Source: Flavobacteriales bacterium | Lineage (GTDB): Bacteria; Bacteroidota; Bacteroidia; Flavobacteriales_D; Crocinitomicaceae | Direction of reading: 5' to 3' | Assembly: GCA_015665275.1 (NCBI GenBank) | Contig: JADFAL010000014.1 | Coordinates: forward strand, 1 to 56,620 | Length of the DNA stretch: 56,620 bases | In this document: positions 1 to 56,620 of the stretch, piece by piece | Position numbering within the stretch: position 1 is the first letter of the stretch | Layout of the letters: each line of letters starts with the position of its first letter | The notes under the pieces: generated by a model | The model's input: the letters and a program-made list of their open reading frames with translations, nothing else | Databases searched by the model: none | Told to the model about the DNA's origin: nothing | Made by a program: the position numbers and the translations under genes

Positions 1-1471
1 AGAATCGATATTCCGCTACAAAAGAGGTTCGAGTCGTTGCCAATAATTCGTCCTCATTGAATCCGCGTTGTTCCGTTAATCCTCCGAATCGGAATACTTC
101 GTTCTGAAATATTTCGTCGGCAATGTAGAACTCGGTGTTGTTCGCGAATCGGAGTACGTGTCGTTTATACAAAGGAACAAACCACTCCACTTCCAACTTT
201 CCTCGGAACGTAGTAGATCGAATCACTTGGGCAGAGTCATTTCGTTGTGAATTTCGACTACCAACGCTGGATTCTGCGTCCAATCGAAATCCTCGTGTTG
301 GATTGGGAAGATAATCTACACGGTTGGAACTAAATGCGAGCCCGTAGTTGTTGGATTGCGTATTCCCCAAGTTTGAGTAGGTTGGATTGTTAGCACCTCC
401 GGACAAAACACTCGATGTTAAAGTTTGATAGTAAGCCTTCACGTAATTTCCTCGACTTAAAAAATACTGTGCGCCGATGTTACCATTCAATTCAAGGAAC
501 GAAGTGTCTCGTTTGTACAAATCGAATTTTCCATCAATACCAAACGAAGTTCCGAAGAGGAATGGATAGTTTAAGCGAGAGGTCAACGATTGCGTTTGAT
601 CGCGAATGCTCTGCCATCGAATATTGAGAAGTTCGCCTCGCTTTAGGATGTTCATCAAACGCAAATTCAAATCTCCGGTAATTTGCAGTCGTTCCGAAAT
701 AGGATCGGGTTGCAGTCCAACCACACCGTTAAATGAACTAATCGCAACGGATTCCACATACACAAAGAGTTCCGCTCCCTTCTTGGTAAAGAGTATTTCA
801 TGGGGACGAATCTCTTTTAGAAAAGGAACTTGAGTAATGGCACCTGTGATTTGGCGTAAGCTTTTTCTGTTGTAGACATCGCCTTCGGAAATTCCAATCA
901 AACTTGACAAGTATTTCTGGCCAACGGCCGTATCTCCTTTTATATGAATCTTCTTCCAGGTAAATAATGGACCGCGATCAATTTTGATATCCGCAGTTAT
1001 GTTGGCCCCATCAATCTTTACGGAATCCAAACGGACGCTTGAGAGAGGATATCCATTATCCAAATAGGCGTTGTGAATGCGTTGTAGATTGTTGCCCAGT
1101 TCTTTTGGGGTGAGTGGTAATTCTGCCAGAAATTTTTCAGACAGTCGGGCATTCCTTCTCACAAAGGTAATTTCGTCTTTCGGCAGGTTGAGCATTGCGG
1201 ATTCGTATGCGTTTCCCAGATAGAAGAAAACCACCGCCGATTTTTTTGCGTATTGAACAGAATCAATGGAAGCAAGAAGGAAACCATCATTTATGGCGCT
1301 TTGCCGAACATTTCGCATGTACGTTTCAGCTTGAATACTGTCTCTGAATTTGGTTTCTGGATGTTTGATGAATGACTTTAATGGCGAACCTTTCCACGCA
1401 ACGATGTAGTCCTTTTGCCCGTAAACAGACAAGGGAAGAAGCAGTAGAAGTAAGATGCGGAAATTGCTCAT
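1..1471 (-). CDS. BamA/TamA-like outer-membrane protein (3' part cut by window edge)
   Basis: The reading frame is open for 490 codons from an ATG at 1471 to the left edge, so the C-terminus is missing. It begins with a signal peptide (leucine run, then VYG before Q at about residue 19). Residues about 130-260 resemble POTRA domains (LDNGYPLSSVRLDSVKIDG, then FTWKKIHIKGD and a second repeat), and from about residue 270 amphipathic strands with aromatic ends suggest the start of a beta-barrel. This is the layout of the Omp85 surface-antigen family, whose members insert or export proteins at the outer membrane. It could be a BamA paralogue, a TamA-like protein or a patatin-free relative. The family call is fairly safe and the exact role is not. 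Confidence 0.8.
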   Translation of the reverse strand, partial: MSNFRILLLLLLPLSVYGQKDYIVAWKGSPLKSFIKHPETKFRDSIQAETYMRNVRQSAINDGFLLASIDSVQYAKKSAVVFFYLGNAYESAMLNLPKDEITFVRRNARLSEKFLAELPLTPKELGNNLQRIHNAYLDNGYPLSSVRLDSVKIDGANITADIKIDRGPLFTWKKIHIKGDTAVGQKYLSSLIGISEGDVYNRKSLRQITGAITQVPFLKEIRPHEILFTKKGAELFVYVESVAISSFNGVVGLQPDPISERLQITGDLNLRLMNILKRGELLNIRWQSIRDQTQSLTSRLNYPFLFGTSFGIDGKFDLYKRDTSFLELNGNIGAQYFLSRGNYVKAYYQTLTSSVLSGGANNPTYSNLGNTQSNNYGLAFSSNRVDYLPNPTRGFRLDAESSVGSRNSQRNDSAQVIRSTTFRGKLEVEWFVPLYKRHVLRFANNTEFYIADEIFQNEVFRFGGLTEQRGFNEDELLATTRTSFVAEYRF

Positions 1472-1836
1472 CGAGATAGAAACGTACGGAAAATTACTTT
1501 ATTCCTTGTAAATATTGAAAAATGCTTCGTAATGGAAGGTCTTCATTCTTGTATTCTTTGGTTATCGTCTTGAATTATGAATCTCCTTTAAGTCGGAAGG
1601 GCTCCATTTCTTCGTTAATAACTCTTCGTTTATATTCCGATTTGTGAACCATTCGATTTCTGAGAAATATTCTTGATCTACTGATAGCCTGAGGCTTGTG
1701 GCACGATTTATGCCATGAAAATGAGTGATTATCACCTTGTTGTGGATAAGATTATTTCGAGGAACATACAATTTATCGTAGATTTGTCGTTATATTGGTA
1801 CACAACAATCTTAATAAACCTTATAATTCAAACAGC
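1472..1836. other. Intergenic region between divergent genes
   Basis: This AT-rich stretch separates the minus-strand Omp85-like gene from the plus-strand small lipoprotein. The only clear signal is a TAGATTTG box at 1779-1786. A minus-strand reading frame at 1562-1771 has no ATG start and no recognisable domain, so I do not call it a gene. Confidence 0.6.
1779..1786 (+). promoter_or_regulatory. Bacteroidota-type -7 box for small lipoprotein gene
   Basis: TAGATTTG matches the TAnnTTTG consensus. No good TTG is seen at the expected -33 distance. It would give a leader of about 45 bases. Confidence 0.4.
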
Positions 1837-1983
1837 ATGAAAAGAGTAATGGCCATTGCGTTCCTTGGACTTACATTGACTGCTTTATTAGCAGCATGTG
1901 GTGGTTCAGGAGGTGGGCACTGTGATGCTTACGGAAATAAAAGTGGAAGCGTTCAGCAACATTCTGATCAACTTCCTTCTTAA
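1837..1983 (+). CDS. Small lipoprotein of unknown function (48 aa)
   Basis: The ATG at 1837 gives a 48-residue product with a short basic N-terminus, a hydrophobic segment and a lipobox (LLAAC), so the mature lipoprotein would be only about 28 residues, beginning CGGSGGGHCDAYG. The frame extends upstream to a TTG at 1795, but that would put 14 polar residues before the signal peptide. It stands alone, with a promoter-like box upstream and a strong terminator 27 bases downstream, which supports a real monocistronic gene. The second cysteine in HCDAYG is notable. No function can be assigned. Confidence 0.7.
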   Translation: MKRVMAIAFLGLTLTALLAACGGSGGGHCDAYGNKSGSVQQHSDQLPS

Positions 1984-2003
1984 TCCACGCAAGTAAAAAG
2001 AAA

Positions 2004-2036
2004 TTAAAAAAGCACCGATCACTCGGTGCTTTTTTT
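2004..2036 (+). terminator. Intrinsic terminator after small lipoprotein gene
   Basis: An 8-bp perfect stem (AGCACCGA / TCGGTGCT, loop TCAC) is followed by seven T. An A run on the 5' side means it could also act on the minus strand. Confidence 0.9.
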
Positions 2037-2108
2037 ATGCCTTAACTTTTGATAAAGCAAATGTGTATGTTTGACTCAGACCTGTTGCCTGTTAAACCTC
2101 TTCGTTAA

Positions 2109-2597
2109 TTATTGTACTTGGAAAGCAATAGAATAGTTTGCCATACTGTCATCTACAAGGATGTAGTTCTCAAGTGAACGCAATTCATCACAACCATCGT
2201 TACATTCTTGAACTGTCATTGTGTAAAGCGCTGAATTTGCCATCGGGTTCGTAGTCAATGCGCGATCAATCGAAGCATCACATTTTACTTGCAAACCGTA
2301 ACCAATAATGTTGTACTGGTTAAAATCAAGAGCCTGACGTGTTACACCACCATCAAAACTTACCTCAAACCAATCTTGCTGTGTTTGCGGAGAGTTAGCG
2401 GTAATATGCATACCATTCGGGAATGAACCAAGAAGTCCTCCTGAAGCTGGGTAGATAATTATCTTTTGATCTCCAACCTCTGTTATGATTGGTCCGGAAA
2501 ATGTATCTTCTTCTGGAATATTACAATTCTTCTTACATGAAACAGTTGTCATTAAAACTGCTGATAATCCGACTGTAAATAGTAACGCTTTTTTCAT
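2109..2597 (-). CDS. Lipoprotein of unknown function (162 aa)
   Basis: I chose the ATG at 2597 because it places a signal peptide (MKKALLFTVGLSAVL) at the start, with a lipobox ending TVSC followed by KKNC. A start ten codons upstream is also open but would bury the signal. The mature part is rich in beta-prone and acidic residues, contains repeated cysteines (KKNC, VKC, QECNDGCDE) and has no domain that I recognise. It lies downstream of lptB on the same strand, separated by 72 bases, so it may be its own unit. The likely place is the periplasmic or surface face of the outer membrane. Confidence 0.75.
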   Translation of the reverse strand: MKKALLFTVGLSAVLMTTVSCKKNCNIPEEDTFSGPIITEVGDQKIIIYPASGGLLGSFPNGMHITANSPQTQQDWFEVSFDGGVTRQALDFNQYNIIGYGLQVKCDASIDRALTTNPMANSALYTMTVQECNDGCDELRSLENYILVDDSMANYSIAFQVQ

Positions 2598-2669
2598 AGT
2601 TGGTTGAAAATTATGTGTATCCGGCATTTAAGCCGCAGCTAATTTATTTAATTTTTACGAGGTATAAAA

Positions 2670-3398
2670 CTATTTTTTGCGTAATTCAAAGTTACGTCCT
2701 AAATAAACCTTTCGAACCTGTTCGTCTGCTGCCAATTCTTCTGCCGTTCCTGATTTCAATATATCACCTTCAAAAAGCAGGTAAGCCCTGTCTGTAATGG
2801 AAAGTGTCTCTTGAACGTTGTGGTCTGTAATTAAGATTCCAATATTGCGTTCACGAAGCTCAGATACAATGCCCTGAATGTCCTCTACCGCTATGGGGTC
2901 GACTCCTGCAAATGGCTCATCCAAAAGAACAAATTTTGGGTCGGTGGCAAGAGCTCTGGCAATTTCGGTTCTACGCTTTTCTCCTCCAGATAGACGGGCT
3001 CCCTGGTTTGTACGCACATGCTGCAAGCTAAAATCATTTAGCAGTTGCTCCAGTTTCTCCATGCGCTCTTTTTTAGAAAGCTTTCCCATTTCCAAAATAG
3101 CCAGAACGTTATCTTCTACGCTGAGCTTTCGAAATACGGAAACCTCCTGAGGCAAATACCCAATTCCAAGTTGCGAACGCTTGTACATTGGATACCCGGT
3201 GATATCTGTATCGTCCAGAAATACGCGCCCTGAGTCTGGAGTTACCAGTCCAACAATCATATAGAACGAAGTCGTTTTTCCGGCTCCATTCGGACCTAAC
3301 AAACCTACAATTTCACCTTGATTAACTTCTACGCTAATTCCTTTCACAACGTCGCGCCCTCGGTACGACTTCTTTATTTCTTTCGTGTGTAATTTCAT
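2670..3398 (-). CDS. lptB: LPS export ABC transporter ATP-binding protein LptB
   Basis: This 242-residue ATPase has Walker A GPNGAGKT at 35-42, the ABC signature LSGGE at 136-140, Walker B FVLLDEP at 156-162 and the switch histidine in [10 protein letters not shown]. The wording [11 protein letters not shown] and the overall length fit LptB, which drives the LptFG membrane pair to lift lipopolysaccharide toward the LptA bridge. The gene starts 5 bases after the DUF5686 gene, so the two are probably co-transcribed. Its partners LptF and LptG are not in the window. Confidence 0.93.
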
Positions 3399-3403
3399 GA
3401 TGC

Positions 3404-5878
3404 TTAGAAGTTAATCGCGTAGCGCGCCCGTATTCCAAAGTTTGCAATGTTTTGAATTGGCACGTTTGGCGCTGTATGAGTGAGGCGCCAGAATACGTCT
3501 ACACGACCAATCTTCAATATGTTTTCCAATCCCATGCTGACCTCAACGTAAGGAATATTGTCAAATTGTCTTGTGAACGAAGGTAAGTACATTTCTTGCA
3601 AGTGACGGTCATCAATCCACCCAATTGCAGCTCGGGCACTGGTTACCAATCGCATTTTTGCTTTTCGCACCCATGGAATACGATCTAGGAAGAAACCGTC
3701 CCAGTGGTTTTCAATCAAGGCAGTTACGTATCGATCTGAAATGAATTCAAAGAAGTCCATTTTATTAAAGGTGTTCAATTGAAGCCAGTACGATTGATTC
3801 CCTTCATGTACTTTTAAGAACGGATAAGCCGCTGTCCCAAAGATGTATCCGAAATTGACTCCATAGAGCATTCGGCCAAGGAATCCCAAACGGGCATTGT
3901 GCTCTAGAACGAAATCTAATTTCTGATAATTGTAATCGCCTCCGAATAAATCTTTGATTCCAAATACTCCCTGAATAGATAAGATTGGATATTTCGAACG
4001 AACCGATGTGCGATCAAACGAACCGGAAATGAATTCTTCATTTTTCGCCCAGCGATAGCGGAATGTTACTTCACTCGTCTGGATTTGATGTAAGGTATCG
4101 TTCAGTCCTGTTGTGGAATTCGGACGGACGTAATTTACCAATCCAAGCGCTGTAAACTCTTTCCATTCAAAACCACCGTACAGAATCACATCTTTTCGGA
4201 TGTCTTTCTCTAGGTTAATTCCCGTTCGTTCTACAAATGTCAATCGATCCAATGGTCCGGTACGTAACAATGTGCCAAATGTTGATCCAATTGCTGCAGC
4301 ATCAGGAGATTGACCGATTTGTTCAATGTCGTAGGAATAATAGCCGGTGAGCATTCCTCTTTTCTTTGGTGTTATATTGAAGCGAACCGATGTTCCATAT
4401 TTAAAGCGTTTATCACCAAAGCCATAGGCAAGTCTTCCTCCTAACTCAATACGTCGGCTGAAATTATTCGATGTTCGCACAGCCAAGGCAGTTCTGAATT
4501 TTTCGACTGGGTTGAATGTTATCAAAGAGAAGGCACTTCCAACCTCAATTTTTCCGAGTGGATAATAACCAGTGGTGGCCAAATAGATGACATTTTTCAG
4601 TACGTTAAAGAACCGCAGATCATTCAAGGAATCAATCATGTTATCAATGCCTTGTTCTTGTTCGGAAAGTGGTTCGTGCCTGACTTCTGCCCAATATTCA
4701 TCCGACCTGTGATCGGCACTGTCCAGTATCTCAACGGTGGTGGCAGATTGATAAAACGCATCCGGCCGAGCGTGATTGACCACAAAATTCTTTCGAGTAG
4801 AATGCCTTCTCCCGAAGAAACCGTATACGTTGGATTTCTTGGTAACCTTGAGGTCCGCCACCATTTTTTCACTGGTAAGCATCCAAATTTCTGGAGCTAC
4901 CTGATCAAACTTATGTTCAATTTGAAGTGCTTGTATGTAGTTGATATTTGCTGATTCGGAAACATTCATCGTCACTTTCTTTACAGCGTAGGTGGTATCG
5001 TGAATCCACATATCGCCCAGAAAGGTCATGTCGCCTTCACGTTTGGGTACAAAACGAAGTTGGTAGCACCATTGATCGTCAATGAAACTGGAATCCTCTA
5101 GATAGAACTTGTAGAAATTCTTCGCAAAATTCGCCGCTGGACTCACGAATTGCTTGTTGAACATGTTCAAGTAATTGTCATAGATATTGAAATCCAGATA
5201 CATGTCGCCTAGAAACTGGTTGAGTTGTAAGTTTTCAACCCCGCTTATGCGTGTCGCTTTCACGACTTCTTTTTTCTTCTTCGGGTTGTTCTTGAAGTAG
5301 TAATCAGAAACAGATTCGCTCAAAATTACCGGAAGATAACTCTTACCGTTATCCGCGGAATCCAAATAATCGGTAATTAGGTCCATGCGTTTTACGATGT
5401 CGCGCTCAATAAATTTATCGCCAATATTGTTGACATCCAGTTGCACTTTATTGTACACCTCGTATTCGTACGATCCTAACTTCTCCTTGTTATTCGCGGG
5501 TTTGTTTTGAACCATTCTTCGGTGCAATACATCCGAAGGGCGTTCGTCTGGAGCCTTCACCATCACCGGGCCGATTTCTGTTTGAATCAATTCCAGTGTG
5601 ATGTTAATTTCCTGAGCAACATCCTTTTGCACTGCTATCGTTTGTGGAATGTAACCCGAATACCGGACGATGATTGAATCTGTAGCGTAATACGTCTCAA
5701 GATAATAGGCGCCGATAGAATCAGTGAATGTTCCGATTTTTGCATCGCGGAATTGGACCTTGACATAGGGCATAGGTTCACCAGTGTCACCGTCAGTGAC
5801 AACACCTTTCACGATCGTTTTTTGACCAAATGAAATGCCGCTTAATAGCAGAAAGAATGCTAGTAGTACTCGATGCAT
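3404..5878 (-). CDS. DUF5686 outer-membrane protein with carboxypeptidase-regulatory-like domain
   Basis: The 824-residue product has a signal peptide (cut after SFG near residue 18), then a CarboxypepD_reg-like beta-sandwich at about 22-95 ([20 protein letters not shown]), then a long DUF5686 region that ends in many amphipathic strands and a C-terminal aromatic (IRARYAINF), as in a beta-barrel. The family is common in Bacteroidota and is thought to sit in the outer membrane, but its substrate is unknown. It lies directly upstream of lptB and downstream of tatC on the same strand, an order that I recall from other flavobacteria, which hints at an envelope function. Confidence 0.85.
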
Positions 5879-5932
5879 GGTTCCTTTATAGCAATAGTAA
5901 ATTAACGAAGAAATTACCGAAACTGTGCGTCG

Positions 5933-6718
5933 TTACGACTGATTTTTTCGTTGTTTTTCAACACGCTTAGAAACGAGGATCCCTACTTCGTAAAGAATTA
6001 GAATTGGAATTCCAACAATCACCTGACTGATTAAGTCCGGTGGCGTGATAAATGCCGAGAGAATAAGTATGGCAATAATCGCGTGTTTTCTGTACTTCTT
6101 GAGGAAGTCTGGCCCAAGAATTCCAATTTTCGTCAATAGATAAGATAACACAGGAAGTAAGAAGAGTAATCCAGAGTAGAATACGGTTGAAAGGACCATG
6201 CTCATGTACGAATTGATCGTGAAAATATTCTCAATCTGATCCGACATCACATAGCCACCGAAGAACTGAATACAAAGCGGGGCTACTACAAAGTACCCAA
6301 AGGCAATTCCGGTAAAAAACAAAAGCGTTACATATACAATGATGCCTTTTGCTACTGATTTTTCATTTTGTCGAAGTCCAGGTTTTATAAATCCCCAGAA
6401 TTGATAGAAAACGAAGGGAAATGCCAGTACAAAGCCTCCCATGATACTCATCATCAAGGCGTAAGAAAATTGTCCGGTGACGGTAGTGCTTTGCATTTTA
6501 ACGGGAACATTTTCCACACAAACGCCCACCAAATCGCACATCATGGCGAATGTCGGAAAGTTCTTGTAGCGCATATTCAAGAAGAGATTTTCAAGAATCC
6601 ACTCCTGGAAAATCCAAAGAACTATCGCAATAGCGATAATGGCAATTGCAGAGCGCACCAGTCTCCACCTCAATTCCTCGAGATGCTCTAAAAAAGACAT
6701 GCGTTTTTCATCTGCCAT
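5933..6718 (-). CDS. tatC: Sec-independent protein translocase TatC
   Basis: The 261-residue protein opens with the TatC signature (MSFLEHLEELRWRLVRSAIAI), whose early acidic residues bind twin-arginine signals, and shows about six hydrophobic segments including ITPPDLISQVIVGIPILILYEVGI at the end. TatC is the receptor core that exports folded proteins across the inner membrane. TatA/B genes are not in the window. A TAnnTTTG-like box sits 8 bases before the ATG. The gene is divergent from recQ. Confidence 0.95.
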   Translation of the reverse strand: MADEKRMSFLEHLEELRWRLVRSAIAIIAIAIVLWIFQEWILENLFLNMRYKNFPTFAMMCDLVGVCVENVPVKMQSTTVTGQFSYALMMSIMGGFVLAFPFVFYQFWGFIKPGLRQNEKSVAKGIIVYVTLLFFTGIAFGYFVVAPLCIQFFGGYVMSDQIENIFTINSYMSMVLSTVFYSGLLFLLPVLSYLLTKIGILGPDFLKKYRKHAIIAILILSAFITPPDLISQVIVGIPILILYEVGILVSKRVEKQRKNQS

Positions 6719-6726
6719 AGCGACGA

Positions 6727-6734
6727 CAAAAATA
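6727..6734 (-). promoter_or_regulatory. Candidate -7 box of tatC
   Basis: On the minus strand TATTTTTG matches TAnnTTTG and ends 8 bases before the tatC ATG. If used, the leader would be only 3-4 bases. No TTG is present at the usual -33 distance. Confidence 0.35.
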
Positions 6735-6854
6735 GCGAATCGTACCCAATATATCGTCTATTTCTTGTGTGTGAATTATTTTAAAAGGTGTGATGACCGA
6801 TGTTAAAAAATTGTGTAACTTAGATAGGATATAATGCTATAATATTTTCACTAC

Positions 6855-9023
6855 ATGGACTTAAAACAAGCATTGAAATCGTATTTCGGCTTCGATAGTT
6901 TTAAAGGGGAACAAGAGGAGATCATCCACAATGTCCTCAATGGAAAGAATACCTTCGTAATTATGCCTACTGGTGGTGGTAAGTCCATGTGCTATCAGTT
7001 GCCCGCCATTATCTCGGAAGGAACTGCCATCGTTGTTTCTCCTCTGATTGCATTGATGAAGAACCAAGTGGATGCAGTTCGCCATGTAAGTAATGATGAG
7101 TCTATTGCACACTTTCTTAATTCATCGTTGACAAAAACGGAGATAACCCGAGTTAAGAATGATATTATTGACGGTAAAACGAAGTTGCTCTATGTAGCGC
7201 CGGAGTCACTGATCAAGACGGATAACATCGATTTTCTAACTTCTGTAAATATTAGCTTTTTCGCCATTGATGAAGCACACTGTATTTCTGAATGGGGGCA
7301 CGACTTCCGCCCGGAATATAGACGCTTGAGAGAGATCTTTGAACGTATTTCAAATGTGCCGATTATCGCACTTACAGCAACAGCCACTCCGAAAGTTCAG
7401 TATGATATTCAGAAGAACTTGAATATGTTGGATGCTACGGTTTATAAATCGTCGTTTAATCGCGATAATTTGTATTACGAGATTTATCCGAAGAAAGAAG
7501 TTGAAAAGCAAATCATCCGATATATTCGAACCAAAGAAGGTAAGAGCGGAATTATTTATTGTTTGAGCCGAAAGAAAGTTGAAGAAATTGCTGAATTGTT
7601 GCAAGTGAATGGAGTAAATGCACTTCCATATCACGCTGGACTAGATGCTTCAACACGCGCCAAACATCAAGATATGTTCCTCATGGAGGATGTGGATGTA
7701 ATTGTAGCAACCATTGCCTTTGGAATGGGAATTGACAAACCGGACGTACGCTTTGTAATTCACCATGATATTCCGAAATCACTAGAAAGTTATTATCAGG
7801 AGACTGGGCGTGCTGGACGCGATGGAGGAGAAGGAGAGTGTATTACTTTTTATCGCTACAAAGACGTTGAAAAACTTGAGAAATTCCTTCAGGGAAAACC
7901 AGTTGCGGAACAGGAAATCGGGCGACAACTTCTGAACGAAATTGCCTCCTATTCTGAAACTTCCGTTTGTCGCCGAAAAATGATTTTGCATTATTTTGGT
8001 GAAGAGTTTGATGAGAAAAGATGTAATGAAGGTTGTGATAACTGCAAGAATCCGCGAAACAAGTCAGAAGGGAAGGATTTTGTAGTGAACTTACTCAAGA
8101 CAATAGATGCTTTAAATGAGACGCAACGGTCCAAGCATTATTGCGCATTCCTTGCCGGAAAAGTTACGGCGGACATCAAAGCGTACAGGCACGATCAACA
8201 CGAGTTATTCGGAGTTGGAAAAGAAAAAGACGAACATTTCTGGAATGCGGTAATTCGTCAGTCGGTAGTAACTGGTTTAGTCCGAAAGGATATTGAGACA
8301 TATGGTGTTCTTAAATTGACCGATGAAGGACATAAGTTCATTGAAGCTCCAAAGTCGTTTATGTTGATTGAAGAGCGCGACTATTTAGTGATTGATGACG
8401 AGCCGGTAGTACAAACCAACAAAGGAGGTGCTTTCGATGAAGCGTTATATACCCAGTTGGTCGAATTGCGAAAAACGCTTTCAAAGAAGATGGATGTGCC
8501 TCCATTTGTAATTTTTCAGGAACCTTCCTTGAAAGATATGTGCTTTCAATACCCGACGAGTATCGAGGAATTAACGAATATTCAAGGTGTTGGGAACGGA
8601 AAAGCCACACGTTACGGAGCACCGTTCGTTCGGTTGGTAAAAGATTATGTAGATCAAAACAACATCGAACGTCCGCACGATATGGTTGTGAAGTCTGTTG
8701 TAAATAAGTCTGGATTGAAAGTAAAGTTGATTCAGAATATTGATCGAAAGCTTCCGTTGGAAGATATCGGAAACGCGCAAGGAAAATCTGTAGACCAAAT
8801 CATTGATGAGATTGAAGCGATTGTTTCTTCGGGAACTCGTGTGAATATCAACTATTACATCGACGATATCTTGGACGAAGACAATCAAGAGGAAATCTAT
8901 GATTACTTTTCTGAAGCGGAATCCGACGATTTGATCGAAGCGTACAATGAGTTCGATGGTGATTATTCTGAAGAAGAATTACGATTGATGCGGATCAAGT
9001 TTATGAGCGAAATGGCAAACTAG
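6855..9023 (+). CDS. recQ: ATP-dependent DNA helicase RecQ
   Basis: At 722 residues this matches the longer RecQ form of Bacteroidota. It has Walker A PTGGGKS at 38-44, the DEAH box at 139-142, ALTATATP, the C-terminal helicase motif QETGRAGRDG, an RQC zinc cluster (CRRKMILHYFG...CNEGCDNC) near 375-400 and an HRDC-like region around 535-610. It unwinds recombination and replication intermediates 3' to 5'. The stop codon TAG shares the palindrome CTAG with the stop of the convergent lipocalin-like gene, so the two coding regions overlap by a few bases at their ends. Confidence 0.96.
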   Translation: MDLKQALKSYFGFDSFKGEQEEIIHNVLNGKNTFVIMPTGGGKSMCYQLPAIISEGTAIVVSPLIALMKNQVDAVRHVSNDESIAHFLNSSLTKTEITRVKNDIIDGKTKLLYVAPESLIKTDNIDFLTSVNISFFAIDEAHCISEWGHDFRPEYRRLREIFERISNVPIIALTATATPKVQYDIQKNLNMLDATVYKSSFNRDNLYYEIYPKKEVEKQIIRYIRTKEGKSGIIYCLSRKKVEEIAELLQVNGVNALPYHAGLDASTRAKHQDMFLMEDVDVIVATIAFGMGIDKPDVRFVIHHDIPKSLESYYQETGRAGRDGGEGECITFYRYKDVEKLEKFLQGKPVAEQEIGRQLLNEIASYSETSVCRRKMILHYFGEEFDEKRCNEGCDNCKNPRNKSEGKDFVVNLLKTIDALNETQRSKHYCAFLAGKVTADIKAYRHDQHELFGVGKEKDEHFWNAVIRQSVVTGLVRKDIETYGVLKLTDEGHKFIEAPKSFMLIEERDYLVIDDEPVVQTNKGGAFDEALYTQLVELRKTLSKKMDVPPFVIFQEPSLKDMCFQYPTSIEELTNIQGVGNGKATRYGAPFVRLVKDYVDQNNIERPHDMVVKSVVNKSGLKVKLIQNIDRKLPLEDIGNAQGKSVDQIIDEIEAIVSSGTRVNINYYIDDILDEDNQEEIYDYFSEAESDDLIEAYNEFDGDYSEEELRLMRIKFMSEMAN

Positions 9024-9442
9024 TTCTTCGTCAGAACAAATAAGTGTCCAATTCCATTTTCCTGAAATTGAATTTTTAAGTCGTCTTTGCTAACAACATG
9101 AATGGTATTGCTGACAGTTTCTGAATTCACAGGACTCGTGAATGTCAATTCGAAAGATTTCGATTTCTCTCCAACAATAGTCAAGTCTCCCTAACGGTTC
9201 ACGGGAATCCAATTAGCACCGTCGTTATAGCTGAAATTTTCAATGTAGTTCAGATTTGCATTGCCCAAATCTTCAAACGTAATTGTCCCTTGCGCAGGAA
9301 ATTCTGTTCTGAATCCAACTCCTGTGATTTGTGTGTAGCTATAAATCGTCCAAGTGCCATTCATCTGTTTGGCGTGCTTCTTTTGCTTGTCGCATCCAAG
9401 AGCAACGAAAACGAGTAAAAATATGAACAAGAACTTTTTCAT
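9020..9442 (-). pseudogene. Lipocalin-like lipoprotein gene interrupted by in-frame TAG
   Basis: From the ATG at 9442 the frame codes a signal peptide with lipobox VALGC and then a lipocalin-like N-terminus (MNGTWTIYSY). An in-frame TAG at 9191-9193 stops it after 83 codons. The same frame then continues for 56 sense codons of clearly protein-like sequence (GDLTIVGEKSKSFELTFTSP and on to FVLTKN) and ends at a TAG at 9020-9022. I read this as one gene of about 140 residues with a nonsense mutation, though a base-call error or stop readthrough would look the same. The start follows the stop of the amidohydrolase gene by 2 bases, so it is part of that operon. A TTG at 9448 is a poorer start. Confidence 0.8.
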
Positions 9443-9444
9443 GA

Positions 9445-10635
9445 TCAACTGAATGGTGCTAGTGCCATCATTTGAATTCCAATTCGAAGTGATTCTGGAT
9501 CAATATCAAATCTAGGAGTATGGACTCCATGAACAATCCCTTTTTCTTCGTTTCGAACGCCCAATCGGAAGAAACACGCTGGAACTTCTTGAGAATAGTA
9601 CGAGAAGTCCTCGGCAGTCAATCGTATAGGCAAATCATGCACGACTTCAGCTCCCAAATACTCTTTAGACAGTTCTCTCATGTTGGCTGTTGTTTCTGGG
9701 TCATTTTCCAAATAAGGATACCCACGACTGATGTTTAAATCTACTTCGGCCCCGTTGGATTTTGCAATGCTACGGATACTGTTTTCAATTAACGCCAATG
9801 CTTCTTCTCGCCAAGGTTCATTCATCGTTCGGAAAGTTCCCTTTATATGCGCCGTTTCAGGAATAATATTCGTTGCGCCTAATGCTTCGAAGTGTCCGAA
9901 CGAAAGAACACAAGGTATTTTTGGATCACATTTTCTACTGACGATTTGTTGAAGCGAAGTAATTATTTCAGCCCCAGTAAAAATAGGATCGATACAACGA
10001 TGTGGCGTTGCTCCATGGCCCCCTTTTCCTTTGATGGTCAAATGAACTTCATCGCATGAAGCCATGTACAAACCTTCTTTGAAACCCAGGTGCCCGGTTT
10101 CCATATCTGGAAAAACGTGCAGTGCGTAAATACGATCTACTTTTGGATTTTCCAATGCGCCATCACGAATCATGTAAGTCGCTCCGCCAGGATTTTTTTC
10201 TTCTCCGGGTTGAAAGATTAGTTTCACTGGGTGCGGAAGTTCGTTTCGAATTTCGTGTAAGATTTCCGCTGCGCCCAACAAGACGGATGTATGCACATCG
10301 TGCCCGCAAGCATGCATCACTCCGTCAACTTTCGACTTATACGGAACATCGTTTGCTTCTAAAATGGGTAGAGCATCCAAATCTGCTCTGAGGGCCACAC
10401 ATGAAGCATCGGCATCGTGATGGTGTCCTCTAATAATTCCTACGATTCCTGTTTCTCCAACGCCGGTTTGATGTGCTACTCCAATAGCGGAAAGCTGTTC
10501 GCTTACAAACCGCATCGTTTCGTGTTCTTGATACGATAGTTCTGGGTTTGCATGCAAGTGTTCGCGGTATCCTCTTACCTTTTCGTAAATTCGATCTGCA
10601 GCGGATTTTATGTGATTCTTAATTTCAGAAGTCAT
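9445..10635 (-). CDS. M20-family N-acyl-amino-acid amidohydrolase
   Basis: The 396-residue enzyme shows the M20D pattern: LRADLDALPI, the metal ligands in MHACGHDVHTS, the FQPGEEKNPGG segment and the dimerisation-domain motif GHGATPH. Relatives hydrolyse N-acyl amino acids, hippurate or IAA-amino acid conjugates in the cytoplasm. There is no signal peptide. Its first 11 bases overlap the end of the TauE/SafE-like gene, which points to translational coupling. The exact substrate cannot be told from sequence. Confidence 0.9.
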   Translation of the reverse strand: MTSEIKNHIKSAADRIYEKVRGYREHLHANPELSYQEHETMRFVSEQLSAIGVAHQTGVGETGIVGIIRGHHHDADASCVALRADLDALPILEANDVPYKSKVDGVMHACGHDVHTSVLLGAAEILHEIRNELPHPVKLIFQPGEEKNPGGATYMIRDGALENPKVDRIYALHVFPDMETGHLGFKEGLYMASCDEVHLTIKGKGGHGATPHRCIDPIFTGAEIITSLQQIVSRKCDPKIPCVLSFGHFEALGATNIIPETAHIKGTFRTMNEPWREEALALIENSIRSIAKSNGAEVDLNISRGYPYLENDPETTANMRELSKEYLGAEVVHDLPIRLTAEDFSYYSQEVPACFFRLGVRNEEKGIVHGVHTPRFDIDPESLRIGIQMMALAPFS

Positions 10636-11017
10636 TGTTCAAAGTCTTAATTCCTGAGGTAATCATGCGAATGGAAACGTAGGCCATGAGCAACCCGAAG
10701 ACCAATTTCACAATGGATGGATTAATTCTCAGTGCCAATTTTGAGCCGATATAACCGCCAGCAACAAAAGTCAATGCAATGACCATCCCGAATTTCCAGT
10801 TTATATTTCCAGAAACCCAATAATTTCGAACCGCCAATATTCCAACGGGCAGTAACAAAACGAACAAACTCGTTCCTTGAGATTCGTATTGCGACATACT
10901 AAAAGCGTACATCAATGCTGGTACGATAATAACACCACCACCAATACCGACAAATCCACTAAGAATTCCGGCTCCAACACCGATGCTAATAAGGATTAAA
11001 AGCGTTTGCGTTTCCAT
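10625..11017 (-). CDS. TauE/SafE-family membrane protein, half-length form
   Basis: The 130 residues form about four membrane segments and carry the family hallmark GFVGIGGGVIIVPAL near the N-terminus, where many TauE/SafE proteins have GGGG-type loops. Full-length members have about 250 residues and 7-8 segments, so this is the short form, which may act as a dimer. The family includes sulfite, sulfonate and other anion exporters. Upstream, TACTTTTA lies 4 bases before the ATG and may be a weak internal promoter. It sits between the LuxE-like and amidohydrolase genes in one strand run. Confidence 0.8.
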   Translation of the reverse strand: METQTLLILISIGVGAGILSGFVGIGGGVIIVPALMYAFSMSQYESQGTSLFVLLLPVGILAVRNYWVSGNINWKFGMVIALTFVAGGYIGSKLALRINPSIVKLVFGLLMAYVSIRMITSGIKTLNNDF

Positions 11018-11035
11018 AGGATAAAAGTACGGAAT

Positions 11036-12001
11036 TTACTGCACCATTAAATTACATCCTCGCACATCGGAATGATCGAAGCGCCCCATAATTTCAAATC
11101 CGTTTTCGTGAAGTTTCCCTAGATCTTGCGTTTCAATGAATGAACAACTGTAAAGATTCGCTAGGTCGATGATATTGATCCCTCCCGTTTTACCATTGGC
11201 AATATAGTGGAATGGGTCGTTAACTTCTCGAATTAAGATCCGCATGGTGTGCCCCGGAACAAACAAACCGTCCCTTGCACTGTACCCCTGAGATAGTAAT
11301 TCCGTCATGCCGTACTCAGAGGAAATATTTTCGCAATTCAAACCAGTTTTCAAGCTTTGATGCAACTCAGCCTTGGTCATTTCCTTTCGTCGTCCTTTCA
11401 TACCTCCGGTTTCAATAATAGTGGCTTTGGATAAATCTGGATTTCTCATAGCGAGATCTAGAAGTGCGTAGGAAACTCCAAAAATTACGACTTGTTTACC
11501 AAGTGACGTGGCTTGCTGATAGCGTTCTATTAAAGCGTCGTATTCGCTCAGAAAAAAACCAGAAAGTTTTGATTGGGAATTCTGAATCAATTGATCTACC
11601 ATAAATACCAGACTCGATTCTCCTTGTTCCAAGTAATTCGGAAGCAAAGCGAGAATGACTTGATCGTTAGGATTGCCAATTTGGTTCTGGTAAATTTTCT
11701 GGAAGGTATGCCGATACAGATCCTTGAATGCAACGAAGTGCGTGCTTCGCTCACCTCCAGTACCACTGCTTTTGAAAAGTACTTCTGGCTCAAAATTGTT
11801 GGCGATAATCTGGTGACTTTTGAAAAACCGGATGGGTAGAAATGGAATCTGTTCTAGAGTAGATGGGTTGGTTCTTCCTGAGTAATTGCAATATTCTCTA
11901 TAGTCTGGCACGTTCTCATATTGAAATCGGAAAACGTCCAAAGCCAACGATTCAAAATCGGAGCTATCAAAATTGCGTATACGTTCTTCCAGCGGATGCA
12001 T
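11036..12001 (-). CDS. LuxE/PaaK-like acyltransferase (acyl-protein synthetase family)
   Basis: This 321-residue protein resembles LuxE: the N-terminal region with IPFLPIRFFKSH, the adenylate-type loop FKSSGTGGERSTHF near residue 85-100, ETGGMKGRRKEM and SSEYGMTELLSQGYS. LuxE activates fatty acids as acyl-AMP and holds them on a cysteine, while Bacteroidota homologues are widespread without luciferase, so the real role here is open (perhaps activation of an aromatic or acyl acid). No LuxC or LuxD lies nearby. The promoter box TACCTTTG ends only 4 bases before the ATG, suggesting a leaderless transcript. Confidence 0.8.
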   Translation of the reverse strand: MHPLEERIRNFDSSDFESLALDVFRFQYENVPDYREYCNYSGRTNPSTLEQIPFLPIRFFKSHQIIANNFEPEVLFKSSGTGGERSTHFVAFKDLYRHTFQKIYQNQIGNPNDQVILALLPNYLEQGESSLVFMVDQLIQNSQSKLSGFFLSEYDALIERYQQATSLGKQVVIFGVSYALLDLAMRNPDLSKATIIETGGMKGRRKEMTKAELHQSLKTGLNCENISSEYGMTELLSQGYSARDGLFVPGHTMRILIREVNDPFHYIANGKTGGINIIDLANLYSCSFIETQDLGKLHENGFEIMGRFDHSDVRGCNLMVQ

Positions 12002-12005
12002 GGAT

Positions 12006-12013
12006 CAAAGGTA
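12006..12013 (-). promoter_or_regulatory. -7 box 4 bases before the LuxE-like start
   Basis: The minus strand reads TACCTTTG, four bases (ATCC), then ATG. This places the predicted transcript start at or next to the start codon. Confidence 0.5.
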
Positions 12014-12023
12014 AGAAGAAGGA

Positions 12024-13784
12024 TTAAAGCGTCATACCAACAATGACAGCCGTCAATAAACAGGCGATAGTTCCTCCAATTAGTGCACGAACGCCCAATT
12101 TGGAAAGCAATCCTTTTCTCGTAGGAACAAGTGATCCGATACCACCGATTTGGATTCCAATGGACGCGAAGTTGGCGAATCCACAGAGCATGTATGTGCT
12201 CATGATGATTGATTTTTGTCCAATCATACCTGCTTCTTTCATTTCACCCAATCGAGGATAGGCAACGAATTCGTTCAAGATGGTTTTGGTTCCAAGAAGT
12301 TCTCCAACATAGACGGAATCCGCCCATTCAACCCCCATCATCCAAACTATCGGGCGACAAGCATATCCCAGAAGGAATTCAAAAGACAATCCGGAATAAA
12401 CACCGCCTGCCGCGATTGCTTCATTGGCGCCAGATAGATCTCCTACCCAACTCAAAAGACCGTTACCAAGAGCCATCAATGCGGTAAAGACCAAAAGCAT
12501 GGCCCCAACATTTACGGCAAGTTTTAGTCCATCGGTTGTTCCATTTGAGATGGCTTCCAAAGCATTAACACCAATCTTCTCTTTGGAGATCGCCATCTTT
12601 TCATTGATCTCATCTGTTTCTGGAACTAGAATTTTAGCTGCGATAATAGCAGCTGGTGCAGAAATAATGGATGCAGTCAAGAGGTGTTTCGCAAAGAATG
12701 CCTGTTGTACCGGGTCGTCTCCGCCAAGGAAGCTGACATAGGCCGCAAGTACACCTCCTGCAATGGTTGCCATTCCACCAGTCATCAAACACATCAATTC
12801 GGATTTGGTCATTCCTAATAAATAGGGTTTTACCAATAGCGGTGCTTCTGTTTGTCCTAAGAATACGTTTCCTGCTGCCGCCAAACTTTCTGCTCCGGAT
12901 AACTTCATGAAACGTTTCATTACCCATGCGAAAACATACACGATTTTCTGAAGAATGCCCCAGTAATAGAAGAGACTTACCAATGCTGAGAAGAAAATAA
13001 TGGTTGGTAACACTCTAAATGCAAAGTTGCCCAGTGCGGAATCCATGACACCGCTGGCCATGTTTGCGAAGAGAAATTCTACTCCGTCGTCAGTATATGA
13101 AATGAGTTCAACGAACTTCCCGCTAATCCAACTAAATGCTCCTTCTACAAAAGGAACTTTCAAAACCAAAAAAGCAATGATAAACTGAAGCGCGACGCCT
13201 TTTCCTATCAAACTCCAATTAATCGCTTTTCGATTCGTACTAAACAAATAAGCGATGAAGATCAAGAAGGCCATGCCCAACAAACCACGGATTACGGACA
13301 TGAAATTGAAACTCATGCCAGTGTCTGTATTCATTTTAGTTGCTTGATAAACAACTGTATTGATTCCATCTCCCTTGAAAATGATTCCCGTCTTTTTTCT
13401 CGAAATGGTCAAGTTTTGAACTCCAATCTCCTGAATCAATGAATCGCCAATAGTAGTTGCTACGTGGGCACCATCGCTAAAATGAAGAATTTTCGAAGAG
13501 CTACCTTCTCGGACCAGTACGGTTGAGTCGATGCTTTGAGTAATGTCGAGATCCTGAACCAAGCGAAGGCTCTTGCCGTCTAATGACCATGCACCTTTAA
13601 TAGTGTCTTTGGTTTTTCCGAAGTTATGTTTGAATTGGTCTCCGGTAAATTCAATGAAGTGCTTATTTCTCTTTGTATTCCATGTGCCTTCTAGACTTTT
13701 GGGATCAACTGACCCCTGTGCCGTTGCCGTCAAGTGGCCCAAAAGAAGAATGGGGAGTAGTAGTATGTAGGAAAGTTTATTCAA
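12024..13784 (-). CDS. nupC: Concentrative nucleoside transporter (NupC/CNT) with N-terminal lipocalin-like domain
   Basis: Residues about 163-586 are a CNT-family transporter with many membrane segments, the substrate motif GQTEAPLLVKPYL, and the long C-terminal helices. These proteins import nucleosides with Na+ or H+. Ahead of it is a signal-like segment (1-22) and a lipocalin-like stretch (about 30-150, GTW at 33-35) that ordinary NupC (about 400 residues) lacks and that would face the periplasm. The start codon appears to be TTG, 2 bases after the stop of the bifunctional nuclease gene, because no ATG occurs before the signal segment, so translation is probably coupled. Confidence 0.88.
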   Translation of the reverse strand: MNKLSYILLLPILLLGHLTATAQGSVDPKSLEGTWNTKRNKHFIEFTGDQFKHNFGKTKDTIKGAWSLDGKSLRLVQDLDITQSIDSTVLVREGSSSKILHFSDGAHVATTIGDSLIQEIGVQNLTISRKKTGIIFKGDGINTVVYQATKMNTDTGMSFNFMSVIRGLLGMAFLIFIAYLFSTNRKAINWSLIGKGVALQFIIAFLVLKVPFVEGAFSWISGKFVELISYTDDGVEFLFANMASGVMDSALGNFAFRVLPTIIFFSALVSLFYYWGILQKIVYVFAWVMKRFMKLSGAESLAAAGNVFLGQTEAPLLVKPYLLGMTKSELMCLMTGGMATIAGGVLAAYVSFLGGDDPVQQAFFAKHLLTASIISAPAAIIAAKILVPETDEINEKMAISKEKIGVNALEAISNGTTDGLKLAVNVGAMLLVFTALMALGNGLLSWVGDLSGANEAIAAGGVYSGLSFEFLLGYACRPIVWMMGVEWADSVYVGELLGTKTILNEFVAYPRLGEMKEAGMIGQKSIIMSTYMLCGFANFASIGIQIGGIGSLVPTRKGLLSKLGVRALIGGTIACLLTAVIVGMTL

Positions 13785-13786
13785 TG

Positions 13787-14380
13787 TTAGTTGCTTGCGC
13801 GCCTATTTAGTTCATCTCGAATTTTCGAAGCAAGCTCATAGTCTTCGTTGTCGACTGCTTCTTGCATTTTCTGATTGAGCTCATCGTCCGTAAGTGATTC
13901 CAGCGTTCCTCCACTTTTAACGGGTTCCTCCTCCATGCTTTCGGCAATAAGATCTTCTTCGCCCTCGCTTTCGTCCAGCATTATACCGGCACTTGAAAGA
14001 ATGGATTCATAAGTAAAAACGGGACAATTGAATCGAACACCAATGGCAATAGCATCGGAAGTTCGTGCATCAATCTCTAATGTTTGGCGATTTAGTTCGC
14101 ATACCAATTTGGAATAGAAGATTCCCTCGACCAAATTGTAAATCACCACTTCTTTCACACCGATCTCAAAGGCCTGTGCGAAATTTTTAAATAAGTCGTG
14201 CGTCAACGGACGGGTAGGGACCATTTTTTCTAACTCGATAGCAATCGCTTGAGCCTCAAAACCACCAATTATAATCGGTAGGCGTCGTTTCCCATTGGCT
14301 TCAGAAAGCACAAGGGCATAGGCGCCGGATTGCGTCTGGCTGTATGAAAGTCCAACAATTTCGAGTTTTATTTTTTCCAT
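13787..14380 (-). CDS. Bifunctional nuclease family (DUF151) protein with UVR motif
   Basis: The ATG at 14380 gives 197 residues beginning MEKIKLEIVGLSYSQTQSGA, the usual start of this family. An upstream TTG at 14404 is unlikely. The core (about 1-130) is the DUF151 fold with RTSDAIAIGVRF. The C-terminus (about 165-195) is a UVR-type helical pair (NQKMQEAVDNEDYELASKIRDEL), a protein-protein contact element found in UvrB, UvrC and ClpC. Plant and bacterial relatives have reported DNase/RNase activity. It follows etfA after a strong hairpin and is coupled to nupC, an order that I recall as conserved in flavobacteria. Confidence 0.87.
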   Translation of the reverse strand: MEKIKLEIVGLSYSQTQSGAYALVLSEANGKRRLPIIIGGFEAQAIAIELEKMVPTRPLTHDLFKNFAQAFEIGVKEVVIYNLVEGIFYSKLVCELNRQTLEIDARTSDAIAIGVRFNCPVFTYESILSSAGIMLDESEGEEDLIAESMEEEPVKSGGTLESLTDDELNQKMQEAVDNEDYELASKIRDELNRRASN

Positions 14381-14404
14381 GGTGCGCCTTGGCGTTTCAA
14401 ACAA

Positions 14405-14431
14405 TCAGGGAAGCTTTTGCGGCTTCCCTGA
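14405..14431 (-). terminator. Hairpin between etfA and the bifunctional nuclease gene
   Basis: A perfect 10-bp stem (TCAGGGAAGC with GCTTCCCTGA) and 7-base loop lies 24 bases after the etfA stop. On the minus strand it is followed by TTGTTTG, a weak T tract, so it may be a partial terminator or an mRNA 3'-end stabiliser. Confidence 0.65.
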
Positions 14432-14454
14432 CAGCATAAAAATACTACTTCTAA

Positions 14455-15393
14455 TTAATTAGCTGCTTTGAAGTTCTTCACAGCTTCCGTTAATCTTGGA
14501 ATTACTTCGAAGGCATCTCCGATAATTCCGTAATCCGCAGCTTTAAAGAATGGTGCTTCCGCATCGGTGTTTACTACAACGATTACTTTTGAACCGTTTA
14601 CTCCCGCAAGGTGTTGGATCGCTCCTGAAATCCCTGCAGCGATGTATAGGTTCGGGCGAATGGCAACTCCAGTTTGTCCAACGTGTTCATGGTGAGGACG
14701 CCATCCGATATCTGCAACCGGACGAGAACAAGCTGTCGCAGCTCCTAGTTCTGTTGCAAGTTCTTCAATCATTCCCCAGTTTTCAGGACCTTTCAATCCT
14801 CGACCTGCAGAAACAACCAATTCAGCTTCTGGCAATGGAATATCACCTTCCGGCTTTTTCGTTTCAATTACTTTAATAGCCGCTTCACCAGCATTACCGC
14901 TAAACTCTTCAACGCTACAGGCGCTTCCACCAGCTTCTGGTTGCAAGCTGTTTGGTAACAGAGAGATGATTTTAGTGTCCGTATTTACTTCAACGAATCC
15001 GTAAGCTTTCCCCGAGAATACGTTGACTTTTACTTTGTTTCCTTCCGGTACTGCGATAGCTCCACTTACCAATCCGGCTTTTAATTTCACAGATACACGC
15101 GGCGCTGCTGATTTCGCAATGAAGTCATGCGAGAATACAATAGTTGAGGCTCCTGCTGCTTCAGCTGCTGCCTTCACTACATTTGCAATCTGTCCCGGAT
15201 CGTTTGATGTCACCGAGCGATCTACCAATACTTTTCCAGCACCGTACTCACCCAACGAAGCCAATGTTGCTTCATCTGCACCTCCTGTGGTAACAACGGT
15301 TACGTCGCCACCCAATTTCTTTCCATAAGTAACAACTTCCAAAGCAGCTTTCGCTAAGCCGTTATTACTGTTGATATATACTAATGTTGACAT
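14455..15393 (-). CDS. etfA: Electron transfer flavoprotein subunit alpha
   Basis: The ATG at 15393 gives 312 residues starting [12 protein letters not shown]. An upstream extension of the frame would run into the intergenic hairpin. The FAD-binding C-terminal half is intact ([19 protein letters not shown], the QTG motif, [13 protein letters not shown] and the end [20 protein letters not shown]). With EtfB it carries electrons from acyl-CoA and other dehydrogenases to the ETF-quinone oxidoreductase. It is transcribed after etfB across an 81-base spacer that holds a long imperfect hairpin. Confidence 0.95.
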
Positions 15394-15407
15394 AGTTTTT
15401 TCTTTTC

Positions 15408-15472
15408 GTGGAAAGCTGAAAGTTTGAAAGTTGAAAGAAATCCTTCTACTTTCCACTTTAGGCTTTCCGCTT
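15408..15472 (-). repeat. Imperfect hairpin with GAAAG-type tandem arms (etfB-etfA spacer)
   Basis: The left arm (15408-15437) is a row of degenerate heptamers of the type TGAAAGT. The right arm (15444-15472) is close to its reverse complement (CTTTCC, CTTTA, CTTTCC units). Aligning one arm with the complement of the other gives roughly 80 percent identity by eye. It fills nearly the whole spacer and ends about 14 bases before the etfA start. Confidence 0.75.
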
Positions 15473-15474
15473 AA

Positions 15475-16215
15475 TTAAATGACTTTCGCTTCGTTGTGTA
15501 GTAACTCTACCAATTCGTCCATATTCTCAGGATCAATCATCTTACACTCCGATTTTGCCGGTGGCAATGAATAGCTTGTGAAAGAAGTCAAAGCCTGGAT
15601 ATCTGCCGGAGCAACGACATTCAATGGTTTTGTACGTGCGGCCATAATTCCGCGCATATTTGGAATACGTTGTTCCGCCATTCCTTTGGCACAAGAAACA
15701 ACTGCAGGTAATGCTACTTCAACCGTTTGAATTCCTCCAACGATTTCTGTATCCAATGTCGCAGTTGAACCACCTACTTCCATACGAGATGCTAGTGAAA
15801 CAAATGGAACATCCATTCCTTCAGCAATCATTCCTGCAACTTGAGATCCGTTGTAGTTGATTGTTTCTTTCCCTGTCAACACCAAATCAAATCCATTTGA
15901 CTTTGCATATTCGGCAATTTGCATTGCTGTATAATATGCGTCTGTCGGCTCGGCATCAATGCGAACGGCTTCGTCTGCTCCAATAGCAAGAGCTTTTCGG
16001 ATAACGGAATCATCCGCAGCAGAACCCACTGTAATAATAGATACGGATCCACCTCCAGCTTCTTTCAATTCAAGAGCACGAACCAAAGCGTACCATTCGT
16101 CATATGGATTGACAATATATTGTACTCCGTTCTCGTCAAACTTCGTATCGCCGTCTGTGAATGCGATCTTCGAAGTAGTATCCGGAGATTTACTTATACA
16201 TACAAGAATTTTCAT
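15475..16215 (-). CDS. etfB: Electron transfer flavoprotein subunit beta
   Basis: The 246-residue protein has the ETF-beta signature (GADEAVRID near residue 85, then LTGKETINYNGSQVAGMIAE) and the AMP-binding region typical of the subunit. It pairs with EtfA, encoded next on the same strand. The product has no signal sequence and is cytoplasmic. The region upstream is shared with divergent pdhB. Confidence 0.95.
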   Translation of the reverse strand: MKILVCISKSPDTTSKIAFTDGDTKFDENGVQYIVNPYDEWYALVRALELKEAGGGSVSIITVGSAADDSVIRKALAIGADEAVRIDAEPTDAYYTAMQIAEYAKSNGFDLVLTGKETINYNGSQVAGMIAEGMDVPFVSLASRMEVGGSTATLDTEIVGGIQTVEVALPAVVSCAKGMAEQRIPNMRGIMAARTKPLNVVAPADIQALTSFTSYSLPPAKSECKMIDPENMDELVELLHNEAKVI

Positions 16216-16533
16216 GAAATTTTCGCTTTAAAATCGAACGCGAAAATAGTAAAATCTAAGGGGAAAAAGTAGCGTAAAGCGCAGAGAAATAGGATCAAAT
16301 TGAAATTATTGGAGACGTATGAAGCATTTTTACTTGAAATCGCATCATGATTGCTTAATTGTAGCGTAAAATGAAAATCTCTAAATACTTCATGTACATT
16401 GCAATTGGTAGGGATTTAAATACTTATTGTTCAAAATACCCTAAGTGCAATAATTATTTCTTTTTTGTGATTCATGAAATTTGTACATTTGACTTCCGAT
16501 TTAGTCTTAATTTTGACTGTGTAAATTACGAAA
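16216..16533. other. Divergent intergenic region etfB / pdhB
   Basis: It contains the pdhB promoter at 16464-16491 and AT-rich sequence. A reading frame from 16371 that overlaps the start of pdhB has no family resemblance and starts upstream of the promoter box, so I do not call it. Confidence 0.6.
16464..16491 (+). promoter_or_regulatory. Promoter of pdhB
   Basis: TTTG (16464-16467), 16 bases, then TACATTTG (16484-16491). Both boxes match the Bacteroidota consensus and the spacer is a little short. The leader would be about 35-40 bases. Confidence 0.65.
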
Positions 16534-17514
16534 ATGAAAACATTACAATTCCGCGAGGCTTTAAGAGAGGCGATGTCAGAGGAGATGCGTGCCGATAAAA
16601 ACGTATTTCTAATGGGTGAGGAGGTAGCAGAATATAATGGGGCCTATAAGGTGTCTCAAGGTATGCTCGACGAATTTGGTCCCGACCGTGTAATTGATAC
16701 TCCAATTGCTGAGTTAGGATTTTCTGGAATTGCAGTTGGAGCTTCCATGAATGGATTACGCCCGATTGTTGAATTCATGACATGGAACTTTGCAATTTTA
16801 GCAGCCGATCAAATCATCAACAGTGCAGCAAAGATGTTGCAGATGTCTGGTGGTCAGTATCACTGTCCAATTGTATTTCGTGGAGGAAACGGTACTGCGG
16901 GACAGTTGGGAGCAACACACTCTCAAAGCTTCGAGTCATTCTATGCACACGTTCCAGGTTTGAAGGTGATTACGCCATCGAATCCTTACGATGCTAAAGG
17001 CTTGTTGAAGGCTGCAATTCGTGATGAGGACCCTGTTGTTTTTCTTGAGTCAGAGAAAATGTACGGAGATAAAGGAGAAGTTCCTGAAGGAGAATACATC
17101 ATTCCAATCGGTGTTGCAGATATCAAGCGCAAAGGACATAGCGTAACTATCGTGACATTTGGAAAAATTATCAAAGTAGCTCAAAAAGCGGCGGCGGCGT
17201 TGGCTCAAGAAGGGATTGAATGTGAAATCATCGACTTGAGAACAGTGCGTCCAATCGATTATGCAGCAGTAGTGGATTCTGTAAAGAAAACCAACCGTTG
17301 TGTTGTTGTGGAGGAGTCTTGGCCGTTAGCATCCATTTCTTCTGAAATTGCTTACCATTTACAACGATATGCATTCGATCATTTGGATGCTCCCGTAATG
17401 CGCGTTACTCAAACGGATACGCCATTCGCATTTTCACCAACATTGATTGAGGAAGCACTGCCAAACGTAGAGCGAATCGTGAATGCGGTGAAATCTACAT
17501 TGTACAGAAACTAG
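16534..17514 (+). CDS. pdhB: Pyruvate dehydrogenase E1 component subunit beta
   Basis: The 326-residue protein has the transketolase pyrimidine-binding core (MGEEVAEYNGAYKVSQGM, the catalytic-site glutamate region) and the C-terminal domain beginning around residue 200. It forms the alpha2beta2 E1 enzyme that decarboxylates pyruvate with thiamine diphosphate for acetyl-CoA formation. The E1-alpha gene is not adjacent: it stands as a single gene with its own promoter and terminator. Related branched-chain oxoacid E1-beta proteins look alike, but length and motif wording favour pyruvate. Confidence 0.92.
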   Translation: MKTLQFREALREAMSEEMRADKNVFLMGEEVAEYNGAYKVSQGMLDEFGPDRVIDTPIAELGFSGIAVGASMNGLRPIVEFMTWNFAILAADQIINSAAKMLQMSGGQYHCPIVFRGGNGTAGQLGATHSQSFESFYAHVPGLKVITPSNPYDAKGLLKAAIRDEDPVVFLESEKMYGDKGEVPEGEYIIPIGVADIKRKGHSVTIVTFGKIIKVAQKAAAALAQEGIECEIIDLRTVRPIDYAAVVDSVKKTNRCVVVEESWPLASISSEIAYHLQRYAFDHLDAPVMRVTQTDTPFAFSPTLIEEALPNVERIVNAVKSTLYRN

Positions 17515-17536
17515 AATTCACAACATAAAAATACAG

Positions 17537-17562
17537 AGGAGGTCATTTGGCCTCCTTTTTTT
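17537..17562 (+). terminator. Intrinsic terminator of pdhB
   Basis: AGGAGG (17537-17542) pairs with CCTCCT (17551-17556) over an 8-base loop, followed by a run of T. Confidence 0.85.
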
Positions 17563-17848
17563 ATGCGTATAAATGGCGCTTACAAGTTGATAGCTAATGC
17601 CTCAACCGAAATTCATGTAGCTCGTTTTCCCGAAATCCACAATTTTTTTAAGAGCGATTCAGCATGAATTGACACACATAACGCACATGTGTTTCTCAAA
17701 TGATTCGTGAATTGTCCCAAGGGATATCTCGCGATTTTAAAAACTAAACAATGCATAATCAATAGTATAAGTATTGCTAATTAAAATGTGAACAAAGCTT
17801 ATGCTTAGTAACGGTAGTTTTGTGCCAACTAAATTAAAATCACTAAAT
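17563..17848. other. Intergenic region before broken outer-membrane gene
   Basis: No gene is visible. The TAGTTTTG box at 17815-17822 matches the -7 consensus and would give a 20-base leader for the gene at 17849. Confidence 0.5.
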
Positions 17849-18364
17849 ATGAAGAAATTACTAATTGTTGTGAGAATCATTCTCATGGGTAATACGGCTA
17901 AGGCTCAGGATTATTATCACGGTCTTGGAGGTCAAATAAACTACGGTTTGTTTAAAAGCAACTTTGGGATTTGACGGAGGTCGCGGGCCTTCTTTCGGAT
18001 TATCGGCATATCCTTTCGCTGGGCTTTCGTTCAATACAGCAGCTGGGTCTTCACTTGGAGCAGAGTTGCCAATTGTTGGAGAGGTGCATTTTGGAGAATT
18101 TGACGATAGAGACTTCTTTATTGGTGCAGGCTTTTCAGCATCATTCACTGCTGGAGACGGAGATTTTGGTGGAGGTGGAGGTTCCATTCTCGGCCTACAA
18201 TTGTCACTAGGTGGTCAGTTTGAAGCTGCAGGCAGACTGCTTGGTTTGCGCTTTGCGTACACCTAGGCGTCAATAGAAATAAAACAACAGATTTATTGGG
18301 TGTTGAGTCATTGACCAAGAAATCATTGTTCTCACTGGGTGCATATTACTTATTTGGACAGTAA
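17849..18364 (+). pseudogene. Small secreted or outer-membrane beta-rich protein gene with two compensating frameshifts
   Basis: The ATG at 17849 starts a signal peptide (MKKLLIVVRIILMGNTAKA before QDYY). The frame stops at 17972 (TGA). Removing one A from the AAAA run near 17954-17957 joins it to a second frame reading GLFKATLGFDGGRGPSFG, rich in glycine and strand-like, which runs to TAG at 18264. A missing base near 18260 would join that to a third stretch (LGVNRNKTTDLLG to SLGAYYLFGQ, stop at 18362), in the original frame. Together about 170 residues. A promoter-like box and a terminator frame it. Function unknown. Confidence 0.7.
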
Positions 18365-18386
18365 TTTGTAGAAATTCTAAATTCGT

Positions 18387-18419
18387 AAAGAGTCGTGCAA
18401 ATGCTGTACGGCTCTTTTT
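18387..18419. terminator. Terminator between convergent genes
   Basis: AAAGAGTCGT pairs with ACGGCTCTTT (one G-U), loop of 11 bases, with T on the plus-strand side and T on the complement side, so it can serve both directions. Confidence 0.8.
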
Positions 18420-20187
18420 ATTTCCGTATCAAACTTGTCGCATTAATCTTGAATTCTTTCAATTCCACCGCGGCACTTCCAATATTTTGAATGTAAATCT
18501 GCATCGAATCCGCTTCGTGTCGAACATCCGGAAGATTGAATCTCAGGGTGTCGTAAATTTCAATTCCTTGCCGTCTTCCAAGTGACAACTCCATACTGTT
18601 CCAACTGTAACAATTATATCGGCTCACGCATTCCATTCTAAGAACGGTACTTTGAGCGGAATCCGCAGTCGTAAAAACCAATGGCACCTCAAGAAGAGTT
18701 TCATCTGTTTCGAAGGTTTTGTACAAGTTGATTTTACCTAAAGACATATCTCCATTTAAAGGTGGGATAGCTTTCGTTCTGCGATTATAAACCGTTCTTG
18801 ATATAATTTTGAAAGGCAAGTCTTTGTCCTTTGCTAGTTGTCTTGGCCAATCTAAATCACCGCGATCAATGAGTAAATACCTGTGATGAATATCCTTAGG
18901 ATCCATTTTTCCAAACACCAGCCAATAATGCTCTTTGGTCATCCGTTCGCTGTGCAATATGCCCAATCGGATTTGCTCGCTTTGATACAGGTTCAAGGTG
19001 AGGCAGAGAGCGAGGAATGTTCCAGCGCCAATTTGTCCAGTTCTTGTTCGAAGTGCATCAATGACAAAAGCCAAAGGGATCGCAAGAATCGGATAAATGT
19101 CTACCATTACACGTTGGCCGAAAGAATGAGCATACCACCAGCACTCCCAAGCACTCATTACATATATATAGATAGCGCCAAACGATACAATGGCCCAAAA
19201 TAAGGTGCGGTTCTTTTTGTACATGATCCAAAAACCAACTGGGAGAATCAAAAAAAGTGGTGAGTACAGCAGCCATCCTTTTCTATAGGAGAAGAGGAAA
19301 TCGTATAAATTCGGATCGCCAAGTACAATGTCTTCGGTATGGAGGTTTAAAATAACCCATTCGCCACCGACTAACTTCCAATACAGCAATTGAGGGATAT
19401 TGCACAGAAGAACAACGCCTCCTAGGATGAGCATGTGTCGAACAAACTTTCGGGTCTTGCCAAGTTCTTTTAATAAGAGAAGAAATGGAATCAGCCCGAA
19501 AACCAATTGCGTCGGACGGATGCATACGGCCAAGCCGAACAAAATGGCAAAGAACCAAAAGGATCGCGCTCGATCTTCTTTGATGAATCGCATCAAATGA
19601 TAAAGAGCCGCAGCATTAATGGTGAACAGATATAGATGCGGGAGATCGTATTGATAATTGAAGATGAAGTAAGTGTTCGCTCCCAACGTGACTAGAATCA
19701 ATGTAATAATTGTTGCAGTTTCGCTCGCGAAGAAGTGCAGAAGCTTTCTTAAATAGAGTAATCCTAGAAATATAAACAGCAGGGCGTTTAGTTGGTAGCC
19801 TACATGGTAAGGAGTGGAAAAGCCATCGGTTGGATAGCCGCCGATTCGTGCTGCAATGTCAGAAATGGCATACGAGGGAAGCAGTGCAAATGACAATCCC
19901 ATATGGTAAATATTGACGTCCGCTTTCAGATTTCTTTTCTCCAGTTGATATGCATGTGCTCTAAAACAATATTGATCCTGACGCCGCTGCATCCATTCTT
20001 GATCGAATTTCAAATCCCCTTTTTCATAGATGCGCGGTAAGTAGGAGTAATATCCGTAGCCGTCATATGCACACAAACAAGGCTTTTGTCCTGAGGTAAC
20101 GTCGGAAATCTTGTCAAAGGTGGTAAATGCAAATACCATGGATAGTAGAATTACAATTTTACCAGAAAGTGTTCTGTGCCAGGACAT
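18418..20187 (-). CDS. Polytopic membrane protein, probable GT-C-type glycosyltransferase (589 aa)
   Basis: The protein has an N-terminal membrane segment, a first outside loop with acidic-aromatic residues (CAYDGYGYYSYLPRIYEKGDL), roughly ten further hydrophobic segments up to about residue 400, and a soluble C-terminal region of beta character. This layout resembles GT-C glycosyltransferases that use lipid-linked sugars, but I do not recognise a named family. It is divergent from a second GT-C-type gene with 61 bases between. The -7 box TATCTTTG ends 4 bases before the ATG. Confidence 0.6.
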   Translation of the reverse strand: MSWHRTLSGKIVILLSMVFAFTTFDKISDVTSGQKPCLCAYDGYGYYSYLPRIYEKGDLKFDQEWMQRRQDQYCFRAHAYQLEKRNLKADVNIYHMGLSFALLPSYAISDIAARIGGYPTDGFSTPYHVGYQLNALLFIFLGLLYLRKLLHFFASETATIITLILVTLGANTYFIFNYQYDLPHLYLFTINAAALYHLMRFIKEDRARSFWFFAILFGLAVCIRPTQLVFGLIPFLLLLKELGKTRKFVRHMLILGGVVLLCNIPQLLYWKLVGGEWVILNLHTEDIVLGDPNLYDFLFSYRKGWLLYSPLFLILPVGFWIMYKKNRTLFWAIVSFGAIYIYVMSAWECWWYAHSFGQRVMVDIYPILAIPLAFVIDALRTRTGQIGAGTFLALCLTLNLYQSEQIRLGILHSERMTKEHYWLVFGKMDPKDIHHRYLLIDRGDLDWPRQLAKDKDLPFKIISRTVYNRRTKAIPPLNGDMSLGKINLYKTFETDETLLEVPLVFTTADSAQSTVLRMECVSRYNCYSWNSMELSLGRRQGIEIYDTLRFNLPDVRHEADSMQIYIQNIGSAAVELKEFKINATSLIRK

Positions 20188-20191
20188 GGGT

Positions 20192-20199
20192 CAAAGATA
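20192..20199 (-). promoter_or_regulatory. -7 box 4 bases before the membrane glycosyltransferase-like start
   Basis: The minus strand reads TATCTTTG, ACCC, ATG, a perfect -7 match placed so that transcription would begin at the start codon. Confidence 0.55.
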
Positions 20200-20248
20200 A
20201 GTTTCTTTTTACGTTATTTGTCTAGCAAAACTTCGGAGTAATTAACGA

Positions 20249-21712
20249 ATGAATAAAGAAATTATCATGAGCGGGACGGTGCTACTTCTGGTGGCTGGCG
20301 TCTTCGTTTTTATTTCGAGGGGACTGCATCTTATGGATAGTCATAATCTTTCGGCATTTTTTCTAATGTTAGTAAGTGCAGTATTCTGTTTGTTCGTTGC
20401 GTCAACTAATTACCTTCTGCCATGGGATGAGCGATATCACGCTTTGGTTGCTAAGAATCTTATCGAACACCCATTGCTTCCAGCGCTCTATGAAAACCCA
20501 ATTCTTCCCTATGATTATAAGCAGTGGGCCGGAAATCATATTTGGGTGCACAAACAGCCCGTGACTTTATGGGGGATGGCATTGAGTATAAAGTTATTCG
20601 GTACAAATGTAATTGCGGTTTGATTGCCTTCCATCTTAATGGCAATGTTTGGTGTTTTGATTACGTATTTAATTGGAAAACGATTGTTCAATCCGCGCGT
20701 GGGTTTGATAGCAGCATTCTTCTTTGCGATTAACGGGTTGATTTTGGATCTAGTCGGGGCTAGAATGGCGACAGATCATGTCGATGTGTTTTTCATGTTC
20801 TTCGTGGCATTGGCCGTTCTGTGCGCTGTTTACTTCGCTCAAACGCGAAAATTCTGGTGGAACCTCCTCTGCGGTTTATGTGTTGGAATGGCAATCCTCT
20901 GCAAATGGCTCCCAGCATTGATAGTGCTTCCTATTTGGTTGGTACTGGTCCTGCATTATAGGTGGAAATTCAAACAGTTCTTTTTTCATGGACTAGGACT
21001 AATTGCAGTGATTGTTGCTTTAGCGCTTCCTTGGCAATTGTACATTCATGCAAGTTTCCCGTTGGAAGCTATCTGGGAAAGTAAGTACAACATAATGCAC
21101 CTCTATCAGGATTTAGAAAATACAGGTAAGCCATGGTATTATTATGCGGATGTCATGCGCGTGTCCTATGGCGAATTGATCTACGTCCCATTTGTTTGGT
21201 TAATCGTTCGGGCCATTCGAAAAAAGAATGATGGGAGGTATTGGGCGCTATTAATTTGGATTGTAATTCCGTTTCTTTTCTTCTCGTTCTCGGCTACGAA
21301 GTTGCAAGGGTATGTTTTGTTTTGCTCCTCCGCCTTGTTTTTGGTGACTGCAGTTTTTATAGACAGCACATTAAAGAAGGAAATTAAGTTCAAATGGAAC
21401 TGGCTGCGCTACACGGTGCTAGTTCTTTTGTTCGCCTTGCCAATTCGATATAGTATGGAACGACTGAAGCCTTTCGAAAAACGCCCGGAAGTTCCTGAAT
21501 GGCAATCGAGAATTGATGATTTCGCTAATACTTCCGCAAACACAAAAAATGCAGTTGTGTTCAATACAGAGCACCCGATAGAATTCATGTTTCATACTAA
21601 GGCAAGAGCTTACATTGGGATCCCGGGAGAAGGGCTCATGGACTCCTTAAGAAATGTCGGTTACCAAGTGTATCTAATCAATGAATCCGGTAGTCCGGAA
21701 AAATGGAAATAA
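20249..21712 (+). pseudogene. GT39/ArnT-like membrane glycosyltransferase interrupted by in-frame TGA
   Basis: A single frame of 488 codons runs from the ATG at 20249 to TAA at 21712, but codon 125 (20621-20623) is TGA. Before it: a first loop with DE at residues 60-61 (PWDERYHALVAKNL), the catalytic-loop hallmark of PMT/ArnT enzymes. After it: LPSILMAMFGVLITYLIGKRLF, which in the family normally reads RLPS, so the stop is most simply CGA (Arg) changed to TGA. Multiple membrane segments follow. Intact relatives move sugars from polyprenyl phosphate to lipid A, protein or other acceptors. Readthrough or a sequencing error would also fit. Confidence 0.85.
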
Positions 21713-21858
21713 ATCGTCAGGCGCTAATTGAAGAGGAATTTATAATTTAAGTATCCACCTTCCACATTCCGTCTATAACCTTCCATAGCCATAATCAAAG
21801 TGAATATCTTGTTGAAAACTTCAATCTAATATATTTAACAGATCCAGAGTCAGATTTT

Positions 21859-21866
21859 TATATTTG
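21859..21866 (+). promoter_or_regulatory. -7 box 5 bases before a small ORF
   Basis: TATATTTG, AGTAC, ATG. A perfect match to TAnnTTTG next to a start codon. Confidence 0.4.
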
Positions 21867-21871
21867 AGTAC

Positions 21872-21958
21872 ATGAAAATCGCACCGAAAATATTCGGGAT
21901 TCAGAACCACGATTTTCACTCCGATTCGAATCGGATTTTTGCTCGCAAGAAGATGTAA
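21872..21958 (+). CDS. Possible small ORF (28 aa) upstream of rpsL
   Basis: The frame MKIAPKIFGIQ...FARKKM is 28 codons with a basic composition. It starts 5 bases after a perfect -7 box. The palindrome CCGATTCGAATCGG with ATTTTT lies inside it near the end. It may be a real small protein, a leader peptide or chance. No family is known to me. Confidence 0.25.
   Translation: MKIAPKIFGIQNHDFHSDSNRIFARKKM
21921..21934. repeat. Perfect 14-bp palindrome
   Basis: CCGATTCGAATCGG is its own reverse complement and is followed by ATTTTT. It could be an operator half-site pair or a weak terminator for a short transcript from 21870. Confidence 0.45.
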
Positions 21959-22000
21959 ACATTTCAATGTGAAAAAACACGTCTTTTTTTGCGAAGTCCC

Positions 22001-22030
22001 TTGATTTATAAAATTATCCTTCTATCTTTG
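22001..22030 (+). promoter_or_regulatory. Promoter of the str-S10 superoperon
   Basis: TTG (22001-22003), 19 bases, TATCTTTG (22023-22030). Both boxes and spacing match the Bacteroidota sigma-A consensus. Transcription should start near 22035. Confidence 0.9.
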
Positions 22031-22034
22031 CACC

Positions 22035-22052
22035 CCCAAAAGTGTGTTTGGG
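22035..22052 (+). promoter_or_regulatory. 5'-end hairpin of the rpsL leader
   Basis: CCCAAA pairs perfectly with TTTGGG over a 6-base loop, right at the predicted 5' end of the transcript. It may protect the message or bind a regulator. Confidence 0.5.
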
Positions 22053-22088
22053 CTGATTTTATATTAATTAAAGTTAACAGTATTTTTT

Positions 22089-22463
22089 ATGCCAACTATC
22101 CAACAATTAGTTCGCAAAGGGAGAAAGCAGGTGGTTAAGAAATCAAAGTCTGCGGCTTTGGATTCTTGCCCTCAGCGTAAAGGAGTATGTGTGCGTGTGT
22201 ACACCACTACACCTAAGAAGCCGAATTCGGCTATGCGAAAAGTAGCCCGTGTCAGATTGACCAACGGGAATGAAGTGAATGCTTATATCGGAGGTGAAGG
22301 TCACAACCTACAAGAGCACTCGTTAGTATTAGTACGTGGAGGTCGTGTTAAAGATCTTCCAGGTGTACGTTACCACATCGTTCGCGGTGCGGAAGATACA
22401 GCGGGAGTAGAAGGTCGTACTCAGCGCCGTTCGAAGTACGGAGCGAAACGTCCAAAGAAATAA
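22089..22463 (+). CDS. rpsL: 30S ribosomal protein S12
   Basis: The 124 residues include TTPKKPNSA at 40-48 and [10 protein letters not shown] at 88-97. Lysines are present at the two positions (43 and 88 counting Met) where streptomycin-resistance changes usually occur, so the protein is of the sensitive type. S12 sits at the decoding centre. It is the first gene of the superoperon, behind a 53-base AT-rich leader without a Shine-Dalgarno sequence. Confidence 0.98.
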
Positions 22464-22481
22464 CCTTTTAAGCATTGAACG

Positions 22482-22952
22482 ATGAGAAGAAGAAAAGCGA
22501 AAAAAATAGCCATCCTTCCGGATCCGAAATTCAACGATACTCAAGTAACGAAATTCGTTAATAACTTGATGTTTTCAGGAAAGAAGAACTTGGCATTCAA
22601 AATTTTCTACGATGCAATTGAAATCGTAGATGGTAAAGTAGAAGAAACAACAGGATTGGAAACATGGAAAAAAGCATTGGAAAATGTAAATCCACCAGTT
22701 GAGGTTCGTAGCCGCCGTGTTGGAGGGGCAACGTTCCAGATCCCAACTCCAGTTCGTGAGTCGCGCAAGCACTCTTTGGGTATGAAATGGTTGATCGGAT
22801 ACGCTCGCAAGCGCAACGAGAAAACAATGGCTCAAAAACTTGCAGCAGAAATCATTGCAGCATCGAAAGAAGAAGGTGCAGCATTCAAGAAGAAAGAAGA
22901 TACGCTTCGAATGGCTGAAGCAAACAAAGCATTCTCACATTTCAGATTCTAA
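22482..22952 (+). CDS. rpsG: 30S ribosomal protein S7
   Basis: The 156-residue protein matches S7 (MRRRKAKK start, [17 protein letters not shown]). S7 binds the 3' domain of 16S rRNA and organises the head of the small subunit. It lies 18 bases after rpsL and 5 bases before fusA. In enterobacteria S7 represses the str operon, but no matching site is evident in this short spacer. Confidence 0.98.
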
Positions 22953-22957
22953 GAAAG

Positions 22958-25060
22958 ATGGCAAGAGATCTTAAATTCACAAGAAACATTGGTATTGCAG
23001 CACACATTGATGCTGGAAAAACCACGACAACTGAGCGTATCCTTTACTACGGTGGTATCAACCACAAAATTGGTGAAGTACACGACGGTGGTGCAACAAT
23101 GGACTGGATGGAGCAAGAGCAAGAGCGTGGTATCACGATTACTTCTGCTGCAACTACATTGAACTGGAATTACCGTGGTCAAGATTACCACATGAATATT
23201 ATTGATACTCCTGGTCACGTTGACTTTACAGTAGAGGTAAACCGATCACTCCGCGTATTGGATGGTTTGGTTTTCTTGTTCTCTGCAGTTGATGGTGTAG
23301 AGCCTCAGTCAGAAACAAACTGGCGATTGGCAAACAACTACAACGTACCACGTATCGGATTCGTAAATAAAATGGACCGTCAAGGAGCTGACTTCTTGAA
23401 CGTCTGTGCTCAGGTGAAAGAAATGTTGGGTAGCCACGCGTTGCCACTTCAAATCAATATCGGAGCGGAAGATGATTTCAAAGGTGTTGTTGATTTGATC
23501 AACTTCAAGGGAATCGTTTGGAACGAAGAAGACATGGGGATGACTTTCGAAGAGATTGAAATTCCTGCAGATATTATGGAGGAAGCAACACAATTGCGTG
23601 AAGAGCTTTTGGAAGCAGTTGCTGAATTCGACGACAACTTAATGGAGAAGTACTTCGAAGATCCGGAGTCTTTGACAGAGCGTGAAATCCTTGATGCATT
23701 GCGTGAAGCTACTATCGCTGGTAAAGTTGTGCCAATGATGTGTGGATCAGCCTTTAAAAATAAAGGGGTTCAGACAATGTTGGACATGGTAATGGAAATT
23801 CTTCCTTCACCAATGGACGTTGAGGCTATTGAAGGAACAAATCCTAAAACGGATGAGCCTGCTTCACGTAAGCCATCTGTTGAAGAGCCATTTGCAGCAT
23901 TGGCATTTAAAATCGCAACAGATCCTTTCGTAGGTCGTTTGTGTTTTACACGTGCTTACTCAGGAGTTCTTCCAGCTGGATCATATGTAATTAACTCTCG
24001 TACTGGTAAGAAAGAGCGTATTTCTCGAATCTTCCAAATGCACGCAAACAAGCAAAATCAAATTGATGAGCTTGGTGCAGGAGATATCGCAGCATTGGTT
24101 GGATTTAAAGACATTAAGACTGGAGACACACTTTGTGCTGAAGGTGCGCCAATCGTATTGGAATCAATGGACTTCCCAGATCCAGTTATCGGGGTTGCAA
24201 TTGAGCCTAAGACGAAAGCGGATATGGATAAATTGGGAACTGGCCTTAACAAATTGGCTGAAGAGGATCCAACATTCCAGGTTCGTACAGATGAAGAATC
24301 AGGTCAAACAGTAATCTCAGGAATGGGTGAGTTGCACTTGGATATCTTGATCGATCGTTTGAAGCGTGAATTCAAAGTAGAAGTAAATCAAGGTGCTCCT
24401 CAGGTTGCATACCGTGAGAACATTACAGCTCCTATTGATCACCGTGAGGTTTATAAGAAGCAATCAGGTGGACGTGGTAAATTCGCGGACATCGTTGTAA
24501 AAATCTCTCCTCAAGACGATTCGGAAAAGGTTGGATTGGAATTCATTAACAAGATCAAAGGTGGTAACGTTCCTAAGGAATTTATCCCATCGGTTGAGAA
24601 AGGATTCAAAGAAGCAATGGTTAACGGTGTAATGGCAGGATTCCCTATCGATGCATTGAAAGTTGAATTGGTTGATGGATCTTTCCACGCAGTCGATTCA
24701 GATCAATTGTCTTTCGAATTGGCAGCCAAAATGGCATTCCGTTCTGCATTGCCTAAATGTAGCCCAGTTCTTTTGGAGCCAATGATGAAATTGGATGTTA
24801 TTACTCCGGAAGAAAACATGGGAGACGTTGTAGCCGATTTGAACCGCCGTCGTGGTGTGATGAGAGGAATGGACGATAAAGCTGGATCTAAAGTTGTAAA
24901 GGCAGATGTTCCATTGTCAGAAATGTTCGGTTACGTAACGCAATTACGTACAATTACTTCAGGTCGTGCAACTTCAACAATGGAGTTCTCGCACTACGCT
25001 GCAGCACCTAAAAATGTTGCTGAAGAAGTGATCGCAAAAGTTAAAGGTGTAACAGCTTAA
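22958..25060 (+). CDS. fusA: Elongation factor G
   Basis: The 700 residues carry the GTPase motifs AHIDAGKT (15-22), RGITI, DTPGH and NKMD, then domains II-V typical of translocase EF-G. It moves tRNAs and mRNA after peptide-bond formation. Only this copy is seen. No tuf gene follows, unlike the enterobacterial str operon, and rpsJ comes next after 11 bases. Confidence 0.98.
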
Positions 25061-25071
25061 TTGTAAAAAAG

Positions 25072-25377
25072 ATGAGTCAAAAAATCAGAATAAAACTGAA
25101 GTCTTACGATCACAACTTGGTAGACAAGTCTGCTGAGAAAATCGTAAAAACTGTAAAGTCGACTGGGGCAGTAGTTAGTGGACCAATTCCACTTCCAACA
25201 CACAAGCGTATTTACACAGTATTGAAGTCACCACACGTAAATAAAAAAGCGCGTGAGCAGTTCGAATTGTGTGCGTACAAACGTTTGATGGATATCTACT
25301 CTTCATCATCTAAGACAGTTGACGCGTTGATGCGTTTGGAATTGCCAAGCGGAGTTGACGTTGAGATCAAAGTATAA
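25072..25377 (+). CDS. rpsJ: 30S ribosomal protein S10
   Basis: This 101-residue protein shows the S10 core ([44 protein letters not shown]). S10 is a head protein and, as NusE, a partner of NusB in antitermination. It joins the str genes to the S10 genes without a visible promoter. Confidence 0.98.
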
Positions 25378-25408
25378 GTAAATAGGTTTAATAATTAATA
25401 GTTAAAGT

Positions 25409-26023
25409 ATGCCAGGAATTATTGGTAGAAAAATCGGAATGACTAGCATTTACAGTGCCGAGGGTAAAGCAATGCCATGCACAGTGATAGAGGCTGGTCC
25501 TTGTGTAGTGACTCAGGTTAAAACACAAGACAGAGATGGTTACGAGGCTATTCAATTGGGATTCGGAGATCGTAAAGAAAAAAACACTCCGAACGCATTG
25601 AAAGGTCACTTCAAAAAAGCAAAAACCACTCCAAAGACTAACCTTGCTGAGTTTGATGGATTCGAAGAATTGAATCTAGGGGACACGGTAAACGTAGACA
25701 TTTTCGAAGAAGGAGAATTCGTTTCAGTGACTGGAACGTCTAAAGGTAAAGGTTTCCAAGGGGTTGTAAAACGACACAATTTTGCTGGTGTCGGACAAGC
25801 AACTCACGGACAGCACAACAGAATGAGAGCTCCAGGTTCCATTGGTGCGGCATCATACCCAGCACGTGTATTCAAAGGAATGCGAATGGCAGGTCAAATG
25901 GGTAATGCTCGCGTGAAGATGGAAAACCTTCAGGTTCTAAAAGTGTTAGCTGAAAAAAACCTGATTTTAGTGAAAGGGTCTGTACCAGGGCCTAAAGGTT
26001 CAACCGTAACAATTGAGAAGTAA
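25409..26023 (+). CDS. rplC: 50S ribosomal protein L3
   Basis: The 204-residue protein begins [15 protein letters not shown] and contains the peptidyl-transferase-centre loop around [20 protein letters not shown]. It is an early assembly protein of the large subunit. Its stop codon overlaps the rplD start (TAATG), so the two are translationally coupled. Confidence 0.98.
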
Positions 26024-26649
26024 TGAAATTAAAAGTAACAAGCACAAAAGGAGCTGCTACTTCTAAGGAAGTGAGCTTGTCAAAAGATGTTTTCGGAATT
26101 GAGCCGAATGATCACGCAATTTATCTTGACGTTAAACAGCATCTTGCTAACCGTCGCCAAGGAACACACAAAGCGAAGGAAAGAGCAGAAATTCAAGGAT
26201 CAACAAAGAAGATCAAGAAGCAAAAAGGAACTGGTGGAGCTCGTGCGGGTTCAATCAAGTCCGGTACACGTGTAGGTGGAGGTCGTATTTTCGGGCCACG
26301 TCCACGTAACTATAGCTTCAAAGTGAATGTGAAAACAAAACGTTTGGCGCGTAAGTCAGCTTTCTCTCACAAAGCTCAAGCAGATGGAATCATGATCATC
26401 GAAGATGTAAAATTCGACGCGATCAAAACAGCGGATTTCAAAGCATTGTTGAATAACTTGAAATTGGATAACGAAAAGGTTCTTTTCATCATGGGTGAAA
26501 AAAATGACAACGTTTACTTGTCATCTCGTAACCTTAAGAAGGTAAAAGTCGTAACTGCTGATTCTGTAAACACATTTGATGTGTTGAACGCGAACAAAGT
26601 AGTGATGGATGCCTCTTCAGTTGAAGCAATTGAAAAGATTCTAAACTAA
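26023..26649 (+). CDS. rplD: 50S ribosomal protein L4
   Basis: The 208-residue protein has the long exit-tunnel loop (GTGGARAGSIKSGTRVGGG, FGPRPRNY) that narrows the peptide tunnel with L22. In E. coli L4 represses the S10 operon. No equivalent leader target is obvious here because the operon is fused to the str genes. Confidence 0.98.
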   Translation: MKLKVTSTKGAATSKEVSLSKDVFGIEPNDHAIYLDVKQHLANRRQGTHKAKERAEIQGSTKKIKKQKGTGGARAGSIKSGTRVGGGRIFGPRPRNYSFKVNVKTKRLARKSAFSHKAQADGIMIIEDVKFDAIKTADFKALLNNLKLDNEKVLFIMGEKNDNVYLSSRNLKKVKVVTADSVNTFDVLNANKVVMDASSVEAIEKILN

Positions 26650-26655
26650 TTCGGA

Positions 26656-26949
26656 ATGAAGACAATTATTAAAAAGCCAATCATCACAGAGAAAGCTACA
26701 ACACAGAGCGAAATGGAAAACCGTTTCACTTTCGAAGTTGCACCTTCTGCGAACAAGATTGAGATAAAAAATGCCGTCGAGAACATGTACGGAGTTCAGG
26801 TAACTGAAGTACGGACCATGAATTATGGCGGTGGAAAATCCTCTACGAAATTTACGAATAGAGGTATCGTTGAGCAACCAAGCCGTCGCTGGAAAAAAGC
26901 GATCGTAACAGTTGCAGATGGAGAGACGATTGATTTGTTTAACTTTTAA
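26656..26949 (+). CDS. rplW: 50S ribosomal protein L23
   Basis: This 97-residue protein (IIKKPIITEKATTQSE start, VENMYGVQVTEVRTMN) is L23, which sits at the tunnel exit and docks trigger factor and SRP. It follows rplD by 6 bases. Confidence 0.97.
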   Translation: MKTIIKKPIITEKATTQSEMENRFTFEVAPSANKIEIKNAVENMYGVQVTEVRTMNYGGGKSSTKFTNRGIVEQPSRRWKKAIVTVADGETIDLFNF

Positions 26950-26962
26950 GTTGATTTGAAGA

Positions 26963-27787
26963 ATGGGTCTTAAAAAATTCAAGCCTACAACTCCAGGGCA
27001 AAGACACAAAGTCAACAGCGATTATTCAGAAGTAACGAAATCAGCTCCAGAAAAGAGCCTCGTGAAAGGAAAGAATAAAAGCGGTGGACGTAACAATGAC
27101 GGTCGAATGACTATGCGCTACATTGGTGGTGGTCATAAACAAAAGTACCGTGTCATTGATTTTAAACGCGACAAGCATGGGGTACCTGCAACGGTTAAGT
27201 CGATCGAATACGATCCGAACCGAACTGCACGTATTGCTTTGTTGTACTATGCAGATGGTGAGAAACGCTACATCGTAGCACCAGAAGGATTGAAAGTAGG
27301 TGATACTTTGATGTCTGGTGAGAAAGCGACACCAAATGTAGGGAACGCAATGTTCCTTTCTGACATTCCTTTGGGAACTGTAATTCACAATATTGAGTTG
27401 AAGCCTGGTAAAGGTGGTGCCATTGCTCGTGGAGCAGGTACTTACGCTCAATTGAACGCAAGAGACGGTCGTTTCGCAATCGTGAAAATGCCATCCGGGG
27501 AAACTCGAATGATTTTGATCACATGTTTGGCAACAATCGGATCCGTATCCAATTCTGAACACAACTTGACAGTGTCTGGTAAAGCAGGACGTACAAGATG
27601 GCAAGGACGCCGTCCTCGAGTACGTGGTGTAGTTATGAACCCGGTTGATCACCCAATGGGAGGTGGTGAAGGTCGTAACTCCGGAGGTCACCCTCGTTCA
27701 CGTAACGGAATGCCTGCAAAAGGATTCAAAACACGTGCGAAGAAGAAGTATTCAGATAAGTACATCATTGAAAGACGTAAAAAATAA
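26963..27787 (+). CDS. rplB: 50S ribosomal protein L2
   Basis: The 274 residues contain the RNA-binding OB and SH3-like domains and the highly conserved end [20 protein letters not shown], with the histidine that lies near the peptidyl-transferase centre. It is required for subunit joining. Confidence 0.98.
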
Positions 27788-27794
27788 TTAGGAT

Positions 27795-28070
27795 ATGAGT
27801 CGTTCACTAAAGAAACCGCCGTTTATTCACTACAAGTTGAATCAAAGAGTATTACACGCAATCGATACAGATAGCAAACAAGTTATCAAAACATGGTCGA
27901 GAGCAAGTACAATCTCTCCTGATTTTGTTGGACTAACTTTCGCGGTACACAATGGTAATAAGTTCATCCCTGTATACTGTACAGAGAACATGGTAGGTCA
28001 CAAATTGGGGGAATTTGCTCCAACACGTAACTTCCGTGGTCACGCAGGGAAAAAGGATAAGAAAAGATAA
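27795..28070 (+). CDS. rpsS: 30S ribosomal protein S19
   Basis: This 91-residue protein ([30 protein letters not shown]) is S19, a head protein that contacts S13 and the A-site tRNA. It follows rplB by 7 bases. Confidence 0.98.
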
Positions 28071-28081
28071 AAGAGCAAGTT

Positions 28082-28483
28082 ATGGGTGCTAGAAAAAGAA
28101 TTAAAGCAGATGCTCGAAAAGAAGCGAATAAGTCAATTGCTTTTGCAAAATTGAACAATTCGCCGATTGCCCCTCGTAAAATGCGTTTGGTCGCTGACCT
28201 TGTGCGTGGAGAAGAGGTAAACAAAGCATTGAATATACTACAACACAACGCAAAGGAAGCGTCTAACAGCCTTGAGAAATTGTTGCGTTCTGCTATCGCT
28301 AACTGGGAGCAGAAAAACGAAGACAAAAATATCGAGGAAGAAACACTTTATGTGAAGGAAATCCAAGTAGGATCTGCAGGTATGTTAAAACGTATCCAGC
28401 CAGCTCCTCAAGGACGAGCACACAGAATTCGTAAAAGATCAAATCACGTTACTATCGTCGTAGACGGTAAGGACGCAGAATAA
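28082..28483 (+). CDS. rplV: 50S ribosomal protein L22
   Basis: The 133-residue protein contains [19 protein letters not shown] and the tunnel beta-hairpin ending in [17 protein letters not shown]. It lines the exit tunnel, where macrolides act. It precedes rpsC by 10 bases. Confidence 0.97.
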
Positions 28484-28493
28484 TTTTAGATAA

Positions 28494-29207
28494 ATGGGAC
28501 AAAAAACAAATCCGATAGGAAATAGATTAGGTTTCATCCAAGGATGGGAGTCTAATTGGTATGGAGGTGACAATTACCGCGATAAAATCATCGAAGATGA
28601 TCAGATTCGCCGTTACCTTCGCGCTCGTTTATCTAGAGCAAGCATCGCGAAAATCATTATTGAGCGTACACTGAAGTTGGTAACCGTTACTATCAACACA
28701 GCACGCCCAGGAGTGATTATCGGGAAAGGTGGTCAAGAGGTTGACAAGCTGAAAGAAGAGCTTAAAAAATTGACGAAAAAAGAAATCCAAATTAACATCT
28801 TTGAGGTGAAACGTCCAGAATTGGATGCTCGATTGGTTGCAGATGGGATTGCTCGTCAACTAGAAGCACGTATCTCTTTCCGCCGTGCAATCAAAATGTC
28901 GATCGCCTCAACAATGCGTATGGGAGCAGAAGGAATCAAGATTAAGATTTCTGGACGTCTGAATGGCGCAGAGATGGCTCGCTCAGAGATGTACAAGGAT
29001 GGACGTACTCCGTTACATACGTTCCGTGCTGACATCGATTATGCGTTGGCTGAAGCACACACAACTTACGGTCGCCTTGGAATCAAGGTTTGGATCTGTA
29101 AAGGTGAAGTGTATGGAAAGCGCGACTTGTCTCCAAACGTTGGACAAGCTTCTGGAAAAGGAGGCGGAAAACGCGGTGGAGGTAATAAAAGAAGACCTAA
29201 AAAGTAA
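28494..29207 (+). CDS. rpsC: 30S ribosomal protein S3
   Basis: The 237 residues include the KH domain motif [14 protein letters not shown] and the S3 C-terminal domain ([13 protein letters not shown]). The end is a glycine-lysine-rich tail. S3 forms part of the mRNA entry helicase. Confidence 0.98.
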
Positions 29208-29259
29208 ACTTCCCATGCGTCAATTGACGGAAGGGAATAACAGAAAAAACTAGGAGAAA

Positions 29260-29688
29260 ATGTTATCACCGAAAAGAACCAAATTTAGAAAGGCTCAGAA
29301 GGGAAGAAACCGCGGTCTTGCTCACAGAGGAAGCACAGTGGCATTCGGATCTTTTGGATTGAAGACTTTGGAGCCAGGATGGATTACTTCTCGCCAGATC
29401 GAAGCAGCACGTATCGCAGTTACGCGTTACATGAAGCGTGAAGGTAAAGTATGGATCCGCATTTTCCCAGACAAGCCAGTTACTGCTAAACCAGCAGAGG
29501 TACGTATGGGTAAAGGTAAAGGGGCACCAAGTCACTGGGTTGCTGTAGTGCGTCCAGGTCGTATTATGTTTGAAGCTGATGGAGTAGACTACGAAACAGC
29601 GAAAGAAGCAATGCGACTAGCGGCACAGAAGCTTCCTGTTAAATGTAAATTCGTTACTCGTAACGACTTTGTTGTACCGACAAAATAA
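29260..29688 (+). CDS. rplP: 50S ribosomal protein L16
   Basis: The 142-residue protein starts [16 protein letters not shown] and contains [14 protein letters not shown] and RMGKGKGAP, typical of L16 at the A-site side of the large subunit. It is one of the few genes here with a purine-rich ribosome-binding-like sequence (AGGAG) before the ATG. Confidence 0.98.
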
Positions 29689-29695
29689 TTGAAGG

Positions 29696-29890
29696 ATGAA
29701 GCAGGAAGAAATTTCAAAGTTGTCCGCACAGGACCTACAGGATCAAATCTCAAACCGTACTGAGCAATTGCAAAAAATGAAATTGGGACACTCAGTGTCA
29801 CCAATGGAAAACCCTTTGCAGATTAAGCACTTGAGAAGATCCATCGCAAGATTGAAAACAGAATTAACAAAACGTCAAGCTGAGGCCTAG
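29696..29890 (+). CDS. rpmC: 50S ribosomal protein L29
   Basis: This 64-residue two-helix protein ([36 protein letters not shown]) is L29, next to the tunnel exit. It lies between rplP and rpsQ as expected. Confidence 0.96.
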
Positions 29891-29916
29891 GCCTTGGTGA
29901 GAAATTAGCTTGTAAG

Positions 29917-30174
29917 ATGGAAAAGCGAAATCTAAGAAAAGAACGTATCGGGATCGTAACGAGCAACAAAATGGACAAGTCAATTGTCGTTTCTGTTGAA
30001 CGTCGTGTAAAACACCCGAAGTACGGAAAGTTCATTAAGAACACAACTAAATTCGTAGCTCACGATGAAAAGAATGAGTGCGGAGAAGGAGATACTGTTC
30101 GTATCATGGAAACACGTCCACTTTCTAAGTCGAAGAACTGGAGAATGGTGGAGATTGTTGAACGCGCTAAATAA
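29917..30174 (+). CDS. rpsQ: 30S ribosomal protein S17
   Basis: The 85-residue OB-fold protein has [19 protein letters not shown] and [12 protein letters not shown], the S17 signature. It is a primary binder of 16S rRNA. Confidence 0.97.
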
Positions 30175-30183
30175 TTTGGAGTA

Positions 30184-30552
30184 ATGTTACAAACAGAATC
30201 AAGATTAAAGGTAGCAGACAATTCAGGAGCAAAAGAGGTACTAGTTATCCGTGTTCTTGGAGGTACTCGACGTCGTTATGCTTCGGTAGGAGATAAGATT
30301 GTCGTTACTGTGAAAAGTGCAATGCCTAACGGACAAGTAAAGAAAGGAACAGTTGCGACAGCAGTTGTAGTAAGAACAAAGAAAGAAGTACGTCGTCCAG
30401 ACGGTTCTTACATCCGCTTTGATGATAACGCTTGCGTTATTCTAAATCAAGCAGGTGAGATGAGAGGAACTCGTATTTTCGGACCCGTTGCTCGAGAGCT
30501 TCGTGATGCAGACTACATGAAAGTAGTTTCATTGGCTCCTGAGGTACTTTAA
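30184..30552 (+). CDS. rplN: 50S ribosomal protein L14
   Basis: The 122-residue protein begins [19 protein letters not shown] and ends with the conserved EVL. It forms an inter-subunit bridge and is the target of the silencing factor RsfS. Confidence 0.98.
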
Positions 30553-30565
30553 AATAATGGAAGTC

Positions 30566-30883
30566 ATGTCACAGAAATTACACATTAAAGTAGGGGACAC
30601 GGTAAAAGTTATTACCGGAGAGTCCAACGGTCAGGAAGGAAAAGTTCTTTCGATCGATAAGAAAAGCATGCGTGCGACTGTTGAAGGTGTTAACCTTGTT
30701 AAGAAACACCAGAAGCCAAGTGCGCAGGATCCGCAAGGAGGAATCGTGGAAAAAGAAGCAGGAGTTCACGTTTCAAACCTTATGATTGTCGTGAAAGGCG
30801 AAGCAACACGCATCGGCCGTAAACTAGACAAGAACGGAAAGTCAGTACGTTATTCTAAGAAATCAGGAGAGGAGATTAAGTAA
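30566..30883 (+). CDS. rplX: 50S ribosomal protein L24
   Basis: The KOW-domain protein ([24 protein letters not shown]) is L24, an assembly initiator. Two in-frame ATGs are possible, 30557 and 30566. I prefer 30566 because it matches the usual short N-terminus, giving 105 residues. Its stop overlaps the rplE start (TAATG). Confidence 0.93.
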
Positions 30884-31434
30884 TGAGTTATACACCAAGA
30901 CTTCGAGAACAGTATAAGGCGGACATTGTACCCGCACTTACTGAAAAGTTCGGTTACAAATCTGTGATGCAGGTGCCGAAACTTACAAAGATTGTTATGA
31001 GCCAAGGTATCGGTGATGCCGTAGCAGATAAGAAATTGGTTGATACAGCAGTGGAAGATCTATCTCGTATTGCTGGACAACGCGCAGTAGCGACGATTTC
31101 CAAAAAAGACATTTCCAACTTTAAGTTGCGTAAAGGAATGCCGATTGGAACGAAAGTTACTTTGCGAGGAGATAACATGTATGATTTCCTTGACCGTTTA
31201 CTGTCAGTTGCATTACCACGTACTCGAGATTTCCGCGGAGTGAATCCAAAAGGATTTGACGGAAGAGGAAATTTCAACATGGGTGTGAAGGAACATATCA
31301 TCTTCCCAGAAATTGATATTGATAAAGTAAACCGTATCATGGGTATGGACATCACTTTCGTTACAACAGCGGATAGCGATGAAGAAGGAAAAGCATTGTT
31401 AGATGCATTCGGATTTCCATTCCAAAAAAAGTAA
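30883..31434 (+). CDS. rplE: 50S ribosomal protein L5
   Basis: The 183-residue protein has the L5 segments [16 protein letters not shown] and [19 protein letters not shown], and binds 5S rRNA in the central protuberance. Translation is coupled to rplX by a one-base overlap. Confidence 0.98.
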
Positions 31435-31440
31435 AAAGAG

Positions 31441-31755
31441 ATGGCAAAAGAATCAATGAAAGCGCGTGAGCGCAAAAGAGAAAAACTAGCGGCTCGTTAC
31501 GAAGCAAAGCGCGCAGAGTTGACAAAAATCTTGAAATCTCAAGATGACTCTGACGAGATGTGGGAGAAGAAGCAAGAAGCGATGATCAAATTGCAGAAGC
31601 TTCCAGCTAACTCATCCAAGGTTCGTGTACACAACCGTTGTGGTTTGACTGGACGCCCTCGTGGATACATGCGTCAGTTCGGTATTTCACGTGTTACATT
31701 CCGTGAAATGGCCCTTGATGGAAAGATCCCAGGTGTCAAAAAGGCAAGCTGGTAA
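31441..31755 (+). CDS. rpsN: 30S ribosomal protein S14, zinc-free form
   Basis: The C-terminal half ([20 protein letters not shown], end GVKKASW) is diagnostic of S14. With a single cysteine in the zinc region it is the zinc-independent form. At 104 residues it is longer than the 89 that I recall for most Bacteroidota, through an acidic insertion around residues 33-47 ([15 protein letters not shown]), and so resembles the proteobacterial length. It is the last gene before a terminator-like hairpin. Confidence 0.95.
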
Positions 31756-31780
31756 ACAAAAGAGCAAGTAAAAATTAGAG

Positions 31781-31817
31781 AAAAGATGACGGTCAATTAG
31801 GCTATCATCTTTTGTCT
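31781..31817 (+). terminator. Terminator or attenuator hairpin after rpsN
   Basis: AAAAGATGA (31781-31789) pairs perfectly with TCATCTTTT (31805-31813), loop 15 bases, followed by GTCTTTAT. It lies inside the ribosomal superoperon, just before a new promoter. Confidence 0.65.
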
Positions 31818-31828
31818 TTATATCTTTG
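31797..31828 (+). promoter_or_regulatory. Internal promoter before rpsH
   Basis: TTAG (31797-31800), 20 bases, then TATCTTTG (31821-31828), the same -7 box as the rpsL promoter. It overlaps the preceding hairpin. Confidence 0.65.
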
Positions 31829-31840
31829 CCCTCCCAAATT

Positions 31841-31992
31841 AGATGCTAGATAGTCAGAATCTAGACGCTAGACGGTTCAAATCTAGCGTTGAAATTTTGA
31901 GGTTTAGTGACTAATTAAAGGACATTTAGACCGAATAGATTAAAGACCAAAGACGAAAGTCTAGTGTCTGATGTCTCTAAGTCTAGCGTCTA
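31841..31992 (+). repeat. Long imperfect inverted repeat with CTAGA/TAGAC tandem arms (rpsH leader)
   Basis: The left arm 31841-31876 and right arm 31956-31992 are near reverse complements over about 36 bases. Both consist of degenerate CTAGA/TAGAC units. A perfect 12-mer TAGACGCTAGAC (31862-31873) is matched by GTCTAGCGTCTA (31981-31992), and a local alternative hairpin pairs ACGCTAG (31865-31871) with CTAGCGT (31883-31889). The two pairings exclude each other, as in an RNA switch. The spacer contains no gene. Confidence 0.75.
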
Positions 31993-32061
31993 TTAAAAAG
32001 TATTAACTGGATTCAGGTTCGGCTCAAATAAAACCGAAAACCGTTTCCGCAAACTAAGTAT

Positions 32062-32460
32062 ATGAATACAGATCCAATCGCAGATTATCTAACGCGAATT
32101 CGTAACGCAAGCGCGGCACGTAAGAAAGTGGTAGAAATCCCTGGTTCAAAGGTAAAACGAGCAATGACTGAAATCTTGTTCGACCAAGGGTACATTACCA
32201 ACTTCAAATTCGAAGAGGACAATAAGCAAGGAGTCATCAAAATCGCATTGAAGTACAACAATTCGACGAAAGTACCAGCAATCACAAAAATGCAACGTGC
32301 TTCTCGTCCAGGTCTTCGTAAATACAGCAGAGCAAATGGTATGCCGCGTGTATTGAACGGACTGGGAATTGCCATTGTTTCAACATCGAAAGGGGTGATT
32401 ACAGGAAAACAAGCAGAAAAAGAAAACGTAGGAGGAGAGGTTCTCGCTTACGTTTATTAA
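32062..32460 (+). CDS. rpsH: 30S ribosomal protein S8
   Basis: The 132 residues begin with [13 protein letters not shown] and end with the S8 C-terminal motif ([22 protein letters not shown]). S8 is a primary 16S binder and, in E. coli, the repressor of the spc operon. Here its gene starts a separate promoter-leader unit, so autoregulation at the leader is possible but not shown. Confidence 0.98.
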
Positions 32461-32478
32461 TCGTATAAGATAATTATT

Positions 32479-33030
32479 ATGTCAAGGATAGGTAAATCCC
32501 CAGTAACAGTCCCGAGTGGAGTAGAAGTGAAAGTTGACGGTAACGTAGTTACGGTTAAGGGTTCCAAAGGCGAGTTGACACAAGAAATGGACAAAGCTAT
32601 TTCAATGTCAATCGAAGATGGAAGCATATCTTTCACCCGCGAATCAGACGCACCAGATCACCGAGCGAAGCATGGTTTATACCGCGCATTAGTTCAGAAT
32701 ATGATCATTGGCGTTTCGGAAGGGTTTAAAAAGGAACTTGAAGTAATTGGAGTAGGATACCGTGCGAACGCTCAAGGACAAAAACTTGAGTTGTCCCTAG
32801 GTTATTCTCACCCATTTGTACTCGAGCTTCCTAAAGAAATTAAGGTATCAACAGTGTCTGAAAAAGGTAAGGCTCCAATCGTAACTTTGGAATCTCACGA
32901 CAAACAATTAGTAGGACAAGTCGCTGCCAAAATTCGCTCCCTCCGCAAGCCTGAACCATACAAAGGAAAAGGTGTTAAATACGTTGGTGAAGAATTAAGA
33001 AGAAAAGCTGGTAAAGCAGCAGCGAAGTAA
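32479..33030 (+). CDS. rplF: 50S ribosomal protein L6
   Basis: The 183-residue protein (SRIGKSPVTVPSGVEV; LRKPEPYKGKGVKYVGE) is L6, near the factor-binding site. It follows rpsH by 18 bases. Confidence 0.98.
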   Translation: MSRIGKSPVTVPSGVEVKVDGNVVTVKGSKGELTQEMDKAISMSIEDGSISFTRESDAPDHRAKHGLYRALVQNMIIGVSEGFKKELEVIGVGYRANAQGQKLELSLGYSHPFVLELPKEIKVSTVSEKGKAPIVTLESHDKQLVGQVAAKIRSLRKPEPYKGKGVKYVGEELRRKAGKAAAK

Positions 33031-33054
33031 TAACAAGATATCATTAATTAAGTT

Positions 33055-33405
33055 ATGGCATTTGACAAAAACGCTCGTAGAGCAAAAATCAAAAGAAGAA
33101 TCAGAAAGAACATTTCTGGTACTACAGAGATGCCTCGTTTGTCTGTTTTCCGAAGCAACAAACAGATCTACGCACAAGTTATTGACGATACAACTGGAAC
33201 GACTCTAGTTTCTGCATCGTCTTACAACAACAAAGCAGCAAAAGGAAACAAATCCGAAGTAGCTGCAATCGTAGGGAAAGAGGTAGCCGAAAAGGCAGTA
33301 AAAGCCGGGATCACATCAGTAGTATTCGATCGAAACGGATACTTGTACCACGGTAGAGTTAAATCATTGGCTGACTCAGCGAGAGAAGGCGGACTAAAAT
33401 TTTAA
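33055..33405 (+). CDS. rplR: 50S ribosomal protein L18
   Basis: This 116-residue protein ([42 protein letters not shown]) is L18, which binds 5S rRNA with L5. It lies 6 bases before rpsE. Confidence 0.98.
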
Positions 33406-33411
33406 GAGGAA

Positions 33412-33927
33412 ATGGCAAAAGAAGCAAACAGAGTAAAATCTGCAGATATCGAGCTTAAAGACAAGCTTGTTGCCGTGAACCGTGTAACGAAAGTTACGAA
33501 AGGTGGACGTACGTTCAGTTTCTCTGCTATCGTAGTAGTCGGTGATGAAAACGGTATCGTAGGACACGGTCTTGGTAAAGCAAAAGAGGTAACAGAAGCA
33601 ATTGCGAAAGGAATTGACGATGCGAAGAAGAATTTGATTCGCGTTCCAATCCTTCACGGAACTGTTCCTCACATTCAAAAAGGAAAGTATAGCGGTGCAC
33701 GAGTGTTGTTGCGCCCAGCGTCAGAAGGTACAGGAGTTATCGCCGGTGGTGCGATGCGTGCCGTATTGGAGAGCGTTGGAATTCACAATGTCTTGGCAAA
33801 ATCTCAAGGTTCATCAAACCCACACAACGTAGTTAAAGCAACTATCGATGCGTTATCACAAATGCGTGATGCAAACGATGTAGCGCGTCAGCGTGGAGTT
33901 TCACTTGAGAAAGTGTTTAACGGTTAA
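33412..33927 (+). CDS. rpsE: 30S ribosomal protein S5
   Basis: The 171 residues include the S5 double-stranded RNA-binding domain ([22 protein letters not shown]) and the C-terminal domain ([29 protein letters not shown] cut across positions 110-138). It takes part in decoding accuracy and mRNA entry. Confidence 0.98.
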
Positions 33928-33938
33928 TAAGGGCAATC

Positions 33939-34115
33939 ATGGCGAAAATTAAAATTAAGCAAGTAAGAAGCGCTATTAATCGTACAGCAAGACAGAAAGC
34001 AACGATTAAAGCATTAGGATTTAGAAAGTTGAACCACGTGGTAGAACACGAGGAAACTCCGCAAATCCGTGGAATGATTAATAAAGTTCAACACCTTATC
34101 GAGGTAGTTGAGTAA
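33939..34115 (+). CDS. rpmD: 50S ribosomal protein L30
   Basis: A 58-residue product (MAKIKIKQVRSAINRTAR..., ending VQHLIEVVE) is encoded 11 bases after rpsE and 26 before rplO. The motif KQVRSAI...TIKALGFRKLNH and the position identify it as L30. Confidence 0.95.
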   Translation: MAKIKIKQVRSAINRTARQKATIKALGFRKLNHVVEHEETPQIRGMINKVQHLIEVVE

Positions 34116-34141
34116 GAAATCACACTCAAAAAGCACTAAAA

Positions 34142-34588
34142 ATGAATTTACATAATTTAACTCCGGCGAAGGGTTCTACGAAAAATAGAAAACGCATCGC
34201 ACGTGGTCAGGGATCTGGTCGTGGCGGTACTTCCACTCGTGGACACAAAGGAGCAAAATCAAGATCTGGATATTCAAAGAAAGTTGGATTTGAAGGTGGT
34301 CAGATGCCACTTCAGCGTCGAGTACCAAAATTCGGTTTCAAAAATATTAACCGCGTTGAATACAAGGCAATCAACTTGGATATTATTCAATCCCTAATCG
34401 ATCGCAAAAAAGTAACGGAAATTAACCCTACTGTATTGCAAGAGAATGGATTGTGTTCGAAAAACGAATTGGTTAAAATTCTTGGTAGAGGTGAATTGAA
34501 GACTAAGATTGACGTAACTGCTCACAAGTTCTCGACTACTGCGAAGGCAGCAATCGAAGGACAAGGTGGGAATTGTTCAGAAATCTAA
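34142..34588 (+). CDS. rplO: 50S ribosomal protein L15
   Basis: The 148 residues open with NLTPAKGSTKNRKRIARGQGSG and hold the glycine-arginine-rich extension and FEGGQMPLQRRVPKFGF typical of L15. It precedes secY by 25 bases, the standard order. Confidence 0.98.
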   Translation: MNLHNLTPAKGSTKNRKRIARGQGSGRGGTSTRGHKGAKSRSGYSKKVGFEGGQMPLQRRVPKFGFKNINRVEYKAINLDIIQSLIDRKKVTEINPTVLQENGLCSKNELVKILGRGELKTKIDVTAHKFSTTAKAAIEGQGGNCSEI

Positions 34589-34613
34589 TTAAATTTGCCA
34601 ACATTTTTTACCG

Positions 34614-35981
34614 ATGAAAAAGTTTATTGAAAATCTAAAAAACATTTGGAAGGTAGAAGAACTACGTAAGCGTATTCTATTAACGCTTATGATTATTCTG
34701 ATTTACAGAATTGGTTCATTTATCATTCTTCCAGGTGTTGATTATACTGTCCTTCAGGCAGCTAACAACGCACAAGGTGGAGACACAAATATGTTGGAAG
34801 ATCTACTCTCCCTATTTACAGGAGGTAGTTTCACCAACGTTTCCATTATGGCTTTGGGTATCATGCCCTACATTTCTGCATCGATTATTATGCAGTTGTT
34901 GGGGATGGCCGTTCCAGCCGTGCAGAAGTTACAGCAAGAAGGAGAATCCGGTAGAAAACGTATTAACAATTACACACGGCTTCTAACCATTATTATCTGT
35001 GCTGCTCAGGCACCAACGTACATTACACTGTACGCTTCGAGCAAGCAGGCAAATATTGGTAACGGAATGCAATCAGCATTTGAACACGGAACGGGATCGT
35101 TCATGTGGATCTCAGCGATTGTACTTCTTGTAGCAGGAGCAATGTTCGCAGTATGGTTGGGTGAGCGTATCACCGACAAAGGAGTTGGAAATGGTATTTC
35201 CCTCTTGATTACTGTGGGTATCTTAGCCCGTTTGCCACAAGCGTTCATGGCAGAAGTTGGATTGGAATCTCAAAACTTGATCAAAATTGTATTAGAAGTA
35301 TTCGCATTTATGATTGTGGTACTCGGTACAATACTCATTGTTCAAGGGGTTCGGAAAATCCCGTTGGAAACAGCCAAACGTGTTGTTGGTTCTCGTAATG
35401 TAGGGAATCAAGGTGCACGTAGCTACCTTCCAATTAAAGTGAATGCATCTGGGGTAATGCCAATCATCTTCGCTCAGGCGATTATGACCGTCCCCGTGAT
35501 GATATTCTCCAGTCAAGATGGTAGTGGATGGGCGTCCAGAGTATTCGGAGATATCTTCGGATTTGGATACAACGCCGTCATGTTCATTCTAATTGTTGTC
35601 TTTACGTATTTCTACACAGCTATCATGATCAACCCACGCAAGATTGCAGATGAGTTGAAAAAGAGTGGTGGATTTATCCCAGGGGTTCGTCCAGGGGAAG
35701 AAACTGCCAGCTTCATTGATACGCTAGTTTCACGCATTACGTTCCCAGGATCAGTGTTCTTGGCATTCATCGCAATCATTCCTGCATTCGCAAGTATGGC
35801 CGGTGTTAACGCCTCATTCGCAATGTTCTTTGGAGGTACTTCATTGTTGATTATGGTTGGGGTAGTTCTCGACACATTGCAGCAAATTGAATCGTACCTA
35901 TTGAACCGTCAGATGGACGGGTTGATGGAAGGAACGCGTGTAAAAGGAAGACGAAACCAAAACGAAATGTCAGGATTTTAA
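34614..35981 (+). CDS. secY: Protein translocase subunit SecY
   Basis: The 455-residue protein has about ten membrane segments and SecY signatures (YRIGSFIILPGVDY, GERITDKGVGNGISL, the loop ILARLPQAF, and PGVRPGEETASFID in a cytosolic loop). It forms the Sec channel with SecE and SecG. infA follows after 3 bases. There is no adk or map between, unlike many bacteria. Confidence 0.98.
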   Translation: MKKFIENLKNIWKVEELRKRILLTLMIILIYRIGSFIILPGVDYTVLQAANNAQGGDTNMLEDLLSLFTGGSFTNVSIMALGIMPYISASIIMQLLGMAVPAVQKLQQEGESGRKRINNYTRLLTIIICAAQAPTYITLYASSKQANIGNGMQSAFEHGTGSFMWISAIVLLVAGAMFAVWLGERITDKGVGNGISLLITVGILARLPQAFMAEVGLESQNLIKIVLEVFAFMIVVLGTILIVQGVRKIPLETAKRVVGSRNVGNQGARSYLPIKVNASGVMPIIFAQAIMTVPVMIFSSQDGSGWASRVFGDIFGFGYNAVMFILIVVFTYFYTAIMINPRKIADELKKSGGFIPGVRPGEETASFIDTLVSRITFPGSVFLAFIAIIPAFASMAGVNASFAMFFGGTSLLIMVGVVLDTLQQIESYLLNRQMDGLMEGTRVKGRRNQNEMSGF

Positions 35982-35984
35982 GGT

Positions 35985-36203
35985 ATGGCAAAACAAGCAT
36001 CCATAGAACAAGACGGAGTTATCATTGAGGCATTATCGAATGCTATGTTCCGTGTGGAATTGGAAAACGGTCACGTGATTACAGCTCACATTTCCGGAAA
36101 AATGAGAATGTACTACATTAAAATTCTTCCAGGAGATAAAGTGAAAGTTGAGATGTCGCCGTACGATTTGACAAAAGGACGAATTACGTTTAGATATAAG
36201 TAA
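35985..36203 (+). CDS. infA: Translation initiation factor IF-1
   Basis: This 72-residue OB-fold protein ([56 protein letters not shown] in two pieces) is IF-1, which occupies the A site during initiation. Confidence 0.98.
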
Positions 36204-36313
36204 GAAAAAACGAAGCTTTTGATGTGCAAGCTTGGAAAAGCAAGCAGTGATCAACCTAGAACAATTGGTTTGGACAGTGGATCAAAAATCAAGGGCAGAT
36301 TAATAGAAAAAAG

Positions 36314-36430
36314 ATGAAAGTAAGAGCATCAGTAAAAAAGCGATCTGCAGACTGTAAGATCGTGAAGAGAAAAGGAAGGGTTTACGTGATCAACAAAAAG
36401 AACCCAAAGTTTAAACAAAGACAAGGGTAA
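36314..36430 (+). CDS. rpmJ: 50S ribosomal protein L36, zinc-free form
   Basis: The 38-residue product begins [20 protein letters not shown] and ends with NPKFKQRQG. Only one cysteine remains of the usual CxxC...C...H zinc set, so it is the zinc-independent form common in Bacteroidota. It follows infA after 110 bases. Confidence 0.95.
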
Positions 36431-36432
36431 AC

Positions 36433-36502
36433 TTGAATGATGAATAAATAATAATGAATACCAAATAGCTTTTCATTATTCAATATTCATGATTCATAAT
36501 CA
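36433..36502 (+). repeat. Imperfect hairpin with GAAT/ATGAAT tandem arms (rpmJ-rpsM spacer)
   Basis: The left arm 36433-36460 is a row of ATGAATA-type units, and the right arm 36471-36502 is close to its reverse complement, with a loop around CCAAATAGCTT. By eye about 80-85 percent of aligned positions pair. It ends 9 bases before the rpsM start. Confidence 0.75.
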
Positions 36503-36511
36503 GAAAGAATT

Positions 36512-36877
36512 ATGGCACGTATAGCAGGAATAGACCTACCAAAAAATAAACGAGGTGTAATCGGATTGACTTACATCTACGGAATCGGAAGAAGCACGGC
36601 TGCAAAAGTATTGACAGCTGCTGGAGTTGACGAAAACATCAAAGTTCAAGATTGGAACGATGATCAGTTGGGAGCAATTCGTGAGGCAGTAAATACGATC
36701 AAAGTAGAGGGTGCATTGCGTTCAGAAGTACAATTGAACATCAAGCGTTTGATGGATATCGGTTGTCAGCGTGGAATTCGCCACAGAGCGGGATTACCAT
36801 TGAGAGGACAGCGTACTAAGAACAACTCTCGTACAAGAAAAGGAAGAAGAAAAACGGTTGCAAATAAGAAGAAGTAG
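36512..36877 (+). CDS. rpsM: 30S ribosomal protein S13
   Basis: The 121 residues ([40 protein letters not shown]) are S13, a head protein touching P-site tRNA. It is first of the alpha-operon genes. Confidence 0.98.
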
Positions 36878-36885
36878 CAATGCTT

Positions 36886-36921
36886 CTGGTTTGGATTTAC
36901 GCTCGCGTTGGTTCGAATCAG
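36886..36921 (+). repeat. RNA hairpin in rpsM-rpsK spacer
   Basis: CTGGTTTGGAT (36886-36896) and GTTCGAATCAG (36911-36921) pair over 11 positions as RNA when G-U is allowed. Further along the same 179-base spacer CAAATT and AATTTG (36957-36971) form a small second hairpin. Confidence 0.55.
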
Positions 36922-37056
36922 GTTCTTCAGTTTTGTGGTTAGACGGTCCTCAGATTCAAATTGTGAATTTGTACTAATCGTCCCCAAAAAAGAAGAGGCA
37001 GGGCAGGAGCAAGTCTCCTATTCAACTGAAAGCAATAAACATTTAAAGCTAATACA

Positions 37057-37440
37057 ATGGCAAAGACACAAAAAAAGAAAAAGAACGTCAAAGTTGATGC
37101 ACTCGGACAAGCACACGTTCAAGCGACATTCAACAATGTTATTATCTCTTTGACGAATAATTCAGGTCAAGTAATCTCTTGGTCTTCTGCGGGGAAAATG
37201 GGATTCCGTGGGTCTAAAAAGAATACTCCTTACGCAGCTCAAGTAGCAGCTGAGGATGCAGCGAAAGAAGCACACGATGCAGGTCTTCGCAAAGTGAAAG
37301 TTTACGTGAAGGGACCAGGAAACGGTCGTGAATCAGCTATCCGTTCTTTGCACAACTCAGGAATTGAAGTAACAGAAATCATTGACGTTACGCCAATGCC
37401 GCACAACGGATGTCGTCCACCAAAACGTCGTCGCGTATAA
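37057..37440 (+). CDS. rpsK: 30S ribosomal protein S11
   Basis: The 127-residue protein ([15 protein letters not shown]; the end [18 protein letters not shown]) is S11 of the platform, near the E site. It is separated from rpsM by an unusually long, structured spacer. Confidence 0.98.
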
Positions 37441-37520
37441 TTAAGACACTAGAAGCTAGATAAAAAGACGTTAGACATATTAGTCTTGTGTCCAGAGTCT
37501 CATCATCTAGAGTCTGTTAA
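37441..37520 (+). repeat. Imperfect hairpin with CTAGA/GTCT tandem arms (rpsK-rpsD spacer)
   Basis: The left arm 37441-37476 (GACACTAGAAGCTAGATA units) and right arm 37481-37520 (GTCTTGTGTCC, GAGTCT, CTAGAGTCTG units) are near reverse complements, about 70 percent by eye. It uses the same word set as the hairpin before rpsH. Confidence 0.7.
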
Positions 37521-37601
37521 TCAAGTAATTTTAATCAGAGGGAATAAAGTTCATCGGAGGATAAGCCTTAATTCATGATCTCCCTCAAACACAAATAAAA
37601 G

Positions 37602-38207
37602 ATGGCAAGATATACAGGTCCAAAATCAAAAATCGCTCGTCGTTTCAAAGATCCAATCTTTGGACCAGACAAAGCGTTGGATAGAAGAAGCTACGGTCCA
37701 GGACAACACGGTCCAAACAAACGTCGCGGTAAGCAATCAGAATATGCAATCCAGTTGGGTGAGAAGCAAAAAGCGAAGTACACTTACGGAATCCTTGAGC
37801 GTCAGTTCTCGAACTTGTTCGAAAAGGCATCTCGAATGAAAGGAATTACCGGTGAAAACTTGTTGCAATTGTGTGAAGCACGTTTGGATAACACAGTTTT
37901 CCGTTTGGGAATTGCTCCTACTCGTCGTGGTGCACGTCAGTTGGTATCTCACAAACACATTACTGTGAACGGAGAAGTAGTAAACATTCCTTCATACAAC
38001 ACAAAAACAGGTGATGTTATTGGAGTTCGTGAAAAATCAAAGTCTTTGGAAGCAATTTCAAATTCATTGACAGCGAAAACACAAACATTCGACTGGTTGG
38101 AGTGGAACCCATCACAAATGGAAGGGAAAGTGGTAAGCGTACCTACTCGTGAGATGATCCCAGAGAACATCAAAGAGCAGCTTATCGTTGAATTGTACTC
38201 TAAGTAA
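37602..38207 (+). CDS. rpsD: 30S ribosomal protein S4
   Basis: The 201 residues include [31 protein letters not shown] and an S4 RNA-binding domain ([27 protein letters not shown] in two parts). It lacks the N-terminal zinc cysteines (zinc-free form). S4 starts small-subunit assembly and in E. coli represses the alpha operon. Confidence 0.98.
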
Positions 38208-38224
38208 TCATATAATCATATTGG

Positions 38225-38269
38225 TTTTCGGCCAAAGGGTTTGATTGACCTTCTTCAATCTCTCAAACC
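38225..38269 (+). repeat. Imperfect hairpin in rpsD-rpoA spacer
   Basis: GGTTTGATTGA (38238-38248) faces TCAATC (38255-38260) and CAAACC (38264-38269). Weaker pairing continues outward. No T tract follows, so it is not a simple terminator. Confidence 0.5.
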
Positions 38270-38305
38270 GCGCAACCGGGAAACAATTAAAAAGAAGAAA
38301 AACAC

Positions 38306-39298
38306 ATGGCAATTTTAGATTTTCAAAAGCCGGACAAGGTAATTATGATCCAGTCCGATGAGCACGAAGGACAGTTCGAATTCCGTCCATTGGAGCCAGG
38401 TTATGGTATTACAATTGGAAACGCATTGCGTCGTATCCTTTTGTCTTCATTGGAAGGTTTCGCAGTATCTTCTGTTCGTATTGAAGGTGCAGATCACGAA
38501 TTCTCTACAATCAAAGGTATTGTTGAGGACGTAACTGAGATCATCTTGAACTTGAAACAAGTTCGTTTCAAACAACAAATCGAAGGAACTGATTCAGAAA
38601 CAGTAGTTGTTTCTATCGCTGGTCAGGACAAATTGACTGCAGGTGATATCGGTAAATTCACTTCAGGATTCCAGGTGTTGAACCCGGAGTTGGTGATTTG
38701 TAACATGGAGCCTTCAGTAAAGTTGGAAATGGAATTGACGATTGTTAAAGGTCGTGGATACCACCCAGCTGAAGAAAACAAAGATGCAAATGCTCCTTTC
38801 GGAACCATTTTCACAGATTCAATCTTTACACCAATCAAGAACGTTCAGTACGCAATTGAAAACTTCCGTGTAGAGCAAAAAACGGATTACGAAAAATTGG
38901 TATTCAACATCACTACGGATGGATCTATCCACCCAAAAGATGCCTTGAAAGAAGCAGCGAAAATTTTGATCCACCACTTCATGTTGTTCTCTGATGAGCG
39001 TATCACATTGGACAGCGAAGTTAAAGCGGAAACAGAAGAATTCGATGAAACGTCATTGCACATGCGTCAATTGTTGAAAACAAAATTGGTAGATATGGAT
39101 CTTTCCGTACGTGCCTTGAATTGTTTGAAAGCAGCAGACGTAGAAACTTTGGGAGACCTAGTTTCATACAACAAGAACGACCTATTGAAGTTCCGTAACT
39201 TCGGTAAGAAGTCATTGACTGAGTTGGAAGACTTAGTAGATAACAAAGGTCTTTCTTTCGGAATGAACGTTTCTAAATACAAATTAGACAAAGAATAA
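38306..39298 (+). CDS. rpoA: RNA polymerase subunit alpha
   Basis: The 330-residue protein has the alpha N-terminal dimerisation domain ([20 protein letters not shown]) and the helix-hairpin-helix C-terminal domain ([34 protein letters not shown]) joined by an acidic linker near residue 240. It starts after an A-rich leader (AAAAAGAAGAAAAACAC). Confidence 0.98.
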
Positions 39299-39324
39299 GT
39301 ATCGCTTTTTAAATTAAAAATGGC

Positions 39325-39379
39325 GTAATAGGTGGCTGTATTGTCGCGATACACACAATAAAGTGCAGCTAACCGTTAC
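39325..39379 (+). repeat. Long hairpin in rpoA-rplQ spacer
   Basis: The outer stem pairs GTAATAGGTGGCTG (39325-39338) with CAGCTAACCGTTAC (39366-39379) with few mismatches, and the inner stem TATTGT (39339-39344) pairs perfectly with ACAATA (39355-39360). Confidence 0.7.
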
Positions 39380-39395
39380 TTACGAAATTTAAGTT

Positions 39396-40037
39396 ATGAG
39401 ACACGGAAAAAAATTCAATCACTTAGGCAGAACATCGGCTCATAGAAAGGCGATGCTTTCAAACATGGCTTGTTCATTAATTGAGCACAAACGTATTAAC
39501 ACAACCGTTGCAAAAGCGAAAGCATTGCGCGGATACGTTGAGCCATTGATCACAAAATCAAAGAACGATACGACACATTCTCGTCGTACTGTATTTAGCT
39601 ATTTGCGAAGCAAAGAAGCTGTTTCAGAATTATTCCGCGAAGTAGCACCAAAGGTAGCAGATCGTCCAGGAGGATACACACGTATCATCCGTACAGGTTA
39701 CCGTTTGGGTGACAACGCTGAAATGTGTATGATCGAATTGGTTGACTTCAACGAGTTGTACACCAACGAAGGGAAGAAGAAAACTACACGTCGTTCACGT
39801 CGCGGAGGCGGTGGAGGAGAGCAAGCAGGAACTGTTGAAGCAACTGCAGATGCTACTGAAACTACTGAAGAAGCGCCGGCAGCAGAAGCAGCTGAAGAAA
39901 CTGCAGCACCTGAGGCAGAAGCTCCAGCGGCTGAAGAAGTTAAAGAAGAAGCACCTGCTGAAGAGCCAAAAGCTGAAGCGGATGCAGAAGAAACTTCTGA
40001 AGATAAAGCGGACGACGCAGAAGAAGAGAAAGCGTAA
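39396..40037 (+). CDS. rplQ: 50S ribosomal protein L17 with long acidic tail
   Basis: Residues 1-121 are a normal L17 ([28 protein letters not shown]). They are followed by a basic patch ([15 protein letters not shown], 127-141) and then by about 65 residues made almost only of A, E, T, P, D and K, bringing the total to 213 against the usual 120-130. The tail is likely disordered. L17 lies near the tunnel exit, so the tail could reach chaperones or targeting factors. It ends the superoperon. Confidence 0.97.
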
Positions 40038-40103
40038 GCTTTCGAAGACTGAGGTAGCGACCCAATGGGGAGTGACCGAAGGAAGTTCTTTATCAAGGAA
40101 TCG

Positions 40104-40137
40104 AAAAAGGGACACCTACAAAGTGTTCCTTTTTTTT
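40104..40137 (+). terminator. Terminator of the ribosomal superoperon
   Basis: GGGACAC (40109-40115) pairs with GTGTTCC (40123-40129, one G-U), flanked by five A and eight T. Confidence 0.9.
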
Positions 40138-40199
40138 ATGCTTTTCTTCAACCTTTTCCAGTCCAACACGTTCTTATAACCAAACCAAGAAATATTCAA

Positions 40200-41906
40200 A
40201 TGCTACGAACATTACTACTTACACTTCTTATTACGATCTCCGCAAATTTAAATGCCCAGACCTTGGTGCAATTAGGGCTGAATAAAGCATATCATGGAGT
40301 CTCTGATGGATACACTTTATTTGCTCCGCTAATAGGGACAGATGTGTATCTAATTAATAACTGTGGTGAATTGATGCATCACTGGGACACTGGGTCAAAG
40401 TTAGGAGGAAACTCAGTAGAACTTTTGGGAGATGGAACCTTGCTAAAGACATCGCGCGAGAATCCCTTGCCGCCGACAACAATCACCGGAGGTGGTGGAG
40501 GTCAATACATTGAATTGATCGACTGGGACGGAACGGTGCTTTGGCAATATGAGTATTTTGATAGTACTACGATCCGAGCGCATCATGATGCAGAGATTTT
40601 ACCAAACGGAAATGTGCTTATCCTTGCGTGGGACTTACATGATTACAATGATTGTGTTGATTCTGGACGTGATCCAAATTTCCTTCCAGATAGTGTTATT
40701 TGGAGCGAGCACATTATTGAAGTAGACCCAACTACGGACCAAATTGTTTGGGAATGGTGGTTGTGGGACCACGTCGTTCAAGATTTTGATTCTACGAAGA
40801 ACAACTATGGTGTTGTTGCAGATCACCCGGAGCTTATGGATCTCAATTTTCACGGAACTCCTGGCAGTACTATTGGTTTAGACGATTGGATTCATGCAAA
40901 CAGTATAGCTTATAACGCGGAATTAGATCAAATCGTAATGAATAGCCGTCACACCGGCGAATTTTATATTGTAGATCACAGCACTACCACACAGGAATCA
41001 GCTAGTAATACAGGAGGAAATTCCGGTATGGGAGGAGATATCTTGTATCGATGGGGAAATCCAATTGCATACGATCAAGGAAATATTATTGATGCGCAGT
41101 TATTTGGAGCACATGATGTGCAATGGATTCCCGACAGCTTAGAAGGACCAAATAAACTGTTGATTTTTAATAACGGTTGGCAACGTATCGATCCTGATGA
41201 TTGGTCAAACGTGATCAAGTTGGAGCTTCCTTGGAATGCTCAGACAATGAAATACGATTACAACGCTGGAACTGCCTATGGACCTCAATCACCTTACTGG
41301 GAATATGTGGATACCGTAAATATGTTGTCTCATGGCACCATGTTCTATAGCGGATATATTTCTGGAGCGCAAGTATTGTATAATGGAAATACTTTGATCT
41401 GTGATGGGGCTTACGGTCGTTTGTTTGAGATAGATACGGCGCAAGAAATCGTTTGGGAATATTACAATCCGATCATTCAAACAGGGATTTTGAATCAAGG
41501 AGATTCGTTGCAGCCTTTTGCTTTAGGAACAGGGAATCCAGTTTTCCGAGCGAAAAAATACCCAAAAGATTATGCTGCATTTGTTGGTAATTCTTGGAAT
41601 GGAACAGCTTTGCCTATCGAAGGAGGATACCCAATTCCATATGAATGTGCAGGATTCGCTAGCATTGATGAAAATCCAAATTCAGTATTTAGCGCATACC
41701 CGAATCCAGCGAACTCGAATCTTGTTCTTGAAACAGAAACTCCGCTCGAAGCAGAAGCATTTATCTGTAATAGCTTAGGTCAAAGAGTGATGACATTCCA
41801 ACTTACTGGATCAAAAACAGAATTGGATGTAAGCCAGTTGGCGAATGGTTCGTATTACTTATTTGTTTCAGGAATGGAAACAATTAAGGTGAACGTTCTG
41901 CACTAA
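40200..41906 (+). CDS. Arylsulfotransferase-like protein with T9SS type A sorting domain
   Basis: The ATG at 40200 is chosen because it gives a signal peptide (MLRTLLLTLLITISANLNA before Q). An upstream extension of the frame would run through the terminator. The body (about 30-490) is a propeller of the arylsulfotransferase type, with the family's histidine-bearing motifs HHDAEILPNGNVLIL, DWIHANSI and GAHDVQW. The last 75 residues (YPNPANSNL to IKVNVLH) are a type A T9SS sorting domain, so the protein is exported across the outer membrane and anchored or released. Substrate unknown. It sits between rplQ and carA, which I recall as neighbours in other flavobacteria. Confidence 0.83.
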   Translation: MLRTLLLTLLITISANLNAQTLVQLGLNKAYHGVSDGYTLFAPLIGTDVYLINNCGELMHHWDTGSKLGGNSVELLGDGTLLKTSRENPLPPTTITGGGGGQYIELIDWDGTVLWQYEYFDSTTIRAHHDAEILPNGNVLILAWDLHDYNDCVDSGRDPNFLPDSVIWSEHIIEVDPTTDQIVWEWWLWDHVVQDFDSTKNNYGVVADHPELMDLNFHGTPGSTIGLDDWIHANSIAYNAELDQIVMNSRHTGEFYIVDHSTTTQESASNTGGNSGMGGDILYRWGNPIAYDQGNIIDAQLFGAHDVQWIPDSLEGPNKLLIFNNGWQRIDPDDWSNVIKLELPWNAQTMKYDYNAGTAYGPQSPYWEYVDTVNMLSHGTMFYSGYISGAQVLYNGNTLICDGAYGRLFEIDTAQEIVWEYYNPIIQTGILNQGDSLQPFALGTGNPVFRAKKYPKDYAAFVGNSWNGTALPIEGGYPIPYECAGFASIDENPNSVFSAYPNPANSNLVLETETPLEAEAFICNSLGQRVMTFQLTGSKTELDVSQLANGSYYLFVSGMETIKVNVLH

Positions 41907-41975
41907 GGTTCGCAAATTATTAACAACCGTGGATATCTATCCGCTGAAAATCGTTTTAGGTTTCAATCGATTGCC

Positions 41976-41983
41976 TAACTTTG
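41976..41983 (+). promoter_or_regulatory. -7 box of carA
   Basis: TAACTTTG matches the consensus, 15 bases before the ATG, for a leader of about 10 bases. A T-rich TTTT at 41954-41957 is the best, weak -33 candidate. Confidence 0.6.
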
Positions 41984-41998
41984 TGAAAAATTTTCAGC

Positions 41999-43102
41999 AT
42001 GCAGGAGAAAAAAGATGCCGTTCTTGTTTTAGAAGACGGGACCGTTTTTGACGGAGTCGCGATTGGAAAAATTGGAACCACTACTGGTGAGATTGCCTTT
42101 AATACAGGGATGACAGGATATCAGGAAGTGTTTACCGATCCTTCATACTTAGGTCAGATTTTAATAATGAACACTGCGCACATCGGAAATTACGGCGTGC
42201 ATGCAGATGAAGTAGAATCTGACGGTATCAAAGTGGCTGGAATGGTCATTAAAAAATTCTCAGACGGTTACTCACGCCCTTCCGGATCTAAATCGCTTCA
42301 AGAGTATATGGAGGATTACGATAAGGTTGGAATTTCAGACGTTGATACAAGAGCCTTGGTTCGTCACATCCGAAACAAAGGAGCAATGAACTGCATCATT
42401 TCCTCCGACAATTTGGATATCGAAGCATTGAAAGCACAATTGAAAGAGGTACCATCTATGGATGGATTGGAACTTTCTTCAAAAGTAGCAACAACTGAAG
42501 CCTATGAAGTAAAACCTGAAAATGCAGATTACAAAGTAGCGCTGCTAGATTTCGGTGTGAAAAGAAACATCATTCGTTGTTTGGTAGATCGTGGTTGTCA
42601 CGTAAAGGTATTTCCATTGAGCGCTACATTGGAAGAAATTAATGCTTTCGAACCTGATGGCTATATGTTGTCAAACGGCCCCGGAGATCCATCGGCAATG
42701 CCAGACTCAATCGCTATGGTGAAATCAATTGTAGCATTGAACAAGCCGCTTTTTGGAATCTGTTTGGGGCATCAAATATTAGGATTGAGCCAAGGATTGG
42801 AAACCGAGAAAATGTTCAACGGGCACCGCGGAATCAATCATCCGATTAAAAACCTGAAAACAGGAAAAGGAGAAATTACTTCTCAAAATCACGGTTTCGT
42901 TATTTCAAAAGCAAGTGCAGAGGCAAATACTGATATAGATGTAACACACATCCATTTGAATGACGATACAATTGCAGGAATTGAATTGAAAGGAAAAGAT
43001 ATATTCTCTGTTCAGTATCATCCAGAGGCATCAGCAGGGCCGCACGATTCACGCTACCTGTTTGATCAGTTTGTTTCCAATATGAAACGAGCAAGTAAAT
43101 AG
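41999..43102 (+). CDS. carA: Carbamoyl-phosphate synthase small subunit
   Basis: The 367-residue protein has the N-terminal CarA domain (LVLEDGTVFDGVAIGK; TGMTGYQEVFTDPSY) and a class I glutamine amidotransferase domain with the nucleophile in GICLGHQIL and the His-Glu pair in VQYHPEA. It feeds ammonia from glutamine to CarB for arginine and pyrimidine synthesis. carB is not in the window. Confidence 0.97.
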   Translation: MQEKKDAVLVLEDGTVFDGVAIGKIGTTTGEIAFNTGMTGYQEVFTDPSYLGQILIMNTAHIGNYGVHADEVESDGIKVAGMVIKKFSDGYSRPSGSKSLQEYMEDYDKVGISDVDTRALVRHIRNKGAMNCIISSDNLDIEALKAQLKEVPSMDGLELSSKVATTEAYEVKPENADYKVALLDFGVKRNIIRCLVDRGCHVKVFPLSATLEEINAFEPDGYMLSNGPGDPSAMPDSIAMVKSIVALNKPLFGICLGHQILGLSQGLETEKMFNGHRGINHPIKNLKTGKGEITSQNHGFVISKASAEANTDIDVTHIHLNDDTIAGIELKGKDIFSVQYHPEASAGPHDSRYLFDQFVSNMKRASK

Positions 43103-43193
43103 TAATCTATAAAATTCAAAGCGAAAAGATTATCATTTTCTTGCGACTCCCAAGTGAGCATTGAAAAGAGATTAGAAACTTGAAAAAGAATAA

Positions 43194-44483
<1,290 letters not shown>

Positions 44484-44666
44484 AACTGAGTCGCCGATTC
44501 TCACGTTGAATTGTTAGAAAATTAACAAAGAAGTGAGAAACCAATAATTAAGTAGTTTTTCACACTATTTTTTTGTGAATGCGCAACTTTGCAAAGTAAC
44601 TTGCGTCTATCTAGTGAATTAAGGCCTACGCCTTTTACAACTGACTATCAGAACTACTTGAGAATT

Positions 44667-47291
44667 ATGAGAGCGAAATTATTCAGCTTAAGATCTATTT
44701 GTTTTTTCATTGCGACATTCGCCCTTTCTGGTGCGTTTGGTCAAACAACAGAGACATTTAATTTCACTGGTGGAATGCAGTCTTGGACTGTACCTGTTTG
44801 TGTTACAAGTATAGATGTAACCATAGCAGGAGCCCAAGGTGGTGGTGTAGGAACTGCAGGAGGTAACAATGCCTTCGGAGGAAACGGAGCCATCATCACG
44901 GTTACCATTCCGGTTGTACCAGGACAAACATTTGACTTGACCGTTGGTGGTCAGGGAACCGTTCCTACTCCAGGTTGGCCTGGCGGTGGAAATGGAAATG
45001 TAGGCGTTGGAGGTTCTTCTGGATCAGGAGGAGGTGGAGGATACTCTGCTATCGAATCTGGAGGTACACTAATTGCTTTGGCGGGTGCCGGTGGTGGTGC
45101 TGCTGGAGGTGACCCATCAGCAGCCAGTGGTGGTGGCGGTGGATGTGCCAATGGCGTTCAAGGCCCAGGTTCTATCTTTACCGGAACTGGTGGAGGTGGA
45201 GGAACTCAGGTTGCAGGAGGCGCCGGTGGTCCACCATGGGGTGGAGGTCAACCCGGATTCCCAGGAGCCGCGTTTCAAGGAGGTAACGGAGGATATTACG
45301 ATTTCGCTTCAGGCGGCGGAGGCGGCGGAGGCTACTTTGGCGGAGGCGGCGGAGGCGCTGATAACTGCTGTCAATTCGCCAACGGTGGCGGAGGCGGTGG
45401 AGGTGGTTCCAGCTTTGTGCCAGCAGGTGCAGGCTGTAATCCAGCTTCAAACCTAGGAGATGGTTATATCACTATTACGTATGTCGGAGGAATTCAAGCA
45501 ACAGCTGCCAATACAGGACCTTACTGTGTTGGAGAAGATATTCAACTACAAGGACCTGGAGGAGTTCCAACTTACCTGTACAATTGGACTGGTCCAAATG
45601 GATTTACATCAAACGTACAAAACCCACTTATTCCAAATTCTACATTAACCAATGCAGGTACGTACCAATTGATTCTTACAGATAGTAGCTGTCCAAGTGC
45701 AGATACTGCTGAGACAATCGTTGTAGTTAACCCAGTACCAACGGTAGACCCTAGCCCAGACCAAACGGTTTGTCACGGAGATTTTACGCAGTTGGTAATG
45801 TTCACAGGAGCGGTTGCAGGTGCAACATACGATTGGACGAACTCGAATACAAACACAGGTCTCGGAACACCTGGAGCAGGAGATATTGCTGCATGGTCAG
45901 GAAACGCAATTGGAGTGGTGGAAACATCTACGATTATAGTAACACCTTCTACAGCTTTCTGTACAGGAACTCCAGATACATTCGACATCACTATTCTACC
46001 AACACCAGAAGTTTTGGTGAGCAATGATACCATCGTGTGTGAAAACGGAACTGCCACATTATTAGCAGAAGGTACCGGAGGAGGTGGTGGTCCTTATACG
46101 TATTACTGGGGGCACACCGCAAGCAACGATTCTTCACAACAAGTAGATCCATTAACACCTTCAAATTATACCGTATACGTGGAGAACGTTTACGGATGTG
46201 TTTCAGCGACAGAAGGGATTAATGTAAACTTGCATCCGCCATTGGCTGGAAATATTTCACCGTTCGATACTATTTGCCCGGGTTACGCAACAGATATTTG
46301 GGCAAACTGTTCTGGTGGAATTGGACTTCCATACACATTTACGTGGAGTACAACGGATACACAAACGGGACCAGATAACCATACGGTTAATGTGAATCCA
46401 CCGCAAACAACTACGTACACCGTTACAGTGAATGACGGGTGTGAGACAACGCCTTGGACAACTACAACGGAAGTTTACGTAGCGCCACTGCCGGTTCCTT
46501 CGTACGAAGTATTAGATCCTGAGCAATGTGAGCCTGCGGTATTTACTATTGTGAATACTACCGACCCAAATTTGAGCGAATACGTTTATTGGTGGGTAGA
46601 TCCTAACATGCAATTCTTGAATGTTGACACGATTGTGACAGATACATTGATGGCAGGATACTACGACATGCAAATGATTGTAACTACAGACCTTGGTTGT
46701 ATTGATTCATTGACATTCGATGATGCATTGCACGTGAAAGGGCAGCCAATTGCGAACTTTAAACACGCACCGAATCCAGTATTAATGTTTAATACGAACG
46801 TATTGTTTACCAATTACTCGGTAGGAGCAACATCCTATGAGTGGTTCTTCGAAGAAGGTGCGCCAGCAACATCTACTTTACCGAATAACGTGCAGGTATT
46901 GTTCCCTGACGGTCAAACTGGAAATTACGATATTACTTTGATTGCCACTTCTGAACTAGGGTGTAAAGACACATTTGTTTATGAATTGTATGTCTTCCCT
47001 GAGGTTTTGATTTACGCTCCGAATACATTTACTCCTGATGGAGATGAGTTCAATCAGGATTGGAAAGTATACATGGAAGGAATCGATCTTCAGGATTTCA
47101 GTTTGGTGATTTATAACCGTTGGGGTGAAACCGTTTGGGAATCGAGAGATATCTCAGTAGGTTGGGATGGAACGTATGGAGTAAATGGACGTCCAGTTCA
47201 GGATGGAACGTATACATGGTTCATTCGAGCCTCTGATGCACTCAACGACGACAAATATGAATACAGCGGTCACGTAAATGTGATTCGATAG
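44667..47291 (+). CDS. Large secreted glycine-rich protein with PKD/Ig-like repeats and T9SS type B C-terminus
   Basis: The ATG at 44667 starts a signal peptide (RSICFFIATFALSGAFG before Q). Residues about 31-254 are extremely glycine-rich with short hydrophobic strands (TLIALAGAGGG), resembling the glycine-rich domain of ALK/LTK-type proteins. Residues about 260-690 are Ig-like or SprB-like repeats, about 691-776 is a PKD-like domain (SYEWFFEEG), and 785-874 is the gliding-motility-associated C-terminal (CHU_C, T9SS type B) domain (FTPDGDEFNQDWK, NRWGETVWES, DGTYTWFIRA). It is probably a surface adhesin or matrix protein. A REP-like terminator follows. Confidence 0.85.
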   Translation: MRAKLFSLRSICFFIATFALSGAFGQTTETFNFTGGMQSWTVPVCVTSIDVTIAGAQGGGVGTAGGNNAFGGNGAIITVTIPVVPGQTFDLTVGGQGTVPTPGWPGGGNGNVGVGGSSGSGGGGGYSAIESGGTLIALAGAGGGAAGGDPSAASGGGGGCANGVQGPGSIFTGTGGGGGTQVAGGAGGPPWGGGQPGFPGAAFQGGNGGYYDFASGGGGGGGYFGGGGGGADNCCQFANGGGGGGGGSSFVPAGAGCNPASNLGDGYITITYVGGIQATAANTGPYCVGEDIQLQGPGGVPTYLYNWTGPNGFTSNVQNPLIPNSTLTNAGTYQLILTDSSCPSADTAETIVVVNPVPTVDPSPDQTVCHGDFTQLVMFTGAVAGATYDWTNSNTNTGLGTPGAGDIAAWSGNAIGVVETSTIIVTPSTAFCTGTPDTFDITILPTPEVLVSNDTIVCENGTATLLAEGTGGGGGPYTYYWGHTASNDSSQQVDPLTPSNYTVYVENVYGCVSATEGINVNLHPPLAGNISPFDTICPGYATDIWANCSGGIGLPYTFTWSTTDTQTGPDNHTVNVNPPQTTTYTVTVNDGCETTPWTTTTEVYVAPLPVPSYEVLDPEQCEPAVFTIVNTTDPNLSEYVYWWVDPNMQFLNVDTIVTDTLMAGYYDMQMIVTTDLGCIDSLTFDDALHVKGQPIANFKHAPNPVLMFNTNVLFTNYSVGATSYEWFFEEGAPATSTLPNNVQVLFPDGQTGNYDITLIATSELGCKDTFVYELYVFPEVLIYAPNTFTPDGDEFNQDWKVYMEGIDLQDFSLVIYNRWGETVWESRDISVGWDGTYGVNGRPVQDGTYTWFIRASDALNDDKYEYSGHVNVIR

Positions 47292-47312
47292 ATTAATACT
47301 GCGATATTTTAG

Positions 47313-47358
47313 AAAAGCCCCGGTCATCGAGCGAAGTCGAGATGCGGGGCTTTTTTTT
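47313..47358 (+). terminator. REP-like terminator, copy 1
   Basis: AAAAGCCCCG pairs with CGGGGCTTTT around an inner hairpin (CATCGA / TCGAGATG), followed by a T run. It shares 19 identical bases with the copy at 50147. Confidence 0.9.
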
Positions 47359-47412
47359 GTTCTCTATTTGTCTAAAGACTAGTATTTTATAATTTGTTGT
47401 AAAATTGCTGCA

Positions 47413-47958
47413 ATGAAGAATCTATTCACCTTACTAGTACTATTTCTCTCGTTCGTTTCCATTTCTCAGGAAGAAGTCGATTACATGACTGTTCCCAGTA
47501 ATGAAATAAACTTTGAACACGGATATTTGAATCGCGGACTTATGGGTATTTCATATGGTAGGAACTTCGCGAAAAAGGAAATGACCTATTTCAGTGTTGC
47601 TGGTTCTGTCGGTTTGGGTGTACAGCTAGTCGATGAAGGCTTCTTGTTCGAAACCTATCCAATAGTATTTTTTGGAATTTCTCCTTCCTTCCAATATGGT
47701 GTCAGGCATTCATTTCTATCCTTAGGTCTAGAAGTGAAAAACATTAGTTCTAATGATGCATACAATGGTTTTGGAATTGGAGCATATGCCGGTTTCAGTT
47801 ATAATGGACCTCGTGGATTTTTATTTAAATTGCGATTAGGAGCTACGAATTGGTCGGATGGTTCCACAGGAATACCGTATTACGAATTTGCCGATCAAAG
47901 ACTAGTAATTCCTATGCTGGGTTCCTCCATCGGTTTTAGTTTCGGGAATCGGCTTTAG
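47413..47958 (+). CDS. Secreted beta-barrel candidate of unknown function (181 aa)
   Basis: The product has a signal peptide (MKNLFTLLVLFLSFVSIS before Q) and then alternating strands with many aromatic and glycine residues (YGVRHSFLSLGLEVKN, GIGAYAGFSYNGPRGF). The end (GSSIGFSFGNRL) is not a canonical barrel terminus but the pattern fits a small outer-membrane barrel of about eight strands. I recognise no family. It stands between two co-directional transcription units. Confidence 0.6.
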   Translation: MKNLFTLLVLFLSFVSISQEEVDYMTVPSNEINFEHGYLNRGLMGISYGRNFAKKEMTYFSVAGSVGLGVQLVDEGFLFETYPIVFFGISPSFQYGVRHSFLSLGLEVKNISSNDAYNGFGIGAYAGFSYNGPRGFLFKLRLGATNWSDGSTGIPYYEFADQRLVIPMLGSSIGFSFGNRL

Positions 47959-47994
47959 TTAAGGTTTAACTTTCGGTTGCATCTGATTCTTACT

Positions 47995-48002
47995 AACTTT
48001 GC
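47995..48002 (+). promoter_or_regulatory. -7 box upstream of hutU
   Basis: TAACTTTG matches the consensus. A TTTC at 47972-47975 is a weak -33. Transcription would begin near 48007, giving hutU a leader of about 93 bases. Confidence 0.6.
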
Positions 48003-48006
48003 AACA

Positions 48007-48054
48007 TGCATCTATCGAAGATTGAATTTCGTTCCAACACGCGGTATCCATAGG
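48007..48054 (+). CDS. Possible 15-codon leader ORF before hutU
   Basis: An ATG 4 bases after the -7 box opens a frame MHLSKIEFRSNTRYP with TAG at 48052. It would be the first codon of the transcript. There is no histidine run, so classic attenuation is not indicated. It may be chance. Confidence 0.25.
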
Positions 48055-48099
48055 GGGGCTTCTTTTATCGAACTGAAGTTTTATCCTTAATTACACGCA

Positions 48100-50106
48100 A
48101 TGACAAACGAAGATTTTCAAAAAGACATATTAGTAGGAATTCCGACTGAAATTCCAACAGCCCCTGAAAAAGAATCAGGCATCAATCACGCTCCGAAGCG
48201 GAAGCAAATATTAACAGAGGAAGAACGCAAGTTGGCACTTCGAAATGCGCTTCGCTACTTTCCGAAAGAACAGCATCCAAAACTTGCACCTGAGTTCATG
48301 GAAGAGCTGAACGAATATGGACGTATATACATGCTTCGCTACCGTCCAAAATATGCGATGCATGCACGATCAATTGATTCGTATCCTGGTAAATGCGATC
48401 AGGCAAAGGCCATCATGCTGATGATCCAAAACAACTTGGATTATGCCGTAGCACAGCATCCACATGAGTTGATTACTTATGGGGGAAATGGTGCTGTTTT
48501 CCAGAATTGGATTCAATACCGATTGGCGATGAAATATCTCGCCGAAATGACAGACGAGCAAACCTTAGTAATGTATTCCGGGCACCCAATGGGACTGTTC
48601 CCGAGTCATAAAGATGCACCGCGCGTTGTAGTAACCAATGGAATGATGATCCCCAACTATTCGAAGCCAGATGATTGGGAAAAATTCAATGCACTTGGAG
48701 TAACGCAATACGGTCAGATGACCGCTGGTTCGTATATGTACATCGGTCCGCAAGGAATTGTGCACGGTACAACAATTACCGTACTGAATGGATTCCGTAA
48801 AATTCAAAAACCTTCAGCAGGATCTCTTTTTGTGACTTCTGGATTGGGAGGAATGAGCGGAGCGCAGCCGAAAGCTGGAACTATTGCGGGATGTGTTACG
48901 GTTTGTGCAGAGGTGAATCCAAAAATCACCAAGATTCGACACGAACAAGGCTGGATCCATGAAATCCTTGAGGATTTGGATCAATTGGTGAATCGTGTTC
49001 GTAAGGCGCAAGAAAACAAGGAGGCGGTGTCGTTAGCATATCTCGGAAACATTGTGGATGTCTGGGAGAAATTTGACACATCCGATATACACATCGATTT
49101 GGGATCGGACCAAACATCATTGCACAATCCTTGGGCGGGAGGTTATTATCCTGTTGGATGGACGTTTGAAGAATCGAATGAGATGATGGCGAGCGATCCT
49201 GAGAAATTTAAAGAAAACGTACAAAGCACGTTGCGCAGACACGCGGCGGCTATCAATAAACATACAGCGAAAGGAACGTATTTCTTCGACTACGGAAATG
49301 CATTTTTGTTGGAAGCATCCAGAGCTGGAGCAGACATTATGGCTGAGAACGGGATTGATTTCCGTTATCCATCATATGTACAAGATATTATGGGGCCGAT
49401 GTGCTTCGATTTTGGATTTGGACCTTTCCGATGGGTATGTGGTTCAGGAAAACCAGAAGATCTTCAAAAAACAGATGACCTTGCATGTGAGGTACTAGAA
49501 GAAATAATGAAGAATAGCCCTTCGGAGATTCAGCAACAAATGGCTGATAATATCCAATGGATCAAAGGTGCTCAAGAGAATAAATTGGTGGTAGGTTCGC
49601 AAGCGCGAATTCTATATGCGGATGCGGAAGGAAGAATGAAAATCGCCAAGGCATTTAACGACGCAATAGCGGCAGGAACGATTGGATCGGTAATTTTAGG
49701 GCGTGATCATCACGATGTTTCTGGAACTGATTCTCCGTATCGAGAAACGTCTAATATTTACGATGGTTCAAGATTTACAGCTGATATGGCCATTCAAAAT
49801 GTTATAGGAGATTCTTTCCGAGGCGCAACGTGGGTGTCCATTCACAACGGCGGTGGAGTAGGCTGGGGAGAAGTAATGAACGGTGGATTTGGAATGCTTC
49901 TAGACGGAACTGCTGATGCCGAACGCAGATTGACCTCTATGTTGCATTGGGATGTGAACAATGGAATTTCTAGAAGAAGCTGGGCACGAAACGAAGGTGC
50001 TATTTTCGCGATCAAACGTGCTATGGAAATCGAACCACGATTGAAAGTCACCGTACCTGAGTTGGTAGACGATGAAGTCATTGATTCCATTTTTGAAAAA
50101 GTATAA
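48100..50106 (+). CDS. hutU: Urocanate hydratase
   Basis: The 668-residue protein matches the long form of urocanase: LRYRPKYAMHARSIDSYPGKC, MYSGHPMGLFPSH, the NAD-binding TSGLGGMSGAQPKAG and the cysteine region MGPMCFDFGFGPFRWVCGSG. It converts urocanate to 4-imidazolone-5-propionate in histidine degradation. No other hut gene lies in the window. About 100 residues longer than the bacterial 550-residue form, with an extended N-terminus. Confidence 0.96.
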   Translation: MTNEDFQKDILVGIPTEIPTAPEKESGINHAPKRKQILTEEERKLALRNALRYFPKEQHPKLAPEFMEELNEYGRIYMLRYRPKYAMHARSIDSYPGKCDQAKAIMLMIQNNLDYAVAQHPHELITYGGNGAVFQNWIQYRLAMKYLAEMTDEQTLVMYSGHPMGLFPSHKDAPRVVVTNGMMIPNYSKPDDWEKFNALGVTQYGQMTAGSYMYIGPQGIVHGTTITVLNGFRKIQKPSAGSLFVTSGLGGMSGAQPKAGTIAGCVTVCAEVNPKITKIRHEQGWIHEILEDLDQLVNRVRKAQENKEAVSLAYLGNIVDVWEKFDTSDIHIDLGSDQTSLHNPWAGGYYPVGWTFEESNEMMASDPEKFKENVQSTLRRHAAAINKHTAKGTYFFDYGNAFLLEASRAGADIMAENGIDFRYPSYVQDIMGPMCFDFGFGPFRWVCGSGKPEDLQKTDDLACEVLEEIMKNSPSEIQQQMADNIQWIKGAQENKLVVGSQARILYADAEGRMKIAKAFNDAIAAGTIGSVILGRDHHDVSGTDSPYRETSNIYDGSRFTADMAIQNVIGDSFRGATWVSIHNGGGVGWGEVMNGGFGMLLDGTADAERRLTSMLHWDVNNGISRRSWARNEGAIFAIKRAMEIEPRLKVTVPELVDDEVIDSIFEKV

Positions 50107-50146
50107 AACTGAATGATGCTAACATAAAGCGTCAAGAGCCTAATTA

Positions 50147-50190
50147 AAAGCCCCGGTCATCGAGTATAGTCGAGATTTGGGGCTTTTTTG
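50147..50190. terminator. REP-like terminator, copy 2
   Basis: AAAAGCCCC pairs with GGGGCTTTT around CATCGAG...TCGAGAT. It lies between convergent hutU and the LamG-LytTR gene and can act both ways. Confidence 0.88.
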
Positions 50191-50226
50191 TACAAAGTCA
50201 TTAGTTCAATGCCTAGGAAAAAATGG

Positions 50227-51249
50227 TTACTTAAAATTGGCACTTAGCGTCTCAAATTCTTGTATCCTGTATCTGGACAATTTCGCCTGAATGCCTTTAC
50301 AGAGATCAATTTCACCTTTGTTTTTGTTAAAGGTTTTGATGTAGTCTGTATTCACAATCCAAGATTTGTGTGAACGGAAAAACCTCTTTGATTCCGGCAG
50401 TACGTTCTCGAAATGCTTCAGGTTTTTACTCACCAGAAGATCCTTCTCATCAACCAAATAGATAGTGCTGTACGCACCTTTTGCCTGAATGGCGATAATG
50501 TCGTTACAAGAATATGCACCGTTTTGGTAATTTCCCTGAACTAAAGGATTCATTATAGTACCATCATTTCCGTTCGGCGTTTGGTCTGCAACTATATTTC
50601 CAGTTTCATTTTCGAAAGTATAGTAAGCCAACAGCCCCGATTCGGTTCCTGTCAAACAAGCATTCATATCAGCAATAATATCAGCGGGACCCCACGCAAT
50701 GTTCCAAATTCTCACTTCATCGATAAGCGAAAATTGATTCACGTTTGAATCGTCTCCGCGAGCACCAATCCGCATCGTTGGAACAATTGTAAACTGATCT
50801 GACCCAAGATTGGTTGAATTGTCCAATATCCCATCGATGTAAATAGACATGATTCCCGTTGATTCATTGTAGGTCACGGCGATATGTGTCCAAGTGTCAT
50901 CAGGTATTATTTGGTTTCCAATAAGATTGGGCTGTGCACCATTCGACATGGCATAAGCTTGTACACGTTTGTTCGTTAAGCGCAAAGCATATCCACCATT
51001 GGAAGTACTTTGATCGTAACATTCTACAATATGCATTTGACTCAAGTCAAAACCTGGAGGCATTCGAAGCATCGATTCAATTGTCCAGTCACTAGATAGT
51101 TGAAGATCGGTACCATTAATGTCCACATCGATATAACGTTTCATAATTATCCCCCCATCGCCGGGTTCTGAAAAGAATGCCTTACTGTCTTGGGCAACGG
51201 AACCAAAGCCAAGAGTTAGTAAGAAAAGGGAAAGTAAACTTGTTTTCAT
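50227..51249 (-). CDS. Signal peptide + LamG domain + LytTR DNA-binding domain chimera
   Basis: The ATG at 51249 gives 340 residues. Residues 1-20 are a signal peptide (MKTSLLSLFLLTLGFGSVA before Q). Residues about 45-225 are a LamG/concanavalin-like jelly roll (WTHIAVTYNESTGIMSIYIDG, IDEVRIWNIA). Residues about 250-335 are a LytTR domain (AKGAYSTIYLVDEKDLLVSK, FFRSHKSWIVNTDYI), normally a cytoplasmic DNA-binding module of response regulators. No membrane segment separates them, so as read the LytTR part would be exported. Either a gene fusion or a domain with an unexpected role. Confidence 0.8.
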   Translation of the reverse strand: MKTSLLSLFLLTLGFGSVAQDSKAFFSEPGDGGIIMKRYIDVDINGTDLQLSSDWTIESMLRMPPGFDLSQMHIVECYDQSTSNGGYALRLTNKRVQAYAMSNGAQPNLIGNQIIPDDTWTHIAVTYNESTGIMSIYIDGILDNSTNLGSDQFTIVPTMRIGARGDDSNVNQFSLIDEVRIWNIAWGPADIIADMNACLTGTESGLLAYYTFENETGNIVADQTPNGNDGTIMNPLVQGNYQNGAYSCNDIIAIQAKGAYSTIYLVDEKDLLVSKNLKHFENVLPESKRFFRSHKSWIVNTDYIKTFNKNKGEIDLCKGIQAKLSRYRIQEFETLSANFK

Positions 51250-51341
51250 AGTGTTGTTTTTTGCAAGCATACAACAGCATGAAATTCGAATCAAATCCGT
51301 TTAACGATTGGATGGTTTCGTTTTAGGACTGGATAATTTAG

Positions 51342-54300
51342 TTAGCCAATCAAGCGCAGTTCATTCAAAGAAGTATAGTAGATGTAAGCACGAACATTTG
51401 GATAGTCCATTGCTTTTAGCGCACTTTGATATTGACGTATTTGACGAATATCCTTATCCGAAGGAACCCCAGTTTTATAATCAAGGACAATAGTTTCTTC
51501 CTTTGATAGAAATAATGCATCCACGCGAATATTGGCACCGTTTTTCAAGAGAATAGCTTGTTCTGATAGCCGCTTTTCTGACTTAGAAACGATATCAAGA
51601 AAGTCCTCGTTCGTCCATAGATTGGAGAGTAGGCCATGAAGCCGCTCCTTTTGCTTCGATTCAATAAGGCCTTCAAAAATGGCATGTTCCAAAGCGGTAT
51701 CAATATCTTTTTCCTTTGAAATTCGACTGGCTAATAAATGAAACGCAATTCCAAATTGCATGTCCTCACTTAGGTATTCCGACTCCTGTAACTCCTCTGT
51801 GTCCTGAAAAGCAATGTGAGGGAACCACAATCGATCACTAATATCTTGTGGGAAAAAGTTTTTGGCGTAGTCGTCTTTCTCCGATGCTGTTCTTGCTCCG
51901 TCAGAAATAGAAACTAGCAAAGAATCATCTTCGGTTTTCGCCAATCCCGAAGCGTCCAATACTTCATGAAACATGGCGCCAAAAGTTCGTTTTTCAAAGA
52001 TATTTCGAATGTACAATCGTTCTACCGGGCGTGTCATTCCAACGTAGCAAAGATTGACAATGTCAGTCAGGATTTGATTTTTTTCCTTTTGGTACAAAGT
52101 CACCAAGGGATTCAGAATATCGGTTTGTGAAGGGCGTTTGTACAAGAGGAAATCGTTCCAATCAACGAGGAAATTACTCTTGAGATCCAGATTGATATTC
52201 AGCGAAGGCATAATAACTACAGGGAACTCCAAACCTTTCGATTTGTGAATTGTCATAATATTGACCGCATCTTTGGCAGCCGGAACTTGCACGGCAATAT
52301 TGCTTTTCTTTCTTTCGTACTTTTCAAGAAATAACGCCAAGTTCGGACCTCGACTCAATCCGTAATCATGCGCCCAATCTGCTAAGTGGTGTAAATAGGG
52401 GTTCTTTAGCTCATGGAGATTGGAAATGCGATAAAAACCTTGTATTAAATCATACAGGTGCTCGTATTTGAAGAAGAAGCGCTCCTTCGACCCGAAATGA
52501 TCCCGTAAAAATTCGTTGTCATCAAAGTAACGATAACGGCTACCAGATTCCGAGGTCGCCTCCTTGAGGTACTGGCGATAAACTTCGTAACTCTCGTGTT
52601 TGAGTCGCAAGAACATTTCAGAAAATTGCTTTTTTTCATTCTCTCCCGACGGTTTTAATCGCCACTTTAAAAAGGCAATGGTCAAGCGAACTTCAGCGCT
52701 GGAATCAATCAATAAAGAGTCTGTTGAAACGACTTTGTACCCGGCCTGGTCAAGAGCAACGGCCCATGAATTGCATTCGCGATTTTTGCGTCCCAAAATA
52801 CAGATTTCGGACGCTTCGTACCCATCACTCAAACACTGTTCAATCCATTCAATGAGTTGCGCTACGATTGCCTGATGCGTATCTTTTTCTTCCCTCGATT
52901 CGATGTGGATCAATCCATTTTTAGAACTCTTCGGTTGCTGATGAACGGTGTTGTAGAATGTCGCCGTGTCTTCTGGTAACTGTGATTGGAATTCTTCGAA
53001 AAAAGCATTGTTAAAATTGACGATTGACGGACTCGAACGCCAATTACTATCCAATTGTTCTACACTACCCATTTCGATAAAGAAGGAAGACGTAGCGGCA
53101 ATTTTCGGATCGTGCCCCGGATTGTAAATAGCCGGTAACTCCACGAATTGTTCGGCCACTCCGTTCTTGAATCGGTAGATGGACTGCTTGGGATCACCTA
53201 CAATTAAATTGTGATGATTGTGCCCGATGGATTCGTGAATGAGCGGAACAAGGTTCAACCATTGCAAATGAGAAGTGTCTTGGAATTCATCCAACAAAAA
53301 GTGATGATAACGCGTTCCGAGACGCTCGTAGATAAAAGGAGCATTTTCGTTCTGAATCAAGTCGGAAATTAAACTGTTGAATTCGGAGATTCGAATCAAT
53401 TGAGCATCGTTTCGAGAGTCGTTCAGCGCCATAGCCATATGCTGCAACAGCGCCATGTTGAAATAGTTTTTTAGGAACAAATGTGTTGCTGCGTATTGCT
53501 GCAGTTCACTTTCCCAATAACTATTGATTTCCATTAACTGTGCTCGAATATTTTCGGGAATATCTTTCTTCCCGTCTTGTTTTTCGAGGTTTCCTACCAA
53601 TCGTTTTTTAATCAATTCAGGCTGAACAGGAAATTGTTCGTGGCTCACAATTCCACGAATATCATTTACCGTATGACCTCCGCCGTGAACCGATTTTGGA
53701 TCTAAGAGTTCAATTTCCTCTCGCAGCGGTAATGCCAGTTTTATGTAGGAATGATCCATTTTCTTTTGGTGTGCCTGCAACTCTCGATAACGTTCAGGAG
53801 TCAGTTCCAACTCAAGTAATTGTTTCACCCCTTCTTGATGTCGTTCGTTTTTGAGAATGCTACCAAATTCAATTAGGTTCCGACGGAAATTCCACGTCTT
53901 TTCTTCATCAATATTACTCTTCGCATATTGAAACATCAGCTGGTTCAATTCGCTGCTTTCAGAATTCCCCAGTTGGTTCAGTAAATCATCAACGACTTTT
54001 TCAATCAGTTCGGTTTCATCCAAAACCACTTCAAATTCACCCGGTAAATCCAAATCTCGGCTGAATGACTTAATCAAGCGCAAGTTGAATTTGTCTATGG
54101 TCATTACGTGGAAATCCTCGTACCGATGAAGAATCATTTCCAATATCTTCTGACAACGAGTTAAAACATCATCTGGAGAAATATTCAGAGACTGGGCCAA
54201 AGTCAATTTTAACGATTTTTTTGAAGGATCTTCACTCCCAATTCCGTCTAATGCTTGAATGATTCGCTCTTTCATCTCCAACGCTGCCTTATTGGTAAAC

Positions 54301-54446
54301 GTCATAGCAATAAGATGCTTGAATTCGGAGGGCGAAGCTTTTTCTCCAATAAGTAACTGAATGTACTCCTGAACAAGGCGATAGGTCTTACCGCTACCCG
54401 CAGAGGCATTCAGTATTTGTAGAGGCTTTTGGAGGTTTTGACTCAT
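51342..54446 (-). CDS. addA: AddA-type ATP-dependent helicase-nuclease (UvrD/RecB family)
   Basis: The 1034-residue protein has Walker A ASAGSGKT at 14-21, FTNKAALEMKERI, motif II LLDEFQDT near 385, motif VI YVGMTRPVERL near 800 and a C-terminal RecB-type nuclease (GIAFHLL; VDALFL near 972; LDYKTG near 984; QIRQYQ). This layout is that of AddA, which processes double-strand breaks with AddB. No AddB gene is adjacent: the upstream neighbour is the divergent mbnP-like gene. Confidence 0.9.
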   Translation of the reverse strand: MSQNLQKPLQILNASAGSGKTYRLVQEYIQLLIGEKASPSEFKHLIAMTFTNKAALEMKERIIQALDGIGSEDPSKKSLKLTLAQSLNISPDDVLTRCQKILEMILHRYEDFHVMTIDKFNLRLIKSFSRDLDLPGEFEVVLDETELIEKVVDDLLNQLGNSESSELNQLMFQYAKSNIDEEKTWNFRRNLIEFGSILKNERHQEGVKQLLELELTPERYRELQAHQKKMDHSYIKLALPLREEIELLDPKSVHGGGHTVNDIRGIVSHEQFPVQPELIKKRLVGNLEKQDGKKDIPENIRAQLMEINSYWESELQQYAATHLFLKNYFNMALLQHMAMALNDSRNDAQLIRISEFNSLISDLIQNENAPFIYERLGTRYHHFLLDEFQDTSHLQWLNLVPLIHESIGHNHHNLIVGDPKQSIYRFKNGVAEQFVELPAIYNPGHDPKIAATSSFFIEMGSVEQLDSNWRSSPSIVNFNNAFFEEFQSQLPEDTATFYNTVHQQPKSSKNGLIHIESREEKDTHQAIVAQLIEWIEQCLSDGYEASEICILGRKNRECNSWAVALDQAGYKVVSTDSLLIDSSAEVRLTIAFLKWRLKPSGENEKKQFSEMFLRLKHESYEVYRQYLKEATSESGSRYRYFDDNEFLRDHFGSKERFFFKYEHLYDLIQGFYRISNLHELKNPYLHHLADWAHDYGLSRGPNLALFLEKYERKKSNIAVQVPAAKDAVNIMTIHKSKGLEFPVVIMPSLNINLDLKSNFLVDWNDFLLYKRPSQTDILNPLVTLYQKEKNQILTDIVNLCYVGMTRPVERLYIRNIFEKRTFGAMFHEVLDASGLAKTEDDSLLVSISDGARTASEKDDYAKNFFPQDISDRLWFPHIAFQDTEELQESEYLSEDMQFGIAFHLLASRISKEKDIDTALEHAIFEGLIESKQKERLHGLLSNLWTNEDFLDIVSKSEKRLSEQAILLKNGANIRVDALFLSKEETIVLDYKTGVPSDKDIRQIRQYQSALKAMDYPNVRAYIYYTSLNELRLIG

Positions 54447-54541
54447 GATTCAAGTTAAAAGTACACAAGTGGTAGCGTTTGACCAGTATGATTGACCAGA
54501 AATATGACTGTTGCAAACTTTTATTTGCGGCGCTATTTCGC

Positions 54542-54549
54542 TAAATTTG
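54542..54549 (+). promoter_or_regulatory. -7 box 5 bases before the MbnP-family start
   Basis: TAAATTTG, AGAAT, ATG. TTTG at 54524-54527 is the best -33 candidate, with a 14-base spacer that is shorter than usual. Confidence 0.55.
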
Positions 54550-54554
54550 AGAAT

Positions 54555-55307
54555 ATGAATAAGTTATTTGTTGTGGGATTGGTTGGGATGGTTTTACTTA
54601 CTTCTGTTAGTTGTAAGGAAGATCCTCCTGCGCCAGAGCCAGAACCGGTAGATACAGTAAGAATCGATTTGCAGCCTGTATTCAATGGTGCCGATCTTTA
54701 TTTGGATTCTACATATACAACGGTAGAAGGACATAACGTGCAATTCACCGATATCAAATTCTATCTAGAAGATGTTAAAAATGGTGCCGTTCAATTAACG
54801 GATGCCATGCTCTTTGATTACGGAGCACGTGGATCTTTGTTATACGATGGAAATGGAACAGCGGCCAATTTTGGTTCACTGACTGCAAATCTTGGAGTAG
54901 GGTCTGCAAATAACAACAGTGATCCATCGGCATTTCCAAACGATAGCTGGTTGAATATTTCCAATTCTAACGACATGCATTGGGGCTGGAATCCCGGCTA
55001 TATTTTCGTAAAAGTAGAAGCGCGAGTAGATACCATTCAGGACGGGAATGACCTATTCGATCAATTTGTTGTGTTACATGCCGGACTTAATGAAAACCTA
55101 GAAACAGTTAGTTTTTCTAATCTAAACTGGAGCAGTGTTGGAAGCAACCGACACTTGTTGTCTATGGAATTGGACATGAGCGAATTCTTACAATCTACTG
55201 TGAATACAATCGATTTGCAATTTGAAAACTCCACGCATTCAGCTCCAGGTCAGGAAACGCTGACTACGAAAGTGATGGAAAATTTTAAAGAAGCCTTAAC
55301 CCCTTAA
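54555..55307 (+). CDS. MbnP-family lipoprotein (copper-binding partner of MbnH)
   Basis: From the ATG at 54555 the 250-residue product has a lipoprotein signal (LLTSVSC) and a proline-glutamate linker, then the MbnP family pattern: VQFTDIKFYLEDVK, the tryptophan-rich motif MHWGWNPGYIFVKVE and an ending rich in strands. In methanotrophs, the di-heme enzyme MbnH oxidises a tryptophan of MbnP to kynurenine, which helps bind copper. The next gene, 5 bases on, is an MbnH-like di-heme protein, so the pair is probably one operon. An upstream start at 54492 would disrupt the signal. Confidence 0.87.
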   Translation: MNKLFVVGLVGMVLLTSVSCKEDPPAPEPEPVDTVRIDLQPVFNGADLYLDSTYTTVEGHNVQFTDIKFYLEDVKNGAVQLTDAMLFDYGARGSLLYDGNGTAANFGSLTANLGVGSANNNSDPSAFPNDSWLNISNSNDMHWGWNPGYIFVKVEARVDTIQDGNDLFDQFVVLHAGLNENLETVSFSNLNWSSVGSNRHLLSMELDMSEFLQSTVNTIDLQFENSTHSAPGQETLTTKVMENFKEALTP

Positions 55308-55312
55308 CTCGT

Positions 55313-56392
55313 ATGAAGTACGTACTGATATCTCTCTTATTTCTTGTCTTTACAGTCATTATTGCATGTAAAAAAGACACGGTTGCGTACGAACCAACAC
55401 CTTACGAATTAGAGATTCCATCGCACTTTCCTGATATGCCAATTCCAGCTGACAATCCAATGACAGTGGAAGGAGTAGAGTTAGGAAGAAAATTGTTCTA
55501 CGAAAAAAAATTGAGCGGAGACAACACGATGTCTTGTGGTAATTGTCACTCGCCGCAATCGGCCTTCTCTGATCCAAATCAGTTCTCAGAAGGCATTGAT
55601 GGGTCTATAGGAAATAGAAACGCAATGGCTTTAATCAACCTTGGATGGGACTCATTTTTATTCTGGGATGGTCGAGCCAAATCCCTTGAGGAATTAGTAT
55701 TGGAACCAGTAGAGAATCCAATTGAAATGCACGAAGATTGGTCAAATGCCATCAGCGAAATAACGCAAGAGGCAGAGTACCGAAATATGTTTTACCGTGC
55801 ATTTGGCGATCAAGAAATTGATAAGTATTTGGCAGCTAAAGCAATGGCGCAGTTTTTGCGTACAATGATTTCAGGGAAGTCTAAATATGACGTGATCTAC
55901 AAGAATAGTAACTTCGTTCCATTAACACCGGAAGAGCAGGCAATTCTGGCAACAGTTACTCCAGAAGAAACTGCAGGATATGATCTGTTCCAGAGTTTGA
56001 ATGGTGCAGATTGTTTTCATTGCCACAATGGACCATTGATGCGCGTAGAGAAATTCAGCAATAACGGGTTGGATGCAACGTTTACAGACTTGGGGCGTGC
56101 CGATGTGACAGGAGATATGAATGACGCCGGAAAGTTCAAAGTGCCAACGTTGAGGAATATAGCGCTCTCAGCACCGTATATGCACGATGGACGTTTCCAA
56201 AATTTGGATGAGGTGATTGATCATTATTCGCATAACATTCAAATGAGCCCTACCATTGACCCATTAATTGAGTTTGCCAATCAAGGCGGAGTTCAATTGG
56301 ATCAATTTGAAAAAGATCTACTCAAGGCATTTCTTTTGACATTGACGGATGAGGAGTTTATCAATAATCCAGATTTTCAAGAGCCAGAGTAA
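55313..56392 (+). CDS. MbnH/MauG-like di-heme cytochrome c peroxidase-family lipoprotein
   Basis: The 359-residue protein has a lipobox (VIIAC, Cys19), two heme sites CGNCH (75-79) and CFHCH (234-238), the tryptophan region FLFWDGRAKSLEELVLEPV and the segment KVPTLRNIALSAPYMHDGRF near 277-296. It belongs to the bacterial cytochrome c peroxidase/MauG superfamily. Beside an MbnP-family gene it is best read as MbnH, which makes high-valent hemes to modify the partner's tryptophan. A general peroxidase is the alternative. Confidence 0.88.
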   Translation: MKYVLISLLFLVFTVIIACKKDTVAYEPTPYELEIPSHFPDMPIPADNPMTVEGVELGRKLFYEKKLSGDNTMSCGNCHSPQSAFSDPNQFSEGIDGSIGNRNAMALINLGWDSFLFWDGRAKSLEELVLEPVENPIEMHEDWSNAISEITQEAEYRNMFYRAFGDQEIDKYLAAKAMAQFLRTMISGKSKYDVIYKNSNFVPLTPEEQAILATVTPEETAGYDLFQSLNGADCFHCHNGPLMRVEKFSNNGLDATFTDLGRADVTGDMNDAGKFKVPTLRNIALSAPYMHDGRFQNLDEVIDHYSHNIQMSPTIDPLIEFANQGGVQLDQFEKDLLKAFLLTLTDEEFINNPDFQEPE

Positions 56393-56430
56393 ATTATTTT
56401 ACTTTTTTTGTAGCGTTAGAGATAGCAATT

Positions 56431-56620
56431 ATGATAGACGAAAGACGACTTACAACAGAAGAAAAAGCACTAAAAATCAACTTGACATCAGATATTTACG
56501 GATGTTTCGCAGAAATAGGTGCAGGGCAGGAAGTAGCTGCCAATTTCTTCAAAGCCGGGGGTAGCTCCGGAACCATTGCATATACAATGTCGGCTTACGA
56601 TATGAAAGTATCGGATTCCA
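56431..56620 (+). CDS. 5' part of a conserved protein of unknown function (cut by window edge)
   Basis: An ATG at 56431 opens a frame that is still open at the right edge (63 codons). It reads MIDERRLTTEEKALKINL, then IYGCFAEIGAGQEVAANFF and AGGSSGTIAYTMSAYDMKVSDS. I recall this N-terminus from a widespread bacterial family of about 480 residues that is annotated inconsistently, so I give no function. It lies 38 bases after the MbnH-like gene and may be a separate unit. Confidence 0.65.
   Translation, partial: MIDERRLTTEEKALKINLTSDIYGCFAEIGAGQEVAANFFKAGGSSGTIAYTMSAYDMKVSDS

Follow-up and report, generated by a model that had tools for sequence, protein, structure and literature searches.

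How palindromes whose two arms consist of short tandem words come to lie between bacterial genes is the question raised by four intergenic spacers of a Flavobacteriales contig (the window, that is, the whole stretch of 56,620 nucleotides analysed). The original prediction was that all four share one mirrored architecture, made of degenerate 5-9-mer units drawn from three word sets and due to a generating process, or to selection for an RNA fold, rather than to a fixed mobile element. The spacers and their context are as follows.

15410..15468, no strand assigned: palindrome of the etfB-etfA spacer, GAAAGNN heptads, arms 15410-15435 and 15444-15468.
31839..31995, no strand assigned: array of the rpsN-rpsH spacer, TAGACNN heptads, with 12-nt exact inverted arms at 31862-31873 and 31981-31992.
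36434..36496, no strand assigned: palindrome of the rpmJ-rpsM spacer, GAATNNN heptads, arms 36434-36458 and 36472-36496.
37441..37525, no strand assigned: array of the rpsK-rpsD spacer, TAGACNN-like degenerate heptads, palindrome weak.
37549..37580, forward strand: S4-Flavobacteria ribosomal protein leader (RF03141), 3' of the rpsK-rpsD array and outside it, given as context.

On our own reading the three word sets stand (GAAAGNN at etf, TAGACNN at rpsN-rpsH and rpsK-rpsD, GAATNNN at rpmJ-rpsM), and lag spectra replace the variable unit length by a period of seven, with a minor period-8 set at other sites. The rpmJ-rpsM arms are 84% complementary. At rpsN-rpsH, 107 nt lie between the two halves of the exact 12-nt inverted TAGAC pair, and the top-scoring hairpin of the self-complementarity test pairs a promoter-like upstream block with AAAGAC units. 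Three of the four array spacers sit in the ribosomal protein cluster, the rpsK-rpsD array being just 5' of the S4 leader, which is the sole match at the Rfam gathering threshold in the window; the four arrays themselves match no Rfam family.

Strict self-complementarity, scored against 200 dinucleotide shuffles per spacer, was 25 for etf, 29 for rpsN-rpsH and 30 for rpmJ-rpsM (reached by 2, 1 and 1 of the 200 shuffles, respectively), and 15 for rpsK-rpsD, which 95 of the 200 shuffles equal and which is not significant. When RNA folding was compared with 200 shuffles, all four spacers folded better than their controls, with z values from −2.8 to −5.4: −4.7 and −4.2 for etf (one per strand), −5.1 for rpsN-rpsH (−5.4 for the array by itself), −3.7 for rpmJ-rpsM, and, for rpsK-rpsD, −2.9 for the entire spacer (0/200 shuffles as low) and −2.8 for the array only (2/200). 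The lag-7 score of rpsK-rpsD is 6, under the threshold of 9. The common architecture is present in all four spacers, with the reservation that the rpsK-rpsD hairpin is not significant alone; this site is weak by itself and draws its support from comparison with the relatives' spacers.

The seven-base period extends well beyond the window. Sampling covered approximately 1.0 Mb of host sequence and 0.58 Mb from a sister species. Intergenic DNA in these samples shows a sharp lag-7 peak (also at lag 14) above shuffles, a peak missing from coding DNA. At a score of at least 12, the 477 host intergenic regions contain 10 segments at lag 7, 3 at lag 14 and 0-2 at the remaining lags, against 0.8 at lag 7 in shuffled regions and none at lag 7 in 772 kb of coding DNA. 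The 207 sister regions contain 17 segments at lag 7 and 9 at lag 14, with 4 at lag 8 and 0-1 elsewhere, against 0.3 at lag 7 after shuffling; 341 kb of sister coding DNA yields 5 at lag 7, inside the 3-16 range of its other lags. The class as a whole thus stands far above shuffled controls in both genomes. Among 113 hairpins scoring at least 24, the lag-7 fraction is at least 0.5 in 17, two of which are of low complexity on our own reading. Four such sites lie in the host outside the window (L088, L090, L135 and the low-complexity L085), and one further host site, L240, has a fraction of 0.46, so that the window is locally rich in mirrored arrays by comparison with other sampled host stretches. 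Inverted pairs of neighbouring heptads, as in Xanthomonas, are found, and many arrays run in a single orientation with no mirrored arm.

The abundance of heptad arrays is lineage-specific, since 540 intergenic regions from ribosomal-operon loci of 80 named relatives show no lag-7 peak at a score of at least 11 (lags 6, 7, 8 and 14 have 6, 4, 7 and 4 segments, respectively). Small samples within the genus, at the same score, gave no lag-7 segments in G015, G022 and G008, one in G010 and four in G044, two of the latter coming from a ribosomal stretch picked for its arrays; the etf spacer of G022 is array-filled, yet its 5.7-kb intergenic sample yields none. The host units are degenerate, with no exact threefold copies of ATTCATA or CTTTCAA, and exact heptamer arrays are present in other genomes of the phylum: ATTCATA occurs three times in tandem in 16 of 296 genomes and its scramble in one. 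The reversed control gave no match for ATTCATA, while reversed CTTTCAA matched in 3/4 genomes because CTTTCAA, when reversed, gives a rotation of itself; the reversed scramble matched in one further genome, G142, and therefore other heptamer words also build arrays.

Within the arrays, identity between positions 7k apart (19 arrays of single orientation, at least 35 nt long) drops with distance along the array (0.73, 0.65, 0.56, 0.49 and 0.42, against 0.25-0.30 off phase, lag-7 values being inflated by the way in which the arrays were found), and the closest similarity is that between adjacent units. Each unit consists of a conserved core, whose positions vary less, and a variable tail. Agreement is 0.925 in the core and 0.766 in the tail of GAAT arrays (core above tail in 25/29 arms), and 0.889 and 0.698 in GAAAG arrays (10/12), figures somewhat biased by the assignment of arrays through their core; the test showing that variable columns adjoin one another (65 arms, permutation value 0.0005) is free of this bias. 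When the heptads of one arm are shuffled, complementarity falls only slightly (mean z 0.97), and in each of 18 palindromes at least 9% of within-arm heptad permutations reach the observed score. The arms match mainly at the level of the word and not base by base, which rejects base-by-base compensation, with a weak unit-by-unit mirror signal, of the same mean z, remaining beyond the common word.

At one and the same orthologous spacer the word often differs among related species and the mirrored architecture is kept. The rpsN-rpsH spacer carries TTGAC words in G044 and TAGAC words in G020; at rpsK-rpsD, GATTTGA words stand at the matching place in both of these sister species, whose arrays differ there by a single indel of exactly 7 nt. 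Over orthologous spacers, arm complementarity sums to 542 within species against 405.5 ± 29.1 between species (0 of 20,000 permutations), and for pairs with different words it is 26.9 within and 14.4 between species (permutation value 0.003); of 20 species-site arm pairs, 4 fail to reach significance against shuffles (0.075, 0.245, 0.250 and 0.560). A different word in both arms of the same gap points to a DNA-copying process that rewrites both halves together. Moreover, the conservation of a hairpin among species does not have to reflect selection on each base pair, because arms built from a common word stay largely complementary for that reason alone.

The reading that we consider rather probable, if far from assured, is that the heptad arrays have grown by microhomology-anchored slippage combined with inverted template switching in tolerant spacers. 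Arrays of degenerate 7-base units would grow while DNA is copied: the 4-5-base core (GAAT, GAAAG or TAGAC) may re-anneal one unit off, giving a copy longer or shorter by 7 bases, or it may anneal to its own complement on the snapped-back or opposite strand, so that inverted copying would found the complementary arm. Units with a still-matching core would go on spreading while tails drift, and a word could be replaced in both arms by repeated turnover or by the disappearance of an array and the growth of another in the same tolerant spacer, the transcript being an imperfect hairpin mostly tolerated between genes. The replicative mechanism, the core as microhomology and tolerance over selection are what we infer from the pattern; the expectation of a generating process, as against a fixed element, is supported by the decay with distance, the 7-nt sister difference and the word differences at each spacer. 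Among the spacers of the compared species none was clearly intermediate, with an old word in one arm and a new one in the other, and for this reason the pattern does not distinguish regrowth from concerted spread. A bolder and decidedly unlikely extension is that Bacteroidota have a replication or repair activity whose copying advances by fixed 7-base steps, starting from short cores of either strand. Mirrored arrays would then be written and erased, and both arms would be rewritten at once with another word, a concerted palindrome evolution without base-by-base compensation.

Quasipalindrome correction through template switching, reportedly treated by Lovett in 2004 and by Dutra and Lovett in 2006, is offered as the route to the complementary arms. 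Such switching is known for single quasipalindromes, whereas here it would be coupled to 7-base tandem growth.

The suggestion that the class might be undescribed was half right, as far as the accessible text of two reports goes, since intergenic heptamer arrays (PMC4679880) and inverted pairs (PMC4692102) have been published. The Xanthomonas GGGAATC arrays (GGGANTN; convergent inverted pairs number 70 in one genome and 75 in another) are likewise intergenic, with a unit of 7, conserved and variable positions, variation in length and sequence at common sites, inverted pairs and under-represented divergent spacers, but, in the portion available, they use one G-rich, quadruplex-capable word (PMC4692102), while here several A/T-rich words are strongly degenerate and related species carry different words at the same spacer. 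TAACTGA repeats, found in Beggiatoaceae, Cyanobacteria and five Bacteroidetes, are also mostly intergenic heptamers, occur at ribosomal protein genes too and are in places mixed with other heptamers; their indels among Cyanothece strains are mostly in 7-nt steps, and polymerase slippage favouring 7 is a proposal credited there to Mrazek 2007 (PMC4679880). In the accessible part of that study they represent one word in direct repeats (with mention of one indirect repeat), lying for the most part shortly 5' of start codons in the main genome, with no description of mirrored arms or word replacement (PMC4679880). Tandem heptanucleotide repeats of Calothrix are mentioned as well (PMC4692102). By their description, these resemble the present arrays in being tandem heptamers. 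The cyanobacterial heptanucleotide repeats are presumably those named STRR.

Among titles and abstract openings, with subscription journals mostly outside the scope and absence thus unproven, no published mirrored heptad arrays with word replacement were found for Bacteroidota. On the literature in its accessible part, intergenic heptamer repeats, and inverted pairs in Xanthomonas, are known, and mirrored heptad arrays with word replacement at the same spacer are apparently new. The preference of bacterial intergenic repeats for seven bases has been noted before, its cause being unsettled in the available text of the cited heptamer papers; palindromes whose two arms carry another word in close relatives are a directly testable system for 7-base slippage and inverted copying versus transposition.

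A possible but unlikely alternative is that the arrays are selected intercistronic RNA hairpins, kept to stabilise the upstream message or tune read-through, for which any folding word would suffice. The better-than-shuffled folds of all four spacers, the survival of the palindromic form where words differ, the location of three sites in the ribosomal protein cluster (one just 5' of the S4 leader), the weak unit-by-unit mirror and the distribution over spacer types (15/127 convergent, 41/560 co-directional, but 9/184 divergent) all agree with it. Against it, most genus loci lack an array at two of the spacers (etf is only 1-24 nt long in 25/30 and rpmJ-rpsM only 3-13 nt in 19/24), many arrays have one orientation only, palindrome L135 sits between divergent genes, arm matching is mainly word-level, and a simple consensus scan for a GC-containing stem followed by a T run called no site in the four spacers, on which ground intrinsic terminators are rejected. 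On this evidence, selection for an RNA fold may act but is not established.

That dispersed mobile repeats (REP/REPIN or MITE-like) copied themselves into spacers and then degenerated is improbable. The arrays resemble REP, REPIN and BIME elements as short intergenic palindromes in many copies, and, contrary to the view that they share only form, their words recur not only in the phylum but also across sites (12.3% of array pairs differ by one mismatch at most, a figure somewhat inflated by sister orthologues, against 5.3% for letter-permuted words). REP-like words, from a motif list chosen by eye, lie within 150 nt of 23/71 arrays versus 87/667 array-free spacers; the loops of GAAAG palindromes look alike by eye; and the unit order of sister GAAT arrays is weakly non-random (0.043, 0.030 and 0.17 at K = 12, 14 and 16). 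The recurring words and this unit order suggest that dispersal, and not local growth, may account for some copies. However, there is no fixed consensus, the word varying per site and per species, and the seven host GAAT loci have no common 14-mer (permuted units give 1.3 ± 1.9), so dispersed long copies are rejected. PF01797 (Y1_Tnp/RAYT) was not found in G000, G020, G044, G022, G047, G013, G006 and G010, which are MAGs of 72-99% completeness, nor was a RAYT transposase found in the host genome; it is present in 13/34 genus genomes, including G008, the sole carrier among the compared array-spacer genomes. This near-absence speaks further for a generating process and against REP/RAYT mobility, even though REP-like words are commoner near arrays.

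A repeated binding platform, on which a protein would contact RNA (e.g. Rho, one pyrimidine-C per unit) or DNA once every 7 bases, is very doubtful. It would account for the constant, less variable core, and the core/tail pattern could equally reflect a bound core; by eye, pyrimidine arms have about one TC per unit. Yet cores differ among sites and species, and in co-directional spacers 17 arrays have their pyrimidine strand as sense, 16 have it as antisense and 2 are mixed, a balance without the strand preference that an RNA site would need, by which Rho-type sites are rejected. Chance or base composition, with which rpsK-rpsD by itself agrees on two measures, has practically negligible probability, being ruled out by the intergenic lag-7 excess over shuffles in two genomes whose coding DNA lacks the peak.

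Each of the four spacers of the original prediction (etfB-etfA, rpsN-rpsH, rpmJ-rpsM and rpsK-rpsD) does contain repeated degenerate words, as had been claimed, in the form of a degenerate heptad array, with the following 7-base words read from the sequence.

etfB-etfA spacer: GAAAGNN
rpsN-rpsH spacer: TAGACNN
rpsK-rpsD spacer: TAGACNN
rpmJ-rpsM spacer: GAATNNN

The accompanying claim that all four are self-complementary held only in part: three are significant by a strict hairpin score (200 shuffles), but rpsK-rpsD is not, and the best strict-score hairpin of rpsN-rpsH differs from the pairing between its TAGAC arms. In RNA folding, all four spacers lie below their shuffles. Upstream of rpsH, a hairpin block (window 31775-31830) overlaps a promoter-like CTTTATATCTTTGC, and TCTTTNN heptads are apparent by eye at this block in several relatives. 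A conserved stem-like motif, AACTGG..CAGGTTC..GAAAACCGTTTCCGC (window 32000-32055), also precedes rpsH; recognized by eye at 28 of the 30 loci of the genus, it resembles an S8-type leader and has no match in Rfam. The rpsM-rpsK spacer (window 36878-37056), likewise with no match in Rfam, is of variable length within the genus: among the 14 loci listed, 10 have 162-251 nt, many of these ending in a GAAAGCAATAAACAT-like sequence, and four have 37-60 nt.

That heptad arrays exceed chance is the clear answer of a lag scan, in which self-match at a fixed offset is scored independently of the word. At a score of at least 12, the 477 spacers of the host genome (84.8 kb, window included) yielded 10 segments at lag 7, 3 at lag 14 and 0-2 at other lags, as compared with 0.8 at lag 7 in shuffled spacers and none at lag 7 in its coding DNA. 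The 207 spacers of the sister species G020 (the window's counterpart included) gave 17 at lag 7, 9 at lag 14, 4 at lag 8 and 0-1 at the remaining lags, as compared with 0.3 at lag 7 after shuffling; its coding DNA gave 5 at lag 7, inside the 3-16 range of its other lags. With larger samples and a score of at least 11, the figures were 16 in 96.0 kb of host spacer (shuffles, 1.4) and 31 in 59.5 kb of G020 spacer (shuffles, 0.6), so that the excess over shuffled controls on which the original prediction depended is present in both genomes, lag-7 segments being far commoner in real spacers. Among the 113 hairpins scoring at least 24 in the two genomes, 17 (two of them judged low complexity) reach a lag-7 fraction of 0.5 or more, and many other arrays are single-orientation. 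G020 also carries a smaller class of period-8 arrays (L167 1774-2002, L161 3790-4081 and L164 11942-12113) with TTTGACGG-like, GGAATATTCC-like and AACTAATTAGC-like words.

Within a heptad, a core of positions is conserved and the tail varies: GAAT units agree at 0.95-0.99 at positions 2-4 and at 0.69-0.83 at positions 5-7, and in 65 arms variable columns adjoin more often than chance (0.0005). In 19 single-orientation arrays, identity at successive multiples of 7 falls from 0.73 (a value biased upward by array detection, which affects later multiples less) to 0.65, 0.56, 0.49 and 0.42, with an off-phase identity of 0.25-0.30. Permuting heptads inside one arm of 18 palindromes caused a small loss of complementarity (mean z 0.97; lowest fraction of permutations attaining the observed score, 0.09); thus, the mirror between arms is mainly at the word level, with a weak unit-by-unit component. 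Words are shared between different sites, and evidence for a shared unit order is weak and confined to G020.

The host genome (3.64 Mb, 115 contigs) probably belongs in or near Crocinitomicaceae, since SecY from the window shares 96% identity with its counterpart in a MAG (L002), followed by MAGs named Fluviicola (83%) and Crocinitomicaceae (79%). Contig C16 of G020 is largely colinear with the window, in blocks at 74-93% identity. Among relatives, with words assigned by eye, the etf spacer carries GAAAGNN in the host, AAAGAC-like words in G020 and the congeneric G044, and TAGACNN in G022; in G008 it is longer with a weak hairpin, and in 25 of 30 genus loci it spans only 1-24 nt. At rpsN-rpsH, TAGAC is found in the host and G020 and TTGAC in G044, and in G013 a TAGACAA palindrome lies at the promoter-like block. 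At rpsK-rpsD (74-103 nt in 18 of 25 loci, 116-164 nt in 7), TAGAC in the host corresponds to GATTTGA in G020 and G044, and to TTGAAAG, TAGAC-like or TCGAT words in other relatives. At rpmJ-rpsM, the host and G020 have a well-conserved array, and the spacer is 3-13 nt in 19 of 24 genus loci. Words are thus shared by G020 and G044 at etf and rpsK-rpsD and by the host and G020 at rpsN-rpsH; these conflicting groupings require at least one word change at each of the three sites. The branching order of the trio is without support in the tree (0.03). Across a further colinear 200 kb, lag-7 segments (score at least 9) occur in 6 host and 16 G020 spacers, with arrays in both genomes at 4 sites, in the host only at 1 and in G020 only at 8, the 5 remaining array spacers (1 host, 4 G020) being unmappable to the other genome.

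The two arms of an array share their word. In 20 species-site pairs, picked and trimmed by hand with three array-like or longer spacers excluded, each left arm was scored against each right arm at the same site. Complementarity summed within species was 542, as compared with 405.5 ± 29.1 when right arms were permuted among species (0/20,000), with per-site fractions of 0.00015 (rpsK-rpsD), 0.042 (etf), 0.083 (rpmJ-rpsM) and 0.125 (rpsN-rpsH); own pairs exceeded shuffles at 0.05 in 16 of 20 cases. For the nine pairs with differing words, it was 26.9 within versus 14.4 between species (0.003).

Slippage anchored by 4-5 bases of microhomology would fit the local similarity, the 7-nt step and the constant core. 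Units with a broken core would cease to spread, giving the core/tail pattern without selection, and template switching at the same core may produce the inverted arm. Word replacement could reflect turnover, or loss followed by regrowth at a tolerant site. The latter is favoured at etf, since the spacer is short in most genus loci and array-filled at two separate places in the tree, whose deep nodes are weakly supported; an ancient array lost many times is a possible, less favoured, history. Alternatively, intra-operon hairpins could stabilize messages or tune read-through, but the etf and rpmJ-rpsM arrays are absent from most genus loci, no terminator-like site was called in the four spacers, arrays have no strand preference (17 versus 16) and the types of spacer occupied are only mildly skewed. 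As for mobile REP-like repeats, no Y1/RAYT transposase was found in the host or G020, despite recurring REP-like palindromes (L144 17844-17930, L160 10126-10198 and L239 379-448) with CTGAGGCTCTCGAAG-like or CTCGACAGGCTCGA-like words.

Intergenic heptamer arrays have already been described (PMC4679880 and PMC4692102), and the former credits Mrazek 2007 with the idea that polymerase contact spans 7 bases. The inverted pairs described in Xanthomonas (PMC4692102) are of a single heptamer, whereas the heptads found here are degenerate, with the word of a given spacer differing between related species; the literature search found no account of degenerate mirrored heptads with a species-specific word at one spacer. 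Across the phylum, three exact copies of ATTCATA occur in 16 of 296 genomes (its scramble, 1/296) and of CTTTCAA in 4. Array abundance is lineage-specific, at 5.2 lag-7 segments (score at least 11) per 10 kb of spacer in G020, 3.3 in G044 (half from a stretch chosen for arrays), 2.0 in G010 (one segment) and 1.7 in the host, with none in small spacer samples of G015, G022 and G008. Three of ten array loci tested from phylum genomes (L253, L257 and L258) are strongly palindromic, the 159-nt spacer of L258 having a hairpin score of 84 (shuffle maximum, 42). In L258, from another family of the same class, the entire convergent spacer (1413-1571) is one long heptad palindrome, the inner arms having different words. 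A long CCCCCT/AGGGGG-rich inverted repeat occupies two further convergent spacers (L101 16541-16683 and L088 12173-12381).
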